In this document: piece after piece, positions 1 to 64,000 of the stretch
Layout: the number at the start of each line of letters is the position of its first letter
Position numbering within the stretch: the first letter of the stretch is position 1
Origin: Pseudooceanicola sp.
GTDB taxonomy: Bacteria; Pseudomonadota; Alphaproteobacteria; Rhodobacterales; Rhodobacteraceae
Assembly (NCBI RefSeq): GCF_029213205.1
Contig: NZ_JARGNH010000019.1
Location: forward strand, 1-64,000
Reading direction: 5' to 3'
DNA: 64,000 nucleotides
Made by a program: the position numbers and the translations under genes
Notes under the pieces: generated by a model
The model's input: the letters and a program-made list of their open reading frames with translations, nothing else
Database searches by the model: none
What the model was told of the DNA's origin: nothing

Positions 1-617
1 TGATCACCGAGGCAGGCGGAAAGGCGCAGGCCTTCAAGGTAGACATCACCGACCGTGCTCAGGTCGACAAGGCAGTTGCCGCATTCGAATCTGGCGGACC
101 GATCAACGTGCTGGTGAACAATGCCGGCTGGGACGTGATCAAACCGTTCCTTGATACCGATGCCGACCTTTGGAAAAAGGTCATCGACATCAATCTTTAT
201 GGCCCGCTCAACATGCATCACGCGGTGCTTCCGGGCATGGTCAAGAACGGTGGCGGCCGCGTGGTCAACATCGCCTCGGACGCCGGCCGCGTCGGTTCCT
301 CGGGCGAGGCTGTGTATTCGGCCTGCAAGGGCGGCATCATTTCGTTTACCAAGACCGTGGCGCGGGAACTGGCGCGCAAGGGCATTCAATTGAACGCTGT
401 TGCGCCCGGGCCGACCGATACGCCGCTGTTCGCACAGGTTGCAGAGGGCGAGGCCGGTCATAAGATCGCCGAGGGCCTCAAACGGGCCATCCCGATGAAG
501 CGTCTGGCGCAACCGTCAGATTACCCTGGCATTATCTGCTTCCTGTCGTCAGATGACGCCGGGTTCATCACCGGCCAGGTGCTTTCGGTGTCCGGTGGCT
601 TGTCGATGCACGGTTGA
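1..617 (+). CDS. Short-chain dehydrogenase/reductase, BadH-like (5' truncated by window edge)
   Basis: The frame is open from base 3 and ends at a TGA at 615-617, so the N-terminus with the TGxxxGIG cofactor motif lies outside the window. Visible are the NNAG motif (just after base 117), the catalytic Ser region (NIASDAGR) and the YSACKGG active-site Tyr/Lys motif. The run NNAGWD followed by IASDAGRVGSSGEAVYS strongly resembles 2-hydroxycyclohexanecarboxyl-CoA dehydrogenase (BadH) of anaerobic benzoate/cyclohexanecarboxylate degradation. NAD-dependent oxidation of a cyclic or linear 3-hydroxyacyl-CoA is therefore likely; exact substrate is inference. Two hairpins follow the stop, the second with a T run. 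Confidence 0.88.
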   Translation, partial: ITEAGGKAQAFKVDITDRAQVDKAVAAFESGGPINVLVNNAGWDVIKPFLDTDADLWKKVIDINLYGPLNMHHAVLPGMVKNGGGRVVNIASDAGRVGSSGEAVYSACKGGIISFTKTVARELARKGIQLNAVAPGPTDTPLFAQVAEGEAGHKIAEGLKRAIPMKRLAQPSDYPGIICFLSSDDAGFITGQVLSVSGGLSMHG

Positions 618-622
618 TCGCT

Positions 623-654
623 GGCGGCAGTGCCTGTCACAAGGTGCTGCCGCC
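623..654 (+). other. Stem-loop downstream of the SDR gene
   Basis: Perfect 8-bp arms GGCGGCAG (623-630) and CTGCCGCC (647-654) enclose a 16-nt loop directly after the SDR stop codon. There is no T run, so it is more likely a 3'-end protecting or processing hairpin than a terminator by itself. It sits just upstream of the terminator at 687. Confidence 0.45.
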
Positions 655-686
655 GCGCCGTGTCCAGAAGAGTTACCTCCCTGACT

Positions 687-713
687 GGCCGCGCCAAAAG
701 TGCGGCCTTTTTT
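687..713 (+). terminator. Rho-independent terminator
   Basis: GGCCGC (687-692) pairs with GCGGCC (702-707) around a 9-nt loop and is followed by six T residues (708-713). It separates the truncated SDR operon from the synthetase gene starting at 732. Confidence 0.75.
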
Positions 714-731
714 CGTTGAAAAAGGCGACAC

Positions 732-2669
732 ATGTTCCAGGCAGATTCTGACATTCAGCGTTCCAGCACGCTTGCCGCTTTTTTGCAGGACTGTGGCATG
801 GAGACCTATGAGGATCTTGCCCGCCGCGCCAACGATGACCCGGACTGGTTCTGGGGTCGGCTTATCGACCGCGCCGGTATAAAATTCTCTCGCCCCTACA
901 CGGTGCTGCGGGATATGTCCGACGGGCCGCAGTCGATCAAATGGGCCGTTGGCGGCACCCTCAATCTGACAGAGACCTGTCTCGACTCCCGGCTTGCCGA
1001 GGGTCTTGGCGAGAAACGCGCGATTGATTGGGTTGGCGAAGACGGAAGCCGCCGTCGCTGGACCTATGCGGAGCTTACCGCCGAATCCGCACGGGTGGCC
1101 TCTGCGCTGGCGCAACGGGGCGTGAAACCCGGCCAGGCGGTTGGGATTTTCATGCCGATGATCCCCGAAATCCAGGCCGCCCTTCTGGGCATCGCGCGGC
1201 TGGGAGCTATCGCGGTGCCGCTGTTTTCCGGCTTTTCGCCCCCCGCCATCGTGTCGCGCCTGAACGATTCCGGGGCGGTGGCGGTGCTGACGGCGGATGC
1301 CACACCCAGACGGGGCAAGCCAGTCTGGATGGAGGCCGCGCTGGCCGACGCGTTGAGCGACGTGCCTTCGGTGCATACGGTGTTCAGCCTGCGCCGTTTC
1401 GGCGGCGCGGTGGCCGATCCCACCCGTGATCTCGACTGGGCCGAAACCGTGGGCGCCGCGAGCCCGGATTTCCCGGCTGTTCCCGTCAAATCCGATGATA
1501 TTTTCATGATCGCCTATACCTCGGGCACGACTGGCAGGCCCAAGGGCGTTGTGCATACCCATTTGGGCGTACAGGCCAAGGCCACGGCGGATTTCCTGCT
1601 GTGTCTCGACATGAAACTGGATGACCGCCACCTTTGGATGACCGACATGGGCTGGGTGATGGGGCCGCTTACCCTGATGTCCGTGCTGCTGTCCGGGGCC
1701 TCGCTGGTGCTGGCCGAGGGCGCGCCGTCGATGCCGGGCGATCCCTTCCGACTGTTGCGTCTGGCCTCCGAGTTGAAGGTGACCCATCTCGGCGTGGCGC
1801 CGACGCTGGTGCGCCAGTTCATGACGCAGGATCCGGCACCGTTGGCTGACTATGACCTGTCGGCGCTGCGCATTGTCGCCTCTACCGGTGAACCCTGGAC
1901 CGATGACGCCTGGCTCTGGCAGTTCGACCATATCTGTCGGCGGCGCGCGGTGCCGCTGAACATTGCCGGGGGCACCGAGCTTTTCGGTGCGATCCTGACC
2001 TCGACCGTGCTGCACGAGATCAAACCCGGCGGATTCTCCGCTGAGGCCCTGGGTGTCGGCGCGAAAGTGCTGCGCGAGGACGGCAGCGAAGCCGCGCCGG
2101 GCGAGGTCGGCGAACTGGTCGTGACGCAGCCGACTTTGGGCCTGACCCCGGGCATCTGGGGCGACCGCGAGCGGTATGTCGAAACCTACTGGTCCACCTT
2201 TCCAGGCAAGTGGCGGCACGGCGATTGGGTGCGCCGGGATCCGGACGGCACATGGTATATTCTTGGCCGCTCCGACGACACGCTGAACATCGCCGGCAAA
2301 CGCATCGGCCCGCCCGAGATCGAGGCGGCGCTGACCGAGAGCGGCAGGGTGGTGGATGCCGCCGCCATTGCCGCCCCCGACAACATCAAGGGCGTGGCTG
2401 TGGTCTGTGTCTGTGTGGCCGCGCCAAGTGTGTCGCCTGATGACGCTCTTGTCGAACAGCTCAAGGATCGGGTCGGTGAGGTTGTCTCCAAACCGTTCCG
2501 CCCGCGCGAGATCCATTTTGTCGACGCGCTCCCGAAAACCCGCAGCATGAAAACAATGCGTCGGATTGTGCGCGCGGCCTTCCTGGGCGAAGACCCGGGT
2601 GATTTGTCAGCGGTGAGCAATCCCGAGACGATGGATGCCATCGCTGCTCTAAGAAAGGAAACGAAATGA
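732..2669 (+). CDS. AMP-forming acyl-CoA synthetase, acetyl-CoA synthetase-like (645 aa)
   Basis: Adenylate-forming CoA ligase that would activate a carboxylate with ATP and CoA in the cytoplasm. The P-loop AYTSGTTGRPKG lies near residues 260-271. The HGDWVRRDPDG and GRSDDTLNIAGKRIGP motifs mark the hinge to the C-terminal domain, and the PKTRSMKTMRR segment carries the expected catalytic Lys. The length (about 645 aa) and the N-terminal DPDWFWGRL-type segment match the Acs/propionyl-CoA synthetase branch rather than FadD. The ATG at 732 follows AAAAAGGCG; an internal ATG at 798 is a possible alternative. It is first of a four-gene run and overlaps the next gene by ATGA. Confidence 0.9.
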   Translation: MFQADSDIQRSSTLAAFLQDCGMETYEDLARRANDDPDWFWGRLIDRAGIKFSRPYTVLRDMSDGPQSIKWAVGGTLNLTETCLDSRLAEGLGEKRAIDWVGEDGSRRRWTYAELTAESARVASALAQRGVKPGQAVGIFMPMIPEIQAALLGIARLGAIAVPLFSGFSPPAIVSRLNDSGAVAVLTADATPRRGKPVWMEAALADALSDVPSVHTVFSLRRFGGAVADPTRDLDWAETVGAASPDFPAVPVKSDDIFMIAYTSGTTGRPKGVVHTHLGVQAKATADFLLCLDMKLDDRHLWMTDMGWVMGPLTLMSVLLSGASLVLAEGAPSMPGDPFRLLRLASELKVTHLGVAPTLVRQFMTQDPAPLADYDLSALRIVASTGEPWTDDAWLWQFDHICRRRAVPLNIAGGTELFGAILTSTVLHEIKPGGFSAEALGVGAKVLREDGSEAAPGEVGELVVTQPTLGLTPGIWGDRERYVETYWSTFPGKWRHGDWVRRDPDGTWYILGRSDDTLNIAGKRIGPPEIEAALTESGRVVDAAAIAAPDNIKGVAVVCVCVAAPSVSPDDALVEQLKDRVGEVVSKPFRPREIHFVDALPKTRSMKTMRRIVRAAFLGEDPGDLSAVSNPETMDAIAALRKETK

Positions 2670-3520
2670 TTACTGTCTTTGGTGCCACCGGCACCACCGG
2701 TGCCCCCCTTGTCGATACGCTTTTGGCTAAGGGTGCCAAGGTGCGTGCTGTCACCAGCGATCCGGCAAAGCTCGACGGCCTCAGGGCCAAGGGATGCGAG
2801 GCGGTTGCGGCCAATTTCACCGATACTGCGGCGCTGGAACAGGCCTGCGCCGGGGCGGACAAGATCTATCTGGTGACGCCTGCGCATCTGGACATGCGCC
2901 AATGGAAAGCCAATGTGATCGCGGCGGCCAAGACCGCAGGCGTGCAACATGTCGTTCTGGCCACCGGGCTTGGCGCGTCACCCAAAGCGGGACTGACCTT
3001 TGGCAAGTGGCATTCTGAAACCCAGGAATTGCTGAAGGAAAGCGGCCTTGACTGGACCTTTGTGCAGCCGACCTACTTCATGCAGAACCTGATGTGGCAG
3101 GCCGGTAGCATCGCAAAAGACGGAGTCTATTATGACGATCTGGGCGGGCCTGTGTCCTGGATTGACGCCCGCGATATCGCAGATGTCGCCGCCGAGGCGC
3201 TGACCGGCGCGGGCCACGCAGGCAAGGGCTATGGTCTGACCGGCCCCGAGGCCCTGACCGGCGAGGAAATTGCCGCGGTCCTGTCCGAGGAAACCGGACG
3301 CTCCATCACCTCTGCGCCCCTGTCCCCCGATGACGCCAAGGCCGCGATGGTCGCCGGCGGGATGCAGGACGAGGTCGCCGCGGCCATGGTCGAACTGGCC
3401 TCGATCGCGCCCAAGGGCTACCTCGGGGGCATCGAAACCACGGTCAGCGACGTCCTTGGACGCCCGGCGCGCCGCTTCCGCGATTTAGTTGCCGAGAATC
3501 GGGATGCTTTCGTCCAATAA
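2666..3520 (+). CDS. NmrA-like NAD(P)-binding protein (284 aa)
   Basis: Rossmann protein of the atypical SDR/NmrA family. The N-terminal GATGTTG (residues 5-11) is the dinucleotide-binding glycine motif, and the middle GLDWTFVQPTYFMQNL stretch is typical of NmrA/QOR2-type proteins. These proteins act as NAD(P)H-dependent reductases or redox sensors; substrate is unknown. Its ATG overlaps the synthetase stop by 4 bp, so the two are translationally coupled. Its own end overlaps the following AraC-like gene. Confidence 0.85.
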   Translation: MITVFGATGTTGAPLVDTLLAKGAKVRAVTSDPAKLDGLRAKGCEAVAANFTDTAALEQACAGADKIYLVTPAHLDMRQWKANVIAAAKTAGVQHVVLATGLGASPKAGLTFGKWHSETQELLKESGLDWTFVQPTYFMQNLMWQAGSIAKDGVYYDDLGGPVSWIDARDIADVAAEALTGAGHAGKGYGLTGPEALTGEEIAAVLSEETGRSITSAPLSPDDAKAAMVAGGMQDEVAAAMVELASIAPKGYLGGIETTVSDVLGRPARRFRDLVAENRDAFVQ

Positions 3521-4235
3521 CTGGGTGGCGGTGCCGCTCTATCTTGAGCTGGCGCCGCCTGCGGAGGCTGCGGCGCAGGTCGCCCATCTATTTGTGTTCC
3601 GCGACACCGGCGCGTTGAGCGGGCGCGGCAGTGGGCGTTTTGCCACCGATCTCTTCACCCTTTCGGTGACAGGTGGCGACAGGACGCAAATATCGCTTGC
3701 GCCACCCCGCCCGGATTTTACCCGTCGACAGTCTTCCTTTTGCGGCATCGTGGCCGGGCTACGGCTGTCCGCCCGGCCGGAACATATGCCGGAGGCCGCA
3801 ACGCTGGAGCCCTTGGCTTTGGCATTGGCCCGCGTCCGGCAGGGTGATGATGGCCTGCCATCGCTTGTTGCAGCGCTGGACGATGTTGCATGCGGGCTGA
3901 GCTTCGCGGCGCGTCCGAAGGCGGTTAGCGATCGGACCGAACGGCGCAGGACGCGCGCCGACACCGGGATTTCCCGACGGCGGCTCGCCGCCGCCCGGCG
4001 ATTTCGCCGACTGCTGGAACAGCTCGCGGGGCCCACCCCGCCGTTGAGCGATCTGGCGCTGAACGCGGGCTACTACGATCAATCACATATGTCCGCGTCC
4101 TGCCGGGCCTGTGCCGGCAGACCGCCCGGTGCGCTGCGGTCTCAGGCGACCCCGCGCGCTTTTGGCCTTTCGTTACAAGATGCGCGCCTCAAGGACCGGC
4201 TACGATTGGTCATTATGGATGACTGTAAGGAGTGA
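3504..4235 (+). CDS. AraC-type helix-turn-helix protein (243 aa)
   Basis: The C-terminal third (DLALNAGYYDQSHMSASCRACAG and PPGALR) matches the second helix-turn-helix of AraC/XylS regulators. The N-terminal half is compatible with the AraC-like ligand-binding domain of the PF20240/DUF6597 kind but is not clearly recognisable. A preceding in-frame TTG at 3489 could add five residues; the ATG at 3504 was chosen. It lies inside the NmrA gene end and before a thioesterase, so it may be a local regulator translated with the operon. The first HTH looks weak (SRRRLAAARRFRRLLEQL), so degeneration cannot be excluded. Confidence 0.6.
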   Translation: MLSSNNWVAVPLYLELAPPAEAAAQVAHLFVFRDTGALSGRGSGRFATDLFTLSVTGGDRTQISLAPPRPDFTRRQSSFCGIVAGLRLSARPEHMPEAATLEPLALALARVRQGDDGLPSLVAALDDVACGLSFAARPKAVSDRTERRRTRADTGISRRRLAAARRFRRLLEQLAGPTPPLSDLALNAGYYDQSHMSASCRACAGRPPGALRSQATPRAFGLSLQDARLKDRLRLVIMDDCKE

Positions 4236-4244
4236 AAACACACC

Positions 4245-4700
4245 ATGGTGCAATTTGAGCCGAAGAACCCAGATTTTGACGCGCGGGTGCGCGACAGTTT
4301 CAATCTGCAGAATGTGATGCACACGCTTGGGATCGGCATTACCGACCTCTCGCCCGGTCACATCGTTCTGGAGATGGCGCATAGCGACGCGCTGACCCAG
4401 CAGCATGGGTTCCTGCACGCAGGAATCGTATCCACCGCGCTGGACAGCGCCTGCGGATATGCCGCCTTTTCGCTGATGCCTGCCGAAGCGGCAGTGCTGA
4501 CAGTAGAATTCAAGATCAACCTGCTCAACCCGGCGGATGGCGAGCAGTTTCGATTTGTCGCCGACGTGGTGAAACCGGGCAGAACCCTGACCATCTGCGA
4601 GGCGCGCGCCTATGCAGTGAAGGGCGAGAATGAAAAGCTTGTCGCCACGATGACCGGAACCCTGATGGCGCTGGTGGGGCGGACGGGCGTTGCCGGGTGA
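4245..4700 (+). CDS. PaaI-family hotdog thioesterase (151 aa)
   Basis: Single hotdog-fold domain with the family signature QQHGFLHAGIVSTALDSACG around residues 45-65, where an acidic residue and a main-chain amide activate water to hydrolyse an acyl-CoA thioester. Length is typical for PaaI-like enzymes (about 140-155 aa). It starts 9 bp after the AraC-like gene with AAGGAG upstream, so it closes the 732-4700 operon. The likely role is release of CoA from dead-end acyl-CoAs made by the co-transcribed synthetase; that is inferred from context. Confidence 0.88.
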   Translation: MVQFEPKNPDFDARVRDSFNLQNVMHTLGIGITDLSPGHIVLEMAHSDALTQQHGFLHAGIVSTALDSACGYAAFSLMPAEAAVLTVEFKINLLNPADGEQFRFVADVVKPGRTLTICEARAYAVKGENEKLVATMTGTLMALVGRTGVAG

Positions 4701-4745
4701 CCGTCACCCCGACAACGGCTGCGGCGTTGCGCCGTGGCCGGTGAA

Positions 4746-4781
4746 CCGGCCGCCGCACATCCGGGCGGCCGGGTCGTTTTA
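4746..4781 (+). terminator. Probable rho-independent terminator
   Basis: Perfect 9-bp arms CCGGCCGCC (4746-4754) and GGCGGCCGG (4764-4772) followed by GTCGTTTTAT. It lies between the end of the rightward operon (4700) and the end of the convergent flavodoxin gene (4795). Confidence 0.65.
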
Positions 4782-4794
4782 TCGGAAAGCTGGA

Positions 4795-5370
4795 TCAGCT
4801 GTTCCAGCGTTTTGCGGTTTCTGCCAACCGTTGGCCGTAGGACCGCGCCGTATCCAGATCGCCGCCCGTGGGGTATTCCTCGGGGGCGCTGTCAGAGGGG
4901 GCAATCGCCAGAAGGCCGGAATATCCGCCCGTCCAGTTCAGTTTTTCGGGGCCGTCCGCCTTGGTGTTTGCCGGCATCAGGCCAACACCGCACCATAGCT
5001 GGCCGTGTTGCTGTGACAGGGTGATGAAATACTGGATGGTCGAGAACTTGTCGCCATTGACCGTGGCCGAGGTGGTAAACCCGCCGGCAATCTTGTCCTT
5101 CCAATTCTGCGTGAACCAGGGCTTGGAGCTGGCATCAGCGAATTTCTTGAACTGCCAGGCGGGTCCGCCCATGTAGGTCGGGCTGCCGTAGACGATGGCA
5201 TCGGCCGCATCGAGCGCGGCCCAGGCCGCGTCGTCCAGCTCTCCATCGTCAGACAATTTCAGCAGGTCGACCTCGGTTCCGTCGACACCCTTGGCGCCTT
5301 CGGCAACGGCTTTGGCCTGCACTTCCGTGTGGCCATATCCACTGTAATAGACAATCGCGACTTTCGTCAT
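4795..5370 (-). CDS. Flavodoxin-fold protein, WrbA-like NAD(P)H:quinone oxidoreductase (191 aa)
   Basis: The N-terminus VAIVYYSGYGHT is the FMN phosphate-binding loop and YGSPTYMGGPAWQFKKF is the second flavin-contact loop of the WrbA/flavodoxin-like family; size (about 190-200 aa) fits. It would perform two-electron reduction of quinones, protecting from redox cycling of aromatic intermediates. The ATG at 5370 is preferred over an in-frame start 12 bp upstream because AAAGG lies about 10 bp before it. It is transcribed alone leftward from an AT-rich upstream region (5383-5560). Confidence 0.85.
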   Translation of the reverse strand: MTKVAIVYYSGYGHTEVQAKAVAEGAKGVDGTEVDLLKLSDDGELDDAAWAALDAADAIVYGSPTYMGGPAWQFKKFADASSKPWFTQNWKDKIAGGFTTSATVNGDKFSTIQYFITLSQQHGQLWCGVGLMPANTKADGPEKLNWTGGYSGLLAIAPSDSAPEEYPTGGDLDTARSYGQRLAETAKRWNS

Positions 5371-5382
5371 GGTTCGGTACAC

Positions 5383-5565
5383 CTTTTGCTTGGAATCTGA
5401 ATGGTTCCGACCTAGGAGAGATAGTTACGAAAAGAAAGCTAATTGTTTTTAGAAACCTCACGCGCGAACTGGAGAGGCGACAATGGCGGTTCGTGATTTT
5501 CACACGCAGGCCATTGTAATATATTAATTTTATACCAAAGGTAGGGAGTCTTCCAAGGTGTTGTG
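5383..5565. promoter_or_regulatory. AT-rich intergenic region, likely promoter of the flavodoxin gene
   Basis: This stretch is much richer in A/T than its surroundings, with runs such as GTAATATATTAATTTTATACC near 5515-5535, and contains no plausible gene. It is the only upstream sequence available for the leftward flavodoxin gene. No specific regulator site could be recognised. Confidence 0.4.
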
Positions 5566-5566
5566 A

Positions 5567-5618
5567 GCGCAGCCGCACAGCCATTGTGCGCGAGTTTGTT
5601 ATTGGCTGCGCGCTTTTT
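5567..5618 (+). other. Compound hairpin with T run
   Basis: Outer arms GCGCAGCC (5567-5574) and GGCTGCGC (5604-5611) are perfectly complementary, and an inner hairpin GCACA (5575-5579)/TGTGC (5585-5589) sits in the loop. T5 follows at 5614-5618. It has the form of a rightward terminator, although no rightward gene ends here; it overlaps the 3' end of the leftward CoA-ligase remnant. Confidence 0.4.
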
Positions 5619-5940
5619 CATCAGCGACCCAGGTTTCGAGCACGTGGCGCTGGACCTTGCCGCTGGTCGACCGGGGGAAATACGCGAATTGGATGAACCG
5701 AATTTCGCGGGGCCGCTTGTAGCCGGCCAGATTCTGCCGGCACAGTTCTATCAGTTCCTGCGACCCAAGTCCGCCATCGGAGCAGGCGACAAAGGCCACC
5801 GGGCTCTCGCCCCACTTTGCGTCGAAGGCCCGCACCACCGCGGCACCGATCACACGCGGATGCGCCAGAAGCACACGTTCGATTTCCGCGGGATAGACAT
5901 TTTCGCCGCCCGTCTTGATCAGGTATTTTGCCCATCCGAA
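5599..5940 (-). pseudogene. C-terminal remnant of an AMP-forming acyl-CoA ligase
   Basis: The frame carries YLIKTGGENVYPAEIE and then KRPREIRFIQF and SGKVQRHVLE, the complete C-terminal lid domain (A8-A10 motifs) of a FadD-type ligase, about 110 aa out of an expected 500 or more. The N-terminal adenylation domain with the P-loop is missing. Upstream the frame runs straight into IS-derived sequence, and only a TTG codon at 5979 could start it. This is a gene cut by a mobile element, not a functional protein. Confidence 0.8.
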
Positions 5941-6244
5941 CGCTTCCTCACTCTTCTTTCGGGGCTTCGCCCGGATCAAGCGTTCCGGCGGAATCGAAGG
6001 GCGCCGAAATCGGTGTAAAGCGCCTCGAAGTCGGTATCGAGACGGGCGAGCACGTCATTCACGACCTGTCGGAGCTTGCGCAATGGCTGCCGAGCCGGGA
6101 CGCGCTCCTCCAGATCAACGTAGCTGAACCGCGAGCCGCTCGTCTCGTCCGTCCCGCGCATCCTCACCCCCCGTCGGCGCGGCCCAAAGGGTGAATCATG
6201 TTCTGAAAGCCCTGTCGAGGCAGAGCAAGTTCAGCAACCTGCTA
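5941..6244 (-). mobile_element. IS1182-like insertion sequence remnant (transposase N-terminus plus one end)
   Basis: The leftward frame starting at 6167 encodes FSYVDLEERVPARQPLRKL and VVNDVLARLDTDFEALY, the conserved N-terminus of IS1182-type DDE transposases. It breaks by a one-base frameshift into RPSIPPERLIRA, the next conserved stretch, and then stops abruptly at the CoA-ligase remnant. The sequence TAGCAGGTTGCTGAA (reverse strand, 6244-6230) looks like the element's terminal inverted repeat. More than 80% of the transposase is missing, so the element is dead. Confidence 0.7.
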
Positions 6245-7051
6245 ATCGGTGGCTTCCAGGGGGATTTCCTCGGGAAGCATCCGGCCAAGTCCATCGGCAT
6301 AGGCCTGCAAATGCCGGGCCATACGCTGCATCGCGGTTTCCGCATCCCGCGCTTCGATCGCCGCCTGGATCCGTTCCAGCGCGGCGATCATCGCTTTGGT
6401 GGTGTCATCGGTGCCATGCACTTCCATATTGTTGGCGCGGTCATGCATGCTGGTGATGCCGGACAGAAAGGCGCGCAGCAATTCGTTGTGGCTGGCCTTG
6501 GCCATCGCAACATGCCAATCGAAATTCAGCCGTTTCAAGGTGCGCCGATCTGCCAGCGGAGTTTCGTGCATCGTCGTGAGGATGGCGCGCAAGCGTTGCA
6601 GATCCTCCTGATTTCGGTTCTGCGCGGCCAGCCGGGCCAGCGGCGGTTCGATGGCGAGGCGCACCTCGACCAGGTCGTCTGAGGAAATTGCGCCGCCCCG
6701 AATAAAGAATTCCAATTGCCGTTGCACGCCTTTGCCGGATACCGGTAGGACCACCGACTGGCCATAGCGCCCGGGTGATTTCGGGCTGAGCAGCGCCTCG
6801 GATTCCAGGATACGGATTGCTTCGCGCACGGATCCGCGACCAAGGCCGGTGCGCTGGACAAATTCCCGCTCCCCGGGCAGAGCGACGCCTTCGGCCAGAT
6901 CGCCGGACAGGATCCGGTCGCGCAATTCATCAGCCAGCAATTCATAGCGGCGCATTCCGGCCTCGCCTGACTCGACCCGGGCGCGCACATTCTGCTGAAT
7001 CTCCGCGAGAGTTTCGGCGGTGCGGTTCGGGTTGAGTGTGGCATGCTGCAT
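6242..7051 (-). CDS. GntR family transcriptional regulator, FadR/FCD subfamily (269 aa)
   Basis: The winged helix-turn-helix spans about residues 33-100 (LADELRDRILSGDLAEGVAL, then GREFVQRTGLGRGSVREAIR); the remaining 160 residues fit the FCD ligand-binding helical domain with the metal-binding D/H pattern (FDWHVAMAKASHN, then MARHLQAYADG). Such proteins repress catabolic genes and respond to organic or acyl-CoA ligands. An internal start at 6955 (MRRYELL) is possible. The stop codon TAG coincides with the first bases of the IS terminal repeat, so the natural C-terminus may have been altered. It is divergent from the DUF35 gene at 7311. Confidence 0.88.
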   Translation of the reverse strand: MQHATLNPNRTAETLAEIQQNVRARVESGEAGMRRYELLADELRDRILSGDLAEGVALPGEREFVQRTGLGRGSVREAIRILESEALLSPKSPGRYGQSVVLPVSGKGVQRQLEFFIRGGAISSDDLVEVRLAIEPPLARLAAQNRNQEDLQRLRAILTTMHETPLADRRTLKRLNFDWHVAMAKASHNELLRAFLSGITSMHDRANNMEVHGTDDTTKAMIAALERIQAAIEARDAETAMQRMARHLQAYADGLGRMLPEEIPLEATD

Positions 7052-7174
7052 GTGCAGATTCTAATCCTCCGGCAGCAAATTGCACGCGCTATTGTACTGC
7101 GATCCAGACCCGTCCACCGGTATCGGGCCATTCTGCGGCAGAAGATCGAAAAGCCGCGTTGACAGAGACAACCT

Positions 7175-7187
7175 ATGGTCCTACCAT
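7175..7187. promoter_or_regulatory. Candidate GntR operator
   Basis: ATGGT-CCT-ACCAT is a perfect 5-bp inverted repeat with a 3-bp spacer, placed between the divergent GntR gene and the DUF35 gene. FCD-type GntR proteins typically bind T-G-G-T-N(1-3)-A-C-C-A style palindromes, so this is a natural candidate for auto- and cross-regulation. Binding is inference. Confidence 0.5.
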
Positions 7188-7278
7188 TAAATCAAGGCGT
7201 CGCAGATTCTATTCTGCGGGTGAGAGGGATGCCGCTTTGCCGCGCCAGCGGCCACGGCGAAACGGGAGAGGAGATGCC

Positions 7279-7314
7279 ATGCATTTGCCGATTACAGGGG
7301 GGTGTCACGAATGA
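7279..7314 (+). CDS. Possible 11-codon leader/coupling peptide
   Basis: ATG at 7279 is preceded by a strong Shine-Dalgarno (GGGAGAGGAG) with good spacing, opens 11 codons (MHLPITGGCHE) and stops with TGA at 7312-7314. The stop overlaps the ATG of the DUF35 gene (ATGA at 7311). This arrangement suggests translational coupling rather than a functional peptide. It could be chance, but the ribosome-binding site here is better than the one of the downstream gene. Confidence 0.35.
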   Translation: MHLPITGGCHE

Positions 7315-7712
7315 CTCAGGTTCTTCCCAAGCCGGATATCACCGAAACGTCAGCGCCTTACTGGAGCGCGCTGGAACGTGGCGCGCTGATGTTTCAACAT
7401 TGCGCCAATTGCGGGCAGAACCAATTGCCCGCCCGGCATGAATGTACCAATTGCCTTGGCACCGATCTCGGCTGGGTCGAGTCCGAGGGCCGGGGCACCC
7501 TGGTCACCTGGGTCGATTACCACCGGGCTTATGATCCGGCGTTCAAGGATCAGATTCCTTACAACGTTGCGATCGTCGAATTGGAAGAGGGGCCGCGTCT
7601 GGTCACCAATGTGATGACCACAGAACCGGAAGCCCTGCGCATCGATCAACCGGTCATGTTCCGACCGACCAAACGGTTTGGCCAATCGATTACCAGTTTC
7701 GATCCGCTGTAA
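7311..7712 (+). CDS. DUF35 zinc-ribbon/OB-fold protein (133 aa)
   Basis: Two CxxC knuckles (CANCGQNQLPARHECTNC, about residues 29-46) form the rubredoxin-like zinc ribbon, followed by an OB-fold (GTLVTWVDYHRAY onward). DUF35 proteins are small partners of thiolase-like enzymes, as in mycobacterial ChsH2-DUF35/Ltp2 (retro-aldol side-chain cleavage) and BbsA of toluene degradation. The likely partner is the thiolase-like protein at 8644-9774, on the opposite strand. The ATG at 7311 is preferred over GTG at 7302 for spacing to the G-rich ribosome-binding site. Confidence 0.88.
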   Translation: MTQVLPKPDITETSAPYWSALERGALMFQHCANCGQNQLPARHECTNCLGTDLGWVESEGRGTLVTWVDYHRAYDPAFKDQIPYNVAIVELEEGPRLVTNVMTTEPEALRIDQPVMFRPTKRFGQSITSFDPL

Positions 7713-7721
7713 GGTCGCGGG

Positions 7722-8348
7722 TCAAGTCGTGCGGTCGGTCAGCAATCCGTTCAACGACAGTCTGAGAAATTGTTCGGCGACTTCCTCGACTGACAATTTG
7801 CCGTCCGGCTTGTGCCAACGCGGGATGTAGTTCAGCCAGGACAACAGCAGCCGGGTCACCAACGAGGGATTCTCTGGCAGCAGGGTTCCGGCGGCCATCG
7901 CCCGTTCAACCTCGGTGCGCAGCAGACTCTCAAAATGGTCGCGCAATTCGACCATCTCAGTCCGGTCCGAAATCGCCGCAATTGACCAGAATATCCGCGA
8001 GCTAACCACCCAGCCAGAGCGGTTCTGATCAATGTACCGGGCGCAGGCCAGCAGGAAGGCCCGCATCCGCAACATCGGATCGTCAGAATTGGTCGCGGCG
8101 ATCGCCTGTTCCATCAGATCGTTCAACCGGGTCATCCGGGTTGAGACCACCGATTTCAGCAGGCTTTCCTTGTCCGGGTAATGGTAATAAAGTGCCGCCT
8201 TGGTCATTCCACATTGTTGGGCCACATCGCGCAAAGAGGTTCCGGCATAGCCGGAATTTGCAAACAATTGCGTGGCCGCATCGATGATCTGTGCCTTTCG
8301 CTGATCCGAAGGCATCTTGGTCGTGGCGGGGGGGGCAGGCTGGGTCAC
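7722..8348 (-). CDS. TetR family transcriptional regulator (208 aa)
   Basis: N-terminal TetR helix-turn-helix at about residues 20-65 (AQIIDAATQLFANSGYAG, TSLRDVAQQCGMTKAALYYH, YPDKESLL), followed by a helical ligand-binding domain with the HWKPDG-like RWHKPDGKLSVEEVAEQFL C-terminus seen in fatty-acid/CoA-responsive TetR proteins. It is convergent with the DUF35 gene (9 bp apart). No copy of the CTAAC-N4-GTTAG palindrome of region C occurs upstream, so its own targets are unclear. Confidence 0.9.
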   Translation of the reverse strand: MTQPAPPATTKMPSDQRKAQIIDAATQLFANSGYAGTSLRDVAQQCGMTKAALYYHYPDKESLLKSVVSTRMTRLNDLMEQAIAATNSDDPMLRMRAFLLACARYIDQNRSGWVVSSRIFWSIAAISDRTEMVELRDHFESLLRTEVERAMAAGTLLPENPSLVTRLLLSWLNYIPRWHKPDGKLSVEEVAEQFLRLSLNGLLTDRTT

Positions 8349-8643
8349 AGCGTGTTCTCCGGATCGGGTAGGCGGCGAAGGCCGTTAAAGCCAAAAGCTT
8401 AGCGTTCAGCGCTTCGATAAGAAAGTAATTTACCGACCGGCAGGCAGGGAATGCTGCGACATTACACCTATATGTTGTTTCGGAAGCCGCCAGCGGTCTT
8501 ATGCCCACCAAGAGCGTGCACGTCCGGATCCAGCGAGTCGGCGACAAAGCTCGGGTCGGTCGCCAAGCAGATCGCGGGCGGTGCCCATGGGGCCACACCC
8601 TGCAAGTCACCCGTGTCGATGGTTATTGGATACCCTTCGAATG
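8349..8643. other. Intergenic region without recognisable gene
   Basis: About 295 bp between the TetR start and the end of the leftward thiolase-like gene. It must contain the TetR promoter (the A/T-richer part near 8400-8470). The 8480-8640 portion is GC-rich with open frames on both strands, but none resembles a known protein or has a ribosome-binding site. It may be debris of a lost gene. Confidence 0.5.
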
Positions 8644-9774
8644 TCAGATCGGGCGGCCCAGTATCATCGTGCCATGGGTGTGCATGGTGCCGCCCTGGTT
8701 CGACACCAGTCCGGGTTTGTCACCGGCGACCTGCAGATTGGCGTCACCGCGCATCTGGCGCACCAGCTCCGCAACCAGTTGCAGGCCCGGGGTGCCGGAT
8801 TCTGACAGCAACCCGCCGGAGGTGTTGATCGGCATCTCGCCATCCAGCGCAATCGCGCCCTCGGCGGCCCAGGCGGCGGCATGTCCGCGTTTGCAGATGC
8901 CGTAATCCTCAAGCGTGATGATCGGGGTGATGGTGAAGCAATCGTAGATCTGCGCCACGCCGATATCCTTGGGCGTCAGCCCGGCCATGGCAAAGGCGGT
9001 CTTGCCGGACACCTCGGCCATGGTGCGGGTCAGATCCTTGCGCAGATGCACGTCCAGCGTTTCCTGACCCTGACCAAGGCCGAGGATCGGCACCGCCTTG
9101 TCGATCTTCAGTTCCTTGGCGCGTTCGGCGGTCATCATCACGATGGCGACGGCACCGTCCGAAACCAGACAGCAATCGTCGCGGCGCATCGGGGCGATGA
9201 GAAACGGGTCGGCCATGTAATCGTCGAGAGTGATTGCTTTTTGCAATTGGGCGTTCGGGTTCTGGGCGCCATAGCCACGGATGGCCACTGGAATCGCGCC
9301 GAACTGTTCGTCAGGCACCTTGTATTGCTGCTTGTAGCGCTGATGGATCATCGCATAGCCGGCGGCGGTGGAATAAAAGCCATAGAGCGCGTCATCACCG
9401 CGCGGGCGGGAATAGACGGCGCGGGATCCGGTCTTGGGATTGTCGCCAAAGACCACCAGCGCGCAGTCGATCATCCCGGCATCCAGCGCCAGCGCGGCAT
9501 TGGTGATCTGGGCGATATTGGCGGCGCCGCCCTGATCCAGCGATCCGCACATTTTCGGCTGGATTCCCAACGCCTGGCTGACCTTCTGGCCATAGAGGAT
9601 TTCCAGATCGGAATTGCCGGTCTTGACCATCACCGCATCGACCATCGATTTCTCGACCCCGGCGTCGTCCAGCGCCTTGCGCGTCGCCTCGGCGATCAAT
9701 GACAGCCGATCGCGGCCGGGCAATTTCCCGAAGGCGGTGTTGCCGACCCCGGCAATGACAATATTCCCCCTCAT
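8644..9774 (-). CDS. Thiolase-like protein, SCP-x/Ltp2 type without nucleophilic Cys (376 aa)
   Basis: Whole-length thiolase fold: N-terminal IAGVGNTAFGKLPGRDR, middle MRRDDCCLVSDGAVAIVM and C-terminal QIYDCFTITPIITLEDYG and NTSGGLLSESG. The position of the acyl-accepting Cys is occupied by Gly/Ala (SLDQGGAANIAQ) and the GHPxGATG His motif is replaced by SGTPG. This is the pattern of Ltp2-type retro-aldolases and related non-thiolytic members, which work with a DUF35 partner (probably 7311-7712). It overlaps the upstream crotonase by 4 bp (9771-9774), so both are co-transcribed. Confidence 0.85.
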   Translation of the reverse strand: MRGNIVIAGVGNTAFGKLPGRDRLSLIAEATRKALDDAGVEKSMVDAVMVKTGNSDLEILYGQKVSQALGIQPKMCGSLDQGGAANIAQITNAALALDAGMIDCALVVFGDNPKTGSRAVYSRPRGDDALYGFYSTAAGYAMIHQRYKQQYKVPDEQFGAIPVAIRGYGAQNPNAQLQKAITLDDYMADPFLIAPMRRDDCCLVSDGAVAIVMMTAERAKELKIDKAVPILGLGQGQETLDVHLRKDLTRTMAEVSGKTAFAMAGLTPKDIGVAQIYDCFTITPIITLEDYGICKRGHAAAWAAEGAIALDGEMPINTSGGLLSESGTPGLQLVAELVRQMRGDANLQVAGDKPGLVSNQGGTMHTHGTMILGRPI

Positions 9775-10547
9775 TGGCCCTTGAACTCCGGTTTGCGTTT
9801 CTCGGCAAAGGCGGCGCGGGCGGTGGCGGTGTCTTCGCTGCCCTGCAGGATTTTGCTGATCAATTGTTCCATTCTAAGGCCGGTGGACAGATCCATATCC
9901 TGCGACCGCACCCCCAGCTCCTTCGCCGCCTGCACTGCCAGAGGCGCGCAAGAGGCAATCAGACGGGCATATTCATAGGCCTTGGGCAGCAGCTGATCGC
10001 GTTCGACCACATCGTTGATGAAGCCCCAGCGCTGTGCCTCTTCGGCATCGATGGGCTCACCCGTCAGCAGCATTTTCATGCCGACGGCATAGGGCAGCTG
10101 TTTCAGCGCCCGCTGGGTGCCGCCATTGGCGGCGATGATGCCGCGCTTGACCTCGGACAGACCAAAGCCGACACCGGGCACCGAAATCCTGATGTCGGTG
10201 GCCAGCATCAGGGTGACGCCGCCACCCATGCAGGCGCCGTTCACCGCGCAGATGATCGGCTTCCAGACCTCAAGTCCGCGGTTCAGGATCTGATCCTTCT
10301 GCGTCATCCAGAGCTCGGACAGCGGCACCTTGCGCCCGACAAAGCTTTTCAGATCGGCGCCAGCGCAGAACGCCTTGTCGCCGGCGCCGGTGATGATCGC
10401 GCAGCGGATCGCATCATCGTCGCGCACCCGTTGCCAGGCCTCGCTCAGCAATTGGTAATGTTCGGCGTCCAGCGCGTTGCGCCGTTCCTGCCGGTTGATG
10501 GTGATCAGCGCAACGCCGTCACCGTCCACGTCCATGTCGATTGCCAT
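9771..10547 (-). CDS. Enoyl-CoA hydratase/isomerase family protein (258 aa)
   Basis: Crotonase fold with FCAGADLKS oxyanion motif and GGTQRALKQLP. Only the second catalytic Glu of classical hydratases is present (LSEVKRG); the first is replaced (GGGVTLMLA), so isomerase, hydrolase or one-Glu hydratase chemistry is possible. The ATG at 10547 is chosen because GGGAGG lies 5 bp upstream; a long in-frame extension to 10751 encodes nothing conserved. It heads the two-gene operon with the thiolase-like protein and is divergent from the ADP-forming synthetase. Confidence 0.88.
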   Translation of the reverse strand: MAIDMDVDGDGVALITINRQERRNALDAEHYQLLSEAWQRVRDDDAIRCAIITGAGDKAFCAGADLKSFVGRKVPLSELWMTQKDQILNRGLEVWKPIICAVNGACMGGGVTLMLATDIRISVPGVGFGLSEVKRGIIAANGGTQRALKQLPYAVGMKMLLTGEPIDAEEAQRWGFINDVVERDQLLPKAYEYARLIASCAPLAVQAAKELGVRSQDMDLSTGLRMEQLISKILQGSEDTATARAAFAEKRKPEFKGQ

Positions 10548-10688
10548 TTGTCCTCCCAGGGGTCTTGCGCCCAAAATCAGTATGCCGATCAGACCGGCCA
10601 CGCCCATCCTTGCCGCTGGATTTTTCACATCTGCGAAACGGCGCGAATGGATTGCCTTGCGGTCATATTGACCCTTCAATGCTTCAAA

Positions 10689-10715
10689 GGTAACACCATT
10701 GAAAAATGGCATACC
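10689..10715. promoter_or_regulatory. Dyad symmetry in the divergent promoter region
   Basis: Nested inverted repeats GGTA...TACC (10689-10692 and 10712-10715) and CCATT...AATGG (10696-10700 and 10705-10709) share one centre. They lie between the leftward crotonase (start 10547) and the rightward synthetase (start 10773), a suitable place for a shared operator. The TGGT/ACCA-like half sites would suit a GntR-type protein; this is inference. Confidence 0.35.
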
Positions 10716-10772
10716 AAAATCGCACAGGTCTGTCATCTGGCGTTTCAACAATAAGATTTAGGGAGAATCGAT

Positions 10773-12911
10773 TTGACTGGAACCACCGCACATAAGCCGC
10801 CGCTGCCCGATGATTTCTTTCGCCCGTCCTCGATGGCTTTTGTCGGCGCGACCCCGGACCTCGACACCATCCGCGGCCGGTTGTTCCACTTCACTATCAA
10901 GAATGGTTATACCGGCGCGCTCTACCCGATCCACCCGACGCACAAGGAAATTCACGGGGCCAAATGCTATGCCTCGATCCTTGACGTAAAGGCGCCGGTC
11001 GACCTGGCGGTGATCGCGATCCCGGCAAAGCTGGTGCCAGATGTGGTTGATCAATGCGCCGAGGCCGAGGTCAAGAATGTGATGATCATCTCTTCGGGGT
11101 TTGCCGAAGAGGGCGGCGCCGCAACCGCCTTGCAGGATCGGATCCTCGCCACTGCCGAAAAGGCGGGCATGCGGATTGTCGGCCCGAACAGCGAGGGGTT
11201 CTTTAACGCCGTTACCCCGGTCAGTGCCACGTTTTCGCCGGTGGTCGAATCGCTCGACAAGGACGAGATGGCGCATGCCCGGCCCGACCGCCGGGTTGGC
11301 GTGGTGTCGCAATCGGGCGGCATGGGCTTCGCGATTTTCACCCGGGGGCGCAACCTCGGCATCAGTTTCAGCCATGTGATCTCGACCGGGAACGAGGCCG
11401 ATCTGACCGCCGCCGACTATATGGATGTGATGGTCCGCGACCCCGACACTGATGTGATCGTGGTGCTCTGTGAATCGATCCGTGACGGCGATGGATTCTG
11501 TCGCGCTGCGGCGGCTGCGCGAGCAGCGGGCAAACCGGTGATCGTCTGCAAGCTGGGCCGCTCCGCCGCCGGGGCGCGGGCTGCCGCTTCGCATACCGCC
11601 TCGCTGACCGGCGAACATTCCGCCTATCGTGCGGTGTTCCGCAAATACGGATTGATCGAGGCTGCCGAGATGGATGAGGCGGTGGCGCTGGCCGCGGTCT
11701 TTGCCACCTGCGCGCCGCCGCGCGGGCGCCGGGTCGGGATTGTCACCGCATCGGGCGGCGGCGGCACCACGACGGCGGATATCTTTGCCGATTTCGACCT
11801 GACGGTGCCGGAATTGTCGGCGCCGCTGCAGGCCGAAATCGAAAAGCTGATCCCGCCGCACGCCTCGGCGTTGAACCCGGTCGACACCACTGCGCAGGGC
11901 GCCTCGACCGGCCCCGTCTCAATGCAGATCGCCGAGATGCTGGAGCAAAGCGACGAGGTCGATCTCATTCTGGGCATCGTCTCGGCAGCGCGTGAAACCT
12001 CGGTTTCGTTGCTGCCGGACAAGCTGCGCGGTATTCAGGATCGCGGTAAGGTGCCGATCCTGGTCTGGACCTATACGCTGGCGTCAAAACTGGCCAAGGT
12101 TACCGCCGCCGAGGGCGGCACGGTGCTGATGACAGATCTCCGGCAATGCGGTCTGGCGCTGGCCAAGCTGGCCGAATATGGGGCCTTCCTTGCCAGTCCG
12201 ACGGATGATGACGCCACCTCTGGCCCGGCGCTGACCCGGCCCGACACCACGGCGGGCGCGCTGACCGAAATGCAGAGCAAGGCCTGGCTGGCAGGCTATG
12301 ACATTGGCGGCGAGGGCGACGTTCTGGCCGGGTCCGGTGATGCTGCGGCAGCGGCGGCGGATGCCATCGGCTATCCGGTGGTGCTGAAAATCCAGTCGCC
12401 CGACATCCTGCACAAGACCGAGGTCGGCGGCGTGCGCGTCGGGCTGAAGGACGCAGAAACGGTGCGCGCGGCTTATGGCGAAATCGTCTCGAACGCGGCG
12501 CAAAAAGCCCCCAAAGCCAAGGTTGACGGGGTGCTGGTGCAGAAAATGGCGCCGAAAGGTGTGGAGCTGGTGATCGGCATGGTCAACGATGCCACCTTTG
12601 GCCCGATCATGATGATTGGCGCTGGTGGTGTCGCGGTCGAGCTCTATGGCGACGTGCTGCATTATCCGGCACCGTTCGGCCCGGCCAAGGCCGAAGAATT
12701 GTTGCGCAGCCTGAAATCCGCGCCCCTGTTCGACGGCTTTCGCGGGGCGGCCCCAATCGACCTGAAACCGGCCGCCGCGTTGATCTCGCGGATCAGCCAG
12801 GCGGCGATGGCCGGTCGTGATTACGTTGCTGAAATGGAATTCAACCCGGTGATCCTGCATGCAGACGGATCCGGCATCAGCGTCGCCGACGCGGTTGTGA
12901 TCCTCAAATGA
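10773..12911 (+). CDS. ADP-forming acyl-CoA synthetase, fused alpha/beta subunits (712 aa)
   Basis: Acetate/acyl-CoA ligase (ADP-forming): N-terminal CoA-binding Rossmann domain (SSMAFVGATPD, residues about 18-120), succinyl-CoA-synthetase-like flavodoxin domains with the phosphohistidine region ASHTASLTGEH (His near residue 274), and a C-terminal ATP-grasp domain from about residue 490 (YPVVLKIQSPDILHKTEVGG). About 700 aa is the usual length of the fused form. It would make an acyl-CoA and ADP reversibly. The start is TTG at 10773 behind GGGAG. The gene is followed by a dehydrogenase pseudogene and a crotonase. Confidence 0.92.
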   Translation: MTGTTAHKPPLPDDFFRPSSMAFVGATPDLDTIRGRLFHFTIKNGYTGALYPIHPTHKEIHGAKCYASILDVKAPVDLAVIAIPAKLVPDVVDQCAEAEVKNVMIISSGFAEEGGAATALQDRILATAEKAGMRIVGPNSEGFFNAVTPVSATFSPVVESLDKDEMAHARPDRRVGVVSQSGGMGFAIFTRGRNLGISFSHVISTGNEADLTAADYMDVMVRDPDTDVIVVLCESIRDGDGFCRAAAAARAAGKPVIVCKLGRSAAGARAAASHTASLTGEHSAYRAVFRKYGLIEAAEMDEAVALAAVFATCAPPRGRRVGIVTASGGGGTTTADIFADFDLTVPELSAPLQAEIEKLIPPHASALNPVDTTAQGASTGPVSMQIAEMLEQSDEVDLILGIVSAARETSVSLLPDKLRGIQDRGKVPILVWTYTLASKLAKVTAAEGGTVLMTDLRQCGLALAKLAEYGAFLASPTDDDATSGPALTRPDTTAGALTEMQSKAWLAGYDIGGEGDVLAGSGDAAAAAADAIGYPVVLKIQSPDILHKTEVGGVRVGLKDAETVRAAYGEIVSNAAQKAPKAKVDGVLVQKMAPKGVELVIGMVNDATFGPIMMIGAGGVAVELYGDVLHYPAPFGPAKAEELLRSLKSAPLFDGFRGAAPIDLKPAAALISRISQAAMAGRDYVAEMEFNPVILHADGSGISVADAVVILK

Positions 12912-13702
12912 CACCGGGACACCTGCCAATCGAAAGCCGACCGAGATGGATAGTGGCTGACCGATGGGCAGAGAATGATAAAGGACCTGGCCCGCAACTT
13001 CCCGCATGACAAGGGGCTGCACCTTGAGGCCGAAGGCGACGTCGCCGGGGAACCGGCGGCGTTGAAGACCCGCGCGGTTCTGGACGGTGGCGAATGGGTG
13101 ACCAACAGGCGCAAGATCTGGATCGGCACGGCGGGCTGCGGATTTCACCATGCTGATGCCCTCGACCGACCCGGAAAAAGGCGCGCGCGATGGAACGCGG
13201 TGGAATCAGTGCCTTTCTGGCCGACATGGGAATGCCCGGTTTCAACGTCACCCGGCGCCTTTCCATGCTCGGTAATCGCTACACTTATGAAATCGTAATT
13301 CAAGATCTGCGGTTGCCGAAATCGGCGTTGCCGGGTCAGAGAGCGCAAGGCTTTTGGCACGCTGCGCTCAGACAGGCCATCGATCTGGTGGAGGATTGCC
13401 AATGCAGAGATGCAGTTGCACGCGCTGCGGCGGTTGATTTACAACAATGCCGCCAAGATCGATGCCAGTCAGCAGACGCGAACCGGATGTTCGGTGATCA
13501 AGCTGATGGGTGCCGAACTGGCCTGGGACACCATCGATAAGGTGATGCAATCCCTTGGCGCCATGGGTAGACCAAGGAGCTGCCGTTGCCGCTGATGGCC
13601 AGCCATGTCCGCCTTCTGCGGGTTTACGAGGGTCCCAGCGAAGTGCACCGTATGCTGATCGCGCGTCACGCGCTCCAGGACCGGATTTCCGGCCTGTTCT
13701 GA
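12912..13702 (+). pseudogene. Degenerate acyl-CoA dehydrogenase (frameshifts and deletions)
   Basis: Successive pieces in different frames are collinear with one acyl-CoA dehydrogenase: LKTRAVLDGGEWVTNRRKIWI (about 13063-13125), GISAFLADMGMPGFNVTRRL and SMLGNRYTYEIV (13199-13300), LHALRRLIYNNAAKID (13413-13460), then PLPLMASHVRLLRVYEGPSE up to a TGA at 13700-13702. The catalytic YEG motif is still readable, but at least three frameshifts and a deletion in the FAD region separate the pieces. The N-terminal third is missing or unrecognisable. It lay between the synthetase and the crotonase as part of a once complete operon. Confidence 0.85.
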
Positions 13703-13717
13703 TATTGAGGAGAAACC

Positions 13718-14491
13718 ATGAGCGAAGTCAAAATAACCCGCGACGGTCACGTCGCATCGGTCGAGCTGCAGCGCGGCCCCAATAATTTCGTCGATATCAG
13801 CCTGATCAATGACATCGCCACCGCCTATGAAGAGCTGGATGCTGATACCTCGGTGCGCGCGATTGTGCTGTGCTCGGACGGCAAGCATTTCTCGGCCGGT
13901 GCGAATTTGGCCGAGCGCGTCAAGGACGACGGCGATTCAATCACTCAAGAGGCGACTCGGCATCTCTATCAAGAGGCGCATCGTCTGATGTCGAACCGCA
14001 AGCCGGTGGTCGCTGCGGTGCGGGGCGCTGCGGTTGGCGCCGGGATCGGCCTGGCCCTGTCCGCCGATTTCCGTGTCGGTTCCGCCGAAACCCGGCTGTC
14101 CGCGAATTTCTGTCGCCAGGGCTATCATCCCGGTTTCGGCACCACCTATACGCTGCCCCGGATCGTTGGCGATCAACAGGCGGCCTGGCTGTTTTACACC
14201 GGACGTCGGGTGCCGGGCGACGAGGCCTATGAGATGGGTCTTCTCGACTGGTTGGTGGAGTCCGATCAAATCCGTGCGAAGGCGCATGAGGTCGCGGCAG
14301 AGATCGCGGTTTCGGCCCCTCTGGCGGTGGAATTCACCCGCAAGACCCTGCGCAACGGGGTCGTCGATGCGTTCAAACTGGCGACCTACAATGAAGCCTT
14401 TGAACAGAACCTTCTGAACCAGACCCATGATTTCAAGGAAGGCGTCAAGGCGATGAACGAACGCCGGGTGCCGGATTTCAAAGGCTATTGA
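13718..14491 (+). CDS. Enoyl-CoA hydratase/isomerase family protein (257 aa)
   Basis: Crotonase fold with FSAGANLAER oxyanion loop and GAGIGLALSADFRVG. Both classical catalytic Glu positions are non-acidic here (GIGLA; NFCRQGYHPGFG), so it is unlikely to be a plain hydratase; isomerase or hydrolase activity is conceivable. It has an AGGAG ribosome-binding site 8 bp before ATG 13718. It follows the dehydrogenase pseudogene and is followed by a hairpin with a short T run. Confidence 0.85.
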   Translation: MSEVKITRDGHVASVELQRGPNNFVDISLINDIATAYEELDADTSVRAIVLCSDGKHFSAGANLAERVKDDGDSITQEATRHLYQEAHRLMSNRKPVVAAVRGAAVGAGIGLALSADFRVGSAETRLSANFCRQGYHPGFGTTYTLPRIVGDQQAAWLFYTGRRVPGDEAYEMGLLDWLVESDQIRAKAHEVAAEIAVSAPLAVEFTRKTLRNGVVDAFKLATYNEAFEQNLLNQTHDFKEGVKAMNERRVPDFKGY

Positions 14492-14518
14492 AAATAGCTG
14501 AGGCTGACAGCACGAAAG

Positions 14519-14540
14519 CGGCGTGTTCACGCGCCGTTTT
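14519..14540 (+). terminator. Possible rho-independent terminator
   Basis: CGGCG (14519-14523) pairs with CGCCG (14532-14536) around TGTTCACG, followed by TTTT (14537-14540). Short stem but located 28 bp after the crotonase stop codon. Confidence 0.5.
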
Positions 14541-14582
14541 CGACCCTAATTTTCCCCGACATTTCGATTCAGCGAGGAATCC

Positions 14583-14795
14583 ATGCCCGAGAACCGTTTG
14601 TCCCGCGAAGGCAAAGCTGCCTGGCTGACCATCGGCCATTCCGAACGGCTGAACGCTCTGACGCCTGCGCTGCTGGCGCAGCCTGACAAAGGGCTGGACG
14701 CGGTTGCCGCGCTTCAGGGGATTGCGCCCGCCGAGGCTGCCGGGGCGGTCTGGGCCGCACATGTGCAACCGCAGGCGCCGGGGCAGGCGGCATGA
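14583..14795 (+). pseudogene. Small chimeric frame: crotonase N-terminus joined to unrelated tail (70 aa)
   Basis: Begins with a good start (AGCGAGGAA before ATG 14583). The first 35 residues (AAWLTIGHSERLNALTPALL) read like the N-terminal strand and NALT motif of an enoyl-CoA hydratase. The remainder (ALQGIAPAEAAGAVWAAHVQ) does not continue that fold. The likely explanation is an internal deletion fusing remnants of two genes; the tail's origin is not recognised. Its stop overlaps the HMG-CoA-lyase-like start by ATGA, so it may still be translated. Confidence 0.5.
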
Positions 14796-15742
14796 GCGCC
14801 GATGTGGTGCTCTGCGAATGCTTTGCCCGCGACGGGCTGCAGCATGAGGCGGATTTTGTCGCCACCGATGCCAAGGTCGCCGCGATCAATGCCTTTGCCG
14901 CCGCCGGGTTTCCCCGGATCGAGGTGACCAGCTATTCGCACCCGAAACATGTCCCCGCCTTTGCCGATGGCCAGGAGGTGCTGCGCCGGATCGACCTGCC
15001 CGCAGGGGTCAGCACCAAAGCGACCTGCCCGAACCTGCGGGCGGTCGAACGGGCGCTGATGGACCGGTCGGATGGTCATGGCGCTTCGGAATTTTCGCTG
15101 CTGGTCTCCGCGACCGAGGCGCATACCCAAAAGAATCTGCGCACCGACCGGGCAACGCAGTGGCGCAATGTCACTGACATGGCCCGGGCTGCGACCGAGG
15201 CGGATTCAGAAGTCCGGCTGGTCGGCGTCATCTCGGTCGCCTTTGGCTGCCCGTTCGAGGGCGCGGTCGATGAGGGCAGGTTGATCGCGGACGCGGCGCG
15301 GTTCGTTGACCTGGGCGCGCGGCATCTGACCATTGGCGACACCACCGGCCTGGCCAGCCCGCGCCGGATCCGCAGTTTTTGGACCCGGATGGCGCGCGAA
15401 TTGCCCGAGGCCGTGCCGATCGCGCATTTCCACGACAGCCGCGGCACTGGCCTGGCCAATTGCATGGCCGCGCTTGAGGCCGGGTGCACCTGGTTTGACA
15501 GCGCCATGGGCGGCACCGGCGGCCATCCGGCGCAGATCAAATATGGCGGCGGCTTTACCGGCAATATCTGCACCGAGGATCTGGTGAACCTGCTGGAGGA
15601 AGAGGGCGTGGACACCGGGCTTGATTTTGATCGGCTGGCCACGGCTTCGCGGCTCTGCGAAAAGATTTTGGGCCGCGAATTGCGGTCAATGGTGGCGCGG
15701 TCCGGATCCGGGCTGGCGCATTGGGGGGCCTTTGATGACTGA
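14792..15742 (+). CDS. HMG-CoA lyase-like protein (DRE-TIM family, 316 aa)
   Basis: DRE-TIM barrel: RDGLQHEADF replaces the RDGLQNE metal/substrate motif, HFHDSRGTGLAN carries the His-x-His metal ligands. The usual active-site loop GLGGCP is GGTGGHP here, so the catalytic Cys of HMG-CoA lyase is missing. It may therefore cleave a different 3-hydroxy-3-acyl-CoA or have low activity. About 316 aa is normal for the family. It overlaps both neighbours (ATGA upstream; ATGACTGA with the crotonase downstream), indicating one operon. Confidence 0.85.
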   Translation: MSADVVLCECFARDGLQHEADFVATDAKVAAINAFAAAGFPRIEVTSYSHPKHVPAFADGQEVLRRIDLPAGVSTKATCPNLRAVERALMDRSDGHGASEFSLLVSATEAHTQKNLRTDRATQWRNVTDMARAATEADSEVRLVGVISVAFGCPFEGAVDEGRLIADAARFVDLGARHLTIGDTTGLASPRRIRSFWTRMARELPEAVPIAHFHDSRGTGLANCMAALEAGCTWFDSAMGGTGGHPAQIKYGGGFTGNICTEDLVNLLEEEGVDTGLDFDRLATASRLCEKILGRELRSMVARSGSGLAHWGAFDD

Positions 15743-16466
15743 ACCTGTACTTGTAACCAACCAGGGATCGGTGCGTCATGTGACCCTGAATCGCCCTGAC
15801 AAGCTGAACGCGATGAATATGGAAATGTCGCGGATGTTCTGCGCGGCGCTGGAAGAGGCGGATCGTGATGACAGCGTCCGTGCGGTGCTGCTGACCGGGG
15901 CCGGACGTGGGTTTTGTGCCGGGGCGGATACCGGCGAATTCAAGGACCTGAACCCGGACAATGCGCATCTGGTCAATGAGCGCGCGCATCTGACCACCCG
16001 CGTCCACAGCCTGCCGCGCCAGATCGGCAAGCCGGTGATCGCGGCGGTGCAGGGGGTGGCAATGGGTGGCGGTGCCGGTCTGGCGCTGGCGGCGGATATC
16101 CTGGTGGTGTCGGACGATCTGCGCTTCGGCTATCCCGAGCTGAAGCATGGTCTGGTGCCAGCGCTGGTGATGTCGAGCCTGGTGCGCCACATCCATCCCA
16201 AGCTGGCGTTTGAACTGGTCGCAACCGGCCGAATCCTGTCGGGGCAGGAACTGCTGTCTCTGGGCATCGCCAACCGTGCGGAAAGCGGCGATGCGGTGGT
16301 CGACACCGCGATGGAACTGGCGCTGCGCTGTGCCGAGCGACCGCGCGCCGCGATGCGCGAAAGCAAGGCGTTGATGCATCTCACCGCCGACCTCGGATTT
16401 GAAGAGGCGATGCAGCAGGGGCTGGCCGCCAACATCCGGATGCGCGGGTTTTCCAAAGACGAGTGA
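15735..16466 (+). CDS. Enoyl-CoA hydratase/isomerase family protein (243 aa)
   Basis: Crotonase fold with FCAGADTGEF and GGGAGLALAADIL. The second catalytic Glu is kept (YPELKHG), the first is replaced by Gly/Ala. The ATG at 15735 overlaps the lyase stop (15740-15742); longer in-frame starts lie inside the lyase gene and encode no conserved residues. The gene ends 11 bp before the transposase remnant, so the operon may have been cut here. Confidence 0.87.
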   Translation: MTEPVLVTNQGSVRHVTLNRPDKLNAMNMEMSRMFCAALEEADRDDSVRAVLLTGAGRGFCAGADTGEFKDLNPDNAHLVNERAHLTTRVHSLPRQIGKPVIAAVQGVAMGGGAGLALAADILVVSDDLRFGYPELKHGLVPALVMSSLVRHIHPKLAFELVATGRILSGQELLSLGIANRAESGDAVVDTAMELALRCAERPRAAMRESKALMHLTADLGFEEAMQQGLAANIRMRGFSKDE

Positions 16467-16476
16467 GGCGGTGACG

Positions 16477-16985
16477 TTAGGGCAGGACACATTCCCGTTT
16501 CATAACCAGAAGATGACGGTTGCGGCGTTTGCAGCGACGCTTGTCATATTTTAGGGGTGCCCTGCACTGCTTTCGGCCCGGGATGCAAGCGCGTATCCCT
16601 TTGCCTTGCAACGCTTCCCTGAACCAATCGGCGTCGTATCCCCGATCTCCGAGCAACCAGTCGACCTTGGGCAGGCTGCTCAGCAATGCCTGTGCGCCGA
16701 TGTAGTCGCTGACCTGTCCGGCGGTGACGAAAAAGTTGATCGGGCGGCCAAGACTGTCGCAGATCGCGTGCAGCTTGGTATTCATGCCGCCCTTGGTGCG
16801 CCCAATCAGGCGTCCACGCCCCTCTTTTTCACGCCCAGGCTGGCCGCTGTCCGGTGGGCTTTGAAGATAGGTCGCGTCGATCATCACTATCTTTTCCTCA
16901 CCGTGTTCACCAGCCAACCCGGCCATGATCCTGGCGAAGACGCCTTCCAAATTGGATTGTTGCGATCCCACCTTGGCACAAAGAT
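16477..16985 (-). mobile_element. IS5-family transposase remnant (IS427/IS1031 type)
   Basis: The leftward frame encodes GVFARIMAGLAGEHG, IVMIDATYLQ, GRLIGRTKGGMNTKLHAICD and WLLGDRGYDADWFREAL, the core of an IS5-type DDE transposase including the first and second catalytic Asp. It ends in KRRN followed by unrelated residues, so the third catalytic Glu region is lost, and the N-terminal part is degenerate. The remnant lies exactly at the boundary between the leftmost catabolic block and the sigma-54 module. Confidence 0.85.
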
Positions 16986-17017
16986 GCCGGCGGGGGGCGG
17001 TTACAGCATCAGTCCCC

Positions 17018-18679
<1,662 letters not shown>

Positions 18680-18721
18680 GTTCCCCCTACCATGACATCC
18701 ACCCTTACTTCCGGCAAAAAT

Positions 18722-18738
18722 TGTCTCCATTGTGGACA
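18722..18738. promoter_or_regulatory. Possible upstream activator site for the sigma-54 activator
   Basis: TGTCTCCATTGTGGACA is an imperfect 17-bp inverted repeat (6 of 8 arm positions pair). It lies about 90 bp upstream of the -24 element before rpoN and about 43 bp upstream of the activator start, a usual distance for an enhancer-binding protein site. No equally clear copy was found before the 20432 promoter, so the assignment is tentative. Confidence 0.35.
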
Positions 18739-18812
18739 TAAGTCAACGAGGGCTGTCGTGAATCAGGGCTTTAAATGTGCCCTCCCAAAATGCAATAGTT
18801 GGGCTTGGTGTT

Positions 18813-18828
18813 TGGCACGGCAATTGCT
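18813..18828 (+). promoter_or_regulatory. Sigma-54 (-24/-12) promoter upstream of rpoN
   Basis: TGGCACGGCAATTGCT matches the consensus TGGCAC-N5-TTGCW exactly, with GG and GC separated by ten bases. Transcription would start near 18838, about 70 bp before the rpoN start. It implies that this rpoN gene is read by sigma-54 itself, giving positive feedback. Confidence 0.88.
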
Positions 18829-18909
18829 AGCAAGGACCTTTGGGGGGCGCCGGTGGGGGTGCGAATAAAGTTGGCTCACACACGGTGAGGCCAACAGTAA
18901 GGGGGGGCA

Positions 18910-20325
18910 ATGGAACTCAGACCACAGCAGTTTCACCAGCAGAAGCAATCGCTGTCGATCACCGGTCAGGTGATCCAGTCGATCCGACTGCTGCAACTGG
19001 GCAATCACGAGCTTGAGGACTTTCTGCGCGAGCAGGCGGACGACAATCCACTGGTCACGGTGGTTGTCGGGGCGTCTGACGTGCAAAAGCCGGACAGCAG
19101 TGCCTGCACTCTGGCGCAAGACCGGGGTGGATCACCGGGCGGGACACCGCGTCTACCATCGTCGGGTGTCGCGGCTGACATGCCCGGCCCTGACCAGTAC
19201 CTGGAGGCGCGCGTATCCCTGCGCGACCATCTCATCGCGCAGATCTCGCTGATAGTCGAGACACCGGTGGATCAACTGATCGCCCGGGAGATCGTGGATT
19301 CGCTGGACCCGGACGGATATTTTCGCCGCGATCCCGAAGAGATGGCTGAGCTGATGGGTATTCCGGTATCGCGCGTCCAGACCGCGCTGGAGGCGGTGCA
19401 GGAATGCGAACCGACCGGCGTCGCGGCGCGCGACCTGCCCGAATGCCTGTCCCTCCAGCTCGTGGAACGGGGCGGCCTGACAGAGCCGATGCGCGCCCTG
19501 CTGGAAAACCTGGATCTGCTGGGGGACTACAAGATCGAGGCGCTGGCGCGGATCTGCGGCCTCGACGCGAAAGGGGTGATGGACCTGGTGCGGCGGATAC
19601 GAGAACTCGATCCTCACCCGGGCCGCCGGTTCGACACCGATCCGGTGGTCCCGGCCCTGCCGGACATATATGTTGAGATGGCGGACGACGGCAGGTTGAC
19701 CGTCGAGCTGAACACCAGCGTCATGCCGCGGGTCCTGATCGACCGGGAATACTATGCCGAGGTCAGTGCAGGGATCGACGGCAAGGCCGACCAGCGATTC
19801 ATGATTGATTCCATGAGCAACGCGAACTGGCTGGCGCGGAGCATCGACCAGCGGGCCAGGACCATCCTGCGTGTCGCGACCGAAATCGTTGCCCATCAGA
19901 ACGATTTTTTCCGCTACGGGGCGGGATGTCTCAAGCCCCTGTCGCTCAAGCATATCGCGGCCGAGGTAGACCTGCACGAGTCGACCGTCTGCCGTGCCGT
20001 GGCCGACAAATACATGATGACGCCGCGCGGCATGTTCGAACTCAAGTTCTTCTTTGCCAATTCGGTCAGCGTCATGGACGGCGAGTCCGGTCTCTCAGGT
20101 GATACTGTCCGCCACCGTCTGCGCCAGCTGATCGATGCCGAAACGCCGACAAATATCCTGTCGGACCAGGCAATCATGGACACGCTGCAGTCCGAAGGCA
20201 TCGACATCGCCCGCCGCACCGTCGCGAAGTATCGGGAGATGATGGGCATCCCGACTTCGCGCAAGCGCAAGCGGCTCAAGGCCCCGCTTCTGGCAGGTGC
20301 TCGCGCCTTGGCGCAGGCGGATTGA
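18910..20325 (+). CDS. rpoN: RNA polymerase sigma-54 factor (RpoN paralogue, 471 aa)
   Basis: Region I activator-interacting helix starts at the N-terminus (LRPQQFHQQKQSLSITGQVI, Gln-rich, residues about 3-50), region III core-binding and DNA-contact helices fill the middle (SLKHIAAEVDLHESTVCRAV), and the RpoN box ARRTVAKYRE is intact at about residues 434-443. Length is typical for alphaproteobacterial RpoN. Its location beside an enhancer-binding activator and a CoA-catabolic operon, rather than next to lptB/hpf/ptsN as for housekeeping rpoN, argues for a dedicated second copy; whether another copy exists is not visible here. Confidence 0.95.
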   Translation: MELRPQQFHQQKQSLSITGQVIQSIRLLQLGNHELEDFLREQADDNPLVTVVVGASDVQKPDSSACTLAQDRGGSPGGTPRLPSSGVAADMPGPDQYLEARVSLRDHLIAQISLIVETPVDQLIAREIVDSLDPDGYFRRDPEEMAELMGIPVSRVQTALEAVQECEPTGVAARDLPECLSLQLVERGGLTEPMRALLENLDLLGDYKIEALARICGLDAKGVMDLVRRIRELDPHPGRRFDTDPVVPALPDIYVEMADDGRLTVELNTSVMPRVLIDREYYAEVSAGIDGKADQRFMIDSMSNANWLARSIDQRARTILRVATEIVAHQNDFFRYGAGCLKPLSLKHIAAEVDLHESTVCRAVADKYMMTPRGMFELKFFFANSVSVMDGESGLSGDTVRHRLRQLIDAETPTNILSDQAIMDTLQSEGIDIARRTVAKYREMMGIPTSRKRKRLKAPLLAGARALAQAD

Positions 20326-20431
20326 CCTCACCGATTGCCATTCTGATCACCGGTATGCGCGATTCCGCAAGGCTGGTCGGCGGCCTTGTCTTTAAAAGTT
20401 TTGCTGCCCGCAACCGGAGCGCCCGCGAATT

Positions 20432-20447
20432 TGGCACGGAGATTGCA
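20432..20447 (+). promoter_or_regulatory. Sigma-54 (-24/-12) promoter of the catabolic operon
   Basis: TGGCACGGAGATTGCA matches TGGCAC-N5-TTGCW with the exact ten-base GG to GC spacing. Transcription would start near 20458, leaving a 15-25 base leader before the CoA-transferase start. It is the only promoter-like element before the eight-gene operon 20482-29431. Confidence 0.88.
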
Positions 20448-20481
20448 TACTTATCATGGTGCAAGACAAGAGATGTGGACC

Positions 20482-21714
20482 ATGACAAACAAGGCAAGAG
20501 AACAGCAGCCGCAACCGACCGGTTTGCCGTATGAGACACTACCGATCAAGGCGTCGGGGCAAACCTTCGGATTTCTCGACGGGATCCGTGTCCTGGACCT
20601 CACGACGTCGGTCGCCGGACCTTATGCCACGATGCTGCTTTCCGACTTTGGGGCCGAGATCATCAAGGTCGAGCGTCCCTCGGGGGACGATGCCCGGACA
20701 TGGGGGCCGCCGTTCCTTCACGAGCAGGCTTTGTGGTTCGCAGCGGTCAACCGCAACAAGCGAAGCGTCGTGATCAACGCCCAGACCGAACAGGGCCGCG
20801 CCGACCTCCTTGCCCTCGTCCGCAGCAGTGACGTGGTGGTAACGAACCAGCCGCCGTCTGTTCAAAAGAAGCTGGGTCTGGACTATGAGACGCTCAAGCA
20901 AGAGCGGGAGGGGCTGATCTTTGTCGCCATCACCGGCTTTGGCCTTGATGGCGAGCGGGCAGACCTGACCTGCTACGACCTGATCGCCGAAGGCTATTCG
21001 GGGATTATGGACATCACTGGCTCGGCTGATGCGGAGCCGCAGAAAATCGGTGCCCCGGCCGCAGACATGCTGGCCGGGCAGGATGCAGCGATGGCGACAA
21101 TGGCTGCTCTGGCCGGGCGGCGCCACAACGGCGGCGAGGGCCAGTGCATCGACATTAGCCTTGTCGAGAGCATGACGCGCTTCCTGTCCTGCCGGATCTC
21201 TCCTTATCTTGGAGCGGGCGAAATCCCCGAACGGACCAGCGGACGGGACAGCGTCATCGCGATTTACCAACCGTTCGAGACGGCGGATCAACCGATCACG
21301 CTGGGGCTGGGATCCGATGCGATCTGGGGCCGCTTCTGGACCGCTGTTGGCGATCCCGAGTTCGCGGCCCGCGACGCGTTCCGCACCAACGCACTCCGAC
21401 GCGAGAACCGGAGCGAGATCGTCGCACGCATACAGGATATTCTGCAGCAGGAAAGCCGCGCGCATTGGCTTGACATCTTCTGCGATGCCCGTGTGCCTGC
21501 AGGCCCGATCAACCGGGTGGACGAAGTTGCCTCGGACGAGCTCCTCAGGGAACGTGATTTGTTCTATGCGATCAAAGACGACGAAGGCCGGATCATACCG
21601 CAAATCGGCCTGGGCATCCGCATCAACGGACGCTCGAGCATTGCGCACCTCGCACCGCCCCGTCTGGGCGCGGACACACAGGACGTTCTGCAAGAACTGA
21701 AGGCATCCGAGTGA
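20482..21714 (+). CDS. CaiB/BaiF family III CoA-transferase (about 410 aa)
   Basis: N-terminal IRVLDLTTSVAGPYATMLL and SDFGAEIIKVE, and RNKRSVVIN, are hallmark motifs of family III CoA-transferases; the catalytic Asp is expected in the ADMLAGQDAA region by family knowledge. It would move CoA from a donor acyl-CoA to the incoming acid without ATP. Start at 20482 (20473 is an alternative); frames beginning further upstream would overlap the -24/-12 promoter and are excluded by its expected start site. First gene of the sigma-54 operon. Confidence 0.9.
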   Translation: MTNKAREQQPQPTGLPYETLPIKASGQTFGFLDGIRVLDLTTSVAGPYATMLLSDFGAEIIKVERPSGDDARTWGPPFLHEQALWFAAVNRNKRSVVINAQTEQGRADLLALVRSSDVVVTNQPPSVQKKLGLDYETLKQEREGLIFVAITGFGLDGERADLTCYDLIAEGYSGIMDITGSADAEPQKIGAPAADMLAGQDAAMATMAALAGRRHNGGEGQCIDISLVESMTRFLSCRISPYLGAGEIPERTSGRDSVIAIYQPFETADQPITLGLGSDAIWGRFWTAVGDPEFAARDAFRTNALRRENRSEIVARIQDILQQESRAHWLDIFCDARVPAGPINRVDEVASDELLRERDLFYAIKDDEGRIIPQIGLGIRINGRSSIAHLAPPRLGADTQDVLQELKASE

Positions 21715-21749
21715 CGGGTCCGGAACATCTAATTAAGAGAGGAAAAACG

Positions 21750-22529
21750 ATGGCTTTCAAGGAAATCACCTACGAGGAAGACGGGCCAATTGGAACCATC
21801 ACCCTCAATCGCCCGGATGATGGCAACATGTTCACCGAAACGATGTGCCATGAAATCCGTGATTGCATCGAGGGCATTCGCCGCGAGACCCGAACTCGCG
21901 TTGTCGTGCTGACTGGGGCGGGAGATCGGTTCTTCTGCATAGGCGGCTCCAAGGATGGCATGGAAAAAACCAAACTCTATGCCGGCACATTGCCGACGCT
22001 GGAAATGTACGAGGCGATAGACAAGCTGCAAAAGCCGGTGATCGCCAGCGTGAACGGCTTTGCTGTTGGCGGCGGCAACGTGCTCCAGATGGTTTGTGAT
22101 GTGACCATCGCCAAGGAGTCCGCGATCTTTCGTCAGGTCGGCCCGATGATGGGATCGTTCGATGCCGGTTACGGAACCTGGTATCTTGAGGACCTCGTAG
22201 GCAAGAAGCGCGCCAAGGAACTCTGGTACGCGAACCCCAAATTGACCGCGGCACAGGCCAAGGAAATCGGTTTGATCAACCGCGTCGTTCCCGATGCGGA
22301 ACTGGCTGACAAGACACGGGAATTCGCGCTGGAAATCGCGGACCGCGGTGCCTTCGCGCTGGCCGCGATCAAAGGCGCATTCAATGCACGTCATGGCGGC
22401 GTTGGCGGCCTGTCGCGTGTGACGCATGACCTGCTGCTCGGCCAGTACCTCGGCACCGAGGAGGCAAAGGAACTGAAAGCGAGCTTTTCCGAACGGCGCA
22501 AGCCGGATACGACCAAGTTCGGACATTGA
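21750..22529 (+). CDS. Crotonase of the BadI/MenB type (probable ring-opening hydrolase, 259 aa)
   Basis: Crotonase with FCIGGSKDGM oxyanion loop and the segment GPMMGSFDAGYGTWYLEDLV followed by GKKRAKELWY. That stretch closely follows 2-ketocyclohexanecarboxyl-CoA hydrolase (BadI) and MenB, where the Asp in SxDxGYG takes part in catalysis, instead of the two Glu of enoyl-CoA hydratase. The likely role is hydrolytic C-C cleavage of a cyclic beta-keto acyl-CoA. ATG 21750 has GAGAGGAAA upstream. It is the strongest hint that the operon handles an alicyclic acid. Confidence 0.85.
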   Translation: MAFKEITYEEDGPIGTITLNRPDDGNMFTETMCHEIRDCIEGIRRETRTRVVVLTGAGDRFFCIGGSKDGMEKTKLYAGTLPTLEMYEAIDKLQKPVIASVNGFAVGGGNVLQMVCDVTIAKESAIFRQVGPMMGSFDAGYGTWYLEDLVGKKRAKELWYANPKLTAAQAKEIGLINRVVPDAELADKTREFALEIADRGAFALAAIKGAFNARHGGVGGLSRVTHDLLLGQYLGTEEAKELKASFSERRKPDTTKFGH

Positions 22530-22538
22530 GGCGGAACA

Positions 22539-24158
22539 ATGAAACCATTCCTCACGCTTCATGATCCCCAGACGGCACGAGAATTCTATGCCCAAGGGCT
22601 CTGGAAGGACGACACGTTCTATTCTCTGATGAGCGATCACGCGGACCGTCGGCCGGACGATATCGCCCTTCTGGACGGGCTCACCTCGTTGTCTTGGTGT
22701 GCGCTGAAAGCGAGGGTGGACGCCATGGCCGACAGCCTGCTCTCACATGGCATCGGCACGGGCGACCGGGTTGCGATCTGGATGTCGAACCGGATCGAGG
22801 CGGTGATCGCCTTTCTTGCCTGTTCGCGCGAAGGGATTGCCTGTAATCCCTCCCTTCACCGCACCTACACTTGCGGCGAGATTGTCGAACTGCTGAGCGA
22901 ACTCTCGGCCAGCGCGCTGGTGACAGAGGACGGCTGGGGCGCGGACCGCGATACCGTCGATCTCTATGCTCTGCTCAAGGAATTGCCGTTCCTCAAGAAG
23001 GTCTACACCCCCGACACCTTCCCCCAGTACATTACCGGCGTCGACCGCACGCCCCACACCAACCCGGACAGCGTCATTTACCTCGCCTTCACGTCGGGCA
23101 CGACGGGCAAGCCCAAGTGCGTCATGCACTCGTGCAACACGCTCCTGTCCAACGCCCGCGATCTCGCGTGGGACTGGGCGCTGTCAGAGCAGACAGTGCT
23201 ATTGACGCTCAGCCCGTTGTCACATCACATTGCCTGGGTGGCCTGCGGGCAATGGCTGGTTTCGGGGGGCCGGTTCGTCACCGACTATCCGCCCGAAGGC
23301 ACAGACCGGCTGGCGTGGATCGTGGAATCCGGCGCCACCTATGTCCTCGGCGTGCCGACACATGCGATGGACATTCTCGCCGATCAGAAGCGGCAGGGGA
23401 TGGAACGGCTGGGACAGGTGCAAACCTTCTACATGGCCGGTTCGGCGATCCCCGAGGTCGTGGCACAGGCCTTCGTGGATCAGGGCATTACGCCGCAGAA
23501 CATCTACGGCATGACCGAATGCTCCTCGCATCAATACACCCATCCTGGCGATCCAAAGGAGGTCTGGATCCAGACCTGCGGACGCGGCGGTCCGGCCTAT
23601 GAGGTCAAGATCTGGGATCCGGAAAATCCGGATGTGGAAGTGCCGCGTGGTCAGACCGGCAACATCGGCGGCAAGGGCGCGGCGATGATGCTGGGCTATT
23701 TCGCCAACCAGACGGCGACCGAGAATACCATGAACCGGCACGGATACCTGCTGTCCGGCGATCTCGGGTCGTTCGATATCAACGGCAACCTGCGGATCGA
23801 GGGGCGGATCAAGGACGTCATTATTCGGGGGGGGCACAATATCAACCCCTCGCGCATCGAGTCGCTGACGCTGGAGCACAAACGCGTGGAGAAGGCGGCG
23901 GTGTTTGGCCTGCCCGACGACCGGCTGGGCGAAAGGGTCTGTCTCGCGCTGATCGGCGACGTCTCTCCCGAAGAGATTCTGGCGCATCTCGCGCGCGAAG
24001 GGCTGTCAAAATACGACATGCCCGAGTGGTTGCTTGACGTCGACGCGATGCCACTCACCGCGAGCGGAAAGATACTGAAACGAGAAATGATCGACATGGT
24101 TGACCGCGGTGAGCTGAAACCGCTCCAAGTCCGCTACAAGATGGCAAGAGCAGAATAA
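22539..24158 (+). CDS. AMP-forming acyl-CoA ligase, cyclohexanecarboxylate-CoA ligase-like (539 aa)
   Basis: Adenylate-forming ligase with P-loop FTSGTTGKPKCVMHS (about residues 187-201), IYGMTECSSHQ A5 motif, SGDLGSFDINGNLRIEGRIK hinge and ASGKILKREM with the catalytic Lys. The MHSCNT after the P-loop and the overall pattern resemble AliA-type cyclohexanecarboxylate and short branched-acid ligases. It starts 9 bp behind the BadI-like gene with GGCGG before ATG. It provides an ATP-dependent route to the acyl-CoA beside the two CoA-transferases of the same operon. Confidence 0.9.
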   Translation: MKPFLTLHDPQTAREFYAQGLWKDDTFYSLMSDHADRRPDDIALLDGLTSLSWCALKARVDAMADSLLSHGIGTGDRVAIWMSNRIEAVIAFLACSREGIACNPSLHRTYTCGEIVELLSELSASALVTEDGWGADRDTVDLYALLKELPFLKKVYTPDTFPQYITGVDRTPHTNPDSVIYLAFTSGTTGKPKCVMHSCNTLLSNARDLAWDWALSEQTVLLTLSPLSHHIAWVACGQWLVSGGRFVTDYPPEGTDRLAWIVESGATYVLGVPTHAMDILADQKRQGMERLGQVQTFYMAGSAIPEVVAQAFVDQGITPQNIYGMTECSSHQYTHPGDPKEVWIQTCGRGGPAYEVKIWDPENPDVEVPRGQTGNIGGKGAAMMLGYFANQTATENTMNRHGYLLSGDLGSFDINGNLRIEGRIKDVIIRGGHNINPSRIESLTLEHKRVEKAAVFGLPDDRLGERVCLALIGDVSPEEILAHLAREGLSKYDMPEWLLDVDAMPLTASGKILKREMIDMVDRGELKPLQVRYKMARAE

Positions 24159-24161
24159 CCA

Positions 24162-24932
24162 ATGGCTGTAGAATTAAAAAAAGAAGGCGATTTTGCCGTC
24201 CTCACTCTAAACCGTCCTGAGGCCCTGAACGCTCTGTCGTTTTTGATCCTGGACGATATCGCCCGAGCACTGGACGAGGTGGCCGGGATGAAAGACATCC
24301 GCGCGTTGCTTGTCACCGGCGCAGGCGACAAGGCGTTCTGCGCGGGGGCCGACATCAAGGAACTGCGGGGCCGGACGCTGATCGACCAGAAGCGCGGGGC
24401 GGAACTGGGACAATCTGTCTTTGCCAAACTGGACAATCTGCCGGTCGCTTCGGTGGCGCTGGTCAATGGCTATGCCTTCGGCGGCGGCTCGGAGCTTGCA
24501 CTAGCCTGCACCTTCCGGCTGGCGTCGCCGCGCGCGATATTCGGGCTGCCAGAGATCAAACTGGGTCTGATCCCCGGCTACGGTGGGACGCAGCGCCTGC
24601 CGCGACTGGTCGGTGAGGGCCGGGCGCTCGAAATCATCATGACCGGCCGCAACGTGAAAGCGGACGAGGCCGAGCGCATCGGCCTGGTGAACGCAATTGC
24701 CGAGGGCGATCTGATGGAGGCCGGCCGCGACTTTGCCGGCAAGTTCACCCGCTACAGCCTGCCGGTGCTGGAATGCGCCCGACGTGCTGTGCAGCGGGCG
24801 GGAGACGTCACGCTTGACGAAGGCTTGAGGATTGAGGCCGACCTCTCGACGCTTGCCTTCCGCACGGCGGATGCCGAAGAAGGCATGGCCGCCTTTGAAG
24901 AGAAACGCAAAGCGGAGTTCAAGGATGGCTAA
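24162..24932 (+). CDS. Enoyl-CoA hydratase (256 aa)
   Basis: Classical crotonase with both catalytic Glu residues: GGGSELALACT and LPEIKLGLIPGYGGTQRLPR, plus FCAGADIKEL oxyanion motif. It would add water to trans-2-enoyl-CoA. Of the eight intact crotonases in the window this is the only one that keeps both catalytic Glu, so it is the best candidate for a true beta-oxidation hydratase. It starts 3 bp after the ligase stop and its end overlaps the SDR start (ATGGCTAA). Confidence 0.92.
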   Translation: MAVELKKEGDFAVLTLNRPEALNALSFLILDDIARALDEVAGMKDIRALLVTGAGDKAFCAGADIKELRGRTLIDQKRGAELGQSVFAKLDNLPVASVALVNGYAFGGGSELALACTFRLASPRAIFGLPEIKLGLIPGYGGTQRLPRLVGEGRALEIIMTGRNVKADEAERIGLVNAIAEGDLMEAGRDFAGKFTRYSLPVLECARRAVQRAGDVTLDEGLRIEADLSTLAFRTADAEEGMAAFEEKRKAEFKDG

Positions 24933-25629
24933 AGGTCAGATCATCGTCACCGGCGCCTCCAAGGGCATCGGTGCCGCCATTGCTACGGAACTGGACGGGC
25001 GCGGATTTGACGTCGTCTGCCTGTCACGCAGCGGCACCGCCCCCAAGGGGCACGGCATCGCCTGCGACATGACGGATGAAGAAGCCGTGCGCGCCGCAAT
25101 GAGCGAAGTCGCCGCGCGTGGTCCGGTCACAGGGCTGGTCAACAACGCGGGCGTTCACATCGCAGGGGCGATTGCCACGCTCGACACCCGGGATTTCGAG
25201 CGGACCATGGCGCTGAACGCGACCGCGATCATGGTCGCCGCGCGCGAGACCTATCCGCACCTGAAGGACGCCGGCGGCATCATCGTGAACATCGGGTCTT
25301 TCTTCGACCGGATGGGCGTGCCGGACAACCTGTCCTACTCTGCCTCCAAGGCCGCTGTTGCCGCGATGACGCGCTGCATGGCGGTGGAATGGGCGCGCGA
25401 CGGGATCAAGGTGATGAACGTTGCACCGGGCTATATCGAGACCGACCTGAACCGCGAATTTCTGGCGCGGGAAAAGGTGCGCGCCTGGATGGCGCAGCGC
25501 ATTCCGACGGGTGCGCCCGGCTCGGTGGATGACGTCTCCCGCCTGGTGGCGACCATCTTTGCCGAGAATATCGGCTACATGACCGGCGAGACGATCTACA
25601 TCGACGGGGCGCAGGGGATCAATCACTGA
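24925..25629 (+). CDS. Short-chain dehydrogenase/reductase, probable 3-hydroxyacyl-CoA dehydrogenase (234 aa)
   Basis: Classical SDR with TGASKGIG cofactor motif (residues 9-16), NNAGVH, and YSASK active-site Tyr137/Lys141. A second strand Asp is replaced, and the SRSG residues after the second strand suggest NADP or NAD ambiguity. The start at 24925 overlaps the hydratase stop; an upstream frame lies entirely inside the hydratase gene. In this operon it could oxidise the ring hydroxyl made by the hydratase, as BadH does before BadI; that assignment is inference. Confidence 0.88.
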   Translation: MAKGQIIVTGASKGIGAAIATELDGRGFDVVCLSRSGTAPKGHGIACDMTDEEAVRAAMSEVAARGPVTGLVNNAGVHIAGAIATLDTRDFERTMALNATAIMVAARETYPHLKDAGGIIVNIGSFFDRMGVPDNLSYSASKAAVAAMTRCMAVEWARDGIKVMNVAPGYIETDLNREFLAREKVRAWMAQRIPTGAPGSVDDVSRLVATIFAENIGYMTGETIYIDGAQGINH

Positions 25630-26795
25630 TGAACATGTACGACAAACTGCACCGCGCTCGGCCCTGGAGCGACGAAGACCGCGCGATCCTCGATCAGGTC
25701 CAGCGGATGACGGACGAGGTCATTGCCCCAAACGCAGAGCACATCGACGCCACCGGCGAATTTCCATGGCAGAACGTTGAAGCGATCAACGCGCTCGGCC
25801 TGAACGCGGTCTTTGTGCCTGCGCAATACGGTGGGATGCCGACGTCCTTTCGCCTGTATCTGGAGATCGTCGCAATCATCTCGGAAGCCTGTGCCTCGAC
25901 CGGGATCATCTATGCCACGAATTACCACGGCATGAAGCCGCTGATCGAATACGGGTCCGAAGAACAGAAGGCGCGCCTGCTGCCCTGCATCGCCGAAGGC
26001 GGCCTTGGGGCGCTGGCGATCACCGAACCGACCGCCGGGTCGGACGCCACCGGCATGAAGACCAGTTTCACCCCCGACGGCGACGACATTATCCTCAAGG
26101 GCAACAAGAGTTTCATCTCGAATGGCGACGTCGCCGACCGGTATCTCGTGTTCGGGAAATGGGCCGGCGTGGACGATCCGAAGAAGGCGATTTCGGCGCT
26201 GATCCTCGAAAAGGGGACCGAGGGTTTCAATGTTATCGGCAAGGAAAGAAAGATGGGCCACAACGGCTCCTCTACCTGCGCGCTGTCGTTCGACAATGCC
26301 CGGGTGCCGCGTGCCAACCTGCTGCTGGACCCCGGCGACGGGTTGAAGATCCTGCTCGGCTCGCTCAACCGGTCCCGCCCTTCTGTCGCGGCCCATGCGC
26401 TCGGCATCGCGCGAGCGGCGTTCAAGGACATGGTAGCCTATGGCAACGACCGGGTTCAGAGCCGCAAGAAGATCCTCGAATTCCAGGGCAACCAGTTCAC
26501 ATTGGCCGACCTCGCCGGTGAGCTGCTGATGGTCGAGACATGGCTCGACCACGTTGCCGGGCTTGTGGACGGCGGCGAGCCGGACTTCGGAATGGAGGCG
26601 TCATTGGCCAAGCTGCGCGCCTCGGACCTTGCCATGAAGATGACGACAGAGTGCGTCCAGTTCCACGGCGGCTATGGCTATTGCCGCGATTACCGCGCGG
26701 AGCGCCTGATGCGTGACGCCAAGATCACCCAGATCTGGGAGGGGACCAACCAGGTTCACCGCCAGCTTATCGGACGGAGTTTCATCACCAAATGA
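25629..26795 (+). CDS. Acyl-CoA dehydrogenase (388 aa)
   Basis: Full-length flavoprotein with ALAITEPTAGSDATGMKT FAD-binding motif, FISNG, and the catalytic Glu in WEGTNQVHR (about residue 371). QFHGGYGY is the conserved segment before it. It catalyses alpha,beta-desaturation of an acyl-CoA with electrons passed to ETF. ATG at 25629 shares bases with the SDR stop (TGATG), and its own end overlaps the next gene by ATGA. Confidence 0.93.
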   Translation: MNMYDKLHRARPWSDEDRAILDQVQRMTDEVIAPNAEHIDATGEFPWQNVEAINALGLNAVFVPAQYGGMPTSFRLYLEIVAIISEACASTGIIYATNYHGMKPLIEYGSEEQKARLLPCIAEGGLGALAITEPTAGSDATGMKTSFTPDGDDIILKGNKSFISNGDVADRYLVFGKWAGVDDPKKAISALILEKGTEGFNVIGKERKMGHNGSSTCALSFDNARVPRANLLLDPGDGLKILLGSLNRSRPSVAAHALGIARAAFKDMVAYGNDRVQSRKKILEFQGNQFTLADLAGELLMVETWLDHVAGLVDGGEPDFGMEASLAKLRASDLAMKMTTECVQFHGGYGYCRDYRAERLMRDAKITQIWEGTNQVHRQLIGRSFITK

Positions 26796-28294
26796 CCAGC
26801 ATTCGCAAAGTCGCAATCTGCGGGGCAGGCGGCACGATGGGGGCCGGTATCGCGCTTGTCGCGGCCCGTGCCGGATACGAAACCTATTGCTTCGATCTGT
26901 CAGCGGACGGGCTTGCCCGATCGCGCAAGGCCGCGCAGAAGTTCTTTGGCCGATCCGTCGAAAAGGGCCGGATGAGCCAGGAGGACTGCGACGCGGCGCT
27001 TGGCCGGATGACCGATACGACATCGCTGCAGGATCTTGCCGATTGCGACCTGGTGATCGAGGCGATCTTCGAGAACCTGAAGGTGAAAAAGGAACTGTTC
27101 GGCGAACTGAACAGCATCTGCAAGGACAGCACGATCTTTGCTTCCAACACTTCGACCCTGTCGATCACTGAAATCGCGGGTGGCACCGGGCGCGACGACC
27201 GGATGGTCGGCATGCACTTCTGCCTGCCCGCGCAGGTGATGAAGCTGATCGAGATGTCACGCGGCATCAACACCTCCGACGAGACCTTCGCCACCGCCTG
27301 GGCCTGGACCGAAGCGGCGGGGCAGATCCCCGTCGAAACGCAGGACAAGCCAGGCTTTATCCTGAATGCGCTGCTGGTACCGTTCAACAACGACGTGATC
27401 CGCGCGATCGAGGCCGGGCTGTGCACGCCCGAGGACATCGACACGGCGATCTGCTCCGGGCTTGGCTACAAGATGGGGCCTTGTACGCTGCTCGATCTGA
27501 TCGGGCTGGATACACAGGTTCTATTGGGCGAAGCGTTTTATCCGATCACCCTGGACACCCGCGCCTCGGTGCCGCCGCTGCTGCGGCGCATGGTGGCCGC
27601 AGGCAAGCTGGGCAACAAGGCCGGCGGAGGGTTGCTCTCGGGCGACGCGCCCGCCCGGGCGACAGAGGCGGAGGCGTTCTCGATCGTTACCGCCGGGGAC
27701 AGCCGTTCCTTCCCTGCGGGCGACGATTTCCTGTCCGCCGCGCAAGGCGACGGACCCGTCACCATTCACCTCGGGGGTGGTTTCGCACCTGATACCGGCA
27801 AGACCGCCGTTCTGGTTGAGCTCGATACCGAATGCCTCGGCGTGCACACCGGCGAGGACATGGGCCGCGAGGGATCGAACGTGGTGGGGTTTGCGCGCTA
27901 CCGCAATGGCGCCGACGCGCCCTCGAACCTGATCGAACTGGTCCGGCAGCCGGCCACCGACGCAACCGCCCTGGCCGCCGCGCGCGCGATCTTCGAGGTC
28001 GCGGGCTTCGACGTGGTGGTTTGCGCCGACCGGCCGGGCCGCATCATTGATCGGCTGGTCCGCCCCAAGTACAACGACGCGCTGCGCTTCCTCGACGAAG
28101 GGCTGGCCAGCGCCGAAGACATGGACCGGACCTGCTGCATGGGGCTTGGCTATCCCGATGGCCCGGTGGAGCGGGTGACGCGCGGCGGATTGGCTCGCCA
28201 TTACGACGTGACGACCGCGATCCAGTCGATGACCGGCCTGCCGGGCTATACCCCGGCCCGCGCCGCTGTCGTCGCCAAGACGCGGGCGGCCTGA
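26792..28294 (+). CDS. 3-hydroxyacyl-CoA dehydrogenase, double C-terminal domain (500 aa)
   Basis: HBD-type enzyme: N-terminal Rossmann motif GAGGTMG (residues 11-17), catalytic His in MVGMHFCLPAQ, NTSTLSITEIA, and two helical C-terminal domains (about 185-285 and 410-490; DKPGFILNAL and RPGRIIDRLV). The 500-aa two-domain form is that of PaaH-like enzymes. It oxidises (S)-3-hydroxyacyl-CoA with NAD. Together with the SDR the operon has two alcohol oxidation steps, suggesting a ring oxidation before and a chain oxidation after ring opening. Confidence 0.92.
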   Translation: MTSIRKVAICGAGGTMGAGIALVAARAGYETYCFDLSADGLARSRKAAQKFFGRSVEKGRMSQEDCDAALGRMTDTTSLQDLADCDLVIEAIFENLKVKKELFGELNSICKDSTIFASNTSTLSITEIAGGTGRDDRMVGMHFCLPAQVMKLIEMSRGINTSDETFATAWAWTEAAGQIPVETQDKPGFILNALLVPFNNDVIRAIEAGLCTPEDIDTAICSGLGYKMGPCTLLDLIGLDTQVLLGEAFYPITLDTRASVPPLLRRMVAAGKLGNKAGGGLLSGDAPARATEAEAFSIVTAGDSRSFPAGDDFLSAAQGDGPVTIHLGGGFAPDTGKTAVLVELDTECLGVHTGEDMGREGSNVVGFARYRNGADAPSNLIELVRQPATDATALAAARAIFEVAGFDVVVCADRPGRIIDRLVRPKYNDALRFLDEGLASAEDMDRTCCMGLGYPDGPVERVTRGGLARHYDVTTAIQSMTGLPGYTPARAAVVAKTRAA

Positions 28295-28297
28295 GAC

Positions 28298-29431
28298 ATG
28301 TCCGGCGCATTGAGCGGCCTGCGTATCCTCGATTTTTCGACCCTGCTGCCGGGACCAATGGCGACCCAGTTCCTCGCCGAGGCCGGGGCAGAAGTCATCA
28401 AGATCGAAAGGCCCGGAAGCGGCGACGAGATGCGCAGTTATCAACCGCGCTGGGGCGAGGACAGCGCCAATTTCAACGTGCTGAACCGGGGCAAGAAAAG
28501 CATCGCGCTGGACCTCAAGTCCGAGGAGGACCGCGCGAAACTGATGCCGCTGATCGAAAGCGCCGATATCATCGTGGAACAATTCCGACCCGGTGTGATG
28601 GCGCGGCTCGGCCTGTCTTACGACGACATCCGGGCCCTTCGTCCAGACATCATTTACTGTTCGATTTCCGGTTACGGGCAGTCCGGCCCCCGGGCTCAGC
28701 GGGCAGGGCATGACCTCAACTATCAGGGCGACGCCGGGCTGCTATCGCTCAGCTATGGCCCTCAGCAATCGCCGGTGGTGCCCGCCGCCCTGATCGCCGA
28801 TATCGCGGGCGGCGCTTATCCGGCGCTTGTCAACATTCTTATGGCCTTGCGTCAACGGGACCAGACCGGGGCGGGGGCCTATATCGACATCGCCATGGCC
28901 GAAACGATCTTTCCGTTTCTCTATTCCGCAATGGCGGTCGGCCAGGTTTCGGGCCGCTATCCGGGCAACGGCGACAGCCAGACCACCGGCGCCTCACCGC
29001 GTTACAGGCTTTACCCGACATCAGACGGCCGCATCCTGGCCGCTGCGCCGCTTGAGCAGAAATTCTGGGAACGCTTCTGCGCGACAATCGCGCTAGATCC
29101 GGCGCTCCGCGACGACGCGCGTGACCCGGAGGCCACCGGCGACGCGGTCGCGGCAATCATCGCCAGCCGTCCTGCGACAGAGTGGGAACCGGTTTTCGAC
29201 GAGGCCGATTGCTGTTGCAGCATCGTCCAGACCGTCGAAGAGGCGATGCGTTCCGACCATTACCGCGCGCGCGGACTGTTCGACAATGCGCTGGTCAATG
29301 CCGACGGCGCGCGCATTACGGCGCTGCCCTTGCCGATCGCTCCAGCGTTCCGCGCGGCCCCGAATGATGTCTTGCCTGCGCCCGCCCTCGGAGCACATAC
29401 CGACGCCCTGACCGGGGGTTACAAATCATGA
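28298..29431 (+). CDS. CaiB/BaiF family III CoA-transferase (377 aa)
   Basis: Family III CoA-transferase with LRILDFSTLLPGPMATQFLA, EVIKIERPGSGDEMR, and the AGHDLNYQGDAGLL segment of the racemase-like (Mcr/AMACR) branch, so 2-methylacyl-CoA racemase activity is a real alternative to CoA transfer. It starts 3 bp after the dehydrogenase. Its stop overlaps the ATG of a truncated reading frame (29428), showing the operon once continued. Confidence 0.88.
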   Translation: MSGALSGLRILDFSTLLPGPMATQFLAEAGAEVIKIERPGSGDEMRSYQPRWGEDSANFNVLNRGKKSIALDLKSEEDRAKLMPLIESADIIVEQFRPGVMARLGLSYDDIRALRPDIIYCSISGYGQSGPRAQRAGHDLNYQGDAGLLSLSYGPQQSPVVPAALIADIAGGAYPALVNILMALRQRDQTGAGAYIDIAMAETIFPFLYSAMAVGQVSGRYPGNGDSQTTGASPRYRLYPTSDGRILAAAPLEQKFWERFCATIALDPALRDDARDPEATGDAVAAIIASRPATEWEPVFDEADCCCSIVQTVEEAMRSDHYRARGLFDNALVNADGARITALPLPIAPAFRAAPNDVLPAPALGAHTDALTGGYKS

Positions 29432-29472
29432 AGGCCGTCGTCGTTCGCGCGTTTACCGGAAAGCGGAGCTAA
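29428..29472 (+). pseudogene. Truncated 5' end of a medium-chain dehydrogenase/quinone reductase gene
   Basis: ATG overlaps the preceding stop (ATGA) and opens 14 codons, MKAVVVRAFTGKRS, then TAA. MKAVVVRAFTG is the classical first strand of zinc-type alcohol dehydrogenases and quinone oxidoreductases. The rest is absent, and the next bases belong to the promoter region of another regulon, so this is a recombination scar at the end of the sigma-54 operon. Confidence 0.65.
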
Positions 29473-29524
29473 GTCTGATCCTGACATTGAGTGTCGCGCA
29501 AATGGTCCTAAAAGGTTGACGAAA

Positions 29525-29540
29525 TCTAACAAATGTTAGA
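29525..29540. promoter_or_regulatory. Operator copy 1 (TCTAAC-AAAT-GTTAGA) within a core promoter
   Basis: Perfect 6-bp inverted repeat with 4-bp spacer. A -35-like TTGACG lies at 29516-29521 and a weak -10 (GAAATA, 29539-29544) follows with 17-bp spacing, so the palindrome fills the promoter spacer, the position expected for a repressor. It precedes the DUF35/thiolase/MaoC operon. Three more copies lie at 32480, 50578 and 62016. Confidence 0.82.
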
Positions 29541-29592
29541 AATATTATCAATATGCTTAACCGCAAATTGGACCACTTGAAGGAGAACTGCG

Positions 29593-29970
29593 GTGCCGGA
29601 CGCCACAGGACCAGATCAGATTTTCCAGCGCGCATTGGCAAATGGAGAGATCTTGCTGCCTAAATGCAACGACTGCGGGGCCTATCACTTTTTCCCGAGA
29701 GTCCTGTGCCCACACTGTCATGGCGCCGCGATTTCGTGGGAGCGGGCGACCGGTGCGGGATCGGTCCACACCACAACCATCGTCCGTCGAAAACCTGAAC
29801 GTGGAGGCGACTACAACGTGTGCATGGTCGAACTGGAGGAAGGCGTCAGGATGATGAGCCGGGTCGAGGGAATATCCCCGGAAAACGTAGTCATCGACAT
29901 GGCGGTGACCGCCTTCGTGGGAGAGGCCGAGGGGGCCCCGGCCGTGCTTTTCAAACCGGCGGAGGCATAA
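29593..29970 (+). CDS. DUF35 zinc-ribbon/OB-fold protein (125 aa)
   Basis: Zinc ribbon CNDCGAYHFFPRVLCPHC (about residues 25-42) followed by an OB-fold ending LFKPAEA. The start is GTG at 29593 behind a strong AAGGAGAA. It lies 3 bp before a thiolase-like gene, the standard arrangement of DUF35-thiolase complexes (ChsH2/Ltp2, BbsA/BbsB). It probably stabilises the partner and forms part of its acyl-CoA channel. Confidence 0.9.
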   Translation: MPDATGPDQIFQRALANGEILLPKCNDCGAYHFFPRVLCPHCHGAAISWERATGAGSVHTTTIVRRKPERGGDYNVCMVELEEGVRMMSRVEGISPENVVIDMAVTAFVGEAEGAPAVLFKPAEA

Positions 29971-29973
29971 CGC

Positions 29974-31125
29974 ATGACCGATCGACTTCGGGGAAAATCC
30001 GCGATTGTCGGAACCGGGCACGCCGGTTTCGGTGAAGCGCACGGCCTGTCGGCCTATGATGTCATGGCGCAGTCCGCACTTGCCGCTCTGGACGATGCCG
30101 GGCTGAGGCTGTCCGACGTGGACGGCCTGTTCTGCACCATGATGGAAGACAGCATGCCGTCGCTGATGGCGGCGGAGTATCTGGGCATTCAGCCTCGCTT
30201 CATTGACGGCACCATGACGGGTGGTTCGTCCTTCGTGAATTACCTGACATCCGCGACCATGGCGCTTGACGCTGGTCTGTGTGATGTCGCGCTGATCGTG
30301 TATGGCTCCAATCAACGTACGGCGTCGGGCAAGCTGGTGACGGCCTCGCGCCCGCCGGCCTATGAGGCGCCATATAATCCACGCTATCCGATTTCCGCCT
30401 ATGCGATGGCGGCGGCGCGGCACATGCACGAATACGGTACCACACGCGAGCAATTGGCGGATGTGGCGGTCTCTGCGCGGGCCTGGGCGCGGCACAACCC
30501 CGAAGCGTTCGAACGCGGCCCGCTGACTCGCGAGGACGTGCTCGGCGCGCGCATGGTGGGCGATCCGCTGACGGTGCGCGATTGCTGCCTGGTGACCGAT
30601 GGCGGCGGCGCAATCGTGATGGTGCGGGCCGACCGCGCCAGGGATTTTCCAAAGGCACCAGTTTATGTACTGGGCAGTGCCGCGGCCAGCTCGCACCGGC
30701 AGATTTCGCAGATGAAGGATTTCACGGTCACCGCAGCCCGCGAGTCGGGCCAGCGCGCCTTTGCCGCGGCGGGGGTCGCGCCGGGTGATATCCAGGTGGT
30801 TGAACTCTACGATGCCTTCACCATCAACACGATCCTGTTCCTCGAAGACCTTGGCTTCTGTGCCAAGGGCGAGGGTGGCGCCCTTGTGGAAGGCGGGCAT
30901 ATCGCGCCGGACGGCATCCTGCCGGTGAATACAAACGGCGGCGGCCTGTCCTGTGTGCACCCCGGCATGTACGGTATTTTCACTGTGATCGAGGCCGCCC
31001 GCCAGATCCGTGGCGACGCGCCGGGTATGCAATTGAACAATATCGACCTGGCGCTGGCGCATGGCAATGGCGGTGTGCTGTCCAGCCAGGTCACGGCAAT
31101 TCTGGGGTCACAAAACACGCTCTGA
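29974..31125 (+). CDS. Thiolase-like protein of the Ltp2/SCP-x type (383 aa)
   Basis: Thiolase fold with AIVGTGHAGFGEAHG, VRDCCLVTDGGGAIVM, VVELYDAFTINTILFLED and LALAHGNGGVLSSQ. The nucleophilic Cys position reads TMTGGSSFVNYL, with no Cys, while the later NGGGLSCVHPG keeps a His. Such Cys-less members act as retro-aldolases (Ltp2) rather than thiolases. With the adjacent DUF35 protein and MaoC hydratase it forms a hydration plus retro-aldol cleavage unit like that used for branched or steroid side chains. Substrate is inference. Confidence 0.88.
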   Translation: MTDRLRGKSAIVGTGHAGFGEAHGLSAYDVMAQSALAALDDAGLRLSDVDGLFCTMMEDSMPSLMAAEYLGIQPRFIDGTMTGGSSFVNYLTSATMALDAGLCDVALIVYGSNQRTASGKLVTASRPPAYEAPYNPRYPISAYAMAAARHMHEYGTTREQLADVAVSARAWARHNPEAFERGPLTREDVLGARMVGDPLTVRDCCLVTDGGGAIVMVRADRARDFPKAPVYVLGSAAASSHRQISQMKDFTVTAARESGQRAFAAAGVAPGDIQVVELYDAFTINTILFLEDLGFCAKGEGGALVEGGHIAPDGILPVNTNGGGLSCVHPGMYGIFTVIEAARQIRGDAPGMQLNNIDLALAHGNGGVLSSQVTAILGSQNTL

Positions 31126-31148
31126 CGGCAATCAAGGGAGGAAAGATC

Positions 31149-32006
31149 ATGCCATTGGATTTCGAGGTACTTTCGAACTGGGACTTTGAGGAAATCGAAC
31201 AGACACTGACCGAGCGGGATACCATCCTTTATGCGCTCGGACTGGGGTTTGGCGAGGATCCGACTGACAAGAAAGAACTGGCCTATGTCTATGAGGACGG
31301 TCTCAAGGCGGTTCCCTCGATGGCGGTGACAATGGGGTATCCGGGCTTTTGGCTGGCCGATCCCAGGACCGGCGTGAACTGGCAAAAACTGCTGCACGGC
31401 GAGCAATGGCTGGACATCTACAAGCCGCTGCCGGTGAAGGGCCGGTTCATCGGTCGGAGCAAGATCGATTTCATCTCCGACAAGGGTGAGGGCAAGGGCG
31501 CCGTCATCTATCAGAGCCGCGACATTATCGACGCGGACAGCGGTGAAAAGCTCGCGCGCGTGGCGATGTCTGCCTTTTGCCGGGGCGACGGCGGGTTCGG
31601 CGGCGAAAACAAGCCCGGTCCCGCTCCCGCAGTGGTACCCGACCGCGCGCCGGATCATGTCTGCGATATCGAGACCATGCCGCGTCAGGCGCTGATCTAC
31701 CGCCTCAGCGGGGACTACAACCCGCTTCATGCGGACCCGGATGTTGCCCGCTCCGTCGGGTTCGAACGCCCGATCCTGCACGGTCTGGCAACCTATGGTC
31801 TGGCAGCGCGGGCGATCCTCAAGGCGTCGCTTGACTACGATGCCGCGCGGCTGGTCGGCCTGGATGTTCGGTTCTCCGCGCCGGTTTATCCAGGCGAAAC
31901 CGTACGGTTTGAAATCTGGGAGGAAGGTGGCGAGGCTCGCTTCCGCGCTTCGGTCCTGGAACGCGACGTTCTGGTTCTGAACAACGGAGCCGCGCGTTTC
32001 GCCTGA
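31149..32006 (+). CDS. MaoC-type enoyl-CoA hydratase 2, two hotdog domains (285 aa)
   Basis: Double-hotdog protein: an N-terminal non-catalytic half and a C-terminal half with the hydratase-2 motif YRLSGDYNPLHADPDVA (about residues 183-199) carrying the catalytic Asp/His pair, then GFERPILHGLATYG. This is the layout of peroxisomal MFE-2 hydratase and PhaJ-like (R)-specific enzymes. GGGAGGAAAG stands before ATG 31149. It would hydrate the enoyl-CoA that the neighbouring DUF35/thiolase-like pair then cleaves. Confidence 0.92.
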   Translation: MPLDFEVLSNWDFEEIEQTLTERDTILYALGLGFGEDPTDKKELAYVYEDGLKAVPSMAVTMGYPGFWLADPRTGVNWQKLLHGEQWLDIYKPLPVKGRFIGRSKIDFISDKGEGKGAVIYQSRDIIDADSGEKLARVAMSAFCRGDGGFGGENKPGPAPAVVPDRAPDHVCDIETMPRQALIYRLSGDYNPLHADPDVARSVGFERPILHGLATYGLAARAILKASLDYDAARLVGLDVRFSAPVYPGETVRFEIWEEGGEARFRASVLERDVLVLNNGAARFA

Positions 32007-32453
32007 GGTTTGAACGGTGCCTCAGTTGCTCAGGAAAACTCCCGGCCCGATGGCGACGCTCATGCGCGCGGCCGGGCCGAAGAGCATTCAAGCTCTCGCA
32101 ACAGGAGATGGCGCCCGGCACCCAGCGATGGGAGGATTCGAAAAGCGGGTTTTGCCATGCGGTTCGCACTGTTACCGCTGCTCCCTTGACTGGTTGGGGC
32201 CGCTGTTGACGGCAACCGATTGATGCTGTTCGTTCATGGAACCCGCCGAATCGGCGGTTGGCCTGCAGGCTGCCACACGGTGCGTCTGCGACCGGAAAAG
32301 GGTATTTCTGGCAGGGCAGGATCATGTCTGCGCGCTTGATACGGATCGCTCCGTGTTTCCGCGTTCCCGGGCGTATGGCATCACGTGCCGCTTCCCTAGG
32401 GGAAGGCTATGCTCGATAGGATGCCGAACCACAGAAGGTCTGTATAAATCCCG
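32007..32453. other. Intergenic region without recognisable gene
   Basis: About 450 bp between the MaoC gene and the next promoter. Short open frames on both strands have no recognisable similarity and lack ribosome-binding sites. The only structured elements are the inverted repeat at 32391 and the promoter/operator starting at 32454. It may be decayed sequence. Confidence 0.5.
32391..32405. promoter_or_regulatory. Inverted repeat CTTCCC-TAG-GGGAAG
   Basis: Perfect 6-bp arms with 3-bp centre, followed by TATGCT at 32408-32413. The layout resembles MerR-family (CueR-type) operators sitting between -35 and -10, but no good -35 hexamer is present and no metal gene follows; only an eight-codon frame starts at 32420. 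Possibly a remnant of a lost gene's promoter. Confidence 0.35.
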
Positions 32454-32479
32454 TTGACGGGCAGGTTTCAAATCATTAA

Positions 32480-32495
32480 TCTAACAATCGTTAGA
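32480..32495. promoter_or_regulatory. Operator copy 2 (TCTAAC-AATC-GTTAGA) overlapping the -10
   Basis: Perfect 6-bp arms. TTGACG (32454-32459), a 17-bp spacer and TAATCT (32477-32482) form a good sigma-70-type promoter, and the palindrome covers the -10 and start site. It controls the operon 32511-38002, whose first ATG is only 15 bp downstream behind AGAGGGGGA. Confidence 0.85.
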
Positions 32496-32510
32496 AAAGA
32501 GGGGGACGCA

Positions 32511-33230
32511 ATGACGCAATCCAAAGACGACCTGCCGGTCGAAGCTGAGCGTTATGTCATGCCGGCGCGGTATGTCGATAGTGACAGCCTCGAAGTGCAG
32601 AGTTTTGTATCCTCGGCTTTGCGTGACCTCCCATCGGACGCCTCCAAACGCGACAAGGCGATCCGCTTGTTCGAAGCGGTGCGCGATGAAATCCGTTACG
32701 ATCCCTATTGCTTTGCGCTGGATAAAGATTCCTACCGTGCCAGCCGAATTGCCGGAGCGGAAGCGGCGTTTTGCGTGCCCAAGGCAATTCTTCTGGCGGC
32801 CTGCCTGCGGGCGGTGGGTATCCCCGCCGCACTGGGCTTTGCCGATGTGCGCAACCACCTGAATACGCCCAAGCTGCAAGAGCTGATGGGGACGGATCTG
32901 TTTATCTATCACGGCTACGTTCAATTGTGGCTGGACGGTGAGCCCTACAAGATCACGCCCGCGTTCAACATGGAGCTCTGTGAGCGATTCGGCGTCAAGC
33001 CGCTGGTCTTTGACGGCTATCACGATGCGCTCTTTCACGAGTTCGACGAACAGAACCATCGGCACATGGAATACGTGAACGACCGGGGGCTCTATTTCGA
33101 CGCGCCGATGGAGGAATTCCTGGGGGTCTTCAAGGAGACCTACCCGAAACTGGAAGAGTTCAACCGGGTACGCATTTCCAAGGACTCGACCGGGTATGAC
33201 TCCGGGTTCTCGAAGGAGGGCGCCTCTTGA
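32511..33230 (+). CDS. Transglutaminase-like domain protein (239 aa)
   Basis: Cys-protease-like transglutaminase core: catalytic Cys in AFCVPKAILLAACLRAVG (about residues 88-105) and His in IYHGYVQLWLDG (about 138-149). The third position, usually Asp in a DPT motif, reads KITPAFN here, as in a subgroup of these proteins. Function is unknown; hydrolysis or transfer on an amide or thioester is conceivable. It is first gene of a CoA-ester operon and ends overlapping the MaoC start (TTGA), so a role tied to acyl-CoA metabolism is suggested by context only. Confidence 0.8.
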   Translation: MTQSKDDLPVEAERYVMPARYVDSDSLEVQSFVSSALRDLPSDASKRDKAIRLFEAVRDEIRYDPYCFALDKDSYRASRIAGAEAAFCVPKAILLAACLRAVGIPAALGFADVRNHLNTPKLQELMGTDLFIYHGYVQLWLDGEPYKITPAFNMELCERFGVKPLVFDGYHDALFHEFDEQNHRHMEYVNDRGLYFDAPMEEFLGVFKETYPKLEEFNRVRISKDSTGYDSGFSKEGAS

Positions 33231-33676
33231 AGTATCTGGAGGACTTTGCGCCGGGCCAGGTGTTTCGCTTTAGCAGCGACCCGATGAGCAAGGAGGCGAT
33301 CATAGCCTTCGCCGAGGAGTGGGACCCGCAACAGCTGCACACCGACGAAGACTATGCGGCCACCGTGCACGGCAGCCTGATCGCCTCGGGCTTTCAGACA
33401 ATGCTTGAGGTGTTCAAGCCGATCATGACGGAGTTCATGGTTGGAATCGCCAATATCGGCGGCATCGGATTCGACAATCTGCGCTGGCACCGTCCCGTGC
33501 GTCCGGATGAACCCCTCGATATCGAATTGACGATCAACTCGGTCACGCCGTCAAAAAGCAAGCCCGACCGGGGTATCCTGCACTATACACTCAGCGCCAA
33601 GAACCCAAAGGGAGAAGTCGTTTTTTCGACCGACACCCCCGTGATGATACAGCGTAAACAAAATGACACAGACTGA
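33227..33676 (+). CDS. MaoC-like hotdog dehydratase (149 aa)
   Basis: Single hotdog with the hydratase motif EEWDPQQLHTDEDYA (about residues 25-39), Asp/His pair conserved, then ASGFQTMLE and GIGFDNLRWHRPVRP. Usual length for a single-domain MaoC (about 150 aa). TTG start at 33227 with GAAGGAGGG 4 bp upstream and overlapping the transglutaminase stop. It probably hydrates the enoyl-CoA produced by the next two FadE-like genes. Confidence 0.9.
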   Translation: MKYLEDFAPGQVFRFSSDPMSKEAIIAFAEEWDPQQLHTDEDYAATVHGSLIASGFQTMLEVFKPIMTEFMVGIANIGGIGFDNLRWHRPVRPDEPLDIELTINSVTPSKSKPDRGILHYTLSAKNPKGEVVFSTDTPVMIQRKQNDTD

Positions 33677-34787
33677 CATGACCTCCAGCGAACAAGACGA
33701 TCTTCGCCTGCTGCGCGAGAGTACCCGCACGCTTTTTGAGCGGGCTGGCGGCAGCGGACGCGCCCGAAAACTGCGCGATGCCGGTGGCAACTTTGACCCG
33801 GCGATGGTCCGCGAATTGGCCGAGGCCGGCGTTTTCGGCGTGACCGTGCCCGAAGAAAACGGCGGGCTCGGCATGGGCCTGGCCGCGGGCGGCGTCATTG
33901 CCGAAGAGGTTGGCCGGGTGATTGCCCCGGAACCCGTGGTGATGACGGTCGGGTTAAGCCTTGGCCTTTTGCGGCGCGTGTGCCCGGATCATCCGAAGAT
34001 GGCCCAATTGATCAGCGGTGACTCTGTCCTGGCGGTCGCCTGGCAGGAACGCGGTCCTGGCGGCGCGCCGGGCGAAGCGACATGTCGCTATGCGGACGGC
34101 AAGCTGACGGGCAGCAAGGCCTGGGTGGCCGGTGCGCCCGGGTCACAGGGGTTCCTTGTTGTGGCCGAGGGTGACAACGGGCCGGTTCTGGTCCTTGCAG
34201 ACGCCAGCGCAACCGGGCTTTCTGTCGACAAGCGTACACAGGCCGACGGCAGTTCCCTGGGCGAGCTCTCCTTTTCCGGAACCCCGGCGGAACAACTTGC
34301 CGAAGGCCCCGCAGTTCAAGACGCGCTCGCCGAGGCGATCAGCGATGCAACCGCCCTTGCCGCCGCCGAACTTGTCGGCCTGACCGACAGCGCTTTTGAC
34401 ATCACGCTCGACTACATCAAGACGCGGGAGCAGTTTGACAAGCCGATCGGGTCATTCCAGGCCATTCAGCACCGCGCCGTGGATTTGCATATCATGCGCG
34501 AAGTCGCGCAGGCGGGTGTCCGCGAAGTTCTGGCGCAGATGGACGCCGAAGCCGATCCCAAACGCCGCGCACAGCTGGCCAGTCGTGCCAAGGCGCGGGC
34601 CGTCACCGCCGCCAAAAAGATCACGCGCGACGCGATCCAAATGCATGGGGCGGTTGGGTATACCGACGAATATGACATCGGGCTTTACCTGAACCGGGCG
34701 CTGGTTTTGTCGGCCTGGCTGGGCGATGACGCCTATCACAGGCGGATTTGGTTCGATGCGCGCGAAGAAGAAGGAGCCGCACAATGA
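33663..34787 (+). CDS. Acyl-CoA dehydrogenase-like subunit without catalytic Glu (374 aa)
   Basis: ACAD fold with FGVTVPEENGGLGMG and the C-terminal MHGAVGYTDEYDIGLYLNRA. The catalytic base region has no EGT/S motif (ALVLSAWLGDDAYHRR), and the FAD-binding middle domain is shorter and divergent. It overlaps the MaoC gene at its start and the next dehydrogenase at its end. This matches heteromeric FadE pairs such as ChsE1/ChsE2, where one subunit supplies the base and the other completes the FAD site. Confidence 0.87.
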   Translation: MTQTDMTSSEQDDLRLLRESTRTLFERAGGSGRARKLRDAGGNFDPAMVRELAEAGVFGVTVPEENGGLGMGLAAGGVIAEEVGRVIAPEPVVMTVGLSLGLLRRVCPDHPKMAQLISGDSVLAVAWQERGPGGAPGEATCRYADGKLTGSKAWVAGAPGSQGFLVVAEGDNGPVLVLADASATGLSVDKRTQADGSSLGELSFSGTPAEQLAEGPAVQDALAEAISDATALAAAELVGLTDSAFDITLDYIKTREQFDKPIGSFQAIQHRAVDLHIMREVAQAGVREVLAQMDAEADPKRRAQLASRAKARAVTAAKKITRDAIQMHGAVGYTDEYDIGLYLNRALVLSAWLGDDAYHRRIWFDAREEEGAAQ

Positions 34788-35935
34788 CCGATTGGAACGC
34801 AATCAGCGATGCGGACTTCCGCAAAGAGGTGCGCGGGTTCTTTGAAGCCGAATATCCCGAAGAACTGCGCAATCTGTCACATCGTCCAAAGTTTGCCGAG
34901 ATTGAGCACTGGCATGTCAAGCTGCATGCCAAGGGCTGGGTTGCCCCGGCCTGGCCTGCGGAATTTGGCGGCATGGGGCTGAACGCGGCCAAACTGCTGA
35001 TTTTCTACGAAGAACAGCAGCGCTGGGGCGTGAACCGCGGACGGGACATGGGTATTCAGATGGTCGGCCCTCTGATCATCAAGTTCGGCACCCAGGAACA
35101 GAAAGACTATTGGCTGCCGCGTATTCTGAGTTGCGAAGACATCTGGTGTCAGGGCTATTCCGAACCCGGTGCCGGGTCAGACCTCGCCAACCTGCGCACA
35201 CGCGCGGAGATTGACGGCGACGACTTTGTCATCAACGGTCAGAAAATCTGGACCACGATGGCGCATGACGCGTCGCACATCTTTATGCTGGTGCGCACCG
35301 ATCCGGATGCGCCGAAGAAACAGCAGGGCATCAGTTTCCTTCTTGCGCCGATGGATCAGCCCGGCGTCGAGGTGCGTACGATCACAACCCTGTCGGGCGA
35401 GAAAGAGTTTTGCGAAGTGTTCTTCGACAGTGCCCGCGCGCCGAAGGAAAACCTGGTCGGCGAGCTGAACAAGGGCTGGACGATGGCCAAGGCGCTTTTG
35501 AGCTTCGAGCGCATTTTCATCGGAGCGCCGAACCTGGCCCAGAATGCTCTGGGACAGCTCGAAAGCTTTGCCCGTGGCCGTGGCGCCTTTGACGACCCGG
35601 TGTTCCGCGACCGCTTTGCGCAGGCGGCGCTCGACGTTGAGGATCACGCCGCGCTTTACACGCGTTTCGCCGATCAACTCAAGCGCGGCGAAACACTGGG
35701 CGCGGATGTCTCGATGCTCAAGATCTGGGTGACCGAGTGCTTCCAGCGCATCACCGAACTGATGATCGAGGCGGCAGGCCCGGATGGCGGCTCCATCGGG
35801 CCGCTGCAGGTCGGCAATGTCAGCGTCGACGTGTTGGCCAGCTTCTACAAGGCCCGACCGGGAACCATCTACGGCGGATCAAACGAAATCCAACGCAATA
35901 TCCTTTCCAAGGCCGTCCTCGGATTGCCTGGTTAA
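34784..35935 (+). CDS. Acyl-CoA dehydrogenase subunit (383 aa)
   Basis: ACAD with GYSEPGAGSDLANLRTRAE FAD motif, INGQKIWTTMAHDASH and C-terminal PGTIYGGSNEIQRNILSK, where GGS occupies the EGT position; the base in this branch is elsewhere in the fold (by analogy with IVD-type or ChsE-type enzymes). ATG 34784 overlaps the previous stop (ATGA). Together the two genes probably make an alpha2beta2 dehydrogenase acting on bulky acyl-CoA. Confidence 0.9.
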   Translation: MTDWNAISDADFRKEVRGFFEAEYPEELRNLSHRPKFAEIEHWHVKLHAKGWVAPAWPAEFGGMGLNAAKLLIFYEEQQRWGVNRGRDMGIQMVGPLIIKFGTQEQKDYWLPRILSCEDIWCQGYSEPGAGSDLANLRTRAEIDGDDFVINGQKIWTTMAHDASHIFMLVRTDPDAPKKQQGISFLLAPMDQPGVEVRTITTLSGEKEFCEVFFDSARAPKENLVGELNKGWTMAKALLSFERIFIGAPNLAQNALGQLESFARGRGAFDDPVFRDRFAQAALDVEDHAALYTRFADQLKRGETLGADVSMLKIWVTECFQRITELMIEAAGPDGGSIGPLQVGNVSVDVLASFYKARPGTIYGGSNEIQRNILSKAVLGLPG

Positions 35936-35968
35936 ACCCACAACAATATCAAGTGAAGGAACAGAAAT

Positions 35969-36778
35969 ATGTCGGACCGTTACGCAAAATACGACAAGTT
36001 GAAATTCGACTATCCGGCGGATCGCGTTCTGCGCATCACGTTCGACCGGCCCGAGACGTTGAATTCCGTTGATGCGGAAACCCACACCCAGATGACGGAT
36101 ATGTGGGTCGACATCGACCGCGACCCCGATATCAACGCGGTGATCGTGACCGGCGCGGGCAAGGCGTTTTCGGCGGGCGGCGATTTCAGCCTGATCGAAA
36201 ACATGATGGGCAACTCGTACGAAATCATGAAGACGTGGAAAGAGGCCAAGGGTCTCGTCTACAACATCATCAACTGCAACAAGCCGATCATTTCCGCGAT
36301 CAATGGCCCGGCGGCGGGCGCTGGCCTTGTCGTGGCGCTCCTCGCCGACATCTCGATCGCCGGCAAGAAAGCCAAGATCGTCGATGGCCACCCGCGCCTG
36401 GGTGTCGCCGCCGGTGACGTCGCGGCGATCATCTGGCCGCTGCTGACATCGATGGCCAAGGCGAAATACTACCTGATGACCTGCAAGCCGGTGTCCGGCG
36501 AAGAAGCTGAACGCATCGGTCTGGTGTCGATGTGTGTCGAGGACGAAGAGCTGCAGAAAATCGCTTTGGACACGGCTGTCGATCTGGCCAATGGTTCGCA
36601 AAGCGCGATCCGCTGGACCAAGTATTCGCTGAACAACTGGCTGCGCCAGGCTGGCCCGATCTTTGACGCGTCGACCGCGCTGGAGATGCTTGGCTTCATG
36701 GGTGAGGACGTCAAGGAAGGTGTGCTGTCGCACCGCGAAAAGCGGGCTCCCAACTTCCGCAAGGACTGCCCGCTTTAA
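35969..36778 (+). CDS. Enoyl-CoA hydratase/isomerase family protein (269 aa)
   Basis: Crotonase with [15 protein letters not shown] oxyanion loop and [20 protein letters not shown]. Both usual Glu positions are non-acidic ([17 protein letters not shown]), so hydration is unlikely; the pattern is a distinct large crotonase clade often found in such CoA clusters. GAAGGAACAG precedes ATG 35969. Position between a FadE pair and a PaaK-like gene suggests a lyase or hydrolase step, but this is inference. Confidence 0.88.
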
Positions 36779-36805
36779 ACCCCGACGGCTCAAGGAGGCA
36801 TGAAC

Positions 36806-38002
36806 ATGTCTGACGACATTTACCAGGACATAGCTCAAGCCTATGCGGCCGCGGCCGAGAAGGCCCCGGGTTTGAAATCACGATTTGCAGCTGCCGGATT
36901 CGATCCGGCGGCTGTGACATCGTTGGCGGACTTGTCGCGTCTGCCGGTGATGAAAAAAGAAGACCTTCTGAAGATCCAGCGCGACAACCCGCCTTTCGGC
37001 GGATTCCTCGCTTCTGATCTGAAAGATATCGGACGGATCTACGTCTCACCCGGCCCGATCTTCGAACCGGCGCTTCCGGGCGGCGGCGGGCATGGGCTTG
37101 ACCTGCTGTTCAAGGCCGCAGGCGTGGGCGGAGGTGACATCATCCTGAACACCTGGATGTATCACCTGGTGCCGGCGGGTCTGTTGTTTGACGAAGCGGC
37201 GCAGGCTGCGGGTGCCACAGTCATTCCTGGCGGCGTCGGCAATACCGAGCTTCAAGCGCAGATCATCGTCGAAACCGGCGTGACCTCGATCTGCGCCTCG
37301 ACCGCGTTTTTCCTGACGCTGGCGGACAAGGTGATCGAAACCTATGGCCGGGATGCGTGGAAGGTGAAAACCGCCTTCCTCGGCGGTGAGATGGGCGACT
37401 GGATGGCCAAGCGCCGCCGGATCGAGGCCGAATATGGCGTGGCCACCTGGGCCGCCTATGCCACCGCCGATCTGGGCCTTGTCGCCTATGAGGATGGCGG
37501 CGAAGGCTATCTGGTTCATCCCGACCGCGTGGTGCAGATCTGCGATCCGATCAGTGGCGAGCAGGTAGCCCATGGCGAACCGGGCGAGGTTGTCGTGACC
37601 GCGCGCGATGCCAGTTGGCCGATGATCCGGTTCGGCACCGGCGACAGCGCCTTTGCTCTGGAAAGCAATGAAGATGGCAGTGTCGGCCGCATTTCTGCGT
37701 TGCAGGGCCGGGTCGGCGCGGCGGTTAAAGTGCGCGAGATCTTCGTCTATCCCCGCGTGATCGAAGAAGTCGTGATCGCGACGCCGGGCGCAAAGGCCGC
37801 GCAGGCCGTGGTGACACGCGAAAGTGACCGTGACATGATCCGGCTTTCGCTTGTGCTGGAAGACGGTGCCGACGCCACAACTGCGGAAACAGCCGCAGCA
37901 GAGGCCTTCAAATTGCATGCAAGGATCCGTGCCGATGCGGTGAGCGTTGTTGCGGAACTGCCCGAGAATGCAGAACTGATCATCAACCAAAAAGACGGCT
38001 GA
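36806..38002 (+). CDS. PaaK-like (phenylacetate-CoA ligase family) protein lacking the P-loop (398 aa)
   Basis: The downstream domains read as PaaK: VIPGGVGNTELQAQIIVETG, VTSICASTAFF, YGVATWAAYATADLG, and C-terminal REIFVYPRVIEEV. Where PaaK has SSGTTGKP the sequence is YVSPGPIFEPALPGG, so the ATP phosphate-binding loop is missing. Adenylation with ATP is doubtful; it may bind acyl-adenylate or CoA, or act as a partner. ATG 36806 has the better AGGAGG spacing than 36800. Last gene before a clear terminator (38043). Confidence 0.83.
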   Translation: MSDDIYQDIAQAYAAAAEKAPGLKSRFAAAGFDPAAVTSLADLSRLPVMKKEDLLKIQRDNPPFGGFLASDLKDIGRIYVSPGPIFEPALPGGGGHGLDLLFKAAGVGGGDIILNTWMYHLVPAGLLFDEAAQAAGATVIPGGVGNTELQAQIIVETGVTSICASTAFFLTLADKVIETYGRDAWKVKTAFLGGEMGDWMAKRRRIEAEYGVATWAAYATADLGLVAYEDGGEGYLVHPDRVVQICDPISGEQVAHGEPGEVVVTARDASWPMIRFGTGDSAFALESNEDGSVGRISALQGRVGAAVKVREIFVYPRVIEEVVIATPGAKAAQAVVTRESDRDMIRLSLVLEDGADATTAETAAAEAFKLHARIRADAVSVVAELPENAELIINQKDG

Positions 38003-38042
38003 GATCGATTCTCAATCCTCTGCGATAGCGGCAGGAACAGAT

Positions 38043-38071
38043 GGGCGGCTGGGCAACTTGCCGCCCTTTTT
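38043..38071 (+). terminator. Rho-independent terminator
   Basis: GGGCGGC (38043-38049) and GCCGCCC (38060-38066) form a perfect 7-bp stem with a 10-nt loop followed by TTTTT (38067-38071). It ends the 32511-38002 operon. Confidence 0.85.
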
Positions 38072-38074
38072 CGT

Positions 38075-38206
38075 CAGGCGCAGCACGCATCTTGGGCGGC
38101 ATGGTACTTCCGCGAAAGCGTACTGAACGTTATCGCGCCGGTCAGCGAGGAGCTGATCCTCTCCTACGTGGCCGAGAAGGCACTGGGGATTCCAAACTCC
38201 TACTGA
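38075..38206 (+). pseudogene. C-terminal remnant of an acyl-CoA dehydrogenase (44 codons)
   Basis: The frame without start codon encodes WYFRESVLNVIAPVSEELIL and then SYVAEKALGIPNSY followed by TGA (38204-38206). It matches the last residues of the dehydrogenase at 58845-60005 (RTAPVNRELCLSFIGEKVMG then LPRSY) position by position. The remainder of the gene is missing and the terminator at 38043 stands directly before it, so this is a leftover of a deleted gene. Confidence 0.72.
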
Positions 38207-38242
38207 CCCTTCGCGCCCGTATCGCGATCCCGCCGGGTCGTG

Positions 38243-38276
38243 CCCACCCTCGACGCTGACGACCGTCGAGGGTGGG
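38243..38276. repeat. 13-bp perfect inverted repeat
   Basis: CCCACCCTCGACG (38243-38255) and CGTCGAGGGTGGG (38264-38276) with an 8-nt loop. It lies 18 bp before the end of the leftward dehydrogenase gene. There is no T run on the leftward side; on the rightward side CTTTTT follows 13 bp later. It may block convergent read-through or be a structural scar. Confidence 0.6.
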
Positions 38277-38293
38277 GCGGCCAAGGCCCTTTT

Positions 38294-39460
38294 TCAGAAC
38301 GCGTTCAACCCGGTCAGGTTTCGCCCGATCACCAGCTTCTGAATTTCGGTGGTGCCGTCTGGAATCGGCATGACCTTGGCATTGCGGAAATGCCGCTCAA
38401 CGGGAAACTCCTTGGTGATGCCGTTGCCGCCGTGGATTTGCACCGCTTTGCCGGCGATTTCGACAGCCATCTCGGTCGCATACCATTTTGCCATCGAGGT
38501 CTGGGTGTCGCAGCGCACGCCCAGATCCAAGAGTTGCAGCCCGCGTTGGCACAAAAGCCGACCGGCATCGAGATGGGTGGCCATGTCCGCCAGATAGCCC
38601 TGGATCAACTGATGCCCGCCAATCGGTTTGCCATGCTGCTCGCGTTCCTGGGCATATTTGACCGCACATTCCAGCGCCGCCTGAGCGATGCCGATGCTGG
38701 TCAGTCCAACAAACACACGCGCGCTTTCAAACAGCTTCAAGGTCTGGAACAGACCGCCGCCGGAATTGCCCAGAACGTGGGCCTCCGTGGTTTCGGCCTG
38801 ATCAAAGAACAATTCGCAGGTCGAGGCACCGACAAGCCCCATCTTGCGCAACTCGCGGCTTTCATAACCGCCGGTGTCGCGGTCGACGATGACCATGGAA
38901 ATCCCGTCATCCAGATTGCACACCACAATGGCAAAGTCCGATTGGGCCCCATTGGAAATCCAGAGCTTCTGTCCGGTGACGAAAATCTTGCCCCCCTTGC
39001 GTTCTGCGCGGGTCTTGACCTCGCGCACGTTCGAGCCGACTTCCGGCTCGGAAATGCAGGTGGCGCAAATGCGTTCGCTGCGCAGGAGTGGCTTCAGATA
39101 GGCCTCTTTTTGCGCCGCGTCGCCCAAAAGGTTGACCGCAAACACCGCGTGGCCCTGGATCAGCACCGCAATCGCCAGATCGGCCCAGATCCGGGCGAGT
39201 TCTTCGTAGAGGATGCCATAGGTCATGCGGTCGATCCCGGCGCCGCCGTCCTCTTCGGGGATAAGGCCGCTGATCAGCCCGAATTCCTCGACCTTGGCGA
39301 ACAGGGATTTCAGCGTTTCCGCATCGGGCGGGTGGCCGAGGTTTTCGTATTTCTCGGCCAGCGGCGCGAATTCCGCCTCGGCCATCTTGCGGAAGTTTTC
39401 CAGCAACATGCGTTGCTCGTCTGAATAGATTGCCTGAGCGGCGGCGATCACGTTTTCCAT
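38294..39460 (-). CDS. Acyl-CoA dehydrogenase with Asp at the base position (388 aa)
   Basis: Full-length ACAD with CISEPEVGSNVREVKTRAE FAD motif, LWISNGAQSDFAIVV, and QIHGGNGITKEFPVER. The catalytic motif reads IPDGTTEIQKLVIGR, so Asp replaces the usual Glu. ATG 39460 has AAGGAAAAG upstream; the longer frame to 39667 lies over the thiolase gene. Third gene of a leftward operon crotonase-thiolase-dehydrogenase. Confidence 0.92.
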   Translation of the reverse strand: MENVIAAAQAIYSDEQRMLLENFRKMAEAEFAPLAEKYENLGHPPDAETLKSLFAKVEEFGLISGLIPEEDGGAGIDRMTYGILYEELARIWADLAIAVLIQGHAVFAVNLLGDAAQKEAYLKPLLRSERICATCISEPEVGSNVREVKTRAERKGGKIFVTGQKLWISNGAQSDFAIVVCNLDDGISMVIVDRDTGGYESRELRKMGLVGASTCELFFDQAETTEAHVLGNSGGGLFQTLKLFESARVFVGLTSIGIAQAALECAVKYAQEREQHGKPIGGHQLIQGYLADMATHLDAGRLLCQRGLQLLDLGVRCDTQTSMAKWYATEMAVEIAGKAVQIHGGNGITKEFPVERHFRNAKVMPIPDGTTEIQKLVIGRNLTGLNAF

Positions 39461-39476
39461 TGTTCTTTTCCTTGTT

Positions 39477-40715
39477 TCAGCGGCCCAGAATGGTGACGCA
39501 GGCGGCAGCTTCCTCGACGCCGTGCAGGCCGCCGCCGTTTTCGGCAATCGCGTTTTGCGCGCCTTCAACCTGGCGCGCGCCAGCTTCGCCGCGCAGTTGT
39601 GTGACCAGTTCAAAGATCTGGCCGATCCCGGTGGCCCCGACCGGGTGCCCCTTGGATTCCAGCCCACCGGAGGGGTTTACCGGGATCCGTCCGCCGATAC
39701 TGGTTTCTCCACGCAGGCTGGCCGGGCCACCCTCGCCAAATGCCACAAAGCCGAGGTTTTCGATCTGGATCACCTCGCCCACGGCGGTGGCATCGTGCAC
39801 CTCGGCAACCGACATGTCCTCGGGGCCAAGCCCGGCCTGTTCATAGGCCTGAAGCGCCGCCAGGCGGGTCAGGTGATTTTCAAAATCCTCCGGCGGACGG
39901 TCGGTGCCGGAGCGCAGGATCGCCGCCTTGACCTTGATCGCGCGGGCCGGATCGAGCCCCAGCCGCTTCAGCCCCTCACCGGTGCAAAGCACGGCGGCCG
40001 CCGCGCCGTCGGAGATCGGCGCGCACATCGGCAGGGTCAGCGGGTAGGTAATGGGCGGCGCGTGCAAAACCTGTTCGATGGTCATCGCATCGCGGTATTG
40101 CGCCAGTGGATTATGCGCCGAATGCGCGTGGTTCTTGGCCGAGACGGCGGCGAACTGTTCCTGCGTGGTGCCAAAGGTCTTCATGTGCAGCCGCGCGAAG
40201 CCTGCATAGACATCCATGAATACACTATAGGGTTTGGGCGACTTCGACCCTTCGGGTTCCTCGACCCCGGCGCCCAGATCGGCCAGACGCTGCGCGACCT
40301 CTTCGCCGTTGCTGACGTCCCAGCCGCTGTCAAAGGCCGAAAACATCAGCGCACGGTCATCGGAATACATCTTCTCGGCGCCCACAGCCAGGCAGCAATC
40401 GCCATTGCCGGCCTTGAGGAAATCGACCGCCAGCTTGAAACCGGTCGAGGCGCTGGCGCAGGCGTTTTCGACATTGACTACCGGAATGCCCTGAATACCC
40501 ATCTCGCGCAGCGCGATCTCACCCCGGATCATGTGCTGGCCTTCCATATGGCCCTGCACCGCGTTCGAGAAGAACGCGCCGTCGATGCGATCGGCCGTCA
40601 CCCCGGCGTCGGTCAGTGCGGCGGCGACGGCCTCGCCCGTCATGTCCTTGATCGATTTGTCCCGGAATTTTCCGAACGGCGTCATCCCGACGCCAACAAC
40701 GTAGATGTCCTGCAT
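39477..40715 (-). CDS. Acetyl-CoA acyltransferase (thiolase, SCP-x type, 412 aa)
   Basis: Unlike the two Cys-less relatives in this window, this thiolase keeps the nucleophile: NVENACASASTGFKLAVDFL (Cys near residue 85). GGLESKGHPVGATGIGQ carries the activating His and IAENGGGLHG the C-terminal loop. It would cleave a 3-ketoacyl-CoA with CoA to acetyl- or propionyl-CoA. GGAGAC precedes ATG 40715, and it lies 15 bp after the crotonase and 16 bp before the dehydrogenase, in one operon. Length is normal for SCP-x-like thiolase domains. Confidence 0.93.
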   Translation of the reverse strand: MQDIYVVGVGMTPFGKFRDKSIKDMTGEAVAAALTDAGVTADRIDGAFFSNAVQGHMEGQHMIRGEIALREMGIQGIPVVNVENACASASTGFKLAVDFLKAGNGDCCLAVGAEKMYSDDRALMFSAFDSGWDVSNGEEVAQRLADLGAGVEEPEGSKSPKPYSVFMDVYAGFARLHMKTFGTTQEQFAAVSAKNHAHSAHNPLAQYRDAMTIEQVLHAPPITYPLTLPMCAPISDGAAAAVLCTGEGLKRLGLDPARAIKVKAAILRSGTDRPPEDFENHLTRLAALQAYEQAGLGPEDMSVAEVHDATAVGEVIQIENLGFVAFGEGGPASLRGETSIGGRIPVNPSGGLESKGHPVGATGIGQIFELVTQLRGEAGARQVEGAQNAIAENGGGLHGVEEAAACVTILGR

Positions 40716-40730
40716 CTTGCAGTCTCCTTT

Positions 40731-41519
40731 TCAGTAACCGCGAAACTGCGGTTTGCGCTTTTCATTGAAAGCCGCCAGCCCTTCGCGCATGTCCCAGGAA
40801 CGCATATGCGCGCGCAGGTTCAGCATCTCTTCGGCCAGGGCGGCGGTTTCGTCCACGTTCAGCGACCGGTTCGCCACCTTCTTCATGCGGCGCAACACAG
40901 CGGGGCTCTTGTCCGACAACCGGTCGGTGAAAGCCTGTACGGCGGCGCGCAATTCCGCGTCCGGCACGACGGTGTTGACCAGCCCCCAGTCCATCATGAC
41001 CTGCGCCGATACGTTTTCGCCCGAGAACAGCAGGTATTTGGCCCGGTTCAGCCCGATCCGGCGCGGCAGGATCGCTGCGCCCCCGGCACCGGGAAAGACA
41101 CCGAAATTGGAATGGGCATCGCCCAGTTTCGCGCTTTCGCCAGCAAAGACCAGATCGCAGGCCATCACCATTTCAAGGCCGCCGGCCATTGCCAGCCCGT
41201 TCACGGCGGCAATCACGGGTTTGGGGCCATCGCGCATCAACCCGAAGGTGTGGTCGACCAGATCAAGCAGATCCGGCTCGCCGGGTTCATGTTTGGCGCC
41301 CGCAACCTCCTTCAGATCGGCACCGGCGCAGAACGCCCGACCCGACCCGGTCAGGACGATGGCGCGCACCGCGTCATCGGCAATCGCCGTTTCCAGAGCG
41401 GCGGTCATCTCGCGCAGCATCTGCGTGGACATGGCGTTCAACTGATCGGTCCGCTGGAAGGTGATCCATTCGGTTCTAGCCACACGTTCGACGGACAGGG
41501 CCTGGGGGGCTTCAGTCAC
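40731..41519 (-). CDS. Enoyl-CoA hydratase family protein (262 aa)
   Basis: Crotonase with FCAGADLKEVAG and AGGLEMVMACD, where the first catalytic Glu is present. The second position reads DAHSNFGVFPG, without Glu. The GTG start at 41519 is preceded by a textbook AGGAGG with 5-bp spacing; the longer frame to 41639 has no conserved residues and runs into the divergent gene. First gene of the leftward operon, divergent from the CoA-transferase at 41632. Confidence 0.9.
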   Translation of the reverse strand: MTEAPQALSVERVARTEWITFQRTDQLNAMSTQMLREMTAALETAIADDAVRAIVLTGSGRAFCAGADLKEVAGAKHEPGEPDLLDLVDHTFGLMRDGPKPVIAAVNGLAMAGGLEMVMACDLVFAGESAKLGDAHSNFGVFPGAGGAAILPRRIGLNRAKYLLFSGENVSAQVMMDWGLVNTVVPDAELRAAVQAFTDRLSDKSPAVLRRMKKVANRSLNVDETAALAEEMLNLRAHMRSWDMREGLAAFNEKRKPQFRGY

Positions 41520-41631
41520 GTTAACCTCCTGAAGAACAAAGATGATTTCTGTTTTCGGCTTGCCTTTTGCGGCGGATTGCGCTGCTATGGGGTGGTCCCG
41601 CACGCGGAAAAAACAAGACCTGGAGCCTGAT

Positions 41632-42735
41632 ATGAGCACTGCACCCCTGGCCGGCCTGAAAATCCTCAGCCTCGCCGAACAATTCCCCGGTCCCTATGCG
41701 ACCATGCTGTTGTCGGACATGGGGGCCGAGGTGATCATGATCGAACGACCGGGGGTCGGCGATCCGGCCCGGCAATTTCCACCGCTGTTCAGGGCGCTGA
41801 ACCGTGGCAAGCGCAGCGTGGCGCTCGACTTGAAATCCGCCGATGGCCTCGCACAATTTCGCACCCTTGCGCAAACCGCCGATGTCATCGTTGAAGGGTT
41901 CCGCCCCGGAAAGCTCGCGGCGCTCGGTGCCGGGTTCGAGGACATCCGCAAGATCAATCCGAGCCTCGTTTACGTGTCGATTTCGGGATACGGGCAGGAT
42001 GGACCTTATCGAGACAGGGCAGGGCACGATCTGAGCTATGAAGGGGTCGGTGGTCTGCTGGCCGATCAGGCGGATGCCGGGCAGGCCGGACCGCTGCCGA
42101 CCGTCCCCTTGGCGGATATTGGCGCGGCGCTGTTTGCGGCCATCGCAATCCTGTCGGCGGTTGTCTCCAGTCAGCGCACGGGGCAGGGGCGTTACGTGGA
42201 TGTCTCGATGTCGGACGCCGTGGTCTCCATGCTCACCGCCTTCCTTGTTCCGGCGGCCAATGGCACGCCGCTTGGCGAGTTCATCGCCGAACCGGCCTAT
42301 GGCGTGTTTACCTGCAAGGACGGCAAGTTGATGACGTTGTCTATCGCGCATGAGGACTGGTTCTGGACACCGTTCTGCAATGTGATCGGCAAGCCGGAGC
42401 TTGCTGGATTGAAAGGTCGCGAGCGTGTCGCCCGTAAGGACGCGCTGCGCGAAGAGATCGCGGCGGTGCTGGTCAGCAAGACGCGCAATGACTGGGGCGA
42501 TCAGTTCGACCGCGCCGGCGTGCCCTGGGGCCCGCTCCATTCGCTCGTTGAAACGCTTGATGACCCGCATGTGCGTGCGCGCCAGCTGCTGCGCACCATG
42601 ACGCAGGACGGCGGCAAGACCGAAACCTTCCTGGTCCAGCCGTTGAAGTTCGACAATTTTGACTCCGAGATTTCGGGCCTGCCTCCGGAGATCGGCGCCG
42701 ACAATGACAGCGTCTTTGCGGGCGGCTCCGATTGA
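41632..42735 (+). CDS. CaiB/BaiF family III CoA-transferase (367 aa)
   Basis: Family III CoA-transferase or racemase with LKILSLAEQFPGPYATMLLS, EVIMIERPGVGDPARQ, AGHDLSYEGVGGLL and VDVSMSDAVVSML. The AGHDLSYE pattern belongs to the branch that includes alpha-methylacyl-CoA racemase. It stands alone on the + strand between two leftward operons, with 112 bp before it that lack the CTAAC-N4-GTTAG palindrome. The ATG at 41632 is chosen on homology to the conserved N-terminus. Confidence 0.9.
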   Translation: MSTAPLAGLKILSLAEQFPGPYATMLLSDMGAEVIMIERPGVGDPARQFPPLFRALNRGKRSVALDLKSADGLAQFRTLAQTADVIVEGFRPGKLAALGAGFEDIRKINPSLVYVSISGYGQDGPYRDRAGHDLSYEGVGGLLADQADAGQAGPLPTVPLADIGAALFAAIAILSAVVSSQRTGQGRYVDVSMSDAVVSMLTAFLVPAANGTPLGEFIAEPAYGVFTCKDGKLMTLSIAHEDWFWTPFCNVIGKPELAGLKGRERVARKDALREEIAAVLVSKTRNDWGDQFDRAGVPWGPLHSLVETLDDPHVRARQLLRTMTQDGGKTETFLVQPLKFDNFDSEISGLPPEIGADNDSVFAGGSD

Positions 42736-42757
42736 CGGCCACCCCCCGCATTTGGCG

Positions 42758-43546
42758 CTAGCAGGCAAAGGAATACCCGCCATTCACCGGATAGGTCTGT
42801 CCGGTGATCCAGCTGGCGGCATCCGAGCAGAGAAACAGGATCATGCCGGCGGGGTCTTCCGGCTCGCCCAGCCGGCGGATCACATATTGCGACAGCGCCC
42901 GCTTTTCGGTCTCGGCGTCGGGGAGCAGATCGGCGACCGCCGGGGTTCTGGTGCCGCCCAGGGCGACGCAATTTGCGGTGATGCCAAATCGGCCACCGGC
43001 CTTTGCAATGGCGCGCATGAAACCTGCCGCCCCGGCCTTGGCACCGGAGTACACCGCCAGATGCGGCTCGCCCACGCGGCCCGCGTCCGAGATCACCGTC
43101 ACGATACGCCCATAGCCGCCTTTGACCATCAGCGGCATCGCATGGCGGGTGCAGTTTAGAACCCCATCGAAATTGGTGGCCATCCAGCGGCGCCATTCCG
43201 ACGGGTCCGATTCCCAGAACGGAACCAGGTCGTCAAGCCGCGACGTCGGCCCGGCGTTGCCCGCGTTATTGACCAGAATATCCACGCTGCCGAAGGTTTC
43301 CTGTACCTTGGCAAAGGCCGCGCCGACCGCTTCGAAATCGGACACGTCAAAAGCGAGCGGGAGCGCCTTTGCGCCTGCCGCTTCCACTTCGGCAGCAACG
43401 CTTTCGGCGCGCTCGGCGTGGAAATCGTTGATCACAACGGCGCCTGCGCCGTGCTGGGCCAGATAAAGCGCGACCTGTCGGCCCACGCCCTGACCGGCCC
43501 CGGTTACAAATGCAGTACGTCCCTTGATGTCGAGTAGCTCACTCAT
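42758..43546 (-). CDS. Short-chain dehydrogenase/reductase (262 aa)
   Basis: Classical SDR with TGAGQGVG (residues 15-22), NNAGNAG, and active-site YSGAK. A trailing NGGYSFAC is the typical C-terminus. Asp after the second strand (NDFHAER) indicates NAD preference. ATG 43546 has AGGAA upstream. It is the last gene of the ABC transporter operon (13 bp behind the LivF-type gene), so it probably acts on the imported or activated compound. Confidence 0.9.
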   Translation of the reverse strand: MSELLDIKGRTAFVTGAGQGVGRQVALYLAQHGAGAVVINDFHAERAESVAAEVEAAGAKALPLAFDVSDFEAVGAAFAKVQETFGSVDILVNNAGNAGPTSRLDDLVPFWESDPSEWRRWMATNFDGVLNCTRHAMPLMVKGGYGRIVTVISDAGRVGEPHLAVYSGAKAGAAGFMRAIAKAGGRFGITANCVALGGTRTPAVADLLPDAETEKRALSQYVIRRLGEPEDPAGMILFLCSDAASWITGQTYPVNGGYSFAC

Positions 43547-43559
43547 AGCAATTCCTTTC

Positions 43560-44357
43560 CTATCCCAGCCATCTCTTGCGGCGCCGATAGTGTTTGATTT
43601 CACGATAGCTCTTGCGTTCGCCCGAGGCGGTGACACCGAGATAGAATTCCTTGATGTCCTCGTTATCGGCGAGCTTGTCGGCCGGGCCGTCCATCACGAT
43701 ACGTCCGTTTTCCATCACATAGGCATAATCCGCGATCGACAGCGCCGCGGCGCTGTTCTGTTCGACCAGGAAGAACGTCGTGCCTTCCGATTTGAGTTGC
43801 TTGAGCACCGCGTAGACATCGCGGATCATCATCGGGGCCAACCCCAGCGACGGTTCGTCGATCGCGATGAGTTTCGGTTTGGCCATCATCGCCCGGCCGA
43901 TCAGCAGCAACTGCTGCTCGCCGCCGGACATGAAGCCGGCGGTGCGGCTGCGCAGGTCCGCAAGGCGCGGCATCAGCGTATAGACATGGTCCAGCCGGTT
44001 TTTCAGCTCGGCAGAGTTGGGCACCATGTGCCCGCCGACGATCAGGTTCTGCTCGGAGGTGAGGTGACGCAGCACGCGCCGGCCTTCCATCACGTGGATC
44101 AGACCGTTCTTCACCACATTCGACGCTTCCATGTTCTGAATCGCGGTGCCGTTCAGCATGATGGACCCCGCCGAAACGGTCCCGTCTTCGGACTTCAGCG
44201 TCCCGGAAATGGCTTTGAGCGTGGTGCTTTTTCCCGCGCCATTGCCGCCGAGCAGCGCAACACATTGACCGTCCTGGACAGACATCGACACGCCCTTGAG
44301 CGCCAGGATGACGTCGGAATAGGTCACTTCCACGTTGTTGAGTTCCAGCATGGTCAT
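43560..44357 (-). CDS. ABC transporter ATP-binding protein, LivF type (265 aa)
   Basis: Walker A LLGGNGAGKST (about residues 35-45), signature MSGGEQQLLLIGRAMM, Walker B PKLIAIDEPSLGLAP, and switch His region (FFLVEQN). The C-terminal tail EIKHYRRRKRWLG extends beyond amino-acid LivF and is typical for copies in aromatic/CoA clusters. With the LivG-, LivH- and LivM-type genes and the binding protein it completes a HAAT-family importer. A 9-bp stem-loop lies between it and the binding-protein gene. Confidence 0.93.
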   Translation of the reverse strand: MTMLELNNVEVTYSDVILALKGVSMSVQDGQCVALLGGNGAGKSTTLKAISGTLKSEDGTVSAGSIMLNGTAIQNMEASNVVKNGLIHVMEGRRVLRHLTSEQNLIVGGHMVPNSAELKNRLDHVYTLMPRLADLRSRTAGFMSGGEQQLLLIGRAMMAKPKLIAIDEPSLGLAPMMIRDVYAVLKQLKSEGTTFFLVEQNSAAALSIADYAYVMENGRIVMDGPADKLADNEDIKEFYLGVTASGERKSYREIKHYRRRKRWLG

Positions 44358-44382
44358 TCTGCCCGGGGCTAAGGATCAGGAC

Positions 44383-44404
44383 GGGCGCCGCAATCGCGGC
44401 GCCC
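44383..44404. other. Stem-loop between binding-protein and LivF-type genes
   Basis: GGGCGCCGC (44383-44391) and GCGGCGCCC (44396-44404) form a perfect 9-bp stem with an AATC loop, directly after the binding-protein stop in transcription direction (leftward). No T run follows leftward, so it likely protects the upstream mRNA and lowers downstream expression, as common behind abundant binding-protein genes. Confidence 0.6.
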
Positions 44405-44411
44405 GGTTATT

Positions 44412-45650
44412 TTACCACTTGTGAACGTCGGGAACATCGACGCCGGTGGCTTCAATGGAGATCTTGCCATTCTTGACGGTGCCCACATTCACCTTGAGAC
44501 CCTTCAGAGGGAAAGGCGCTTCGGGGGTGAAGGTCAGGGTCGGCAGGAACCCGTGGGTTTCCTCGGTGGTGATAGGCCCGGCAAAGAGCGCCTCGCGCAC
44601 CTTCTCGCCGGTCAGACCCTCGGCGCCGTTCTCCTCGATCGCGTGCCCGATCACGGCCACGGTGTACAGACCCTGGGAAATGCCCATCGCGGTGACGACG
44701 TTCCAAGGCGCGTCGAGACCATGATCGGAAACCAGTGTTTCATAAAATTGCCGCGAGGGAGTATCCTCGTCAGCCGCAACGGCCATACCGTAGGCTTCGT
44801 AATCGCCTTCGAGCTGCTCGAGTCCGCCAAGCGCACCGCCGGAGGCGGGCAGCCCGTTATGCGAACTCATCATGATCGGGATGTCGGCGCCGTTGGCTTG
44901 CAATCCACGTTTCGCCGCAACCACGATCGACGTGTTTGTCTGGATGATCAAAGCTTCGGCTCCGGCCCGCGCGACGCGGCGCATCTGCGTCGTCAGATCG
45001 GTCGGTTGTACTTCGGTATAGATGACCTCGACGAGATCAAGTTCTTCCGGGTTCTCTTCTGCATAAAGTTCGAGACCCTTGGCCATATCGACATAGGCAG
45101 GCGAGGCTTCTGAGGCCATAACTGCGAATTTGAGAGGCTCATCGCCGCCCCGCTTCTCTTTCAACCAAGCGAGGAAGCCTGCGCTTTCGTGCGAATAGGT
45201 CGGACGCGGATTGAAAATCCAGGCATCGGACTGCCAGGCATAGCCGTATGCGGCTGTCGCCATGAACATCGGGATCTTGTCTTCCGGCAGGCGTTCGGAC
45301 AGGGCGGCAACGTCAGGCCCGCCGAGGCCCACCACGGCAATCGGGTCCAGTTCCGATTTGATCCCGGGCCAGAGGCTCGCGACCTGTGCCGCGTCATAGC
45401 GGGTTTCGTAGTTCTTGTAGTTCAGCCTTACGCCAAGTTCCTTGCCGCGGGTTTCATTCCACCAAGTGAACACAGCCTCGCGTCCGCCTGCCAGAATGGG
45501 CATGATGTCAGCATAGGGACCGGAAAAGTCCGAAAGCAGAGCCAGATTGTATGTCGTTTCCGCCTGCGCCTTGAACGGCATGGCTGTCGTGACTGCTATG
45601 GCACCCGCTGCCAGCAGGCCGCGAAGCCCAAGTCTTGTCTTGTAGGTCAT
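44412..45650 (-). CDS. Periplasmic substrate-binding protein of a Liv-type ABC transporter (412 aa)
   Basis: The N-terminus MTYKTRLGLRGLLAAGAIAV with an AQA cleavage site near residue 30 is a Sec signal peptide. The mature part is a type I periplasmic-binding protein (LALLSDFSGPYADIMP, then VVGLGGPDVAALSERL). Such HAAT proteins bind branched amino acids, amides, or aromatic and alicyclic acids; the ligand is not deducible. ATG 45650 has GGGAGGAAT upstream. Confidence 0.92.
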   Translation of the reverse strand: MTYKTRLGLRGLLAAGAIAVTTAMPFKAQAETTYNLALLSDFSGPYADIMPILAGGREAVFTWWNETRGKELGVRLNYKNYETRYDAAQVASLWPGIKSELDPIAVVGLGGPDVAALSERLPEDKIPMFMATAAYGYAWQSDAWIFNPRPTYSHESAGFLAWLKEKRGGDEPLKFAVMASEASPAYVDMAKGLELYAEENPEELDLVEVIYTEVQPTDLTTQMRRVARAGAEALIIQTNTSIVVAAKRGLQANGADIPIMMSSHNGLPASGGALGGLEQLEGDYEAYGMAVAADEDTPSRQFYETLVSDHGLDAPWNVVTAMGISQGLYTVAVIGHAIEENGAEGLTGEKVREALFAGPITTEETHGFLPTLTFTPEAPFPLKGLKVNVGTVKNGKISIEATGVDVPDVHKW

Positions 45651-45685
45651 TGTTATTCCTCCCAGGTTTAAAGCCACCCTGTTCG

Positions 45686-46738
45686 TCAATAGGGGAACGG
45701 CCAGATACGGTAAGATGATTTCAGGATATTCCAGCGGTGCATCAGCCCCTTGGGTTCAAGGATCATGAACAATGCGATCACGCCGCCGAGAATGACATTC
45801 ATGCCGGCGAATACGATGTCGCCGCCCAGAAAGGACACCGACTCAGCGATATTGGGGCCGACCGTCGCGATGATTTCCTGTATCAGGCGGATGATGAACA
45901 CACCGACCAAAGCCCCCACGATCGACCCCATTCCGCCGACGATGATCATGGCCACGAAGAAGATCGAGTTAAACAAGGTGAACTGATCCACACCGACAAA
46001 GCGGATCAGATAGGCCCAGAGCGCGCCCCCCACGCCGGCATAGAACGCGCCGATCAGAAAGGCATTCGCCTTGGTGGCCGCAACGTTGATGCCCATGATG
46101 CCGGCTGCCACGTCATCGTCCCTGACGGCCACGAAGGCCCGGCCAAAGCGTGACCGCACGATCCCGAAAGCGCCGGCGATCATGATCGAAGCAACCACGA
46201 GATTCATGTAGAATTGCGATGTTTCGCCGACAAAGCGCAGTCCGAAAAGTTCCGCAGGGGGAACTGTGATGCCGTTTGACCCACCCATCCAGGTCGATGG
46301 CAGGTTCAGGACCGCAAAGTGAAAGATGAACTGGGCCGCGATGGTTGTCAGAGCCAGGTAGAACCCCTTGATCCGTGCCGCAGTCAGGCCGAAGAGAAAG
46401 CCGAACAGCGCAGCCGAGAACCCGGCCAAGGGAATCGTCAGAAGGAACGTGAGGCCGGTTTTTGAGGCCAGGATCGAGGCCGTATAGGCACCGACACCCA
46501 TGAATGCCGCCTGGCCGAGATTGATCTGCCCGGCATAGCCGGTGCAAATCTGAAGCCCGACGGCGATGACGGCGCTGATCATCATCATGTTCAGCACGGC
46601 AATGATGCGCCCGCTCGCAAGATAGGGCGCCGCCAGCATGAGAACCATGAACAAGGCCAGTGCAATCGCTTGCCAACGCGTGCGGACGACGCGTCTGTCG
46701 GTGCGATAGCTTGTGGGGAAAATGCCGGAAGGGTCCAT
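45686..46738 (-). CDS. ABC transporter permease, LivM type (350 aa)
   Basis: Inner-membrane permease with about nine to ten hydrophobic segments starting at residue 24 and the LivM hallmark GQINLGQAAFMGVGAYTASI. The C-terminal part (FIIRLIQEIIATVGPN) is normal. It starts 3 bp behind the LivH-type gene and ends 35 bp before the binding-protein gene. Confidence 0.93.
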   Translation of the reverse strand: MDPSGIFPTSYRTDRRVVRTRWQAIALALFMVLMLAAPYLASGRIIAVLNMMMISAVIAVGLQICTGYAGQINLGQAAFMGVGAYTASILASKTGLTFLLTIPLAGFSAALFGFLFGLTAARIKGFYLALTTIAAQFIFHFAVLNLPSTWMGGSNGITVPPAELFGLRFVGETSQFYMNLVVASIMIAGAFGIVRSRFGRAFVAVRDDDVAAGIMGINVAATKANAFLIGAFYAGVGGALWAYLIRFVGVDQFTLFNSIFFVAMIIVGGMGSIVGALVGVFIIRLIQEIIATVGPNIAESVSFLGGDIVFAGMNVILGGVIALFMILEPKGLMHRWNILKSSYRIWPFPY

Positions 46739-46741
46739 GAG

Positions 46742-47626
46742 TTACACCCGCTCGATCGCGCGCCAGCCGAACAGCCCGGTGGGCCGGATCAGCAGAATGG
46801 CAAGCATGATGATGTAGGGCACGACGCTGCCCAGAGAGCCGCCGATCAAAGGATCGAGGTAGTTTGTGGTCAGACTCTGGGCGATGCCGATGATCACCCC
46901 CGCGAGGATCAGCCCGCCGATGGATTCCAACCCGGCAAAAAGCGCCACTGGCAGGGCCGCAAAGCCGATATCCGAGGCCAGGAAGGTCAGTGACTTTCCG
47001 CTGAGAAAGATCATCGCGCCGATGGTGGACAGGATCGCCCCCAGAACCCAGGCGAAGGCAATCGAGCCCTTTACGGAAATCCCCATCGAAGACGCCACGA
47101 CATGATCTTCCGCCACCGCGGTCATCCGCAGGCCGGACCGGGTCCGGTTGAAGAACCACGACAGACCGACGGCGGCGACAATGGTGATGATGCCGCCAAT
47201 CAGCAGGTTCATCGGGATCAACATATCGCCGAGGAACAGGGGCTTGAGCGGGAAGATGATCGGGAAAGGTCGCACGGCCGGGCCAAACAGCAGCAGCACA
47301 ACGCCGCGCAACAGGATCAGCAGGCCGACCGTGACCATGACCATCGAAAAGACCGATTCACCGATCAGCTTTGTCAGGAAAATCCGCTCGATGAGATAGC
47401 CGACGATGCCCGCGAGAACCAGCGAGAGCGGGATCGACAGCCAGAGGCTGAGCTCGACCTCCATGGTCGTGTACCAGACGATGAACCCGCCGATGATCAC
47501 AAGTTCGCCCTGGGCGAAATTGAACACCTTGCTGGCACGGTAAATCACCACAAAGCCCATGGCCACAAGCGAATAAAGCAGGCCGATCAAAGCCCCGGTT
47601 ATGATGTCATTGATGAAATAGACCAT
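46742..47626 (-). CDS. ABC transporter permease, LivH type (294 aa)
   Basis: Inner-membrane permease with about eight hydrophobic segments and the LivH hallmark RASKVFNFAQGELVIIGGF near the N-terminus. ATG 47626 is preferred over GTG 47632 because of the spacing to GGAGG. It follows the acyl-CoA synthetase by 15 bp, so import and activation genes are in one transcript. Confidence 0.93.
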   Translation of the reverse strand: MVYFINDIITGALIGLLYSLVAMGFVVIYRASKVFNFAQGELVIIGGFIVWYTTMEVELSLWLSIPLSLVLAGIVGYLIERIFLTKLIGESVFSMVMVTVGLLILLRGVVLLLFGPAVRPFPIIFPLKPLFLGDMLIPMNLLIGGIITIVAAVGLSWFFNRTRSGLRMTAVAEDHVVASSMGISVKGSIAFAWVLGAILSTIGAMIFLSGKSLTFLASDIGFAALPVALFAGLESIGGLILAGVIIGIAQSLTTNYLDPLIGGSLGSVVPYIIMLAILLIRPTGLFGWRAIERV

Positions 47627-47641
47627 TGTCACCGACCTCCT

Positions 47642-49639
47642 TCAAAGTGTGGACTGCCGACTGGCAGCCTTCGATGCGTGTTCTACATCTGATATCCGCA
47701 CGGTGGCCTTGAGCACGCCCTGACGGCCATCCTGATAGGTCACGGCGATTTCAAGGTCAGCCTGATCATCACCGCCATAAATCGCCTCGACAAGTTTCGC
47801 ATATCGCTCTTCCAGAAAGGCCCGCCGCAGTTTCCGGCTGCGGGTCAACTCGCCTTCGTCCGGGTCGAGTTCCTTTGGGAAGTTCGCAAATCGCGCCACC
47901 CGCGAACCCGCGGGCAAAAGCGCATTGATTCGCGCCACTTCGCCTTTGATCAGTTCGAGAATCTCGGGTTTCTGCGACAGATCGGTATAGGTGGAGAAGC
48001 TGATCTTGTTCTCTTCCGCCCAACGACCCAGAACTTCCATGTCGATATTGATCAGCGCGCTGACGAAGTCGCGGGCTTCGTCGCCCAAGGTCATGAGATC
48101 CTTGATGAACGGGCTATAGCGCAGCCGCGTTTCGATAAACTGCGGCGGGTAGCTGTGCCCGTTTGCCAGGCGGCGCATGTCCTTGACACGGTCAAAGAAC
48201 AAGAGCTCTCCGTCGTCGGTCATCGACACCGCGTCGCCGGTTTCATACCAGCCATCTTCGGTCAACGCTTCCGCAGTCTTGTCGGGCTTGCCGTGATAGC
48301 CGCCAAATCCCGAACCGCCGCGCACAAGGAGTTCCCCTTCCGGCGACACCCGGAATTCCAGCGGCGCCCCGTAGGCCGGGTTGCTTTGCATCCAGCTGCC
48401 GCTTGTCTCAAGCTGATAGCTTTCGCCCACATGCGCGGTCAGAAGCCCGATTTCGGTAGCGCCATAGACGTTTCGCAGTTTGACCCCCATCGCGTGGAAC
48501 ATGCGAAAGACGTCCGGCGCCATCAGGGCACCGCCGCTCAACGCATTTCTGGCTTTGCCGAGGCCGAGATTGTCGCGCAAGTGATGCAGGACCAGCGCTT
48601 CGGCGAAGGGAAGTTGCAGGCGCGCGGCAAGGCTGGGCTTACGCCCTTCCAGCCGTTCGACATGAACGGCGCGACCGACCTTCATCCCCCAATTGTACAT
48701 CGCGGTACGGATCTTGCCCGCACCCAGCATCCGGGCCTGCACGATGGAGGCAAGATTTTCCCACTGGCGCGGGCTGAACACCAAAGCGTCAACCGCCAGT
48801 TCGCGGATGTTGTCCAGCACTTCCTCGGGGCCTTCGGGAAAGTTGACGACCATCGGCGCGATCAGCCCGATCGACAGGCCGAAAATCTGTTCCGTCACCC
48901 AGGCGGGAGAAATGTAGGTCAGGTATTCTGTGCCGGGCGCGATATCGATCGCGCCCATCACCCGCGAGCAATTGTCGAACAGGTAACGATGGCTGATGAT
49001 AACGCCCTTGGGCTTTCCCGTGGTCCCTGACGTGTAGGACAGCAGAGCCGTGTCCTCGGCGCGCCCGCGTTTGATGTGTTCCTCAAAGCGGGAGGGGTTC
49101 CCAGCGTGGATTTCACGCCCGGCCTCGCTCACGCTTTCGAAGGAATGCAGCAGCGGATGATCATAGCCCCAGAGCCCTGAATCATCCCAGTAAACGATCG
49201 CCAGAGCACCCGAGTACTTGCCCGCGATCTCGATGCATTTGTCGACCTGCTCCTGATCCTGCGCCAGAAAAATCCGCGTTTGCGAGTCTTCGGCCAAATA
49301 CAGAATTTCTTCGGCGTTCTGATCCGGATAGACAGACAGGACTTTGCCGCCCAACGACTGAACGGAGTATTCAGCCCAGAAATGTTCGGGTTCGTTTTCG
49401 CCGATCATCATGACGGATTCGCCCGCCGACAGGCCCAGGTTCTCCAACCCGAGAGCCAGGGCACGAACCTTGTCAAGCACATCGGCCCAGGTGAATTCGC
49501 GCCAGATACCAAGCCGCTTGTGGCGCTCGGCAAGCGCGTTGGGCTCCGAAAGTGCGCGGGCCAGCAAAACCTGGGGCAGGGTTTCGCACTGCGTGACGAC
49601 CGGGTCGGAAAAGACCATTGCTGTTCGTTGTTTGACCAT
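47642..49639 (-). CDS. Long-chain type AMP-forming acyl-CoA synthetase (665 aa)
   Basis: Adenylate-forming ligase with P-loop LLSYTSGTTGKPKGVIISH (about residues 199-217), YGATEIGLLT A5 motif, WYETGDAVSMTDDGELLFFD and a C-terminal LTRSRKLRR in the A10 region. The roughly 60-residue insert (WGMKVGRAVHVERLEGRKPS onward) and 665-aa length are typical of FadD15/bubblegum-like synthetases acting on long or bulky acids. It lies between the LivG- and LivH-type genes, suggesting import coupled to CoA loading. Confidence 0.92.
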   Translation of the reverse strand: MVKQRTAMVFSDPVVTQCETLPQVLLARALSEPNALAERHKRLGIWREFTWADVLDKVRALALGLENLGLSAGESVMMIGENEPEHFWAEYSVQSLGGKVLSVYPDQNAEEILYLAEDSQTRIFLAQDQEQVDKCIEIAGKYSGALAIVYWDDSGLWGYDHPLLHSFESVSEAGREIHAGNPSRFEEHIKRGRAEDTALLSYTSGTTGKPKGVIISHRYLFDNCSRVMGAIDIAPGTEYLTYISPAWVTEQIFGLSIGLIAPMVVNFPEGPEEVLDNIRELAVDALVFSPRQWENLASIVQARMLGAGKIRTAMYNWGMKVGRAVHVERLEGRKPSLAARLQLPFAEALVLHHLRDNLGLGKARNALSGGALMAPDVFRMFHAMGVKLRNVYGATEIGLLTAHVGESYQLETSGSWMQSNPAYGAPLEFRVSPEGELLVRGGSGFGGYHGKPDKTAEALTEDGWYETGDAVSMTDDGELLFFDRVKDMRRLANGHSYPPQFIETRLRYSPFIKDLMTLGDEARDFVSALINIDMEVLGRWAEENKISFSTYTDLSQKPEILELIKGEVARINALLPAGSRVARFANFPKELDPDEGELTRSRKLRRAFLEERYAKLVEAIYGGDDQADLEIAVTYQDGRQGVLKATVRISDVEHASKAASRQSTL

Positions 49640-49643
49640 CCCG

Positions 49644-50423
49644 CTACCCCAGATATGCTTTGATCACAGCCGGGTTTTTCTGGATCTCCTCGGGTGTGCC
49701 TTCGGCGATCACCCTCCCGAAATCCAGCACCACGATCCGGTCGGCAAGATCCATCACAACGCCCATGTCGTGCTCCACCAGAACCACCGGGATTTTGCGC
49801 GCCTCGCGCACATCGAGAACGAAACGCGCCAGGTCTTCCTTCTCTTCCGAGTTCATGCCAGCCATCGGCTCATCCATCAGCAGAATCGACGGTTCCTGCG
49901 CCAGCGCACGCCCCAGATCGACCCGCTTGCGCAACCCGTAGCCCAATGTGCCCACGGGCCTGCTCCGAATCGCCTCGATTTCCAGAAAATCAATGATTTC
50001 CTCTGCCGCTTCGCGATGCTCCGACTCTTCGCGCATCACAGGACCAAACTGGAAAAAGGCCTGAAACACATTCGATTTCATCAGCATGTGTCGGCCGATC
50101 ATGATGTTCTCCACCACGGTCTGCCCGGCAAAAAGATGGGTGCCCTGAAAAGTACGGGCCAGGCCACGCCGGGCGATCTGGTCAACACGCAGGCCGGTCA
50201 CGTCCTGCCCGGACAATTCGATCCGGCCCTTCTGCGGACGGTAGAAGCCCGCGGTAACGTTCAGAAGCGATGTTTTTCCGGCACCGTTCGGGCCGATGAT
50301 CGCAAGCAATTCATCGTCGTTTACGGTGATGCTCACATCGTCGAGCGCCGTCACACCGCCAAATTTCAAAGTTGCACCACGCACCGCAAGCGGTGATGGG
50401 ACGGTCCCGCCATTCGTGGTCAT
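49644..50423 (-). CDS. ABC transporter ATP-binding protein, LivG type (259 aa)
   Basis: Walker A IIGPNGAGKTSLLN (about residues 40-53), ARTFQGTHLF LivG-specific Q-loop region, signature LGYGLRKRVDLGRAL, Walker B ILLMDEPMAGM, and LVEHDMGVVM. First gene of the leftward transporter operon. ATG 50423 is used; a GTG at 50450 could add nine residues. The operator at 50578 lies about 150 bp upstream. Confidence 0.92.
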   Translation of the reverse strand: MTTNGGTVPSPLAVRGATLKFGGVTALDDVSITVNDDELLAIIGPNGAGKTSLLNVTAGFYRPQKGRIELSGQDVTGLRVDQIARRGLARTFQGTHLFAGQTVVENIMIGRHMLMKSNVFQAFFQFGPVMREESEHREAAEEIIDFLEIEAIRSRPVGTLGYGLRKRVDLGRALAQEPSILLMDEPMAGMNSEEKEDLARFVLDVREARKIPVVLVEHDMGVVMDLADRIVVLDFGRVIAEGTPEEIQKNPAVIKAYLG

Positions 50424-50577
50424 GATGCAGCCCGTGTCTTTTCCCGACACCTCATGGAGTCGAGCATAGCCTGACCGTACAGTTGTCCGTTGGTAACGAG
50501 TTTTCCTCGCATCGTTTCTCCTCCCACCTCTTTATTCAGAGGTTTGCCTGGTCTATGCACCAAGTCGCTCCTCGCAA

Positions 50578-50593
50578 ACTAACAACCGTTAGA
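50578..50593. promoter_or_regulatory. Operator copy 3 (CTAAC-AACC-GTTAGA) in the transporter operon promoter
   Basis: The palindrome has one mismatched outer base (A instead of T at 50578). On the leftward strand TTGACG (50605-50600), 17 bp and TTAGTT (50582-50577) form a core promoter with the palindrome across spacer and -10. It faces the LivG-type gene, so uptake falls in the same regulon as the catabolic operons. Confidence 0.8.
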
Positions 50594-50618
50594 AATTTTC
50601 GTCAACAACTGAATCTGA

Positions 50619-51060
50619 TCAGACGGTCGCGTTTTCTGCGGAAAAGCTTCGAACGCCGTTTTGATTCTGACACCAGACTGTCCCGAAGGTTTCGGTCCCT
50701 TCATTGTGCAACAGCAATTCGCAGGGCAGCATCACCGGGCGCGACTTTGTGATCTCACGAAAGACAATTGATTTCTTCTCCCGGATACACAGCCGGTTGC
50801 CACTGAAATACTCGTGCTCGACAGTGACAAAGACGATTGCCCCGCTGCGGCCTTGCTTGGCCGTTATATCCCCGAATAACGAGCGGCGGGTGACGGTCTT
50901 TCCAATCTTCAGCCGCGCGATATGTGTAACACCGCCGTCAGCCCACATGCGGGCGGGCAGCGGGACAGGGGGGCAGAAATCCACCCCTGCGCAGAACATC
51001 TTCCTTGGTTTCGGAGCGTCCCAGCCAGGGCGCCAGCGGGTCAAGGTCGATCTCACTCAT
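50619..51060 (-). pseudogene. Decayed FAS1-like/HTD2-type dehydratase (mesaconyl-C4-CoA hydratase-like)
   Basis: From ATG 51060 the reading starts MSEIDLDPLAPWLGRSETKE, the normal N-terminus of this double-hotdog family. After DVL the frame jumps to RRGGFLPP and, one base off, to VPLPARMWADGG, KIGKTVTRRS, TAKQGRSGAIVFVTVEHE and IREKKSIVFRE. About 60 residues between the N-terminus and GGFLPP are missing and the C-terminal half is gone. It stands behind the citryl-CoA-lyase-like gene in the leftward operon. Confidence 0.75.
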
Positions 51061-51120
51061 GTTCCTGGCCTCAGAAGGATCGCGGCATGCCGAGGATATG
51101 TTCGCCAACATAGGACAGGA

Positions 51121-51915
51121 TCAGGTTGCTCCGGGACCGGAGGTTTCGAGGATCTCCTGCTCGGCGCGCTGCCACAATTCAAAGGAAATCGGGTTTTCGC
51201 TTTCCTCCAGGATATGCCCAACCAGCCCGATAGCCCGCGCCATGACGCCAAAACCGCGCACGATCTTCCAGGGGAAGCCGAATTCGCAGCAGATCGCGCC
51301 AATCGCACCAGTGGCGTTGATCGGCAGCATCTTGCCCGACTTTTCCTCGGCGACGACCTGAATTTTCTGGATCAATTCGATGTATTCACCGGATTTGCCG
51401 TTCTCGGCTGCAATTTCGAACAGGCGCGGGGTGCGCGGATCGACCGGTTTGTGCACCGGATGACCCAGCCCCGGCACGATGGTCTTTTTGGCGCGGAACT
51501 TCTCGACCGTTTCCAAGGCAATCGCATCCAGATCAGCGCCAGTGCCCAGTTTTTCCTCGGGCAGCGCCTCATAGAGCATCTTCGATGCGCCTTCCATGGA
51601 GCCGACAAACACCGTGCCCAAACCACATAGGCCAGCCGCGACAGCCGCCTGAAGCGATTCCGGTGCGCCCATATAGGTCATGCGCGCGGCCATGGCCGAG
51701 GGGGTGATCCCGTGTTCGACCAGGGTGATCACGATGGCATTGAAGACGCGACTTTCCTCGGGCGTGGCCTTGCGACCCGTCAGTTGCAGAAAGGCCAGAT
51801 CGCCCAGGTTCATGTGGCCCAGAATCTCGTTCGGCAGGTCGAGCCCGCGCACGTTGATTTGGTCGGGGGTGCTCCAGCCGATCTTCGAGCTGATTTTTTT
51901 CTTGCGCTTACCCAT
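51121..51915 (-). CDS. Citrate synthase/citryl-CoA lyase-like protein (264 aa)
   Basis: Matches the citrate-synthase fold in its short form related to the C-terminal domain of ATP-citrate lyase: GITPSAMAARMTYMGAPESL, catalytic His region VPGLGHPVHKPVDPRTPRLF, and WKIVRGFGVMARAIGLVGHI. Being about 264 aa it lacks the large N-terminal domain of citrate synthase. Cleavage or formation of a 3-hydroxy-3-carboxyacyl-CoA is likely. TGATG overlap with the SDR gene upstream fixes the start at 51915. Confidence 0.87.
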   Translation of the reverse strand: MGKRKKKISSKIGWSTPDQINVRGLDLPNEILGHMNLGDLAFLQLTGRKATPEESRVFNAIVITLVEHGITPSAMAARMTYMGAPESLQAAVAAGLCGLGTVFVGSMEGASKMLYEALPEEKLGTGADLDAIALETVEKFRAKKTIVPGLGHPVHKPVDPRTPRLFEIAAENGKSGEYIELIQKIQVVAEEKSGKMLPINATGAIGAICCEFGFPWKIVRGFGVMARAIGLVGHILEESENPISFELWQRAEQEILETSGPGAT

Positions 51916-52829
51916 CAGACCGGATCCCACGGAAACACATCCGCTGATACTTCGAGCGGTGTGAAGTGCGATTTGAGCGCAGGAATGGCGCGCTCGGCGA
52001 TTTCATCAGCGGTCCAACCTTCACCCGAGTGGACAGAGCGCACCGGACGGGGCTGGTTGAACAGGAATATCTCGTTCATCCGCACTGCGAAGATCTGCCC
52101 CGACACATCCGCCGCGCGATCGCTCATCAGGTAACAGGCCATCGGCGCGACCTTGGCAGGGGTCATCTTCTTGACCTTCTCGACCCGCTTTTGCTGTTCC
52201 TCTGTGTCGGTCTTGATCGACGAGATCATCCGGCTCCAGGCGAAGGGCGCGATGCAATTGGAACGCACGTTCCAGCGCTTGAGATCCAGTGCCACAGATT
52301 TCGAAAATGCAGCGATGCCCAGCTTGGCGGCGGAATAATTCGCTTGCGCGAAATTGCCAATCAGCCCCGAGGTCGAAGTCATGTGCACAAGCGCGCCGCT
52401 TTCCTGTTCGCGGAAATAGTCGGCGGCGGCGCGGCTGGTGTTGAAGGCGCCATAAAGATGGACCTTCACCACCGCGTCGAAATCCTCATAGGTCATCTTG
52501 TGGAAGTAACCGTCGCGCAGGATGCCGGCATTGTTCACCACGGCGTCGATGCGGCCGAATTCCTTTACCCCGGCCTCGATCATCGCACGTGCGGCGTCGG
52601 GATCGGCGACACTGCCGCCATCGGCGATTGCATCGCCCCCGGCGGCCTTGATTTCTTCAACCACCTTTTGCGCTGCGGTTTCGGTCTGGCCGGTGCCTTT
52701 CAGCGACGCGCCCAGATCGTTGACCACCACAGCGGCCCCTTCGGACGCCGCCATCAGGGCAATATCGCGTCCGATTCCGCCACCTGCTCCGGTGACCAGA
52801 ACCACCTTTCCATCAAGTGCCTTAGTCAT
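51915..52829 (-). CDS. Short-chain dehydrogenase, MFE-2-like 3-hydroxyacyl-CoA dehydrogenase (304 aa)
   Basis: SDR with TGAGGGIG (residues 13-20), VVNDLGASLKG (typical of the MFE-2/HSD17B4 dehydrogenase domain), NNAGILRDGYFHKM and YSAAK. 304 aa is the domain length of those (R)-specific enzymes. It fits the MaoC-type (R)-hydratases of region C. 12 bp separate it from the upstream lyase gene. Confidence 0.9.
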   Translation of the reverse strand: MTKALDGKVVLVTGAGGGIGRDIALMAASEGAAVVVNDLGASLKGTGQTETAAQKVVEEIKAAGGDAIADGGSVADPDAARAMIEAGVKEFGRIDAVVNNAGILRDGYFHKMTYEDFDAVVKVHLYGAFNTSRAAADYFREQESGALVHMTSTSGLIGNFAQANYSAAKLGIAAFSKSVALDLKRWNVRSNCIAPFAWSRMISSIKTDTEEQQKRVEKVKKMTPAKVAPMACYLMSDRAADVSGQIFAVRMNEIFLFNQPRPVRSVHSGEGWTADEIAERAIPALKSHFTPLEVSADVFPWDPV

Positions 52830-52841
52830 TTTCGTCCTCCC

Positions 52842-53801
52842 TCAGCTTGCCTTGCGGTATTTGTCGAGACCGCCAGTGTGCATGACGCGGCCCATGAGCG
52901 GCACACCGATGATCTCTTCCGCCTTCACCGCAGCGGCGATAAGCGCGTCCAGATCAATGCCGGTTTCAATGCCCAGTTCGTGGCACAGGAAAACCGCGTC
53001 CTCGGTGCAGACATTGCCTGCGGCACGTGCATGGCCGTGGCCCGCGAAAGGACAGCCGCCAAGGCCGGCGACAGAGCTTTCGAACATGTCTACACCCATC
53101 GACAGGGCGGCATGGACATTAGCGATGCCCAGCCCGCGGGTGTCATGGATGTGCATCCCGATGCGCGCATCCGGTGCCATCTCGCGCAGCGCACCGATCA
53201 TTCGTTTGACCGCCTCCGGGTTGCCCCAGCCCATCGTGTCGGCGACCACAAGGATCGGCACGGGAATCTGCTCTTCCTCGCAAAGTTCGAGGATGAAGCG
53301 GAAATCGTCCAGAATGCGCTCTTGCGGGATGGCGCCTTCGAAATTGCAGCCAAAAGCTGTCATCACATAGGCCGCATCAACCGTGTAGCCTTCTTCCTTG
53401 TAAAGCCTAACCCAATCGCGTTGCTTTTCGCGCATTTCGGCGGAGGAGCAATTGTTGTTGGACTGGGCAAAGGCCTCGGAGGGGTAGAACAGCAGGCGCG
53501 GGTCGATATCAACCTCATGCGCTGTCAGGGCCTTGCGAAACCCCTTGTCGTTCAGCCAGAGCGACGTGTAGTTCACGCCCGGCGTGCGCTTGATGCGCTG
53601 AAACAGCTCGCCGGTGTCGGCCATTTGCGGCACATATTGCGGGCTGACAAAACTGCCAACCTGAATGCGCTTCAGACCGGTATCGCTGAGCATGTCGATC
53701 AGCTCGATCCGCTGTTCGATCGGATAGATTTTCTTTTCGATCTGAAAGCCCTCGCGCGGGCCTTCTTCGCGGAATTCGACAAATTTGGGAAAGTCGCTCA
53801 T
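52842..53801 (-). CDS. Hydroxymethylglutaryl-CoA lyase-like protein (319 aa)
   Basis: DRE-TIM enzyme with REGPREGFQIEKKI, HIHDTRGLGIANV (metal His ligands) and the intact active-site loop VAGLGGCPFAGHGHARAAGN, including the catalytic Cys lost in the relative at 14792. It would split HMG-CoA or a longer 3-hydroxy-3-methylglutaryl-type CoA ester into acetyl-CoA plus a keto acid or acetoacetate analogue. GAGGAG stands before ATG 53801. Adjacent to the biotin carboxylase genes, as in leucine/terpenoid (Liu/Atu) pathways. Confidence 0.91.
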   Translation of the reverse strand: MSDFPKFVEFREEGPREGFQIEKKIYPIEQRIELIDMLSDTGLKRIQVGSFVSPQYVPQMADTGELFQRIKRTPGVNYTSLWLNDKGFRKALTAHEVDIDPRLLFYPSEAFAQSNNNCSSAEMREKQRDWVRLYKEEGYTVDAAYVMTAFGCNFEGAIPQERILDDFRFILELCEEEQIPVPILVVADTMGWGNPEAVKRMIGALREMAPDARIGMHIHDTRGLGIANVHAALSMGVDMFESSVAGLGGCPFAGHGHARAAGNVCTEDAVFLCHELGIETGIDLDALIAAAVKAEEIIGVPLMGRVMHTGGLDKYRKAS

Positions 53802-53805
53802 GTTG

Positions 53806-55812
53806 TCACTCCTCGGACGGAAGAATCTCGGCGATGACCTGGCCGCGATCGACCATGTCCCCATTCGAGACTGTGATATTGCTGGCTGTGCCGGCGGCGG
53901 TGGCGCGGATCGATATTTCGAGCTTCATCGATTCCATGACTGCGATCACGTCGCCTTCGGAAATCAATTGCCCGTCGCTGACCTTGACCTCGACAATCAT
54001 GCCGGTCAGCGGAGAAGTCACGGCACGATCCGCCGCCGCGTCACCACCCGCAAAGGCCAGCGGTGCCGCCGGGCGGTAGACAAGGCGGCCTGTTGGCGTG
54101 TCCAGTTCGATCACCCCGGCATGCAGCCGCGCGTCGATCAGATAGACGTCATCGCCTTCGCCCAACTGCCAGCGGCCCGGTGTGATTTCCCGCGCGGTCA
54201 GAGTGATCGCCTCGCCATCTTCGGAGCGCACGGTGTATCGGCTGCCCGGTTTGACCGGCCCGACGCGCAACTCTTCAGAGTCTCCGCCCGCGTCGGTCAG
54301 CGTCACGCGTTGCCCCGCTTCGAGCGGATCGCCGCCGAGACCGAGGCGCCAACCGGTGAATGTGTCGCGATTGCGCCAAGGGTCCGGGCTGTGATCGCAC
54401 CGGTTTGAGGCCACAAAAAGAACAGCCGCCGCCGCCTTCCAAAGGTTGGAGCGGTCGGGCGCACCGGCCTGCGTCAACGTGTCGAGCCTGCCGTCGATCC
54501 AGCGGGTGTGAACCTGCATCTGTTCGAATTCAGGGTCGCGCGCCAGTGCCGTCAGAAAGGCGCGGTTGGTTTGCACACCTTCCACCGCAACGTGTTCCAA
54601 AGCGGTCGCCAGCCGCGCCAATGCGGTCTCCCGGTCGGGCGCATGAACGATCAGCTTGGCGATCATCGGATCGTAATAGGGCGTCACCGCGTCGCCTTCT
54701 TCGACGCCACTGTCGATGCGCAGACCTTCCGGCAGGCTTAGCGTGGTCAAGGTGCCGGTTGAGGGGGCGAATTGCATCGCCGGATCCTCGGCATATAGCC
54801 GTGCCTCGACCGCGTGGCCGTTGATCTTCAGGTCATCCTGCACCAGGCCAAGGCCCGCGCCTTCGGCAATGCGCAGATGCAGCGCAACGAGGTCCAGCCC
54901 GGTGATCGCCTCGGTGACGGGGTGTTCCACCTGAATGCGGGGGTTCACCTCAAGAAAGAAGTAATCCTCGCCCGCGACCAGAAATTCGACCGTGCCCAGC
55001 CCGCGATAGTCAAGCGTTTCGCCCAGGCGCACCGCGTCATGCGCGATCTCGTCCAGCAGCGCGCGGGGCAGGCCCCAGGCCGGGGCCTCTTCGATGACCT
55101 TCTGGTGGCGGCGCTGAAGCGTGCAGTCGCGTTCGAACAGATGCACCACATGGCCCTTGCCGTCGCCCGCGATCTGCACCTCGACATGGCGCGCTTCTGG
55201 CAGGAAACGTTCCAACAGCAGACCTTCGGAGCCAAAGGTGGACTTTGCCTCGCGCAGCGCGCCTTCGATGTCTTCCACAAGGGTGGATTCATCGGTGACA
55301 AGCCGCTGGCCGCGCCCGCCACCGCCGCCGACGGCCTTGAGCAGGACCGGCAGGCCCATCGCGCGGACCTCATCGGCAATCTGCTGGGGATCGGACCGCG
55401 CACCTTCCGCTCCCGAAATCACCGGGACGCTGGCAGCCACGGCCGCCGCTTTGGCGCTGGCCTTGTCGCCGAAACGGTCAAGCGTGTCCGGCGTCGGCCC
55501 CATGAAGATCATGCCGACGGCTTCGACCGCCCGGGCGAACTCGGAGTTTTCGGCCAGAAAGCCATAACCGGGATGGATCGCATCCGCGCCGACCGATTGC
55601 GCGGCGGCAATCACCGCGTCGATTTTCAGATAGCTCTCGGAGGCTGGACCGGCGCCGATGCAGACGGAATGTCCGATCTCGCGGACATGCAGCGCATTGG
55701 CATCGGCCTCAGAATGCACGCCGACAGGGGTGATGCCGCTGGCCCGCGCGGTGCGCGCGATCCGGCAGGCAATTTCGCCGCGATTGGCGATGAGAAGCGT
55801 TTTGATTTTCAT
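53806..55812 (-). CDS. Acyl-CoA carboxylase, biotin carboxylase + BCCP subunit (668 aa)
   Basis: N-terminal biotin carboxylase (LLIANRGEIACRIARTAR, HPGYGFLAENSEFA, ATP-grasp AVGGGGGRGQRLV, EVNPRIQVEHPVTE), a linker domain, and a C-terminal biotinyl domain with VMESMKLE (Lys near residue 630). Length and order match the alpha subunit of methylcrotonyl-, geranyl- or propionyl-CoA carboxylases. With the beta subunit next door it carboxylates a 2-enoyl-CoA or acyl-CoA using bicarbonate and ATP. Confidence 0.94.
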   Translation of the reverse strand: MKIKTLLIANRGEIACRIARTARASGITPVGVHSEADANALHVREIGHSVCIGAGPASESYLKIDAVIAAAQSVGADAIHPGYGFLAENSEFARAVEAVGMIFMGPTPDTLDRFGDKASAKAAAVAASVPVISGAEGARSDPQQIADEVRAMGLPVLLKAVGGGGGRGQRLVTDESTLVEDIEGALREAKSTFGSEGLLLERFLPEARHVEVQIAGDGKGHVVHLFERDCTLQRRHQKVIEEAPAWGLPRALLDEIAHDAVRLGETLDYRGLGTVEFLVAGEDYFFLEVNPRIQVEHPVTEAITGLDLVALHLRIAEGAGLGLVQDDLKINGHAVEARLYAEDPAMQFAPSTGTLTTLSLPEGLRIDSGVEEGDAVTPYYDPMIAKLIVHAPDRETALARLATALEHVAVEGVQTNRAFLTALARDPEFEQMQVHTRWIDGRLDTLTQAGAPDRSNLWKAAAAVLFVASNRCDHSPDPWRNRDTFTGWRLGLGGDPLEAGQRVTLTDAGGDSEELRVGPVKPGSRYTVRSEDGEAITLTAREITPGRWQLGEGDDVYLIDARLHAGVIELDTPTGRLVYRPAAPLAFAGGDAAADRAVTSPLTGMIVEVKVSDGQLISEGDVIAVMESMKLEISIRATAAGTASNITVSNGDMVDRGQVIAEILPSEE

Positions 55813-55822
55813 TGCTCGCGCC

Positions 55823-57430
55823 TCACATCCTGAACACGCCGAAATTGGTTTCGACCTTGGCTCTGCGCGAGGTCACATCCAGCATCAGCGCCATGACATC
55901 GCGGGTCTCACACGGCTCGATCACGCTGTCGATCCAGAGGTTGGAGGCGAAATTATAGGCCCCTTGAAAATTCTCGTATTCCTTGCGGATCGGCGCCTTG
56001 AAAGCTTCCTCCTCCTCTGGGGTCCAGCTTTTACCCTCGCGCTCGTTGATCTGCGCGCGGACCTGCGCCAGCACGCTGGCGGCCTGTTCCGGGCCCATGA
56101 TCGCGGAGCGGCCCGTAGGCCAGGCGAACATCGCGTCCGGTTGGAACGGACGGCCCAGCATCGCCAGATATCCGGCCCCGTAGGAGCCGCCGGTGATAAT
56201 GGTGAACTTTGGCACCCGGGCCGAGGACATCGCGGTGATCATCTTGGCACCGGCCTTGGCGATGCCCATCTGCTCGACCTCGCGGCCGACCATGAAGCCG
56301 TTCACATCGGCCAGGAACAGCAGCGGAATATCGCGCTGGACGCAGAGGTTGATAAAATGCGTGGCCTTCAGCGCGGCCTCGACAAAGAGCACCCCGGTGT
56401 TGGCGATGATGCCGACTTCGTGGCCGTTGATGCGGCCCCAGCCGGTCATGATCGTGTCACCATAAAGCGGCTTGAATTCGTGAAAATCGCTGTCGTCCAC
56501 CAGCCGAGCAACAATTTCACGGTTGTCGGTCGGCACCTTGGGATCGCGGCTGACAAGGCCATAGATTTCCTCGACCGGATAGGCCGGCTCGCGCGGCGTC
56601 GCAGGCGTTTTGCGCGACTGGGGCTTTTCGCCCAGATGGCTGACGATATCGCGGGTGATGGCCAAAGCGTGGGCGTCATCTTCGGCCAAATGGTCGGTCA
56701 CACCGGAAACGGACGAATGCATCTTGCCGCCGCCCAGTTCTTCGGCTTCAACCTTTTCACCGGTTGCGGCAAAGGTCAGTTCCGGCCCACCAAGATACAT
56801 GAAGCCCTGACCGCGCACGATCACCACCTCGTCGCAAAGCGCCGGGATATAGGCGCCGCCCGCCGTGCAGGGCCCCATGACCACCGCGATCTGCGGCACA
56901 CCGTCACCCGACATGCCGATCTGCTGATGGAAGATCGAACCGAACTGGCCTTCGTCGGGAAAGATATTTTCCTGATCCGGCAGAAACGCGCCGCCGGAAT
57001 CGACCAGCGTGATCACCGGAAGGCGGTTCTTCCAGGCGATTTTCTGGGCGCGCACATGCTTGCGGCAGGTCATGCCGAAATAGGTGCCACCCTTCACGGT
57101 GGCATCATTGGCGATGATCATGCACTGACGGCCCTCGATCACCCCGATGCCGGTGATGATGCCTGCCCCCGGCGGCACGCCGTCATATTTGTTCAGCCCG
57201 GCAAGTTCGCCCAGTTCCAGAAAAGGCGTGCCAGGATCGATCAGCCGTTCGATCCGCTCACGCGGCAGGATCTTGCCTTTCGACACATGCCGGTCCCGCG
57301 CCTTTTCCGGGCCACCGACACGTTGTTGCAGGCGAAGGGCATGCAGTTCGGCGATCTTTTCGCGATACCGCGCGTCGTTTTCCCGAAAGTCGTCGGACCC
57401 GGTGTCGAGGAGAGATTTCATTTTTGTCAT
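55823..57430 (-). CDS. Acyl-CoA carboxylase, carboxyltransferase beta subunit (535 aa)
   Basis: Carboxyltransferase with GGTYFGMTCRKHVRAQKIA, LVDSGGAFLPDQENIFPDEG and GGSYGAGYLAMLGRPFQPD. The SGGAFLPDQ segment is the pattern of methylcrotonyl-CoA/geranyl-CoA carboxylases rather than propionyl-CoA carboxylase. 535 aa is the usual MCC-beta length. ATG 57430 overlaps the PaaK-like stop (ATGA), and the alpha subunit follows after 10 bp. Confidence 0.94.
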   Translation of the reverse strand: MTKMKSLLDTGSDDFRENDARYREKIAELHALRLQQRVGGPEKARDRHVSKGKILPRERIERLIDPGTPFLELGELAGLNKYDGVPPGAGIITGIGVIEGRQCMIIANDATVKGGTYFGMTCRKHVRAQKIAWKNRLPVITLVDSGGAFLPDQENIFPDEGQFGSIFHQQIGMSGDGVPQIAVVMGPCTAGGAYIPALCDEVVIVRGQGFMYLGGPELTFAATGEKVEAEELGGGKMHSSVSGVTDHLAEDDAHALAITRDIVSHLGEKPQSRKTPATPREPAYPVEEIYGLVSRDPKVPTDNREIVARLVDDSDFHEFKPLYGDTIMTGWGRINGHEVGIIANTGVLFVEAALKATHFINLCVQRDIPLLFLADVNGFMVGREVEQMGIAKAGAKMITAMSSARVPKFTIITGGSYGAGYLAMLGRPFQPDAMFAWPTGRSAIMGPEQAASVLAQVRAQINEREGKSWTPEEEEAFKAPIRKEYENFQGAYNFASNLWIDSVIEPCETRDVMALMLDVTSRRAKVETNFGVFRM

Positions 57431-58818
57431 GGCAGGTCGGGGTATTCTCTCAGAACGAAGGCGACCTTGGCGGCGCCAGGTTTTTCGAAAGTGTCAGGCG
57501 CGACCAGATGCACGTCGGCCTTGAAGACAAGAGCATCGCGCAGGCGCTGTTCAATTTTCTTCTTGAGGGCGTCGTCATCGACCGGATCGCGACCGGGGCC
57601 GCGTTCGACGATCACCGTCAGCGCGCCTTGGGTCGTATGGCCTTCGAAATCGGCCACGATACGCATGACGCCGTTGGTGTCCGGCACCATTTCGATGATC
57701 ACGCTGTTGATCGCCGACGGGAACACATTGGCGCCGCGCACGATCAGCATGTCGTCGGTCCGACCGGTGCAGCGGATCTTCGGGCCGGTGCGCCCGCAGG
57801 TGCATTCGGTGTCGATGACCTCGATATAATCGCCAGAGCGGAACCGTACGACGGGGCTGGCCTGACGGCCGAGCGCCGTATAGATCATCTCGCCTTCGGC
57901 GCCCTTTTCCCAGGGAATGATCTTGCCACTTTCGGGATCAAGCAGTTCGGTGATGATGTAGTCCATGTTGACCATATGCATCCCCGACTGGGCATCGCAT
58001 TCGGCCCAGTAGGTCACACCCAGATCGGTGCCGCCCAGCATTTCACAACATTTGGCACCCCAGGCCGCCTCGATCTTGGCCCGAATGGCCGGGATGCCGC
58101 CACCGGGCTCGCCACCGACGATCACCTGCTCGACGCCCAGCTCGGTGGCCTTGCAGCCAAGCACCTCCGGCGCTTTCTCCGCCAGGTGCAGAACGAAATT
58201 CGGGGCGCCCACGATGCAGCGCGGGCGCGTGTCGGCGCAGGCGCGCAGCAGCCGTTCCGCGCCGCCATCGGCCCCCACCGGCACGTCGATTGCGCCCATG
58301 TACTGCAAACCCTGCATCACCGGAATGCCGCCGACAAAGCCTTTGGCCAGCGCAAACGCATGCAGCACCATATCACCGGGCCGCACACCGTTGGCAAAGA
58401 AACAGCGCGCGGTCATCTCGTGCCACATTTCGGTATCGGCCTCGGTCAGCGCCACATAGGACGGGCTGCCGGTGGTGCCGGACGAGGCCTGCATCTGGAT
58501 GATGTCCGCCATCGGCGCGGCCCGGTGTTTGCCGAAAGGCGGCTCCGCGGCAAGGCTTTCGCGGATTTCGGTCTTGTAGGTGAAGGGCAGCTTCTGCAGG
58601 TCTTCGATGGTGCGGATGTCGTCGAAATCCACACCGGCCTCAGCGAACTTCTCTTGATAGAAGGTCGAGTTCACCTTGAGATAGGCCATCTGCTCGCGCA
58701 GCCGCTCTTCCTGAATGCGGCGCACTTCGTCGAGCGGCGTGCCCTCGATCTCGTGCCAGAAGCGATCGTTCACCTTGTCGGCGGCGTCCTGCCGCCGGAA
58801 GCGCATTCCAAATTGCAT
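57427..58818 (-). CDS. Phenylacetate-CoA ligase family (PaaK-like) protein (463 aa)
   Basis: Complete PaaK-type ligase with LPFTYKTEIRESL, P-loop QASSGTTGSPSYVALT (about residues 108-123), MLGGTDLGVTYWAE, FRSGDYIEVID and RTDDMLIVRGANVFPSAIN. In contrast to the relative at 36806 the P-loop is intact, so ATP-dependent acyl-CoA formation is expected. GGGAGGAC before ATG 58818 fixes the start. Substrate could be an aromatic or a partly degraded alicyclic acid. Confidence 0.92.
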   Translation of the reverse strand: MQFGMRFRRQDAADKVNDRFWHEIEGTPLDEVRRIQEERLREQMAYLKVNSTFYQEKFAEAGVDFDDIRTIEDLQKLPFTYKTEIRESLAAEPPFGKHRAAPMADIIQMQASSGTTGSPSYVALTEADTEMWHEMTARCFFANGVRPGDMVLHAFALAKGFVGGIPVMQGLQYMGAIDVPVGADGGAERLLRACADTRPRCIVGAPNFVLHLAEKAPEVLGCKATELGVEQVIVGGEPGGGIPAIRAKIEAAWGAKCCEMLGGTDLGVTYWAECDAQSGMHMVNMDYIITELLDPESGKIIPWEKGAEGEMIYTALGRQASPVVRFRSGDYIEVIDTECTCGRTGPKIRCTGRTDDMLIVRGANVFPSAINSVIIEMVPDTNGVMRIVADFEGHTTQGALTVIVERGPGRDPVDDDALKKKIEQRLRDALVFKADVHLVAPDTFEKPGAAKVAFVLREYPDLP

Positions 58819-58844
58819 GTTGTCCTCCCTTCCGGGCCGCGCGT

Positions 58845-60005
58845 TCAGTAGGAGCGCGGCAGGCCCATGACCTTTTCGCCGATAAAGCTGAGGCACAGCT
58901 CGCGGTTCACGGGTGCCGTCCGCAGCAGTCGCACCAGCGGGTACATTTCGTAAAGCCCCGTATCTTCGGTAAAGCCCGATCCGCCATGGGCCTGAAGCGC
59001 GGCGTCCACGGCCTCGATCCCGGCTTCGGCGGCGGCGTATTTGGCCATGTTCGAAGACGCCCCCGCAGGCAGCTTGTTGTCAAACTCCCATGCCGCGCGA
59101 CGGGTCATCAGGCTGGCCATCTCAACCGCTGTATGCGCCTTGGCCATCGGATGCTGCACACCTTGGTGCGCGCCGATGGGCTGATCGAATACGTTGCGCT
59201 CGGAGGCATAGGCCACGCCCTTGTTCAGCGCGAACCGTCCGATGCCGCAGCAGAGCGCGCCTAGGATGATGCGCTCGGGGTTGAGGCTGTCGAACAGGAT
59301 CGAGAACCCTTCATCAACCTCGCCGACCACGTCCTCGGGGCCCAGATCGACCTCGTCAAAGAACAGGGTCCACTGTTCCTCAGGCAGGGGGATCGAGATC
59401 TTCACCCGCTGTTTGTCGACACCCTTTTTCTTCAGATCGACGGCAAAGAGGGTAAAGCCGTCAGTCTTGCGACTGACCTCGGTATGCGGCTTGGTCCGTG
59501 CCACCACCAGACAATAATCCGACACCTCGGCCCCGGTGATAAAGGTCTTTTCCCCCGACAGGCTGAACCGGTTGCCCCGGCGCTTGGCCAGCGTGGTGGC
59601 CTTCATCGTGTTCGACCCGGCGCCCGGTTCGGTGATCGCAAAACAGAACTGGATCTCGCCGCGACAGGCGGCCGGCAGCAGCTCTTTCTTGTGGAATTCG
59701 GTGCCGTGGCTGGCGAGGTGGGCCAGCGACATGGTCGGTCCCACCACCATCATCAGAAGCGGGATGCCGTGATTGGCGGTGCCTTCCATGAACAGGGCCA
59801 TTTCGGTCATGCCAAGGCCGGCGCCGCCGTATTCTTCGGGCACCATGATCCCCAAGAAGCCATCATCGGCAATTTGTTGGAACATCTCCCTGGGGAATTC
59901 GTGCCTGCGGGCGTGATCCAGCCAATAGGCATTGTCGTATTTCTGCGCCAATTGTCCGCCGTAGGCGTAAATCTGGCGCTGTTCGTCGTTTAAAGTGAAA
60001 TCCAT
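58845..60005 (-). CDS. Acyl-CoA dehydrogenase, AP-x-x-E branch (386 aa)
   Basis: ACAD with LGIMVPEEYGGAGLGMTE, CFAITEPGAGSNTMKAT and LSGEKTFITGAEVSDY. The C-terminus reads RTAPVNRELCLSFIGEKVMG, so the usual EGT/S base motif is replaced by the APVNRE variant known from a subgroup of CoA dehydrogenases found with carnitine or bile-acid-like pathways. Full length. Lies 26 bp before the PaaK-like gene in the leftward operon. Confidence 0.92.
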   Translation of the reverse strand: MDFTLNDEQRQIYAYGGQLAQKYDNAYWLDHARRHEFPREMFQQIADDGFLGIMVPEEYGGAGLGMTEMALFMEGTANHGIPLLMMVVGPTMSLAHLASHGTEFHKKELLPAACRGEIQFCFAITEPGAGSNTMKATTLAKRRGNRFSLSGEKTFITGAEVSDYCLVVARTKPHTEVSRKTDGFTLFAVDLKKKGVDKQRVKISIPLPEEQWTLFFDEVDLGPEDVVGEVDEGFSILFDSLNPERIILGALCCGIGRFALNKGVAYASERNVFDQPIGAHQGVQHPMAKAHTAVEMASLMTRRAAWEFDNKLPAGASSNMAKYAAAEAGIEAVDAALQAHGGSGFTEDTGLYEMYPLVRLLRTAPVNRELCLSFIGEKVMGLPRSY

Positions 60006-60014
60006 GGTTCTTCC

Positions 60015-60794
60015 TCAACCCTTGAAAGCGGGTTTGCGCCGGTTCTCGAACGCGTCGAGCCCTTCGGCGACGTCATCGCCAGGCAGTGCGCGCACGGCGG
60101 CGTCACGCTCCAACCGCATTTGCTGGTCAATGCCGAGATCCGCACCTTCCCGTGCCAGCCGCTTCATCTCGGCAATGCCATGACGCGAGCGGGTGGCGAT
60201 CTTCTGGCAGTATTCCAGCGCGGCCTTGTGCAGATCCGCATCCGGCACGATGTAATTGACCAGACCGGCCTCTTTGGCCTCGCCCGCTTCAAGCCAGCGG
60301 GCTGAGAACATCAGGTCAAGCGCCCGGCGCTGCCCCATCAACCGCGTCAGCCGTTGCGAGCCGCCCCAGCCCGGGATCAGCCCGAACTGGGCGTGCTGAT
60401 CGCCAAATTGGGCGGTTTCGGCCGCAAAGCACACATCGCATGCCAGCATCAGTTCGATCCCACCGGCCAGACACAACCCCTGCACCGCCACGACAACAGG
60501 GAGGGAGGAGGTTTCGAGCGCACGCAGGTTGTTCATGCCAAAGGCGATGAAATGGTCCAGCGCGGCGGGATCGTTCAGTTTGCCTTTCACTTCAGTCAGA
60601 TCTGCACCGGTGCAAAAGTGCTTGCCTCGCGCCCGGATCAGGATCGACCGGATGTTCCGGTCGGCCTCGAACCTGACGCGCGCAGCAGAGATGCACTCGT
60701 GAACCTGCAGTGACAGGCAATTCAATTTCTCGGGGCGGGCCAGCTCGATGATGCCAACGTTGCCTTCGGTACTTACGGCGACTGGATCACTCAT
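60015..60794 (-). CDS. Enoyl-CoA hydratase family protein (259 aa)
   Basis: Crotonase with FCTGADLTEVKG and AGGIELMLACDVCFA (first catalytic Glu present), while the second position reads GDQHAQFGLIPGWGG without Glu. FEANRRKPAFKG-type C-terminus. Its ATG overlaps the stop of the upstream dehydrogenase (60791-60794). In a pathway with an MCC-like carboxylase it could be the hydratase acting on the carboxylated enoyl-CoA; that is inference. Confidence 0.9.
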   Translation of the reverse strand: MSDPVAVSTEGNVGIIELARPEKLNCLSLQVHECISAARVRFEADRNIRSILIRARGKHFCTGADLTEVKGKLNDPAALDHFIAFGMNNLRALETSSLPVVVAVQGLCLAGGIELMLACDVCFAAETAQFGDQHAQFGLIPGWGGSQRLTRLMGQRRALDLMFSARWLEAGEAKEAGLVNYIVPDADLHKAALEYCQKIATRSRHGIAEMKRLAREGADLGIDQQMRLERDAAVRALPGDDVAEGLDAFENRRKPAFKG

Positions 60795-61972
60795 TTCGAT
60801 GCTCCCTTCGCTTTCTTGTCGTACTGCAGCGCCATCCGCCCGACCTTCTCACGGGCGATCACAAGCTTCTGGATTTGCGCAGTGCCATCACCGATCTGCA
60901 GACCAAGCACATCGTTATAGCGCTGGTGGTGCGGCAGGTCGGTGGTGTAGCCGTAATGTCCGTGCAGGATCAGACACTGGTGCAGGATTTCACAAGCCGT
61001 CTTGGGCAGGTACCATTTGCACATTGCCGCCTGCGAAGTGTGGGGCAGGCCACGGTCGCGCAAATCCAGCGTGTAGTAGCAAAGCTGACGCATCATGGTC
61101 AGCTGGGTTTCGGCCTCGGCCAGCGGAAAGCTGACGCCCTGATATTGCACGATGGGCGCGCCGAATGCCTCGCGTTCCTGGACATAGGCCCAGGTTTCAT
61201 CCACTGACGCCTGCGCCGTGCCGAGGCATTCCAGCCCGATCAGCGCGCGGGAATAGTCGAACCCCGCCATGATCGTGCCAAAGGCGCGGTCCTGTTCGGC
61301 CATCATGTTTTCGGCCGGTACAAATACGTCGTCGAAAAACACCGATCCGCGCCCGACGGGCTTGGTGCCGATGTCGTCGAAATGGGTGCGCTTGATTCCG
61401 TCCTGATTGAGATCGACGAAAAAGGCGCTGACCCCGCGTGCGCCACCATCAGGATCGCCGGTGCGGGCAAAGACCACCGCCGCGTCGGCCTGGCTGGCAA
61501 AGCTCATGGATGTCTTTTCACCGTTCAGCCGCCAGCCGTTGCCGGATTTTTCGGCCTTCAGGATCAGGTTCGCCGCATCCGAGCCGCCGCGCGGCTCGGT
61601 CAGGCCCAGGCCGATGACCGCATCACCCGACACCACCTTGGGCACCCATTCCGAGGCAATATCCTTGGAGGCGTGCTTGGCGACCATGCCGCCCATGAGC
61701 GAGCCCAGAAGCTGCACATAGCTGGCGTTGAAATCGGCATAGGCGATCTCTTCGACGATAAGCCCCGACGTCACCGAGCTTTCGCCAAGCCCGCCGAATT
61801 CTTCGGGCAAATCGGCACCGATCAGGCCGAGCGCGCCCATCTCCTTGATCAGCGTTCGATCAAAGGTGTGACTGCTGGCGCGCTCCAGGTAGCTGGACGC
61901 CAGCTTTTCTGTTGCGAATCGCTTTGCGGTTTCGCGAAAAGCCTTTTGATCTTCTGTTGGCTGGAATTGCAT
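60791..61972 (-). CDS. Acyl-CoA dehydrogenase with Asp at the base position (393 aa)
   Basis: ACAD with LGLTEPRGGSDAANLILKAE, LNGEKTSMSFASQADAAVV and LHGHYGYTTDLPHHQRY. The base motif reads IGDGTAQIQKLVIAREK, with Asp in place of Glu as in 38294-39460. GGGGAGGAGCG before ATG 61972. First gene of the leftward operon that runs through hydratase, dehydrogenase, PaaK-like ligase, carboxylase, lyases and SDR. Confidence 0.92.
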   Translation of the reverse strand: MQFQPTEDQKAFRETAKRFATEKLASSYLERASSHTFDRTLIKEMGALGLIGADLPEEFGGLGESSVTSGLIVEEIAYADFNASYVQLLGSLMGGMVAKHASKDIASEWVPKVVSGDAVIGLGLTEPRGGSDAANLILKAEKSGNGWRLNGEKTSMSFASQADAAVVFARTGDPDGGARGVSAFFVDLNQDGIKRTHFDDIGTKPVGRGSVFFDDVFVPAENMMAEQDRAFGTIMAGFDYSRALIGLECLGTAQASVDETWAYVQEREAFGAPIVQYQGVSFPLAEAETQLTMMRQLCYYTLDLRDRGLPHTSQAAMCKWYLPKTACEILHQCLILHGHYGYTTDLPHHQRYNDVLGLQIGDGTAQIQKLVIAREKVGRMALQYDKKAKGASK

Positions 61973-62015
61973 CGGCGCTCCTCCCCATGACCGAAAATAT
62001 GTTCTTCCCCAAAAA

Positions 62016-62031
62016 TCTAACAAATGTTAGA
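62016..62031. promoter_or_regulatory. Operator copy 4 (TCTAAC-AAAT-GTTAGA) between divergent operons
   Basis: Identical in all 16 bases to copy 1. On the leftward strand TTGATC, 17 bp and TAGATT frame it as a core promoter for the dehydrogenase/carboxylase operon. It lies 38 bp before the rightward flavoenzyme gene, so one site could control both directions. Confidence 0.85.
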
Positions 62032-62068
62032 ATGTAGATCAAGAGTAGTTTTGAGGAGGATGCTCATC

Positions 62069-64000
62069 ATGGAAAACACGCAGAAAGAAAGCTTCGGGAC
62101 CATGCTTTCCCCGATCCGCGCGGGCCAGCACATGTTGAGAAACCGTGTCATCATGGGATCGATGCACACCCGGCTGGAAACCGAGCCTGACGGCATTGCC
62201 AAACAGATCGCGTTTTATGCTGAGCGGGCGCGGGGGGAGGCGGCGATTCTGGTCACCGGTGGGTTTTCCCCCAATGCCGAGGGCATATTCGATCCCGAAG
62301 GTCCGCGCATCGATGACCCTGAAGAGGCACGCGGCCTGCGCCCGATCTGCGAGGCGGTGCAGGCCGAAGGCAGCCTGCTCTGCGCGCAGCTTTTGCATGC
62401 CGGTCGCTATGCCAAGATCGAAGGCTGCGTGGCGCCAAGCCCGATCCGGGCGCCGATCAACCGTTTTGTTCCGCGCGAAATGACCGACGCTGACATCCGT
62501 CGTACCATCGAAGATTTCGCCAAAGCCGCCGCCAATGCGCAGGCCGCAGGTTTCGATGGCGTCGAAATCATGGGCTCCGAAGGATACCTTCTCAACGAAT
62601 TCACCGTCACCCACACCAACAAACGCGAAGACGACTGGGGCGGAAGCGCCGAGAATCGCCATCGCTTCCCGGTCGAAATCGTGCGCGCGGTGCGGGACCG
62701 TTGCGGGCCCGACTTTCTTGTCATCTACCGCATTTCCGCCGCCGATCTGGTCGAGGGCGGCGCGCCCGCCGGTGAAATTGCAGACCTGGCGCGCAAGATC
62801 GAGGCGGCAGGCGCGGATATTCTCAACACCGGTATCGGCTGGCATGAGGCGCGCGTGCCCACCATCGCCTATCCGGTTCCGCGCGGCGCCTGGCGTCAGG
62901 CGGCGGCGAACGTCAAGGCGGCGGTGTCGATCCCGGTGGTCGCCTCCAACCGAATCAACACGCCCGAGCTTGCCGAGGACATCCTTGCCTCTGGCGATGC
63001 CGATATGATCTCGATGGCACGCCCCTTTCTGGCTGACCCGCATTTTGTCAAGAAGGCGCACGAAGGCCGCGCCGACGAAATCAACACCTGCATCGCCTGC
63101 AATCAGGCCTGTCTGGACTTCATCTTTTCGGATCGACCGGTTGGTTGTCTGGTCAACCCACGCGCCGGGCGCGAAACCGAATTTCGGGATACGCCGACAG
63201 AGTCACCCAAGAAAGTGGCCGTGGTCGGTGGCGGCGCCGCAGGCATGGCCACGGCCGCCGAGGCGGCAAGACTGGGCCACGACGTCACGCTTTTCGAAGC
63301 GCAAGACAAGCTGGGCGGTCAGTTGAATCTGGCACGCGCGGCACCGGGCAAGGACGAATTCGACGAAACCCTGCGGTATTACAGCGGCCAGATGCAAAAG
63401 CACGGCGTCAAGCTGCGCCTTGGGCAGCGGGCCGGGCTGGACGATCTGACCGGCTTTGACCATGTGGTCATTTCCACCGGGGTCACGCCGCGCATTCCCG
63501 ACCTGCCGGGCGTCGATCATCCCAGTGTCGCAACCTATGCCGAGATTCTGTCCGGCGACCGGGCGGCGGGCGACACCGTCGCGGTGATGGGGGCAGGGGG
63601 CATCGGCCATGACGTGGCCGAGTTCCTGGTGACCGAACCGGCCGAGGCCCATAACGCCGACGCATTCTGCGAGACATGGGGCGTGGATCCGGCGTTTGCC
63701 ACCTCGGGCGGGTTGGCAGGCGATCCGCTGGCCCCGAAATCATCGCGGCGCAAGGTTGTGATGCTGCAACGAAAGGCATCGAAACCGGGCGCCGGGCTTG
63801 GCGTTTCAACCGGCTGGATCCTGCGCAACGCGCTGCGCAAGCACGGGGTCGAGGCCTTGGGCGGGGTGGTCTATGAGCGCATCGACGACGCGGGGCTGCA
63901 TATCCTCATGGACGGAAAGCCAAAGGTCATCGCCGCCGACACGATCGTGCTTTGCACCGGTCAGGAGCCGGAACGGGCCCTGGCGAAAGAGCTCGCCACC
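62069..64000 (+). CDS. 2,4-dienoyl-CoA reductase-like flavoenzyme (old yellow enzyme + FAD/NAD domain), 3' truncated by window
   Basis: The frame is open for 644 codons from ATG 62069 (GAGGAGGA upstream) to the window end. N-terminal FMN TIM-barrel (MLSPIRAGQHMLRNRV, then MGSEGYLLNEFTVTHTNKR and DDWGGS), the four-Cys [4Fe-4S] motif CIACNQACLDF...GC (near residues 345-365), and an FAD/NAD(P)-binding part with VAVVGGGAAGMATAAEAARL. This is the FadH/BaiH/trimethylamine-dehydrogenase-like layout. It would reduce a dienoyl- or enoyl-CoA ring or chain double bond with NAD(P)H. The C-terminus lies outside. Confidence 0.93.
   Translation, partial: MENTQKESFGTMLSPIRAGQHMLRNRVIMGSMHTRLETEPDGIAKQIAFYAERARGEAAILVTGGFSPNAEGIFDPEGPRIDDPEEARGLRPICEAVQAEGSLLCAQLLHAGRYAKIEGCVAPSPIRAPINRFVPREMTDADIRRTIEDFAKAAANAQAAGFDGVEIMGSEGYLLNEFTVTHTNKREDDWGGSAENRHRFPVEIVRAVRDRCGPDFLVIYRISAADLVEGGAPAGEIADLARKIEAAGADILNTGIGWHEARVPTIAYPVPRGAWRQAAANVKAAVSIPVVASNRINTPELAEDILASGDADMISMARPFLADPHFVKKAHEGRADEINTCIACNQACLDFIFSDRPVGCLVNPRAGRETEFRDTPTESPKKVAVVGGGAAGMATAAEAARLGHDVTLFEAQDKLGGQLNLARAAPGKDEFDETLRYYSGQMQKHGVKLRLGQRAGLDDLTGFDHVVISTGVTPRIPDLPGVDHPSVATYAEILSGDRAAGDTVAVMGAGGIGHDVAEFLVTEPAEAHNADAFCETWGVDPAFATSGGLAGDPLAPKSSRRKVVMLQRKASKPGAGLGVSTGWILRNALRKHGVEALGGVVYERIDDAGLHILMDGKPKVIAADTIVLCTGQEPERALAKELAT

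Follow-up and report, generated by a model that had tools for sequence, protein, structure and literature searches.

The palindrome TCTAAC-N4-GTTAGA, which recurs across the window (the whole 64,000-nucleotide stretch of Pseudooceanicola sp. DNA analysed here), is very probably the operator of a tandem (double) TetR-family repressor of about 440 aa, a reading that we draw from sequence comparisons. An earlier note on this DNA had pointed to four copies, and these are indeed present: those at 29525, 32480 and 62016 are exact, the first and last being identical (TCTAACAAATGTTAGA), and that at 50578 carries one outer mismatch (Table 1), although the four span 32.5 kb and not the 35 kb given there. 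Its proposal that import, activation and degradation are joined in one regulon is supported by comparison, as none of the 12 core positions varies at any of the four promoters and the motif load tracks one regulator genome by genome. The regulon is wider than its four operons, and the one repressor that it postulated is likely a double TetR whose gene lies outside both window and assembly.

Table 1. Features of the window; the individual Liv letters of the importer genes are our presumed assignments.
Feature	Position	Strand	Basis or remark
SDR gene cut by contig end	1..617	+	DNA match to P. atlanticus gene
AMP-binding ligase, NmrA-like, AraC-type HTH, 4HBT thioesterase (+), flavodoxin (-)	732..5382	+ and -	Pfam
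TTGACG, possible -35	29516..29521	+	sequence; TTGAC also upstream in three relatives
Putative operator 1	29525..29540		exact TCTAACAAATGTTAGA; 5' of DUF35-thiolase-MaoC operon
DUF35/ChsH2-like OB protein, SCP-x-type thiolase, MaoC/MFE-2-type hydratase	29593..32006	+	Pfam, NCBIfam, PDB relatives
TTGACG, possible -35	32454..32459	+	sequence; TTGACG in 4/4 genomes
Putative operator 2	32480..32495		exact TCTAACAATCGTTAGA; 5' of transglutaminase-like/MaoC/FadE-pair/ECH/PaaK-like-ligase operon
Transglutaminase-like, MaoC, FadE pair, enoyl-CoA hydratase, PaaK-like ligase	32511..38002	+	Pfam, NCBIfam
LivG, FadD11-like ligase, LivH, LivM, LivK, LivF, SDR	42758..50450	-	Pfam, NCBIfam
Putative operator 3	50578..50593		ACTAACAACCGTTAGA, one outer mismatch, itself conserved; 5' of Liv-type ABC importer operon
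TTGACG, possible -35	50600..50605	-	sequence; 2 relatives keep TTGA, not TTGACG
Citryl-CoA-lyase-like, SDR, HMG-CoA-lyase-like, biotin carboxylase, carboxyltransferase, PaaK-like ligase, two acyl-CoA dehydrogenases, enoyl-CoA hydratase	51121..61972	-	Pfam, NCBIfam, PDB relatives
Putative operator 4	62016..62031		exact TCTAACAAATGTTAGA; between divergent acyl-CoA dehydrogenase/carboxylase operon (-) and OYE/2,4-dienoyl-CoA reductase gene (+)
OYE/2,4-dienoyl-CoA-reductase-like flavoenzyme, continues beyond window end	62069..64000	+	Pfam, NCBIfam (on L018)

Regulator and site occur together. Among 295 genomes of the family, with up to five candidates per genome scored among the matches listed, the double TetR (E<=1e-80) is present in eight, the same eight that hold at least four exact palindromes; nine others have one lone palindrome, 277 have none and the strain's own genome (G000) has three (Fisher 8e-16 over the other 294). 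Of 39 relatives, seven contain a match at E<1e-200, and they are the seven that have 5-6 exact palindromes; the next best match in a genome lacking the double TetR (2e-43) is a single TetR. Comparison also places the site 5' of the regulator: in 78 of the best 80 of 158 loci, a palindrome with at most one mismatch precedes the gene by 33-108 bp, counted to where the tblastn match begins and not to a verified start codon. These 80 loci, which include near copies and represent 68 distinct proteins, contain 184 sites at up to one mismatch versus none for the backward pattern, and 90 exact copies versus none for each of 20 permuted half-sites. Because sites were selected at up to one mismatch, the consensus of 118 distinct contexts (sites near locus ends left out) is informative only in its flanks and spacer. 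The co-occurrence may in part reflect inheritance of the cluster as a block. The double-TetR gene of one of the eight family members (G098) has an in-frame TGA.

The sites themselves are conserved. When the promoters were aligned, with three genomes at the importer operon and four at each of the other sites, 12 of 12 core positions were invariant at every operator, compared with 50 of 145 other columns at operator 1, 34 of 115 at operator 2, 69 of 273 at operator 3 and 40 of 101 at operator 4, a contrast that is exaggerated because the other columns include end gaps. The TTGACG reported earlier at three of the sites is there (29516-29521, 32454-32459 and, on the minus strand, 50605-50600). The core promoter with 17-bp spacing described at each site was not borne out: a consensus scan gave no correctly oriented promoter-like pair at any of the four, its single sigma-70 match at 29525 was on the opposite strand, and it found no good -10 for the TTGACG of operator 1. 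No palindrome at up to two mismatches accompanies the 20386-29431 operon, in front of which sigma-54-type promoter matches occur.

Across the strain's own genome (3.69 Mb in 60 contigs; exact and near matches both counted), the three exact palindromes all fall inside the window, and the backward pattern has no exact copy. At up to one mismatch there are seven sites, namely the four in the window and three intergenic copies (C1:2511, C6:1262 and C6:1340) that adjoin similar genes on two 3-kb contigs. The genome-wide scan proposed in the earlier note did not find the motif frequent in non-promoter DNA, since all seven sites are intergenic if the starts are ATG 32511, 61972 (minus strand) and 62069; annotated relatives place the last two starts outside the palindrome. 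The longest open frames, taken instead of those ATGs, overlap two of the sites. Within the window, 12 matches occur at up to three mismatches, compared with a shuffled mean of 5.5, and 12 was reached in one of 100 shuffles. Read backward, the pattern gives nine genomic matches at up to one mismatch and 127 at up to two, against 7 and 29 for the true one; near-matches are therefore not enriched as such, and by this measure the palindromes could be chance or hairpin elements with no regulator. Yet that explanation is scarcely credible against seven of seven intergenic positions, invariance at four promoters and co-occurrence with one protein.

The double-TetR gene was not found in the strain's own assembly, window included, and its presence past the contig end is suggested by synteny. 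Window positions 1-572 match C7 44428-44999 of P. atlanticus (G014) at 89% on the DNA level; in that species the SDR relative and the double-TetR gene point away from each other on either side of a palindrome, an order repeated in R. indicus. Because the window opens on the counterpart of this divergent gene, the repressor gene probably sits just past the left end of the contig, and we would expect it about 270 bases left of window base 1. The next block (732..5382) has a counterpart adjoining the regulator in R. indicus, as judged by gene names and order.

Three double TetRs were scanned with Pfam, and each contains two TetR_N and two TetR_C_24 stretches, that is, the helix-turn-helix and TetR-type C-terminal domain characteristic of the TetR/AcrR family; the family's palindrome at own and target promoters is likewise seen, at the level of sequence, in the 78 loci and the four window promoters. 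The recognition helices of the two units are nearly the same. A predicted structure, modelled as a monomer without DNA (pLDDT 86.9, pTM 0.86), has Mce3R as its best PDB fold (433 columns, TM 0.66/0.73, rmsd 6.2, 17% identity). Within one chain, the two halves share 38-51% identity in a structure alignment of 46 of the 67 distinct proteins of at least 400 aa, and a tree was drawn from 15 of those 46, with the single TetR L078, missed by the motif filter, left out. In one altered operator class (TCAAAC...GTTAGA), the same half is changed in 32 of 33 distinct copies. Relatives of the double TetR occur on 42 plasmid records, 13 of them predicted conjugative, and the regulon also occurs on such plasmids; the hosts are mostly marine, partly algae-associated bacteria (21/42 Pseudosulfitobacter, 3/42 Rhodococcus). 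It is plausible, though we put it at somewhat under an even chance, that these proteins form a class of alphaproteobacterial TetR pseudo-dimers made of a single chain, whose fusion arose separately from that of the actinobacterial ones, and that this class controls a plasmid-borne catabolic regulon of isoprenoid type. Since the two halves differ, each could on that reading retain a ligand pocket and a half-site preference of its own, and this, if true, would explain why operators are altered in the same half.

We envision a simple mechanism. One chain per site would most likely fold as an intramolecular pseudo-dimer, with one helix-turn-helix unit on each half-site (TCTAAC, GTTAGA); the bound repressor would block RNA polymerase at the import, activation, beta-oxidation and carboxylation promoters as well as repress its own gene. 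A CoA-thioester of the pathway would probably bind the C-terminal domains and release the repressor, a proposal modelled on AibR and FadR, whose PDB structures hold acyl-CoAs by title.

Other readers of the palindrome deserve consideration. A single TetR of the relatives' cluster could bind it as an ordinary homodimer, either on its own or alongside the double TetR: in some relatives its helix ends in IKAGSIYYHF, nearly as in the double TetR, the P. batsensis protein is 37% identical to the double TetR's second half, and the P. atlanticus gene is found downstream of a run of genes that has a palindrome at its start. We nevertheless consider this unlikely, as in the best 80 of 158 loci it is the double-TetR gene that the palindrome precedes in 78, and a genome with six exact sites (G012; 77% complete, its contig ending before the region) has no close single TetR among the matches listed. 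Lone palindromes do occur in nine genomes without the double TetR, five of them sharing the same 16-mer (TCTAACATATGTTAGA), and in G022 the copy precedes the gene for an ordinary single TetR; the palindrome may therefore serve other TetRs as well. Around the lone copies in G022 and G023, no cluster gene at 38% identity or more was found within the 20 kb examined.

Regulators encoded in the window itself, all near the operons, are still weaker candidates, and we regard it as quite improbable that the single TetR (7722-8348), the AraC-type protein (3489-4235) or the sigma-54 activator (17018-18739) reads the site. The TetR was rejected on its different helix (TKAALYYHY) and its place in the tree, apart from the double TetRs, and no palindrome at up to two mismatches adjoins its gene. 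Two plasmids retain an AraC/HTH gene close to the double TetR, but the sites of AraC proteins are seldom perfect palindromes, which counts against such a reader. As for the activator, rpoN, used as the query in place of the activator itself, had no match (E 1e-20, at least 50% cover and at least 38% identity) in the islands of three palindrome-keeping relatives.

The double TetR remains our preferred reader, and its cluster probably lets a marine bacterium break down branched fatty compounds, our best guess for the substrate route being a methyl-branched, isoprenoid-like acyl-CoA pathway. With a candidate regulator, operator and target list for this catabolic cluster, the substrate question becomes testable. 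Among the titles listed in a literature search of limited coverage, none concerned this double TetR or its operator.

Among known systems, AtuR and RdmA, TetR repressors of acyclic terpene utilisation, likewise control a cluster in which a carboxylase accompanies AtuA-type genes, according to the available text of PMC9973270. AtuR was considered first because of an AtuA-like gene in the cluster: an AtuA-family gene and a biotin-dependent carboxylase are annotated there in two plasmids, and the strain's own AtuA fragment on contig C1, named by position and reading, has no NCBIfam match. It was rejected, as the operator given in that text (AGCAAGCGCTTGG / CCAAGCGCTTGCT) is unrelated to TCTAAC-N4-GTTAGA, and the AtuR operator AGCAAGCGCTTGG is absent from the window sites. 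AibR, FadR and KstR2 folds are matched by the halves of our model, whereas those proteins have one TetR unit per chain. The double TetR of Rhodococcus oxybenzonivorans pRB98 is also encoded near genes for HMG-CoA lyase, acyl-CoA dehydrogenases, CaiB, an OB-fold protein and thiolase, but it shares 31% identity and has other palindromes upstream; its two halves pair with each other on long branches (100/99) in our tree, which does not include Mce3R. Closest in architecture is Mce3R (PDB 9b7y), a double TetR repressor of mycobacterial lipid genes that, in the available text of PMC11667970, resembles ours in its two TetR units per chain and its lipid-related regulon including its own gene. That text describes nonpalindromic 25-bp sites and one ligand-binding domain for Mce3R, whereas the site here is palindromic and both halves match TetR_C_24 by domain search. 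As a naturally occurring double TetR whose site is a simple palindrome, the protein described here could serve as a contrast to Mce3R for DNA reading and ligand sensing by fused repressors.

The palindrome TCTAAC-N4-GTTAGA, which an earlier note had placed at four promoters of the window, was present at all four positions in a sequence scan, and the three exact copies in the whole genome (G000, 60 contigs) lie inside the window. Another four sites carry one mismatch; besides 50578, these are a single site on contig C1 and a pair on contig C6. The note would have been refuted by a palindrome frequent in non-promoter DNA, but all seven sites are intergenic, assuming gene starts at ATG 32511, 61972 (minus strand) and 62069. 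When read backwards, the pattern gave nine genome matches at up to one mismatch versus seven for the real one, so our case does not rest on near-match counts.

Proposed operators and other features
Location	Strand	Feature	Context
Window 29525		Palindrome	
Window 32480		Palindrome	
Window 50578		Palindrome, one outer mismatch	
Window 62016		Palindrome	
C1 (3.7 kb)		One site	Between acyl-CoA dehydrogenase gene pair and enoyl-CoA hydratase gene
C6 (3.3 kb)		Two sites	Between lipid-transfer-type thiolase gene and hexapeptide-type gene; carboxyltransferase beyond
L069 (G022:C2) 188085		TCTAACATATGTTAGA	Also in G114, G204, G286, G302
Window 5599-5979	-	C-terminal part only of AMP-binding ligase	126-aa frame
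Window 17018-20325	-/+	Sigma-54 activator gene (-) beside rpoN gene (+)	
Window 18813		Exact -24/-12 match	Before rpoN
Window 20432		Exact -24/-12 match	Inside longest frame of CaiB gene
L018 2490-6001 (C38 about 64489-68000)		ParB-like and ParA-like proteins, DnaA-like replication protein	Translations read only

The proposed reader of the palindrome is a double TetR of about 440 aa. Among 39 relatives, seven genomes have five or six exact palindromes, two have one and the others have none, and a match to the double TetR at E<1e-200 occurs only in those seven; in the three that we inspected, a palindrome stands a short way upstream of the gene's start. Across 295 genomes of the family, where co-occurrence was assessed by a Fisher test, eight have the double TetR and the same eight have four to six exact palindromes; of the remainder, G000 has three, nine have a lone copy and 277 have none. 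Among named genomes, a scan located 158 double-TetR loci, of which we kept 80. Every kept locus has at least one palindrome, 71 have at least two, and in 78 a site lies 33-108 bp before the matched start, the exceptions being Marinobacter L148 (gene cut by a contig end) and Acidocella L160. Outside the core, which was preselected, 118 distinct sites favour A at -2 (97%), R following the first core half and Y preceding the second, extending the consensus to AW-TCTAAC-R-NN-Y-GTTAGA.

The protein search of the family genomes found no double TetR in the G000 assembly. Window 1-572 matches at 89% an SDR gene of P. atlanticus that is transcribed divergently from the regulator gene; by this arrangement the regulator's start codon would lie about 270 bases left of window base 1. 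Up to 5382, the window genes match in families and order the gene block adjoining the regulator in Roseovarius indicus, and C1 and C6 carry genes located on its other side in relatives; the assembly is therefore broken in this part, and we infer that this strain has the gene. Where the window has the ligase remnant, possibly a rearrangement point, R. indicus has a full ligase gene between flavodoxin and dienoyl-CoA reductase. By its replication-type genes, contig C38 may be an extrachromosomal replicon.

P. batsensis, P. atlanticus and Pseudooceanicola sp. SP158 were grouped in the same genus as the window. SP158 largely retains the gene order between 29593 and 62069, the exceptions being CaiB-type genes and a longer gap ahead of the citryl-CoA lyase gene; the other two retain it in blocks. 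In alignments with relatives, no core position varies at any of the four promoters (12 of 12 invariant at each); invariant non-core columns, counted with end gaps, number 50/145, 34/115, 69/273 and 40/101. Even the outer mismatch at 50578 is kept in three genomes. Of the promoters claimed at the operators, TTGACG does stand beside three; a consensus scan found no promoter pair.

The proposal of one repressor for import, activation and degradation is supported by comparison for the operons with the palindrome; that at 20386-29431 has none at up to two mismatches. A sigma-54 activator gene and rpoN lie nearby, and -24/-12 matches at up to one mismatch number four in the window versus a shuffle mean of 1.2; the match within the CaiB frame hence precedes a later start. 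The one repressor therefore would not govern all catabolic operons in the window, and 17018-20447 is possibly a small sigma-54 circuit.

Among the palindrome targets, judged by sequence family, are a Liv-type importer, CoA ligases, acyl-CoA dehydrogenases, hydratases, a DUF35/SCP-x-type thiolase pair and HMG-CoA-lyase-like and citryl-CoA-lyase-like enzymes. In the PDB, the nearest matches of the window carboxyltransferase are AccD1 and a chain labelled propionyl-CoA carboxylase (9tps); methylcrotonyl-CoA carboxylases follow almost level, then geranyl-CoA carboxylase, and other propionyl-CoA carboxylases match far more weakly. Methylcrotonyl-CoA carboxylases are closest to the C6 carboxyltransferase. 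Annotated plasmid clusters contain an AtuA-family gene, and we take the fragment after the C1 hydratase gene for AtuA from its position and reading. The carboxyltransferase matches and the AtuA-family gene together point tentatively to beta-methyl-branched, isoprenoid-like substrates.

Elsewhere, an unrelated TetR may use this operator: five of the family's nine lone palindromes are the identical 16-mer TCTAACATATGTTAGA, in genomes without the double TetR, and in G022 it precedes an ordinary single TetR gene. In relatives, other frames of 417-468 aa (L081, L084, L085 and more) align weakly (22-27%) across both double-TetR halves and may be further double TetRs of this class. A second double-TetR group (L163, L165 and L167; about 55-56% identical) has a one-mismatch palindrome, TCTAACATCTGTTTGA, at -108 and another at -5910.

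Plasmid records with relatives of the double TetR number 42 (36 at 60-80% identity; 13 predicted conjugative), and relatives also occur on contigs from Rhodobacterales, Hyphomicrobiales and other groups. When the halves were placed in one tree, 12 of the 15 first halves from Alphaproteobacteria came out as a supported clade (97/95), with the other three at its base in unsupported positions; support for grouping the 15 second halves is weak (84/89). The two halves of a Rhodococcus double TetR are sisters in this tree (100/99), suggestive of a separate fusion, but on long branches flagged by the tree program. Adjacent CTAATC/GATTAG palindromes lie upstream of that gene (L178 7684-7712). Among the double-TetR loci, one operator class lies about 6.3 kb downstream, ahead of the acyl-CoA dehydrogenase pair; 32 of its 33 distinct copies carry their change in the same half, an asymmetry that a repressor whose halves differ could exploit.

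Each half carries TetR_N and TetR_C_24 in the three double TetRs scanned, and of 79 aligned proteins nearly all have recognition helices ending in AGS[IVL]YYHF, L097 departing from this in its first half and L160 in its second. Because TTGACG adjoins three operators, blocking of polymerase is plausible, even though the consensus scan gave no promoter pair. The structure model is confident, and its PDB matches include, after the best, the single TetRs AibR with isovaleryl-CoA and FadR with acyl-CoA (by title), which makes a CoA-thioester our best guess for the inducer. The best match, across the whole length, is Mce3R, in which both helix-turn-helix units of one chain are reported to bind DNA (PMC11667970); by analogy, one double-TetR chain should cover one palindrome.
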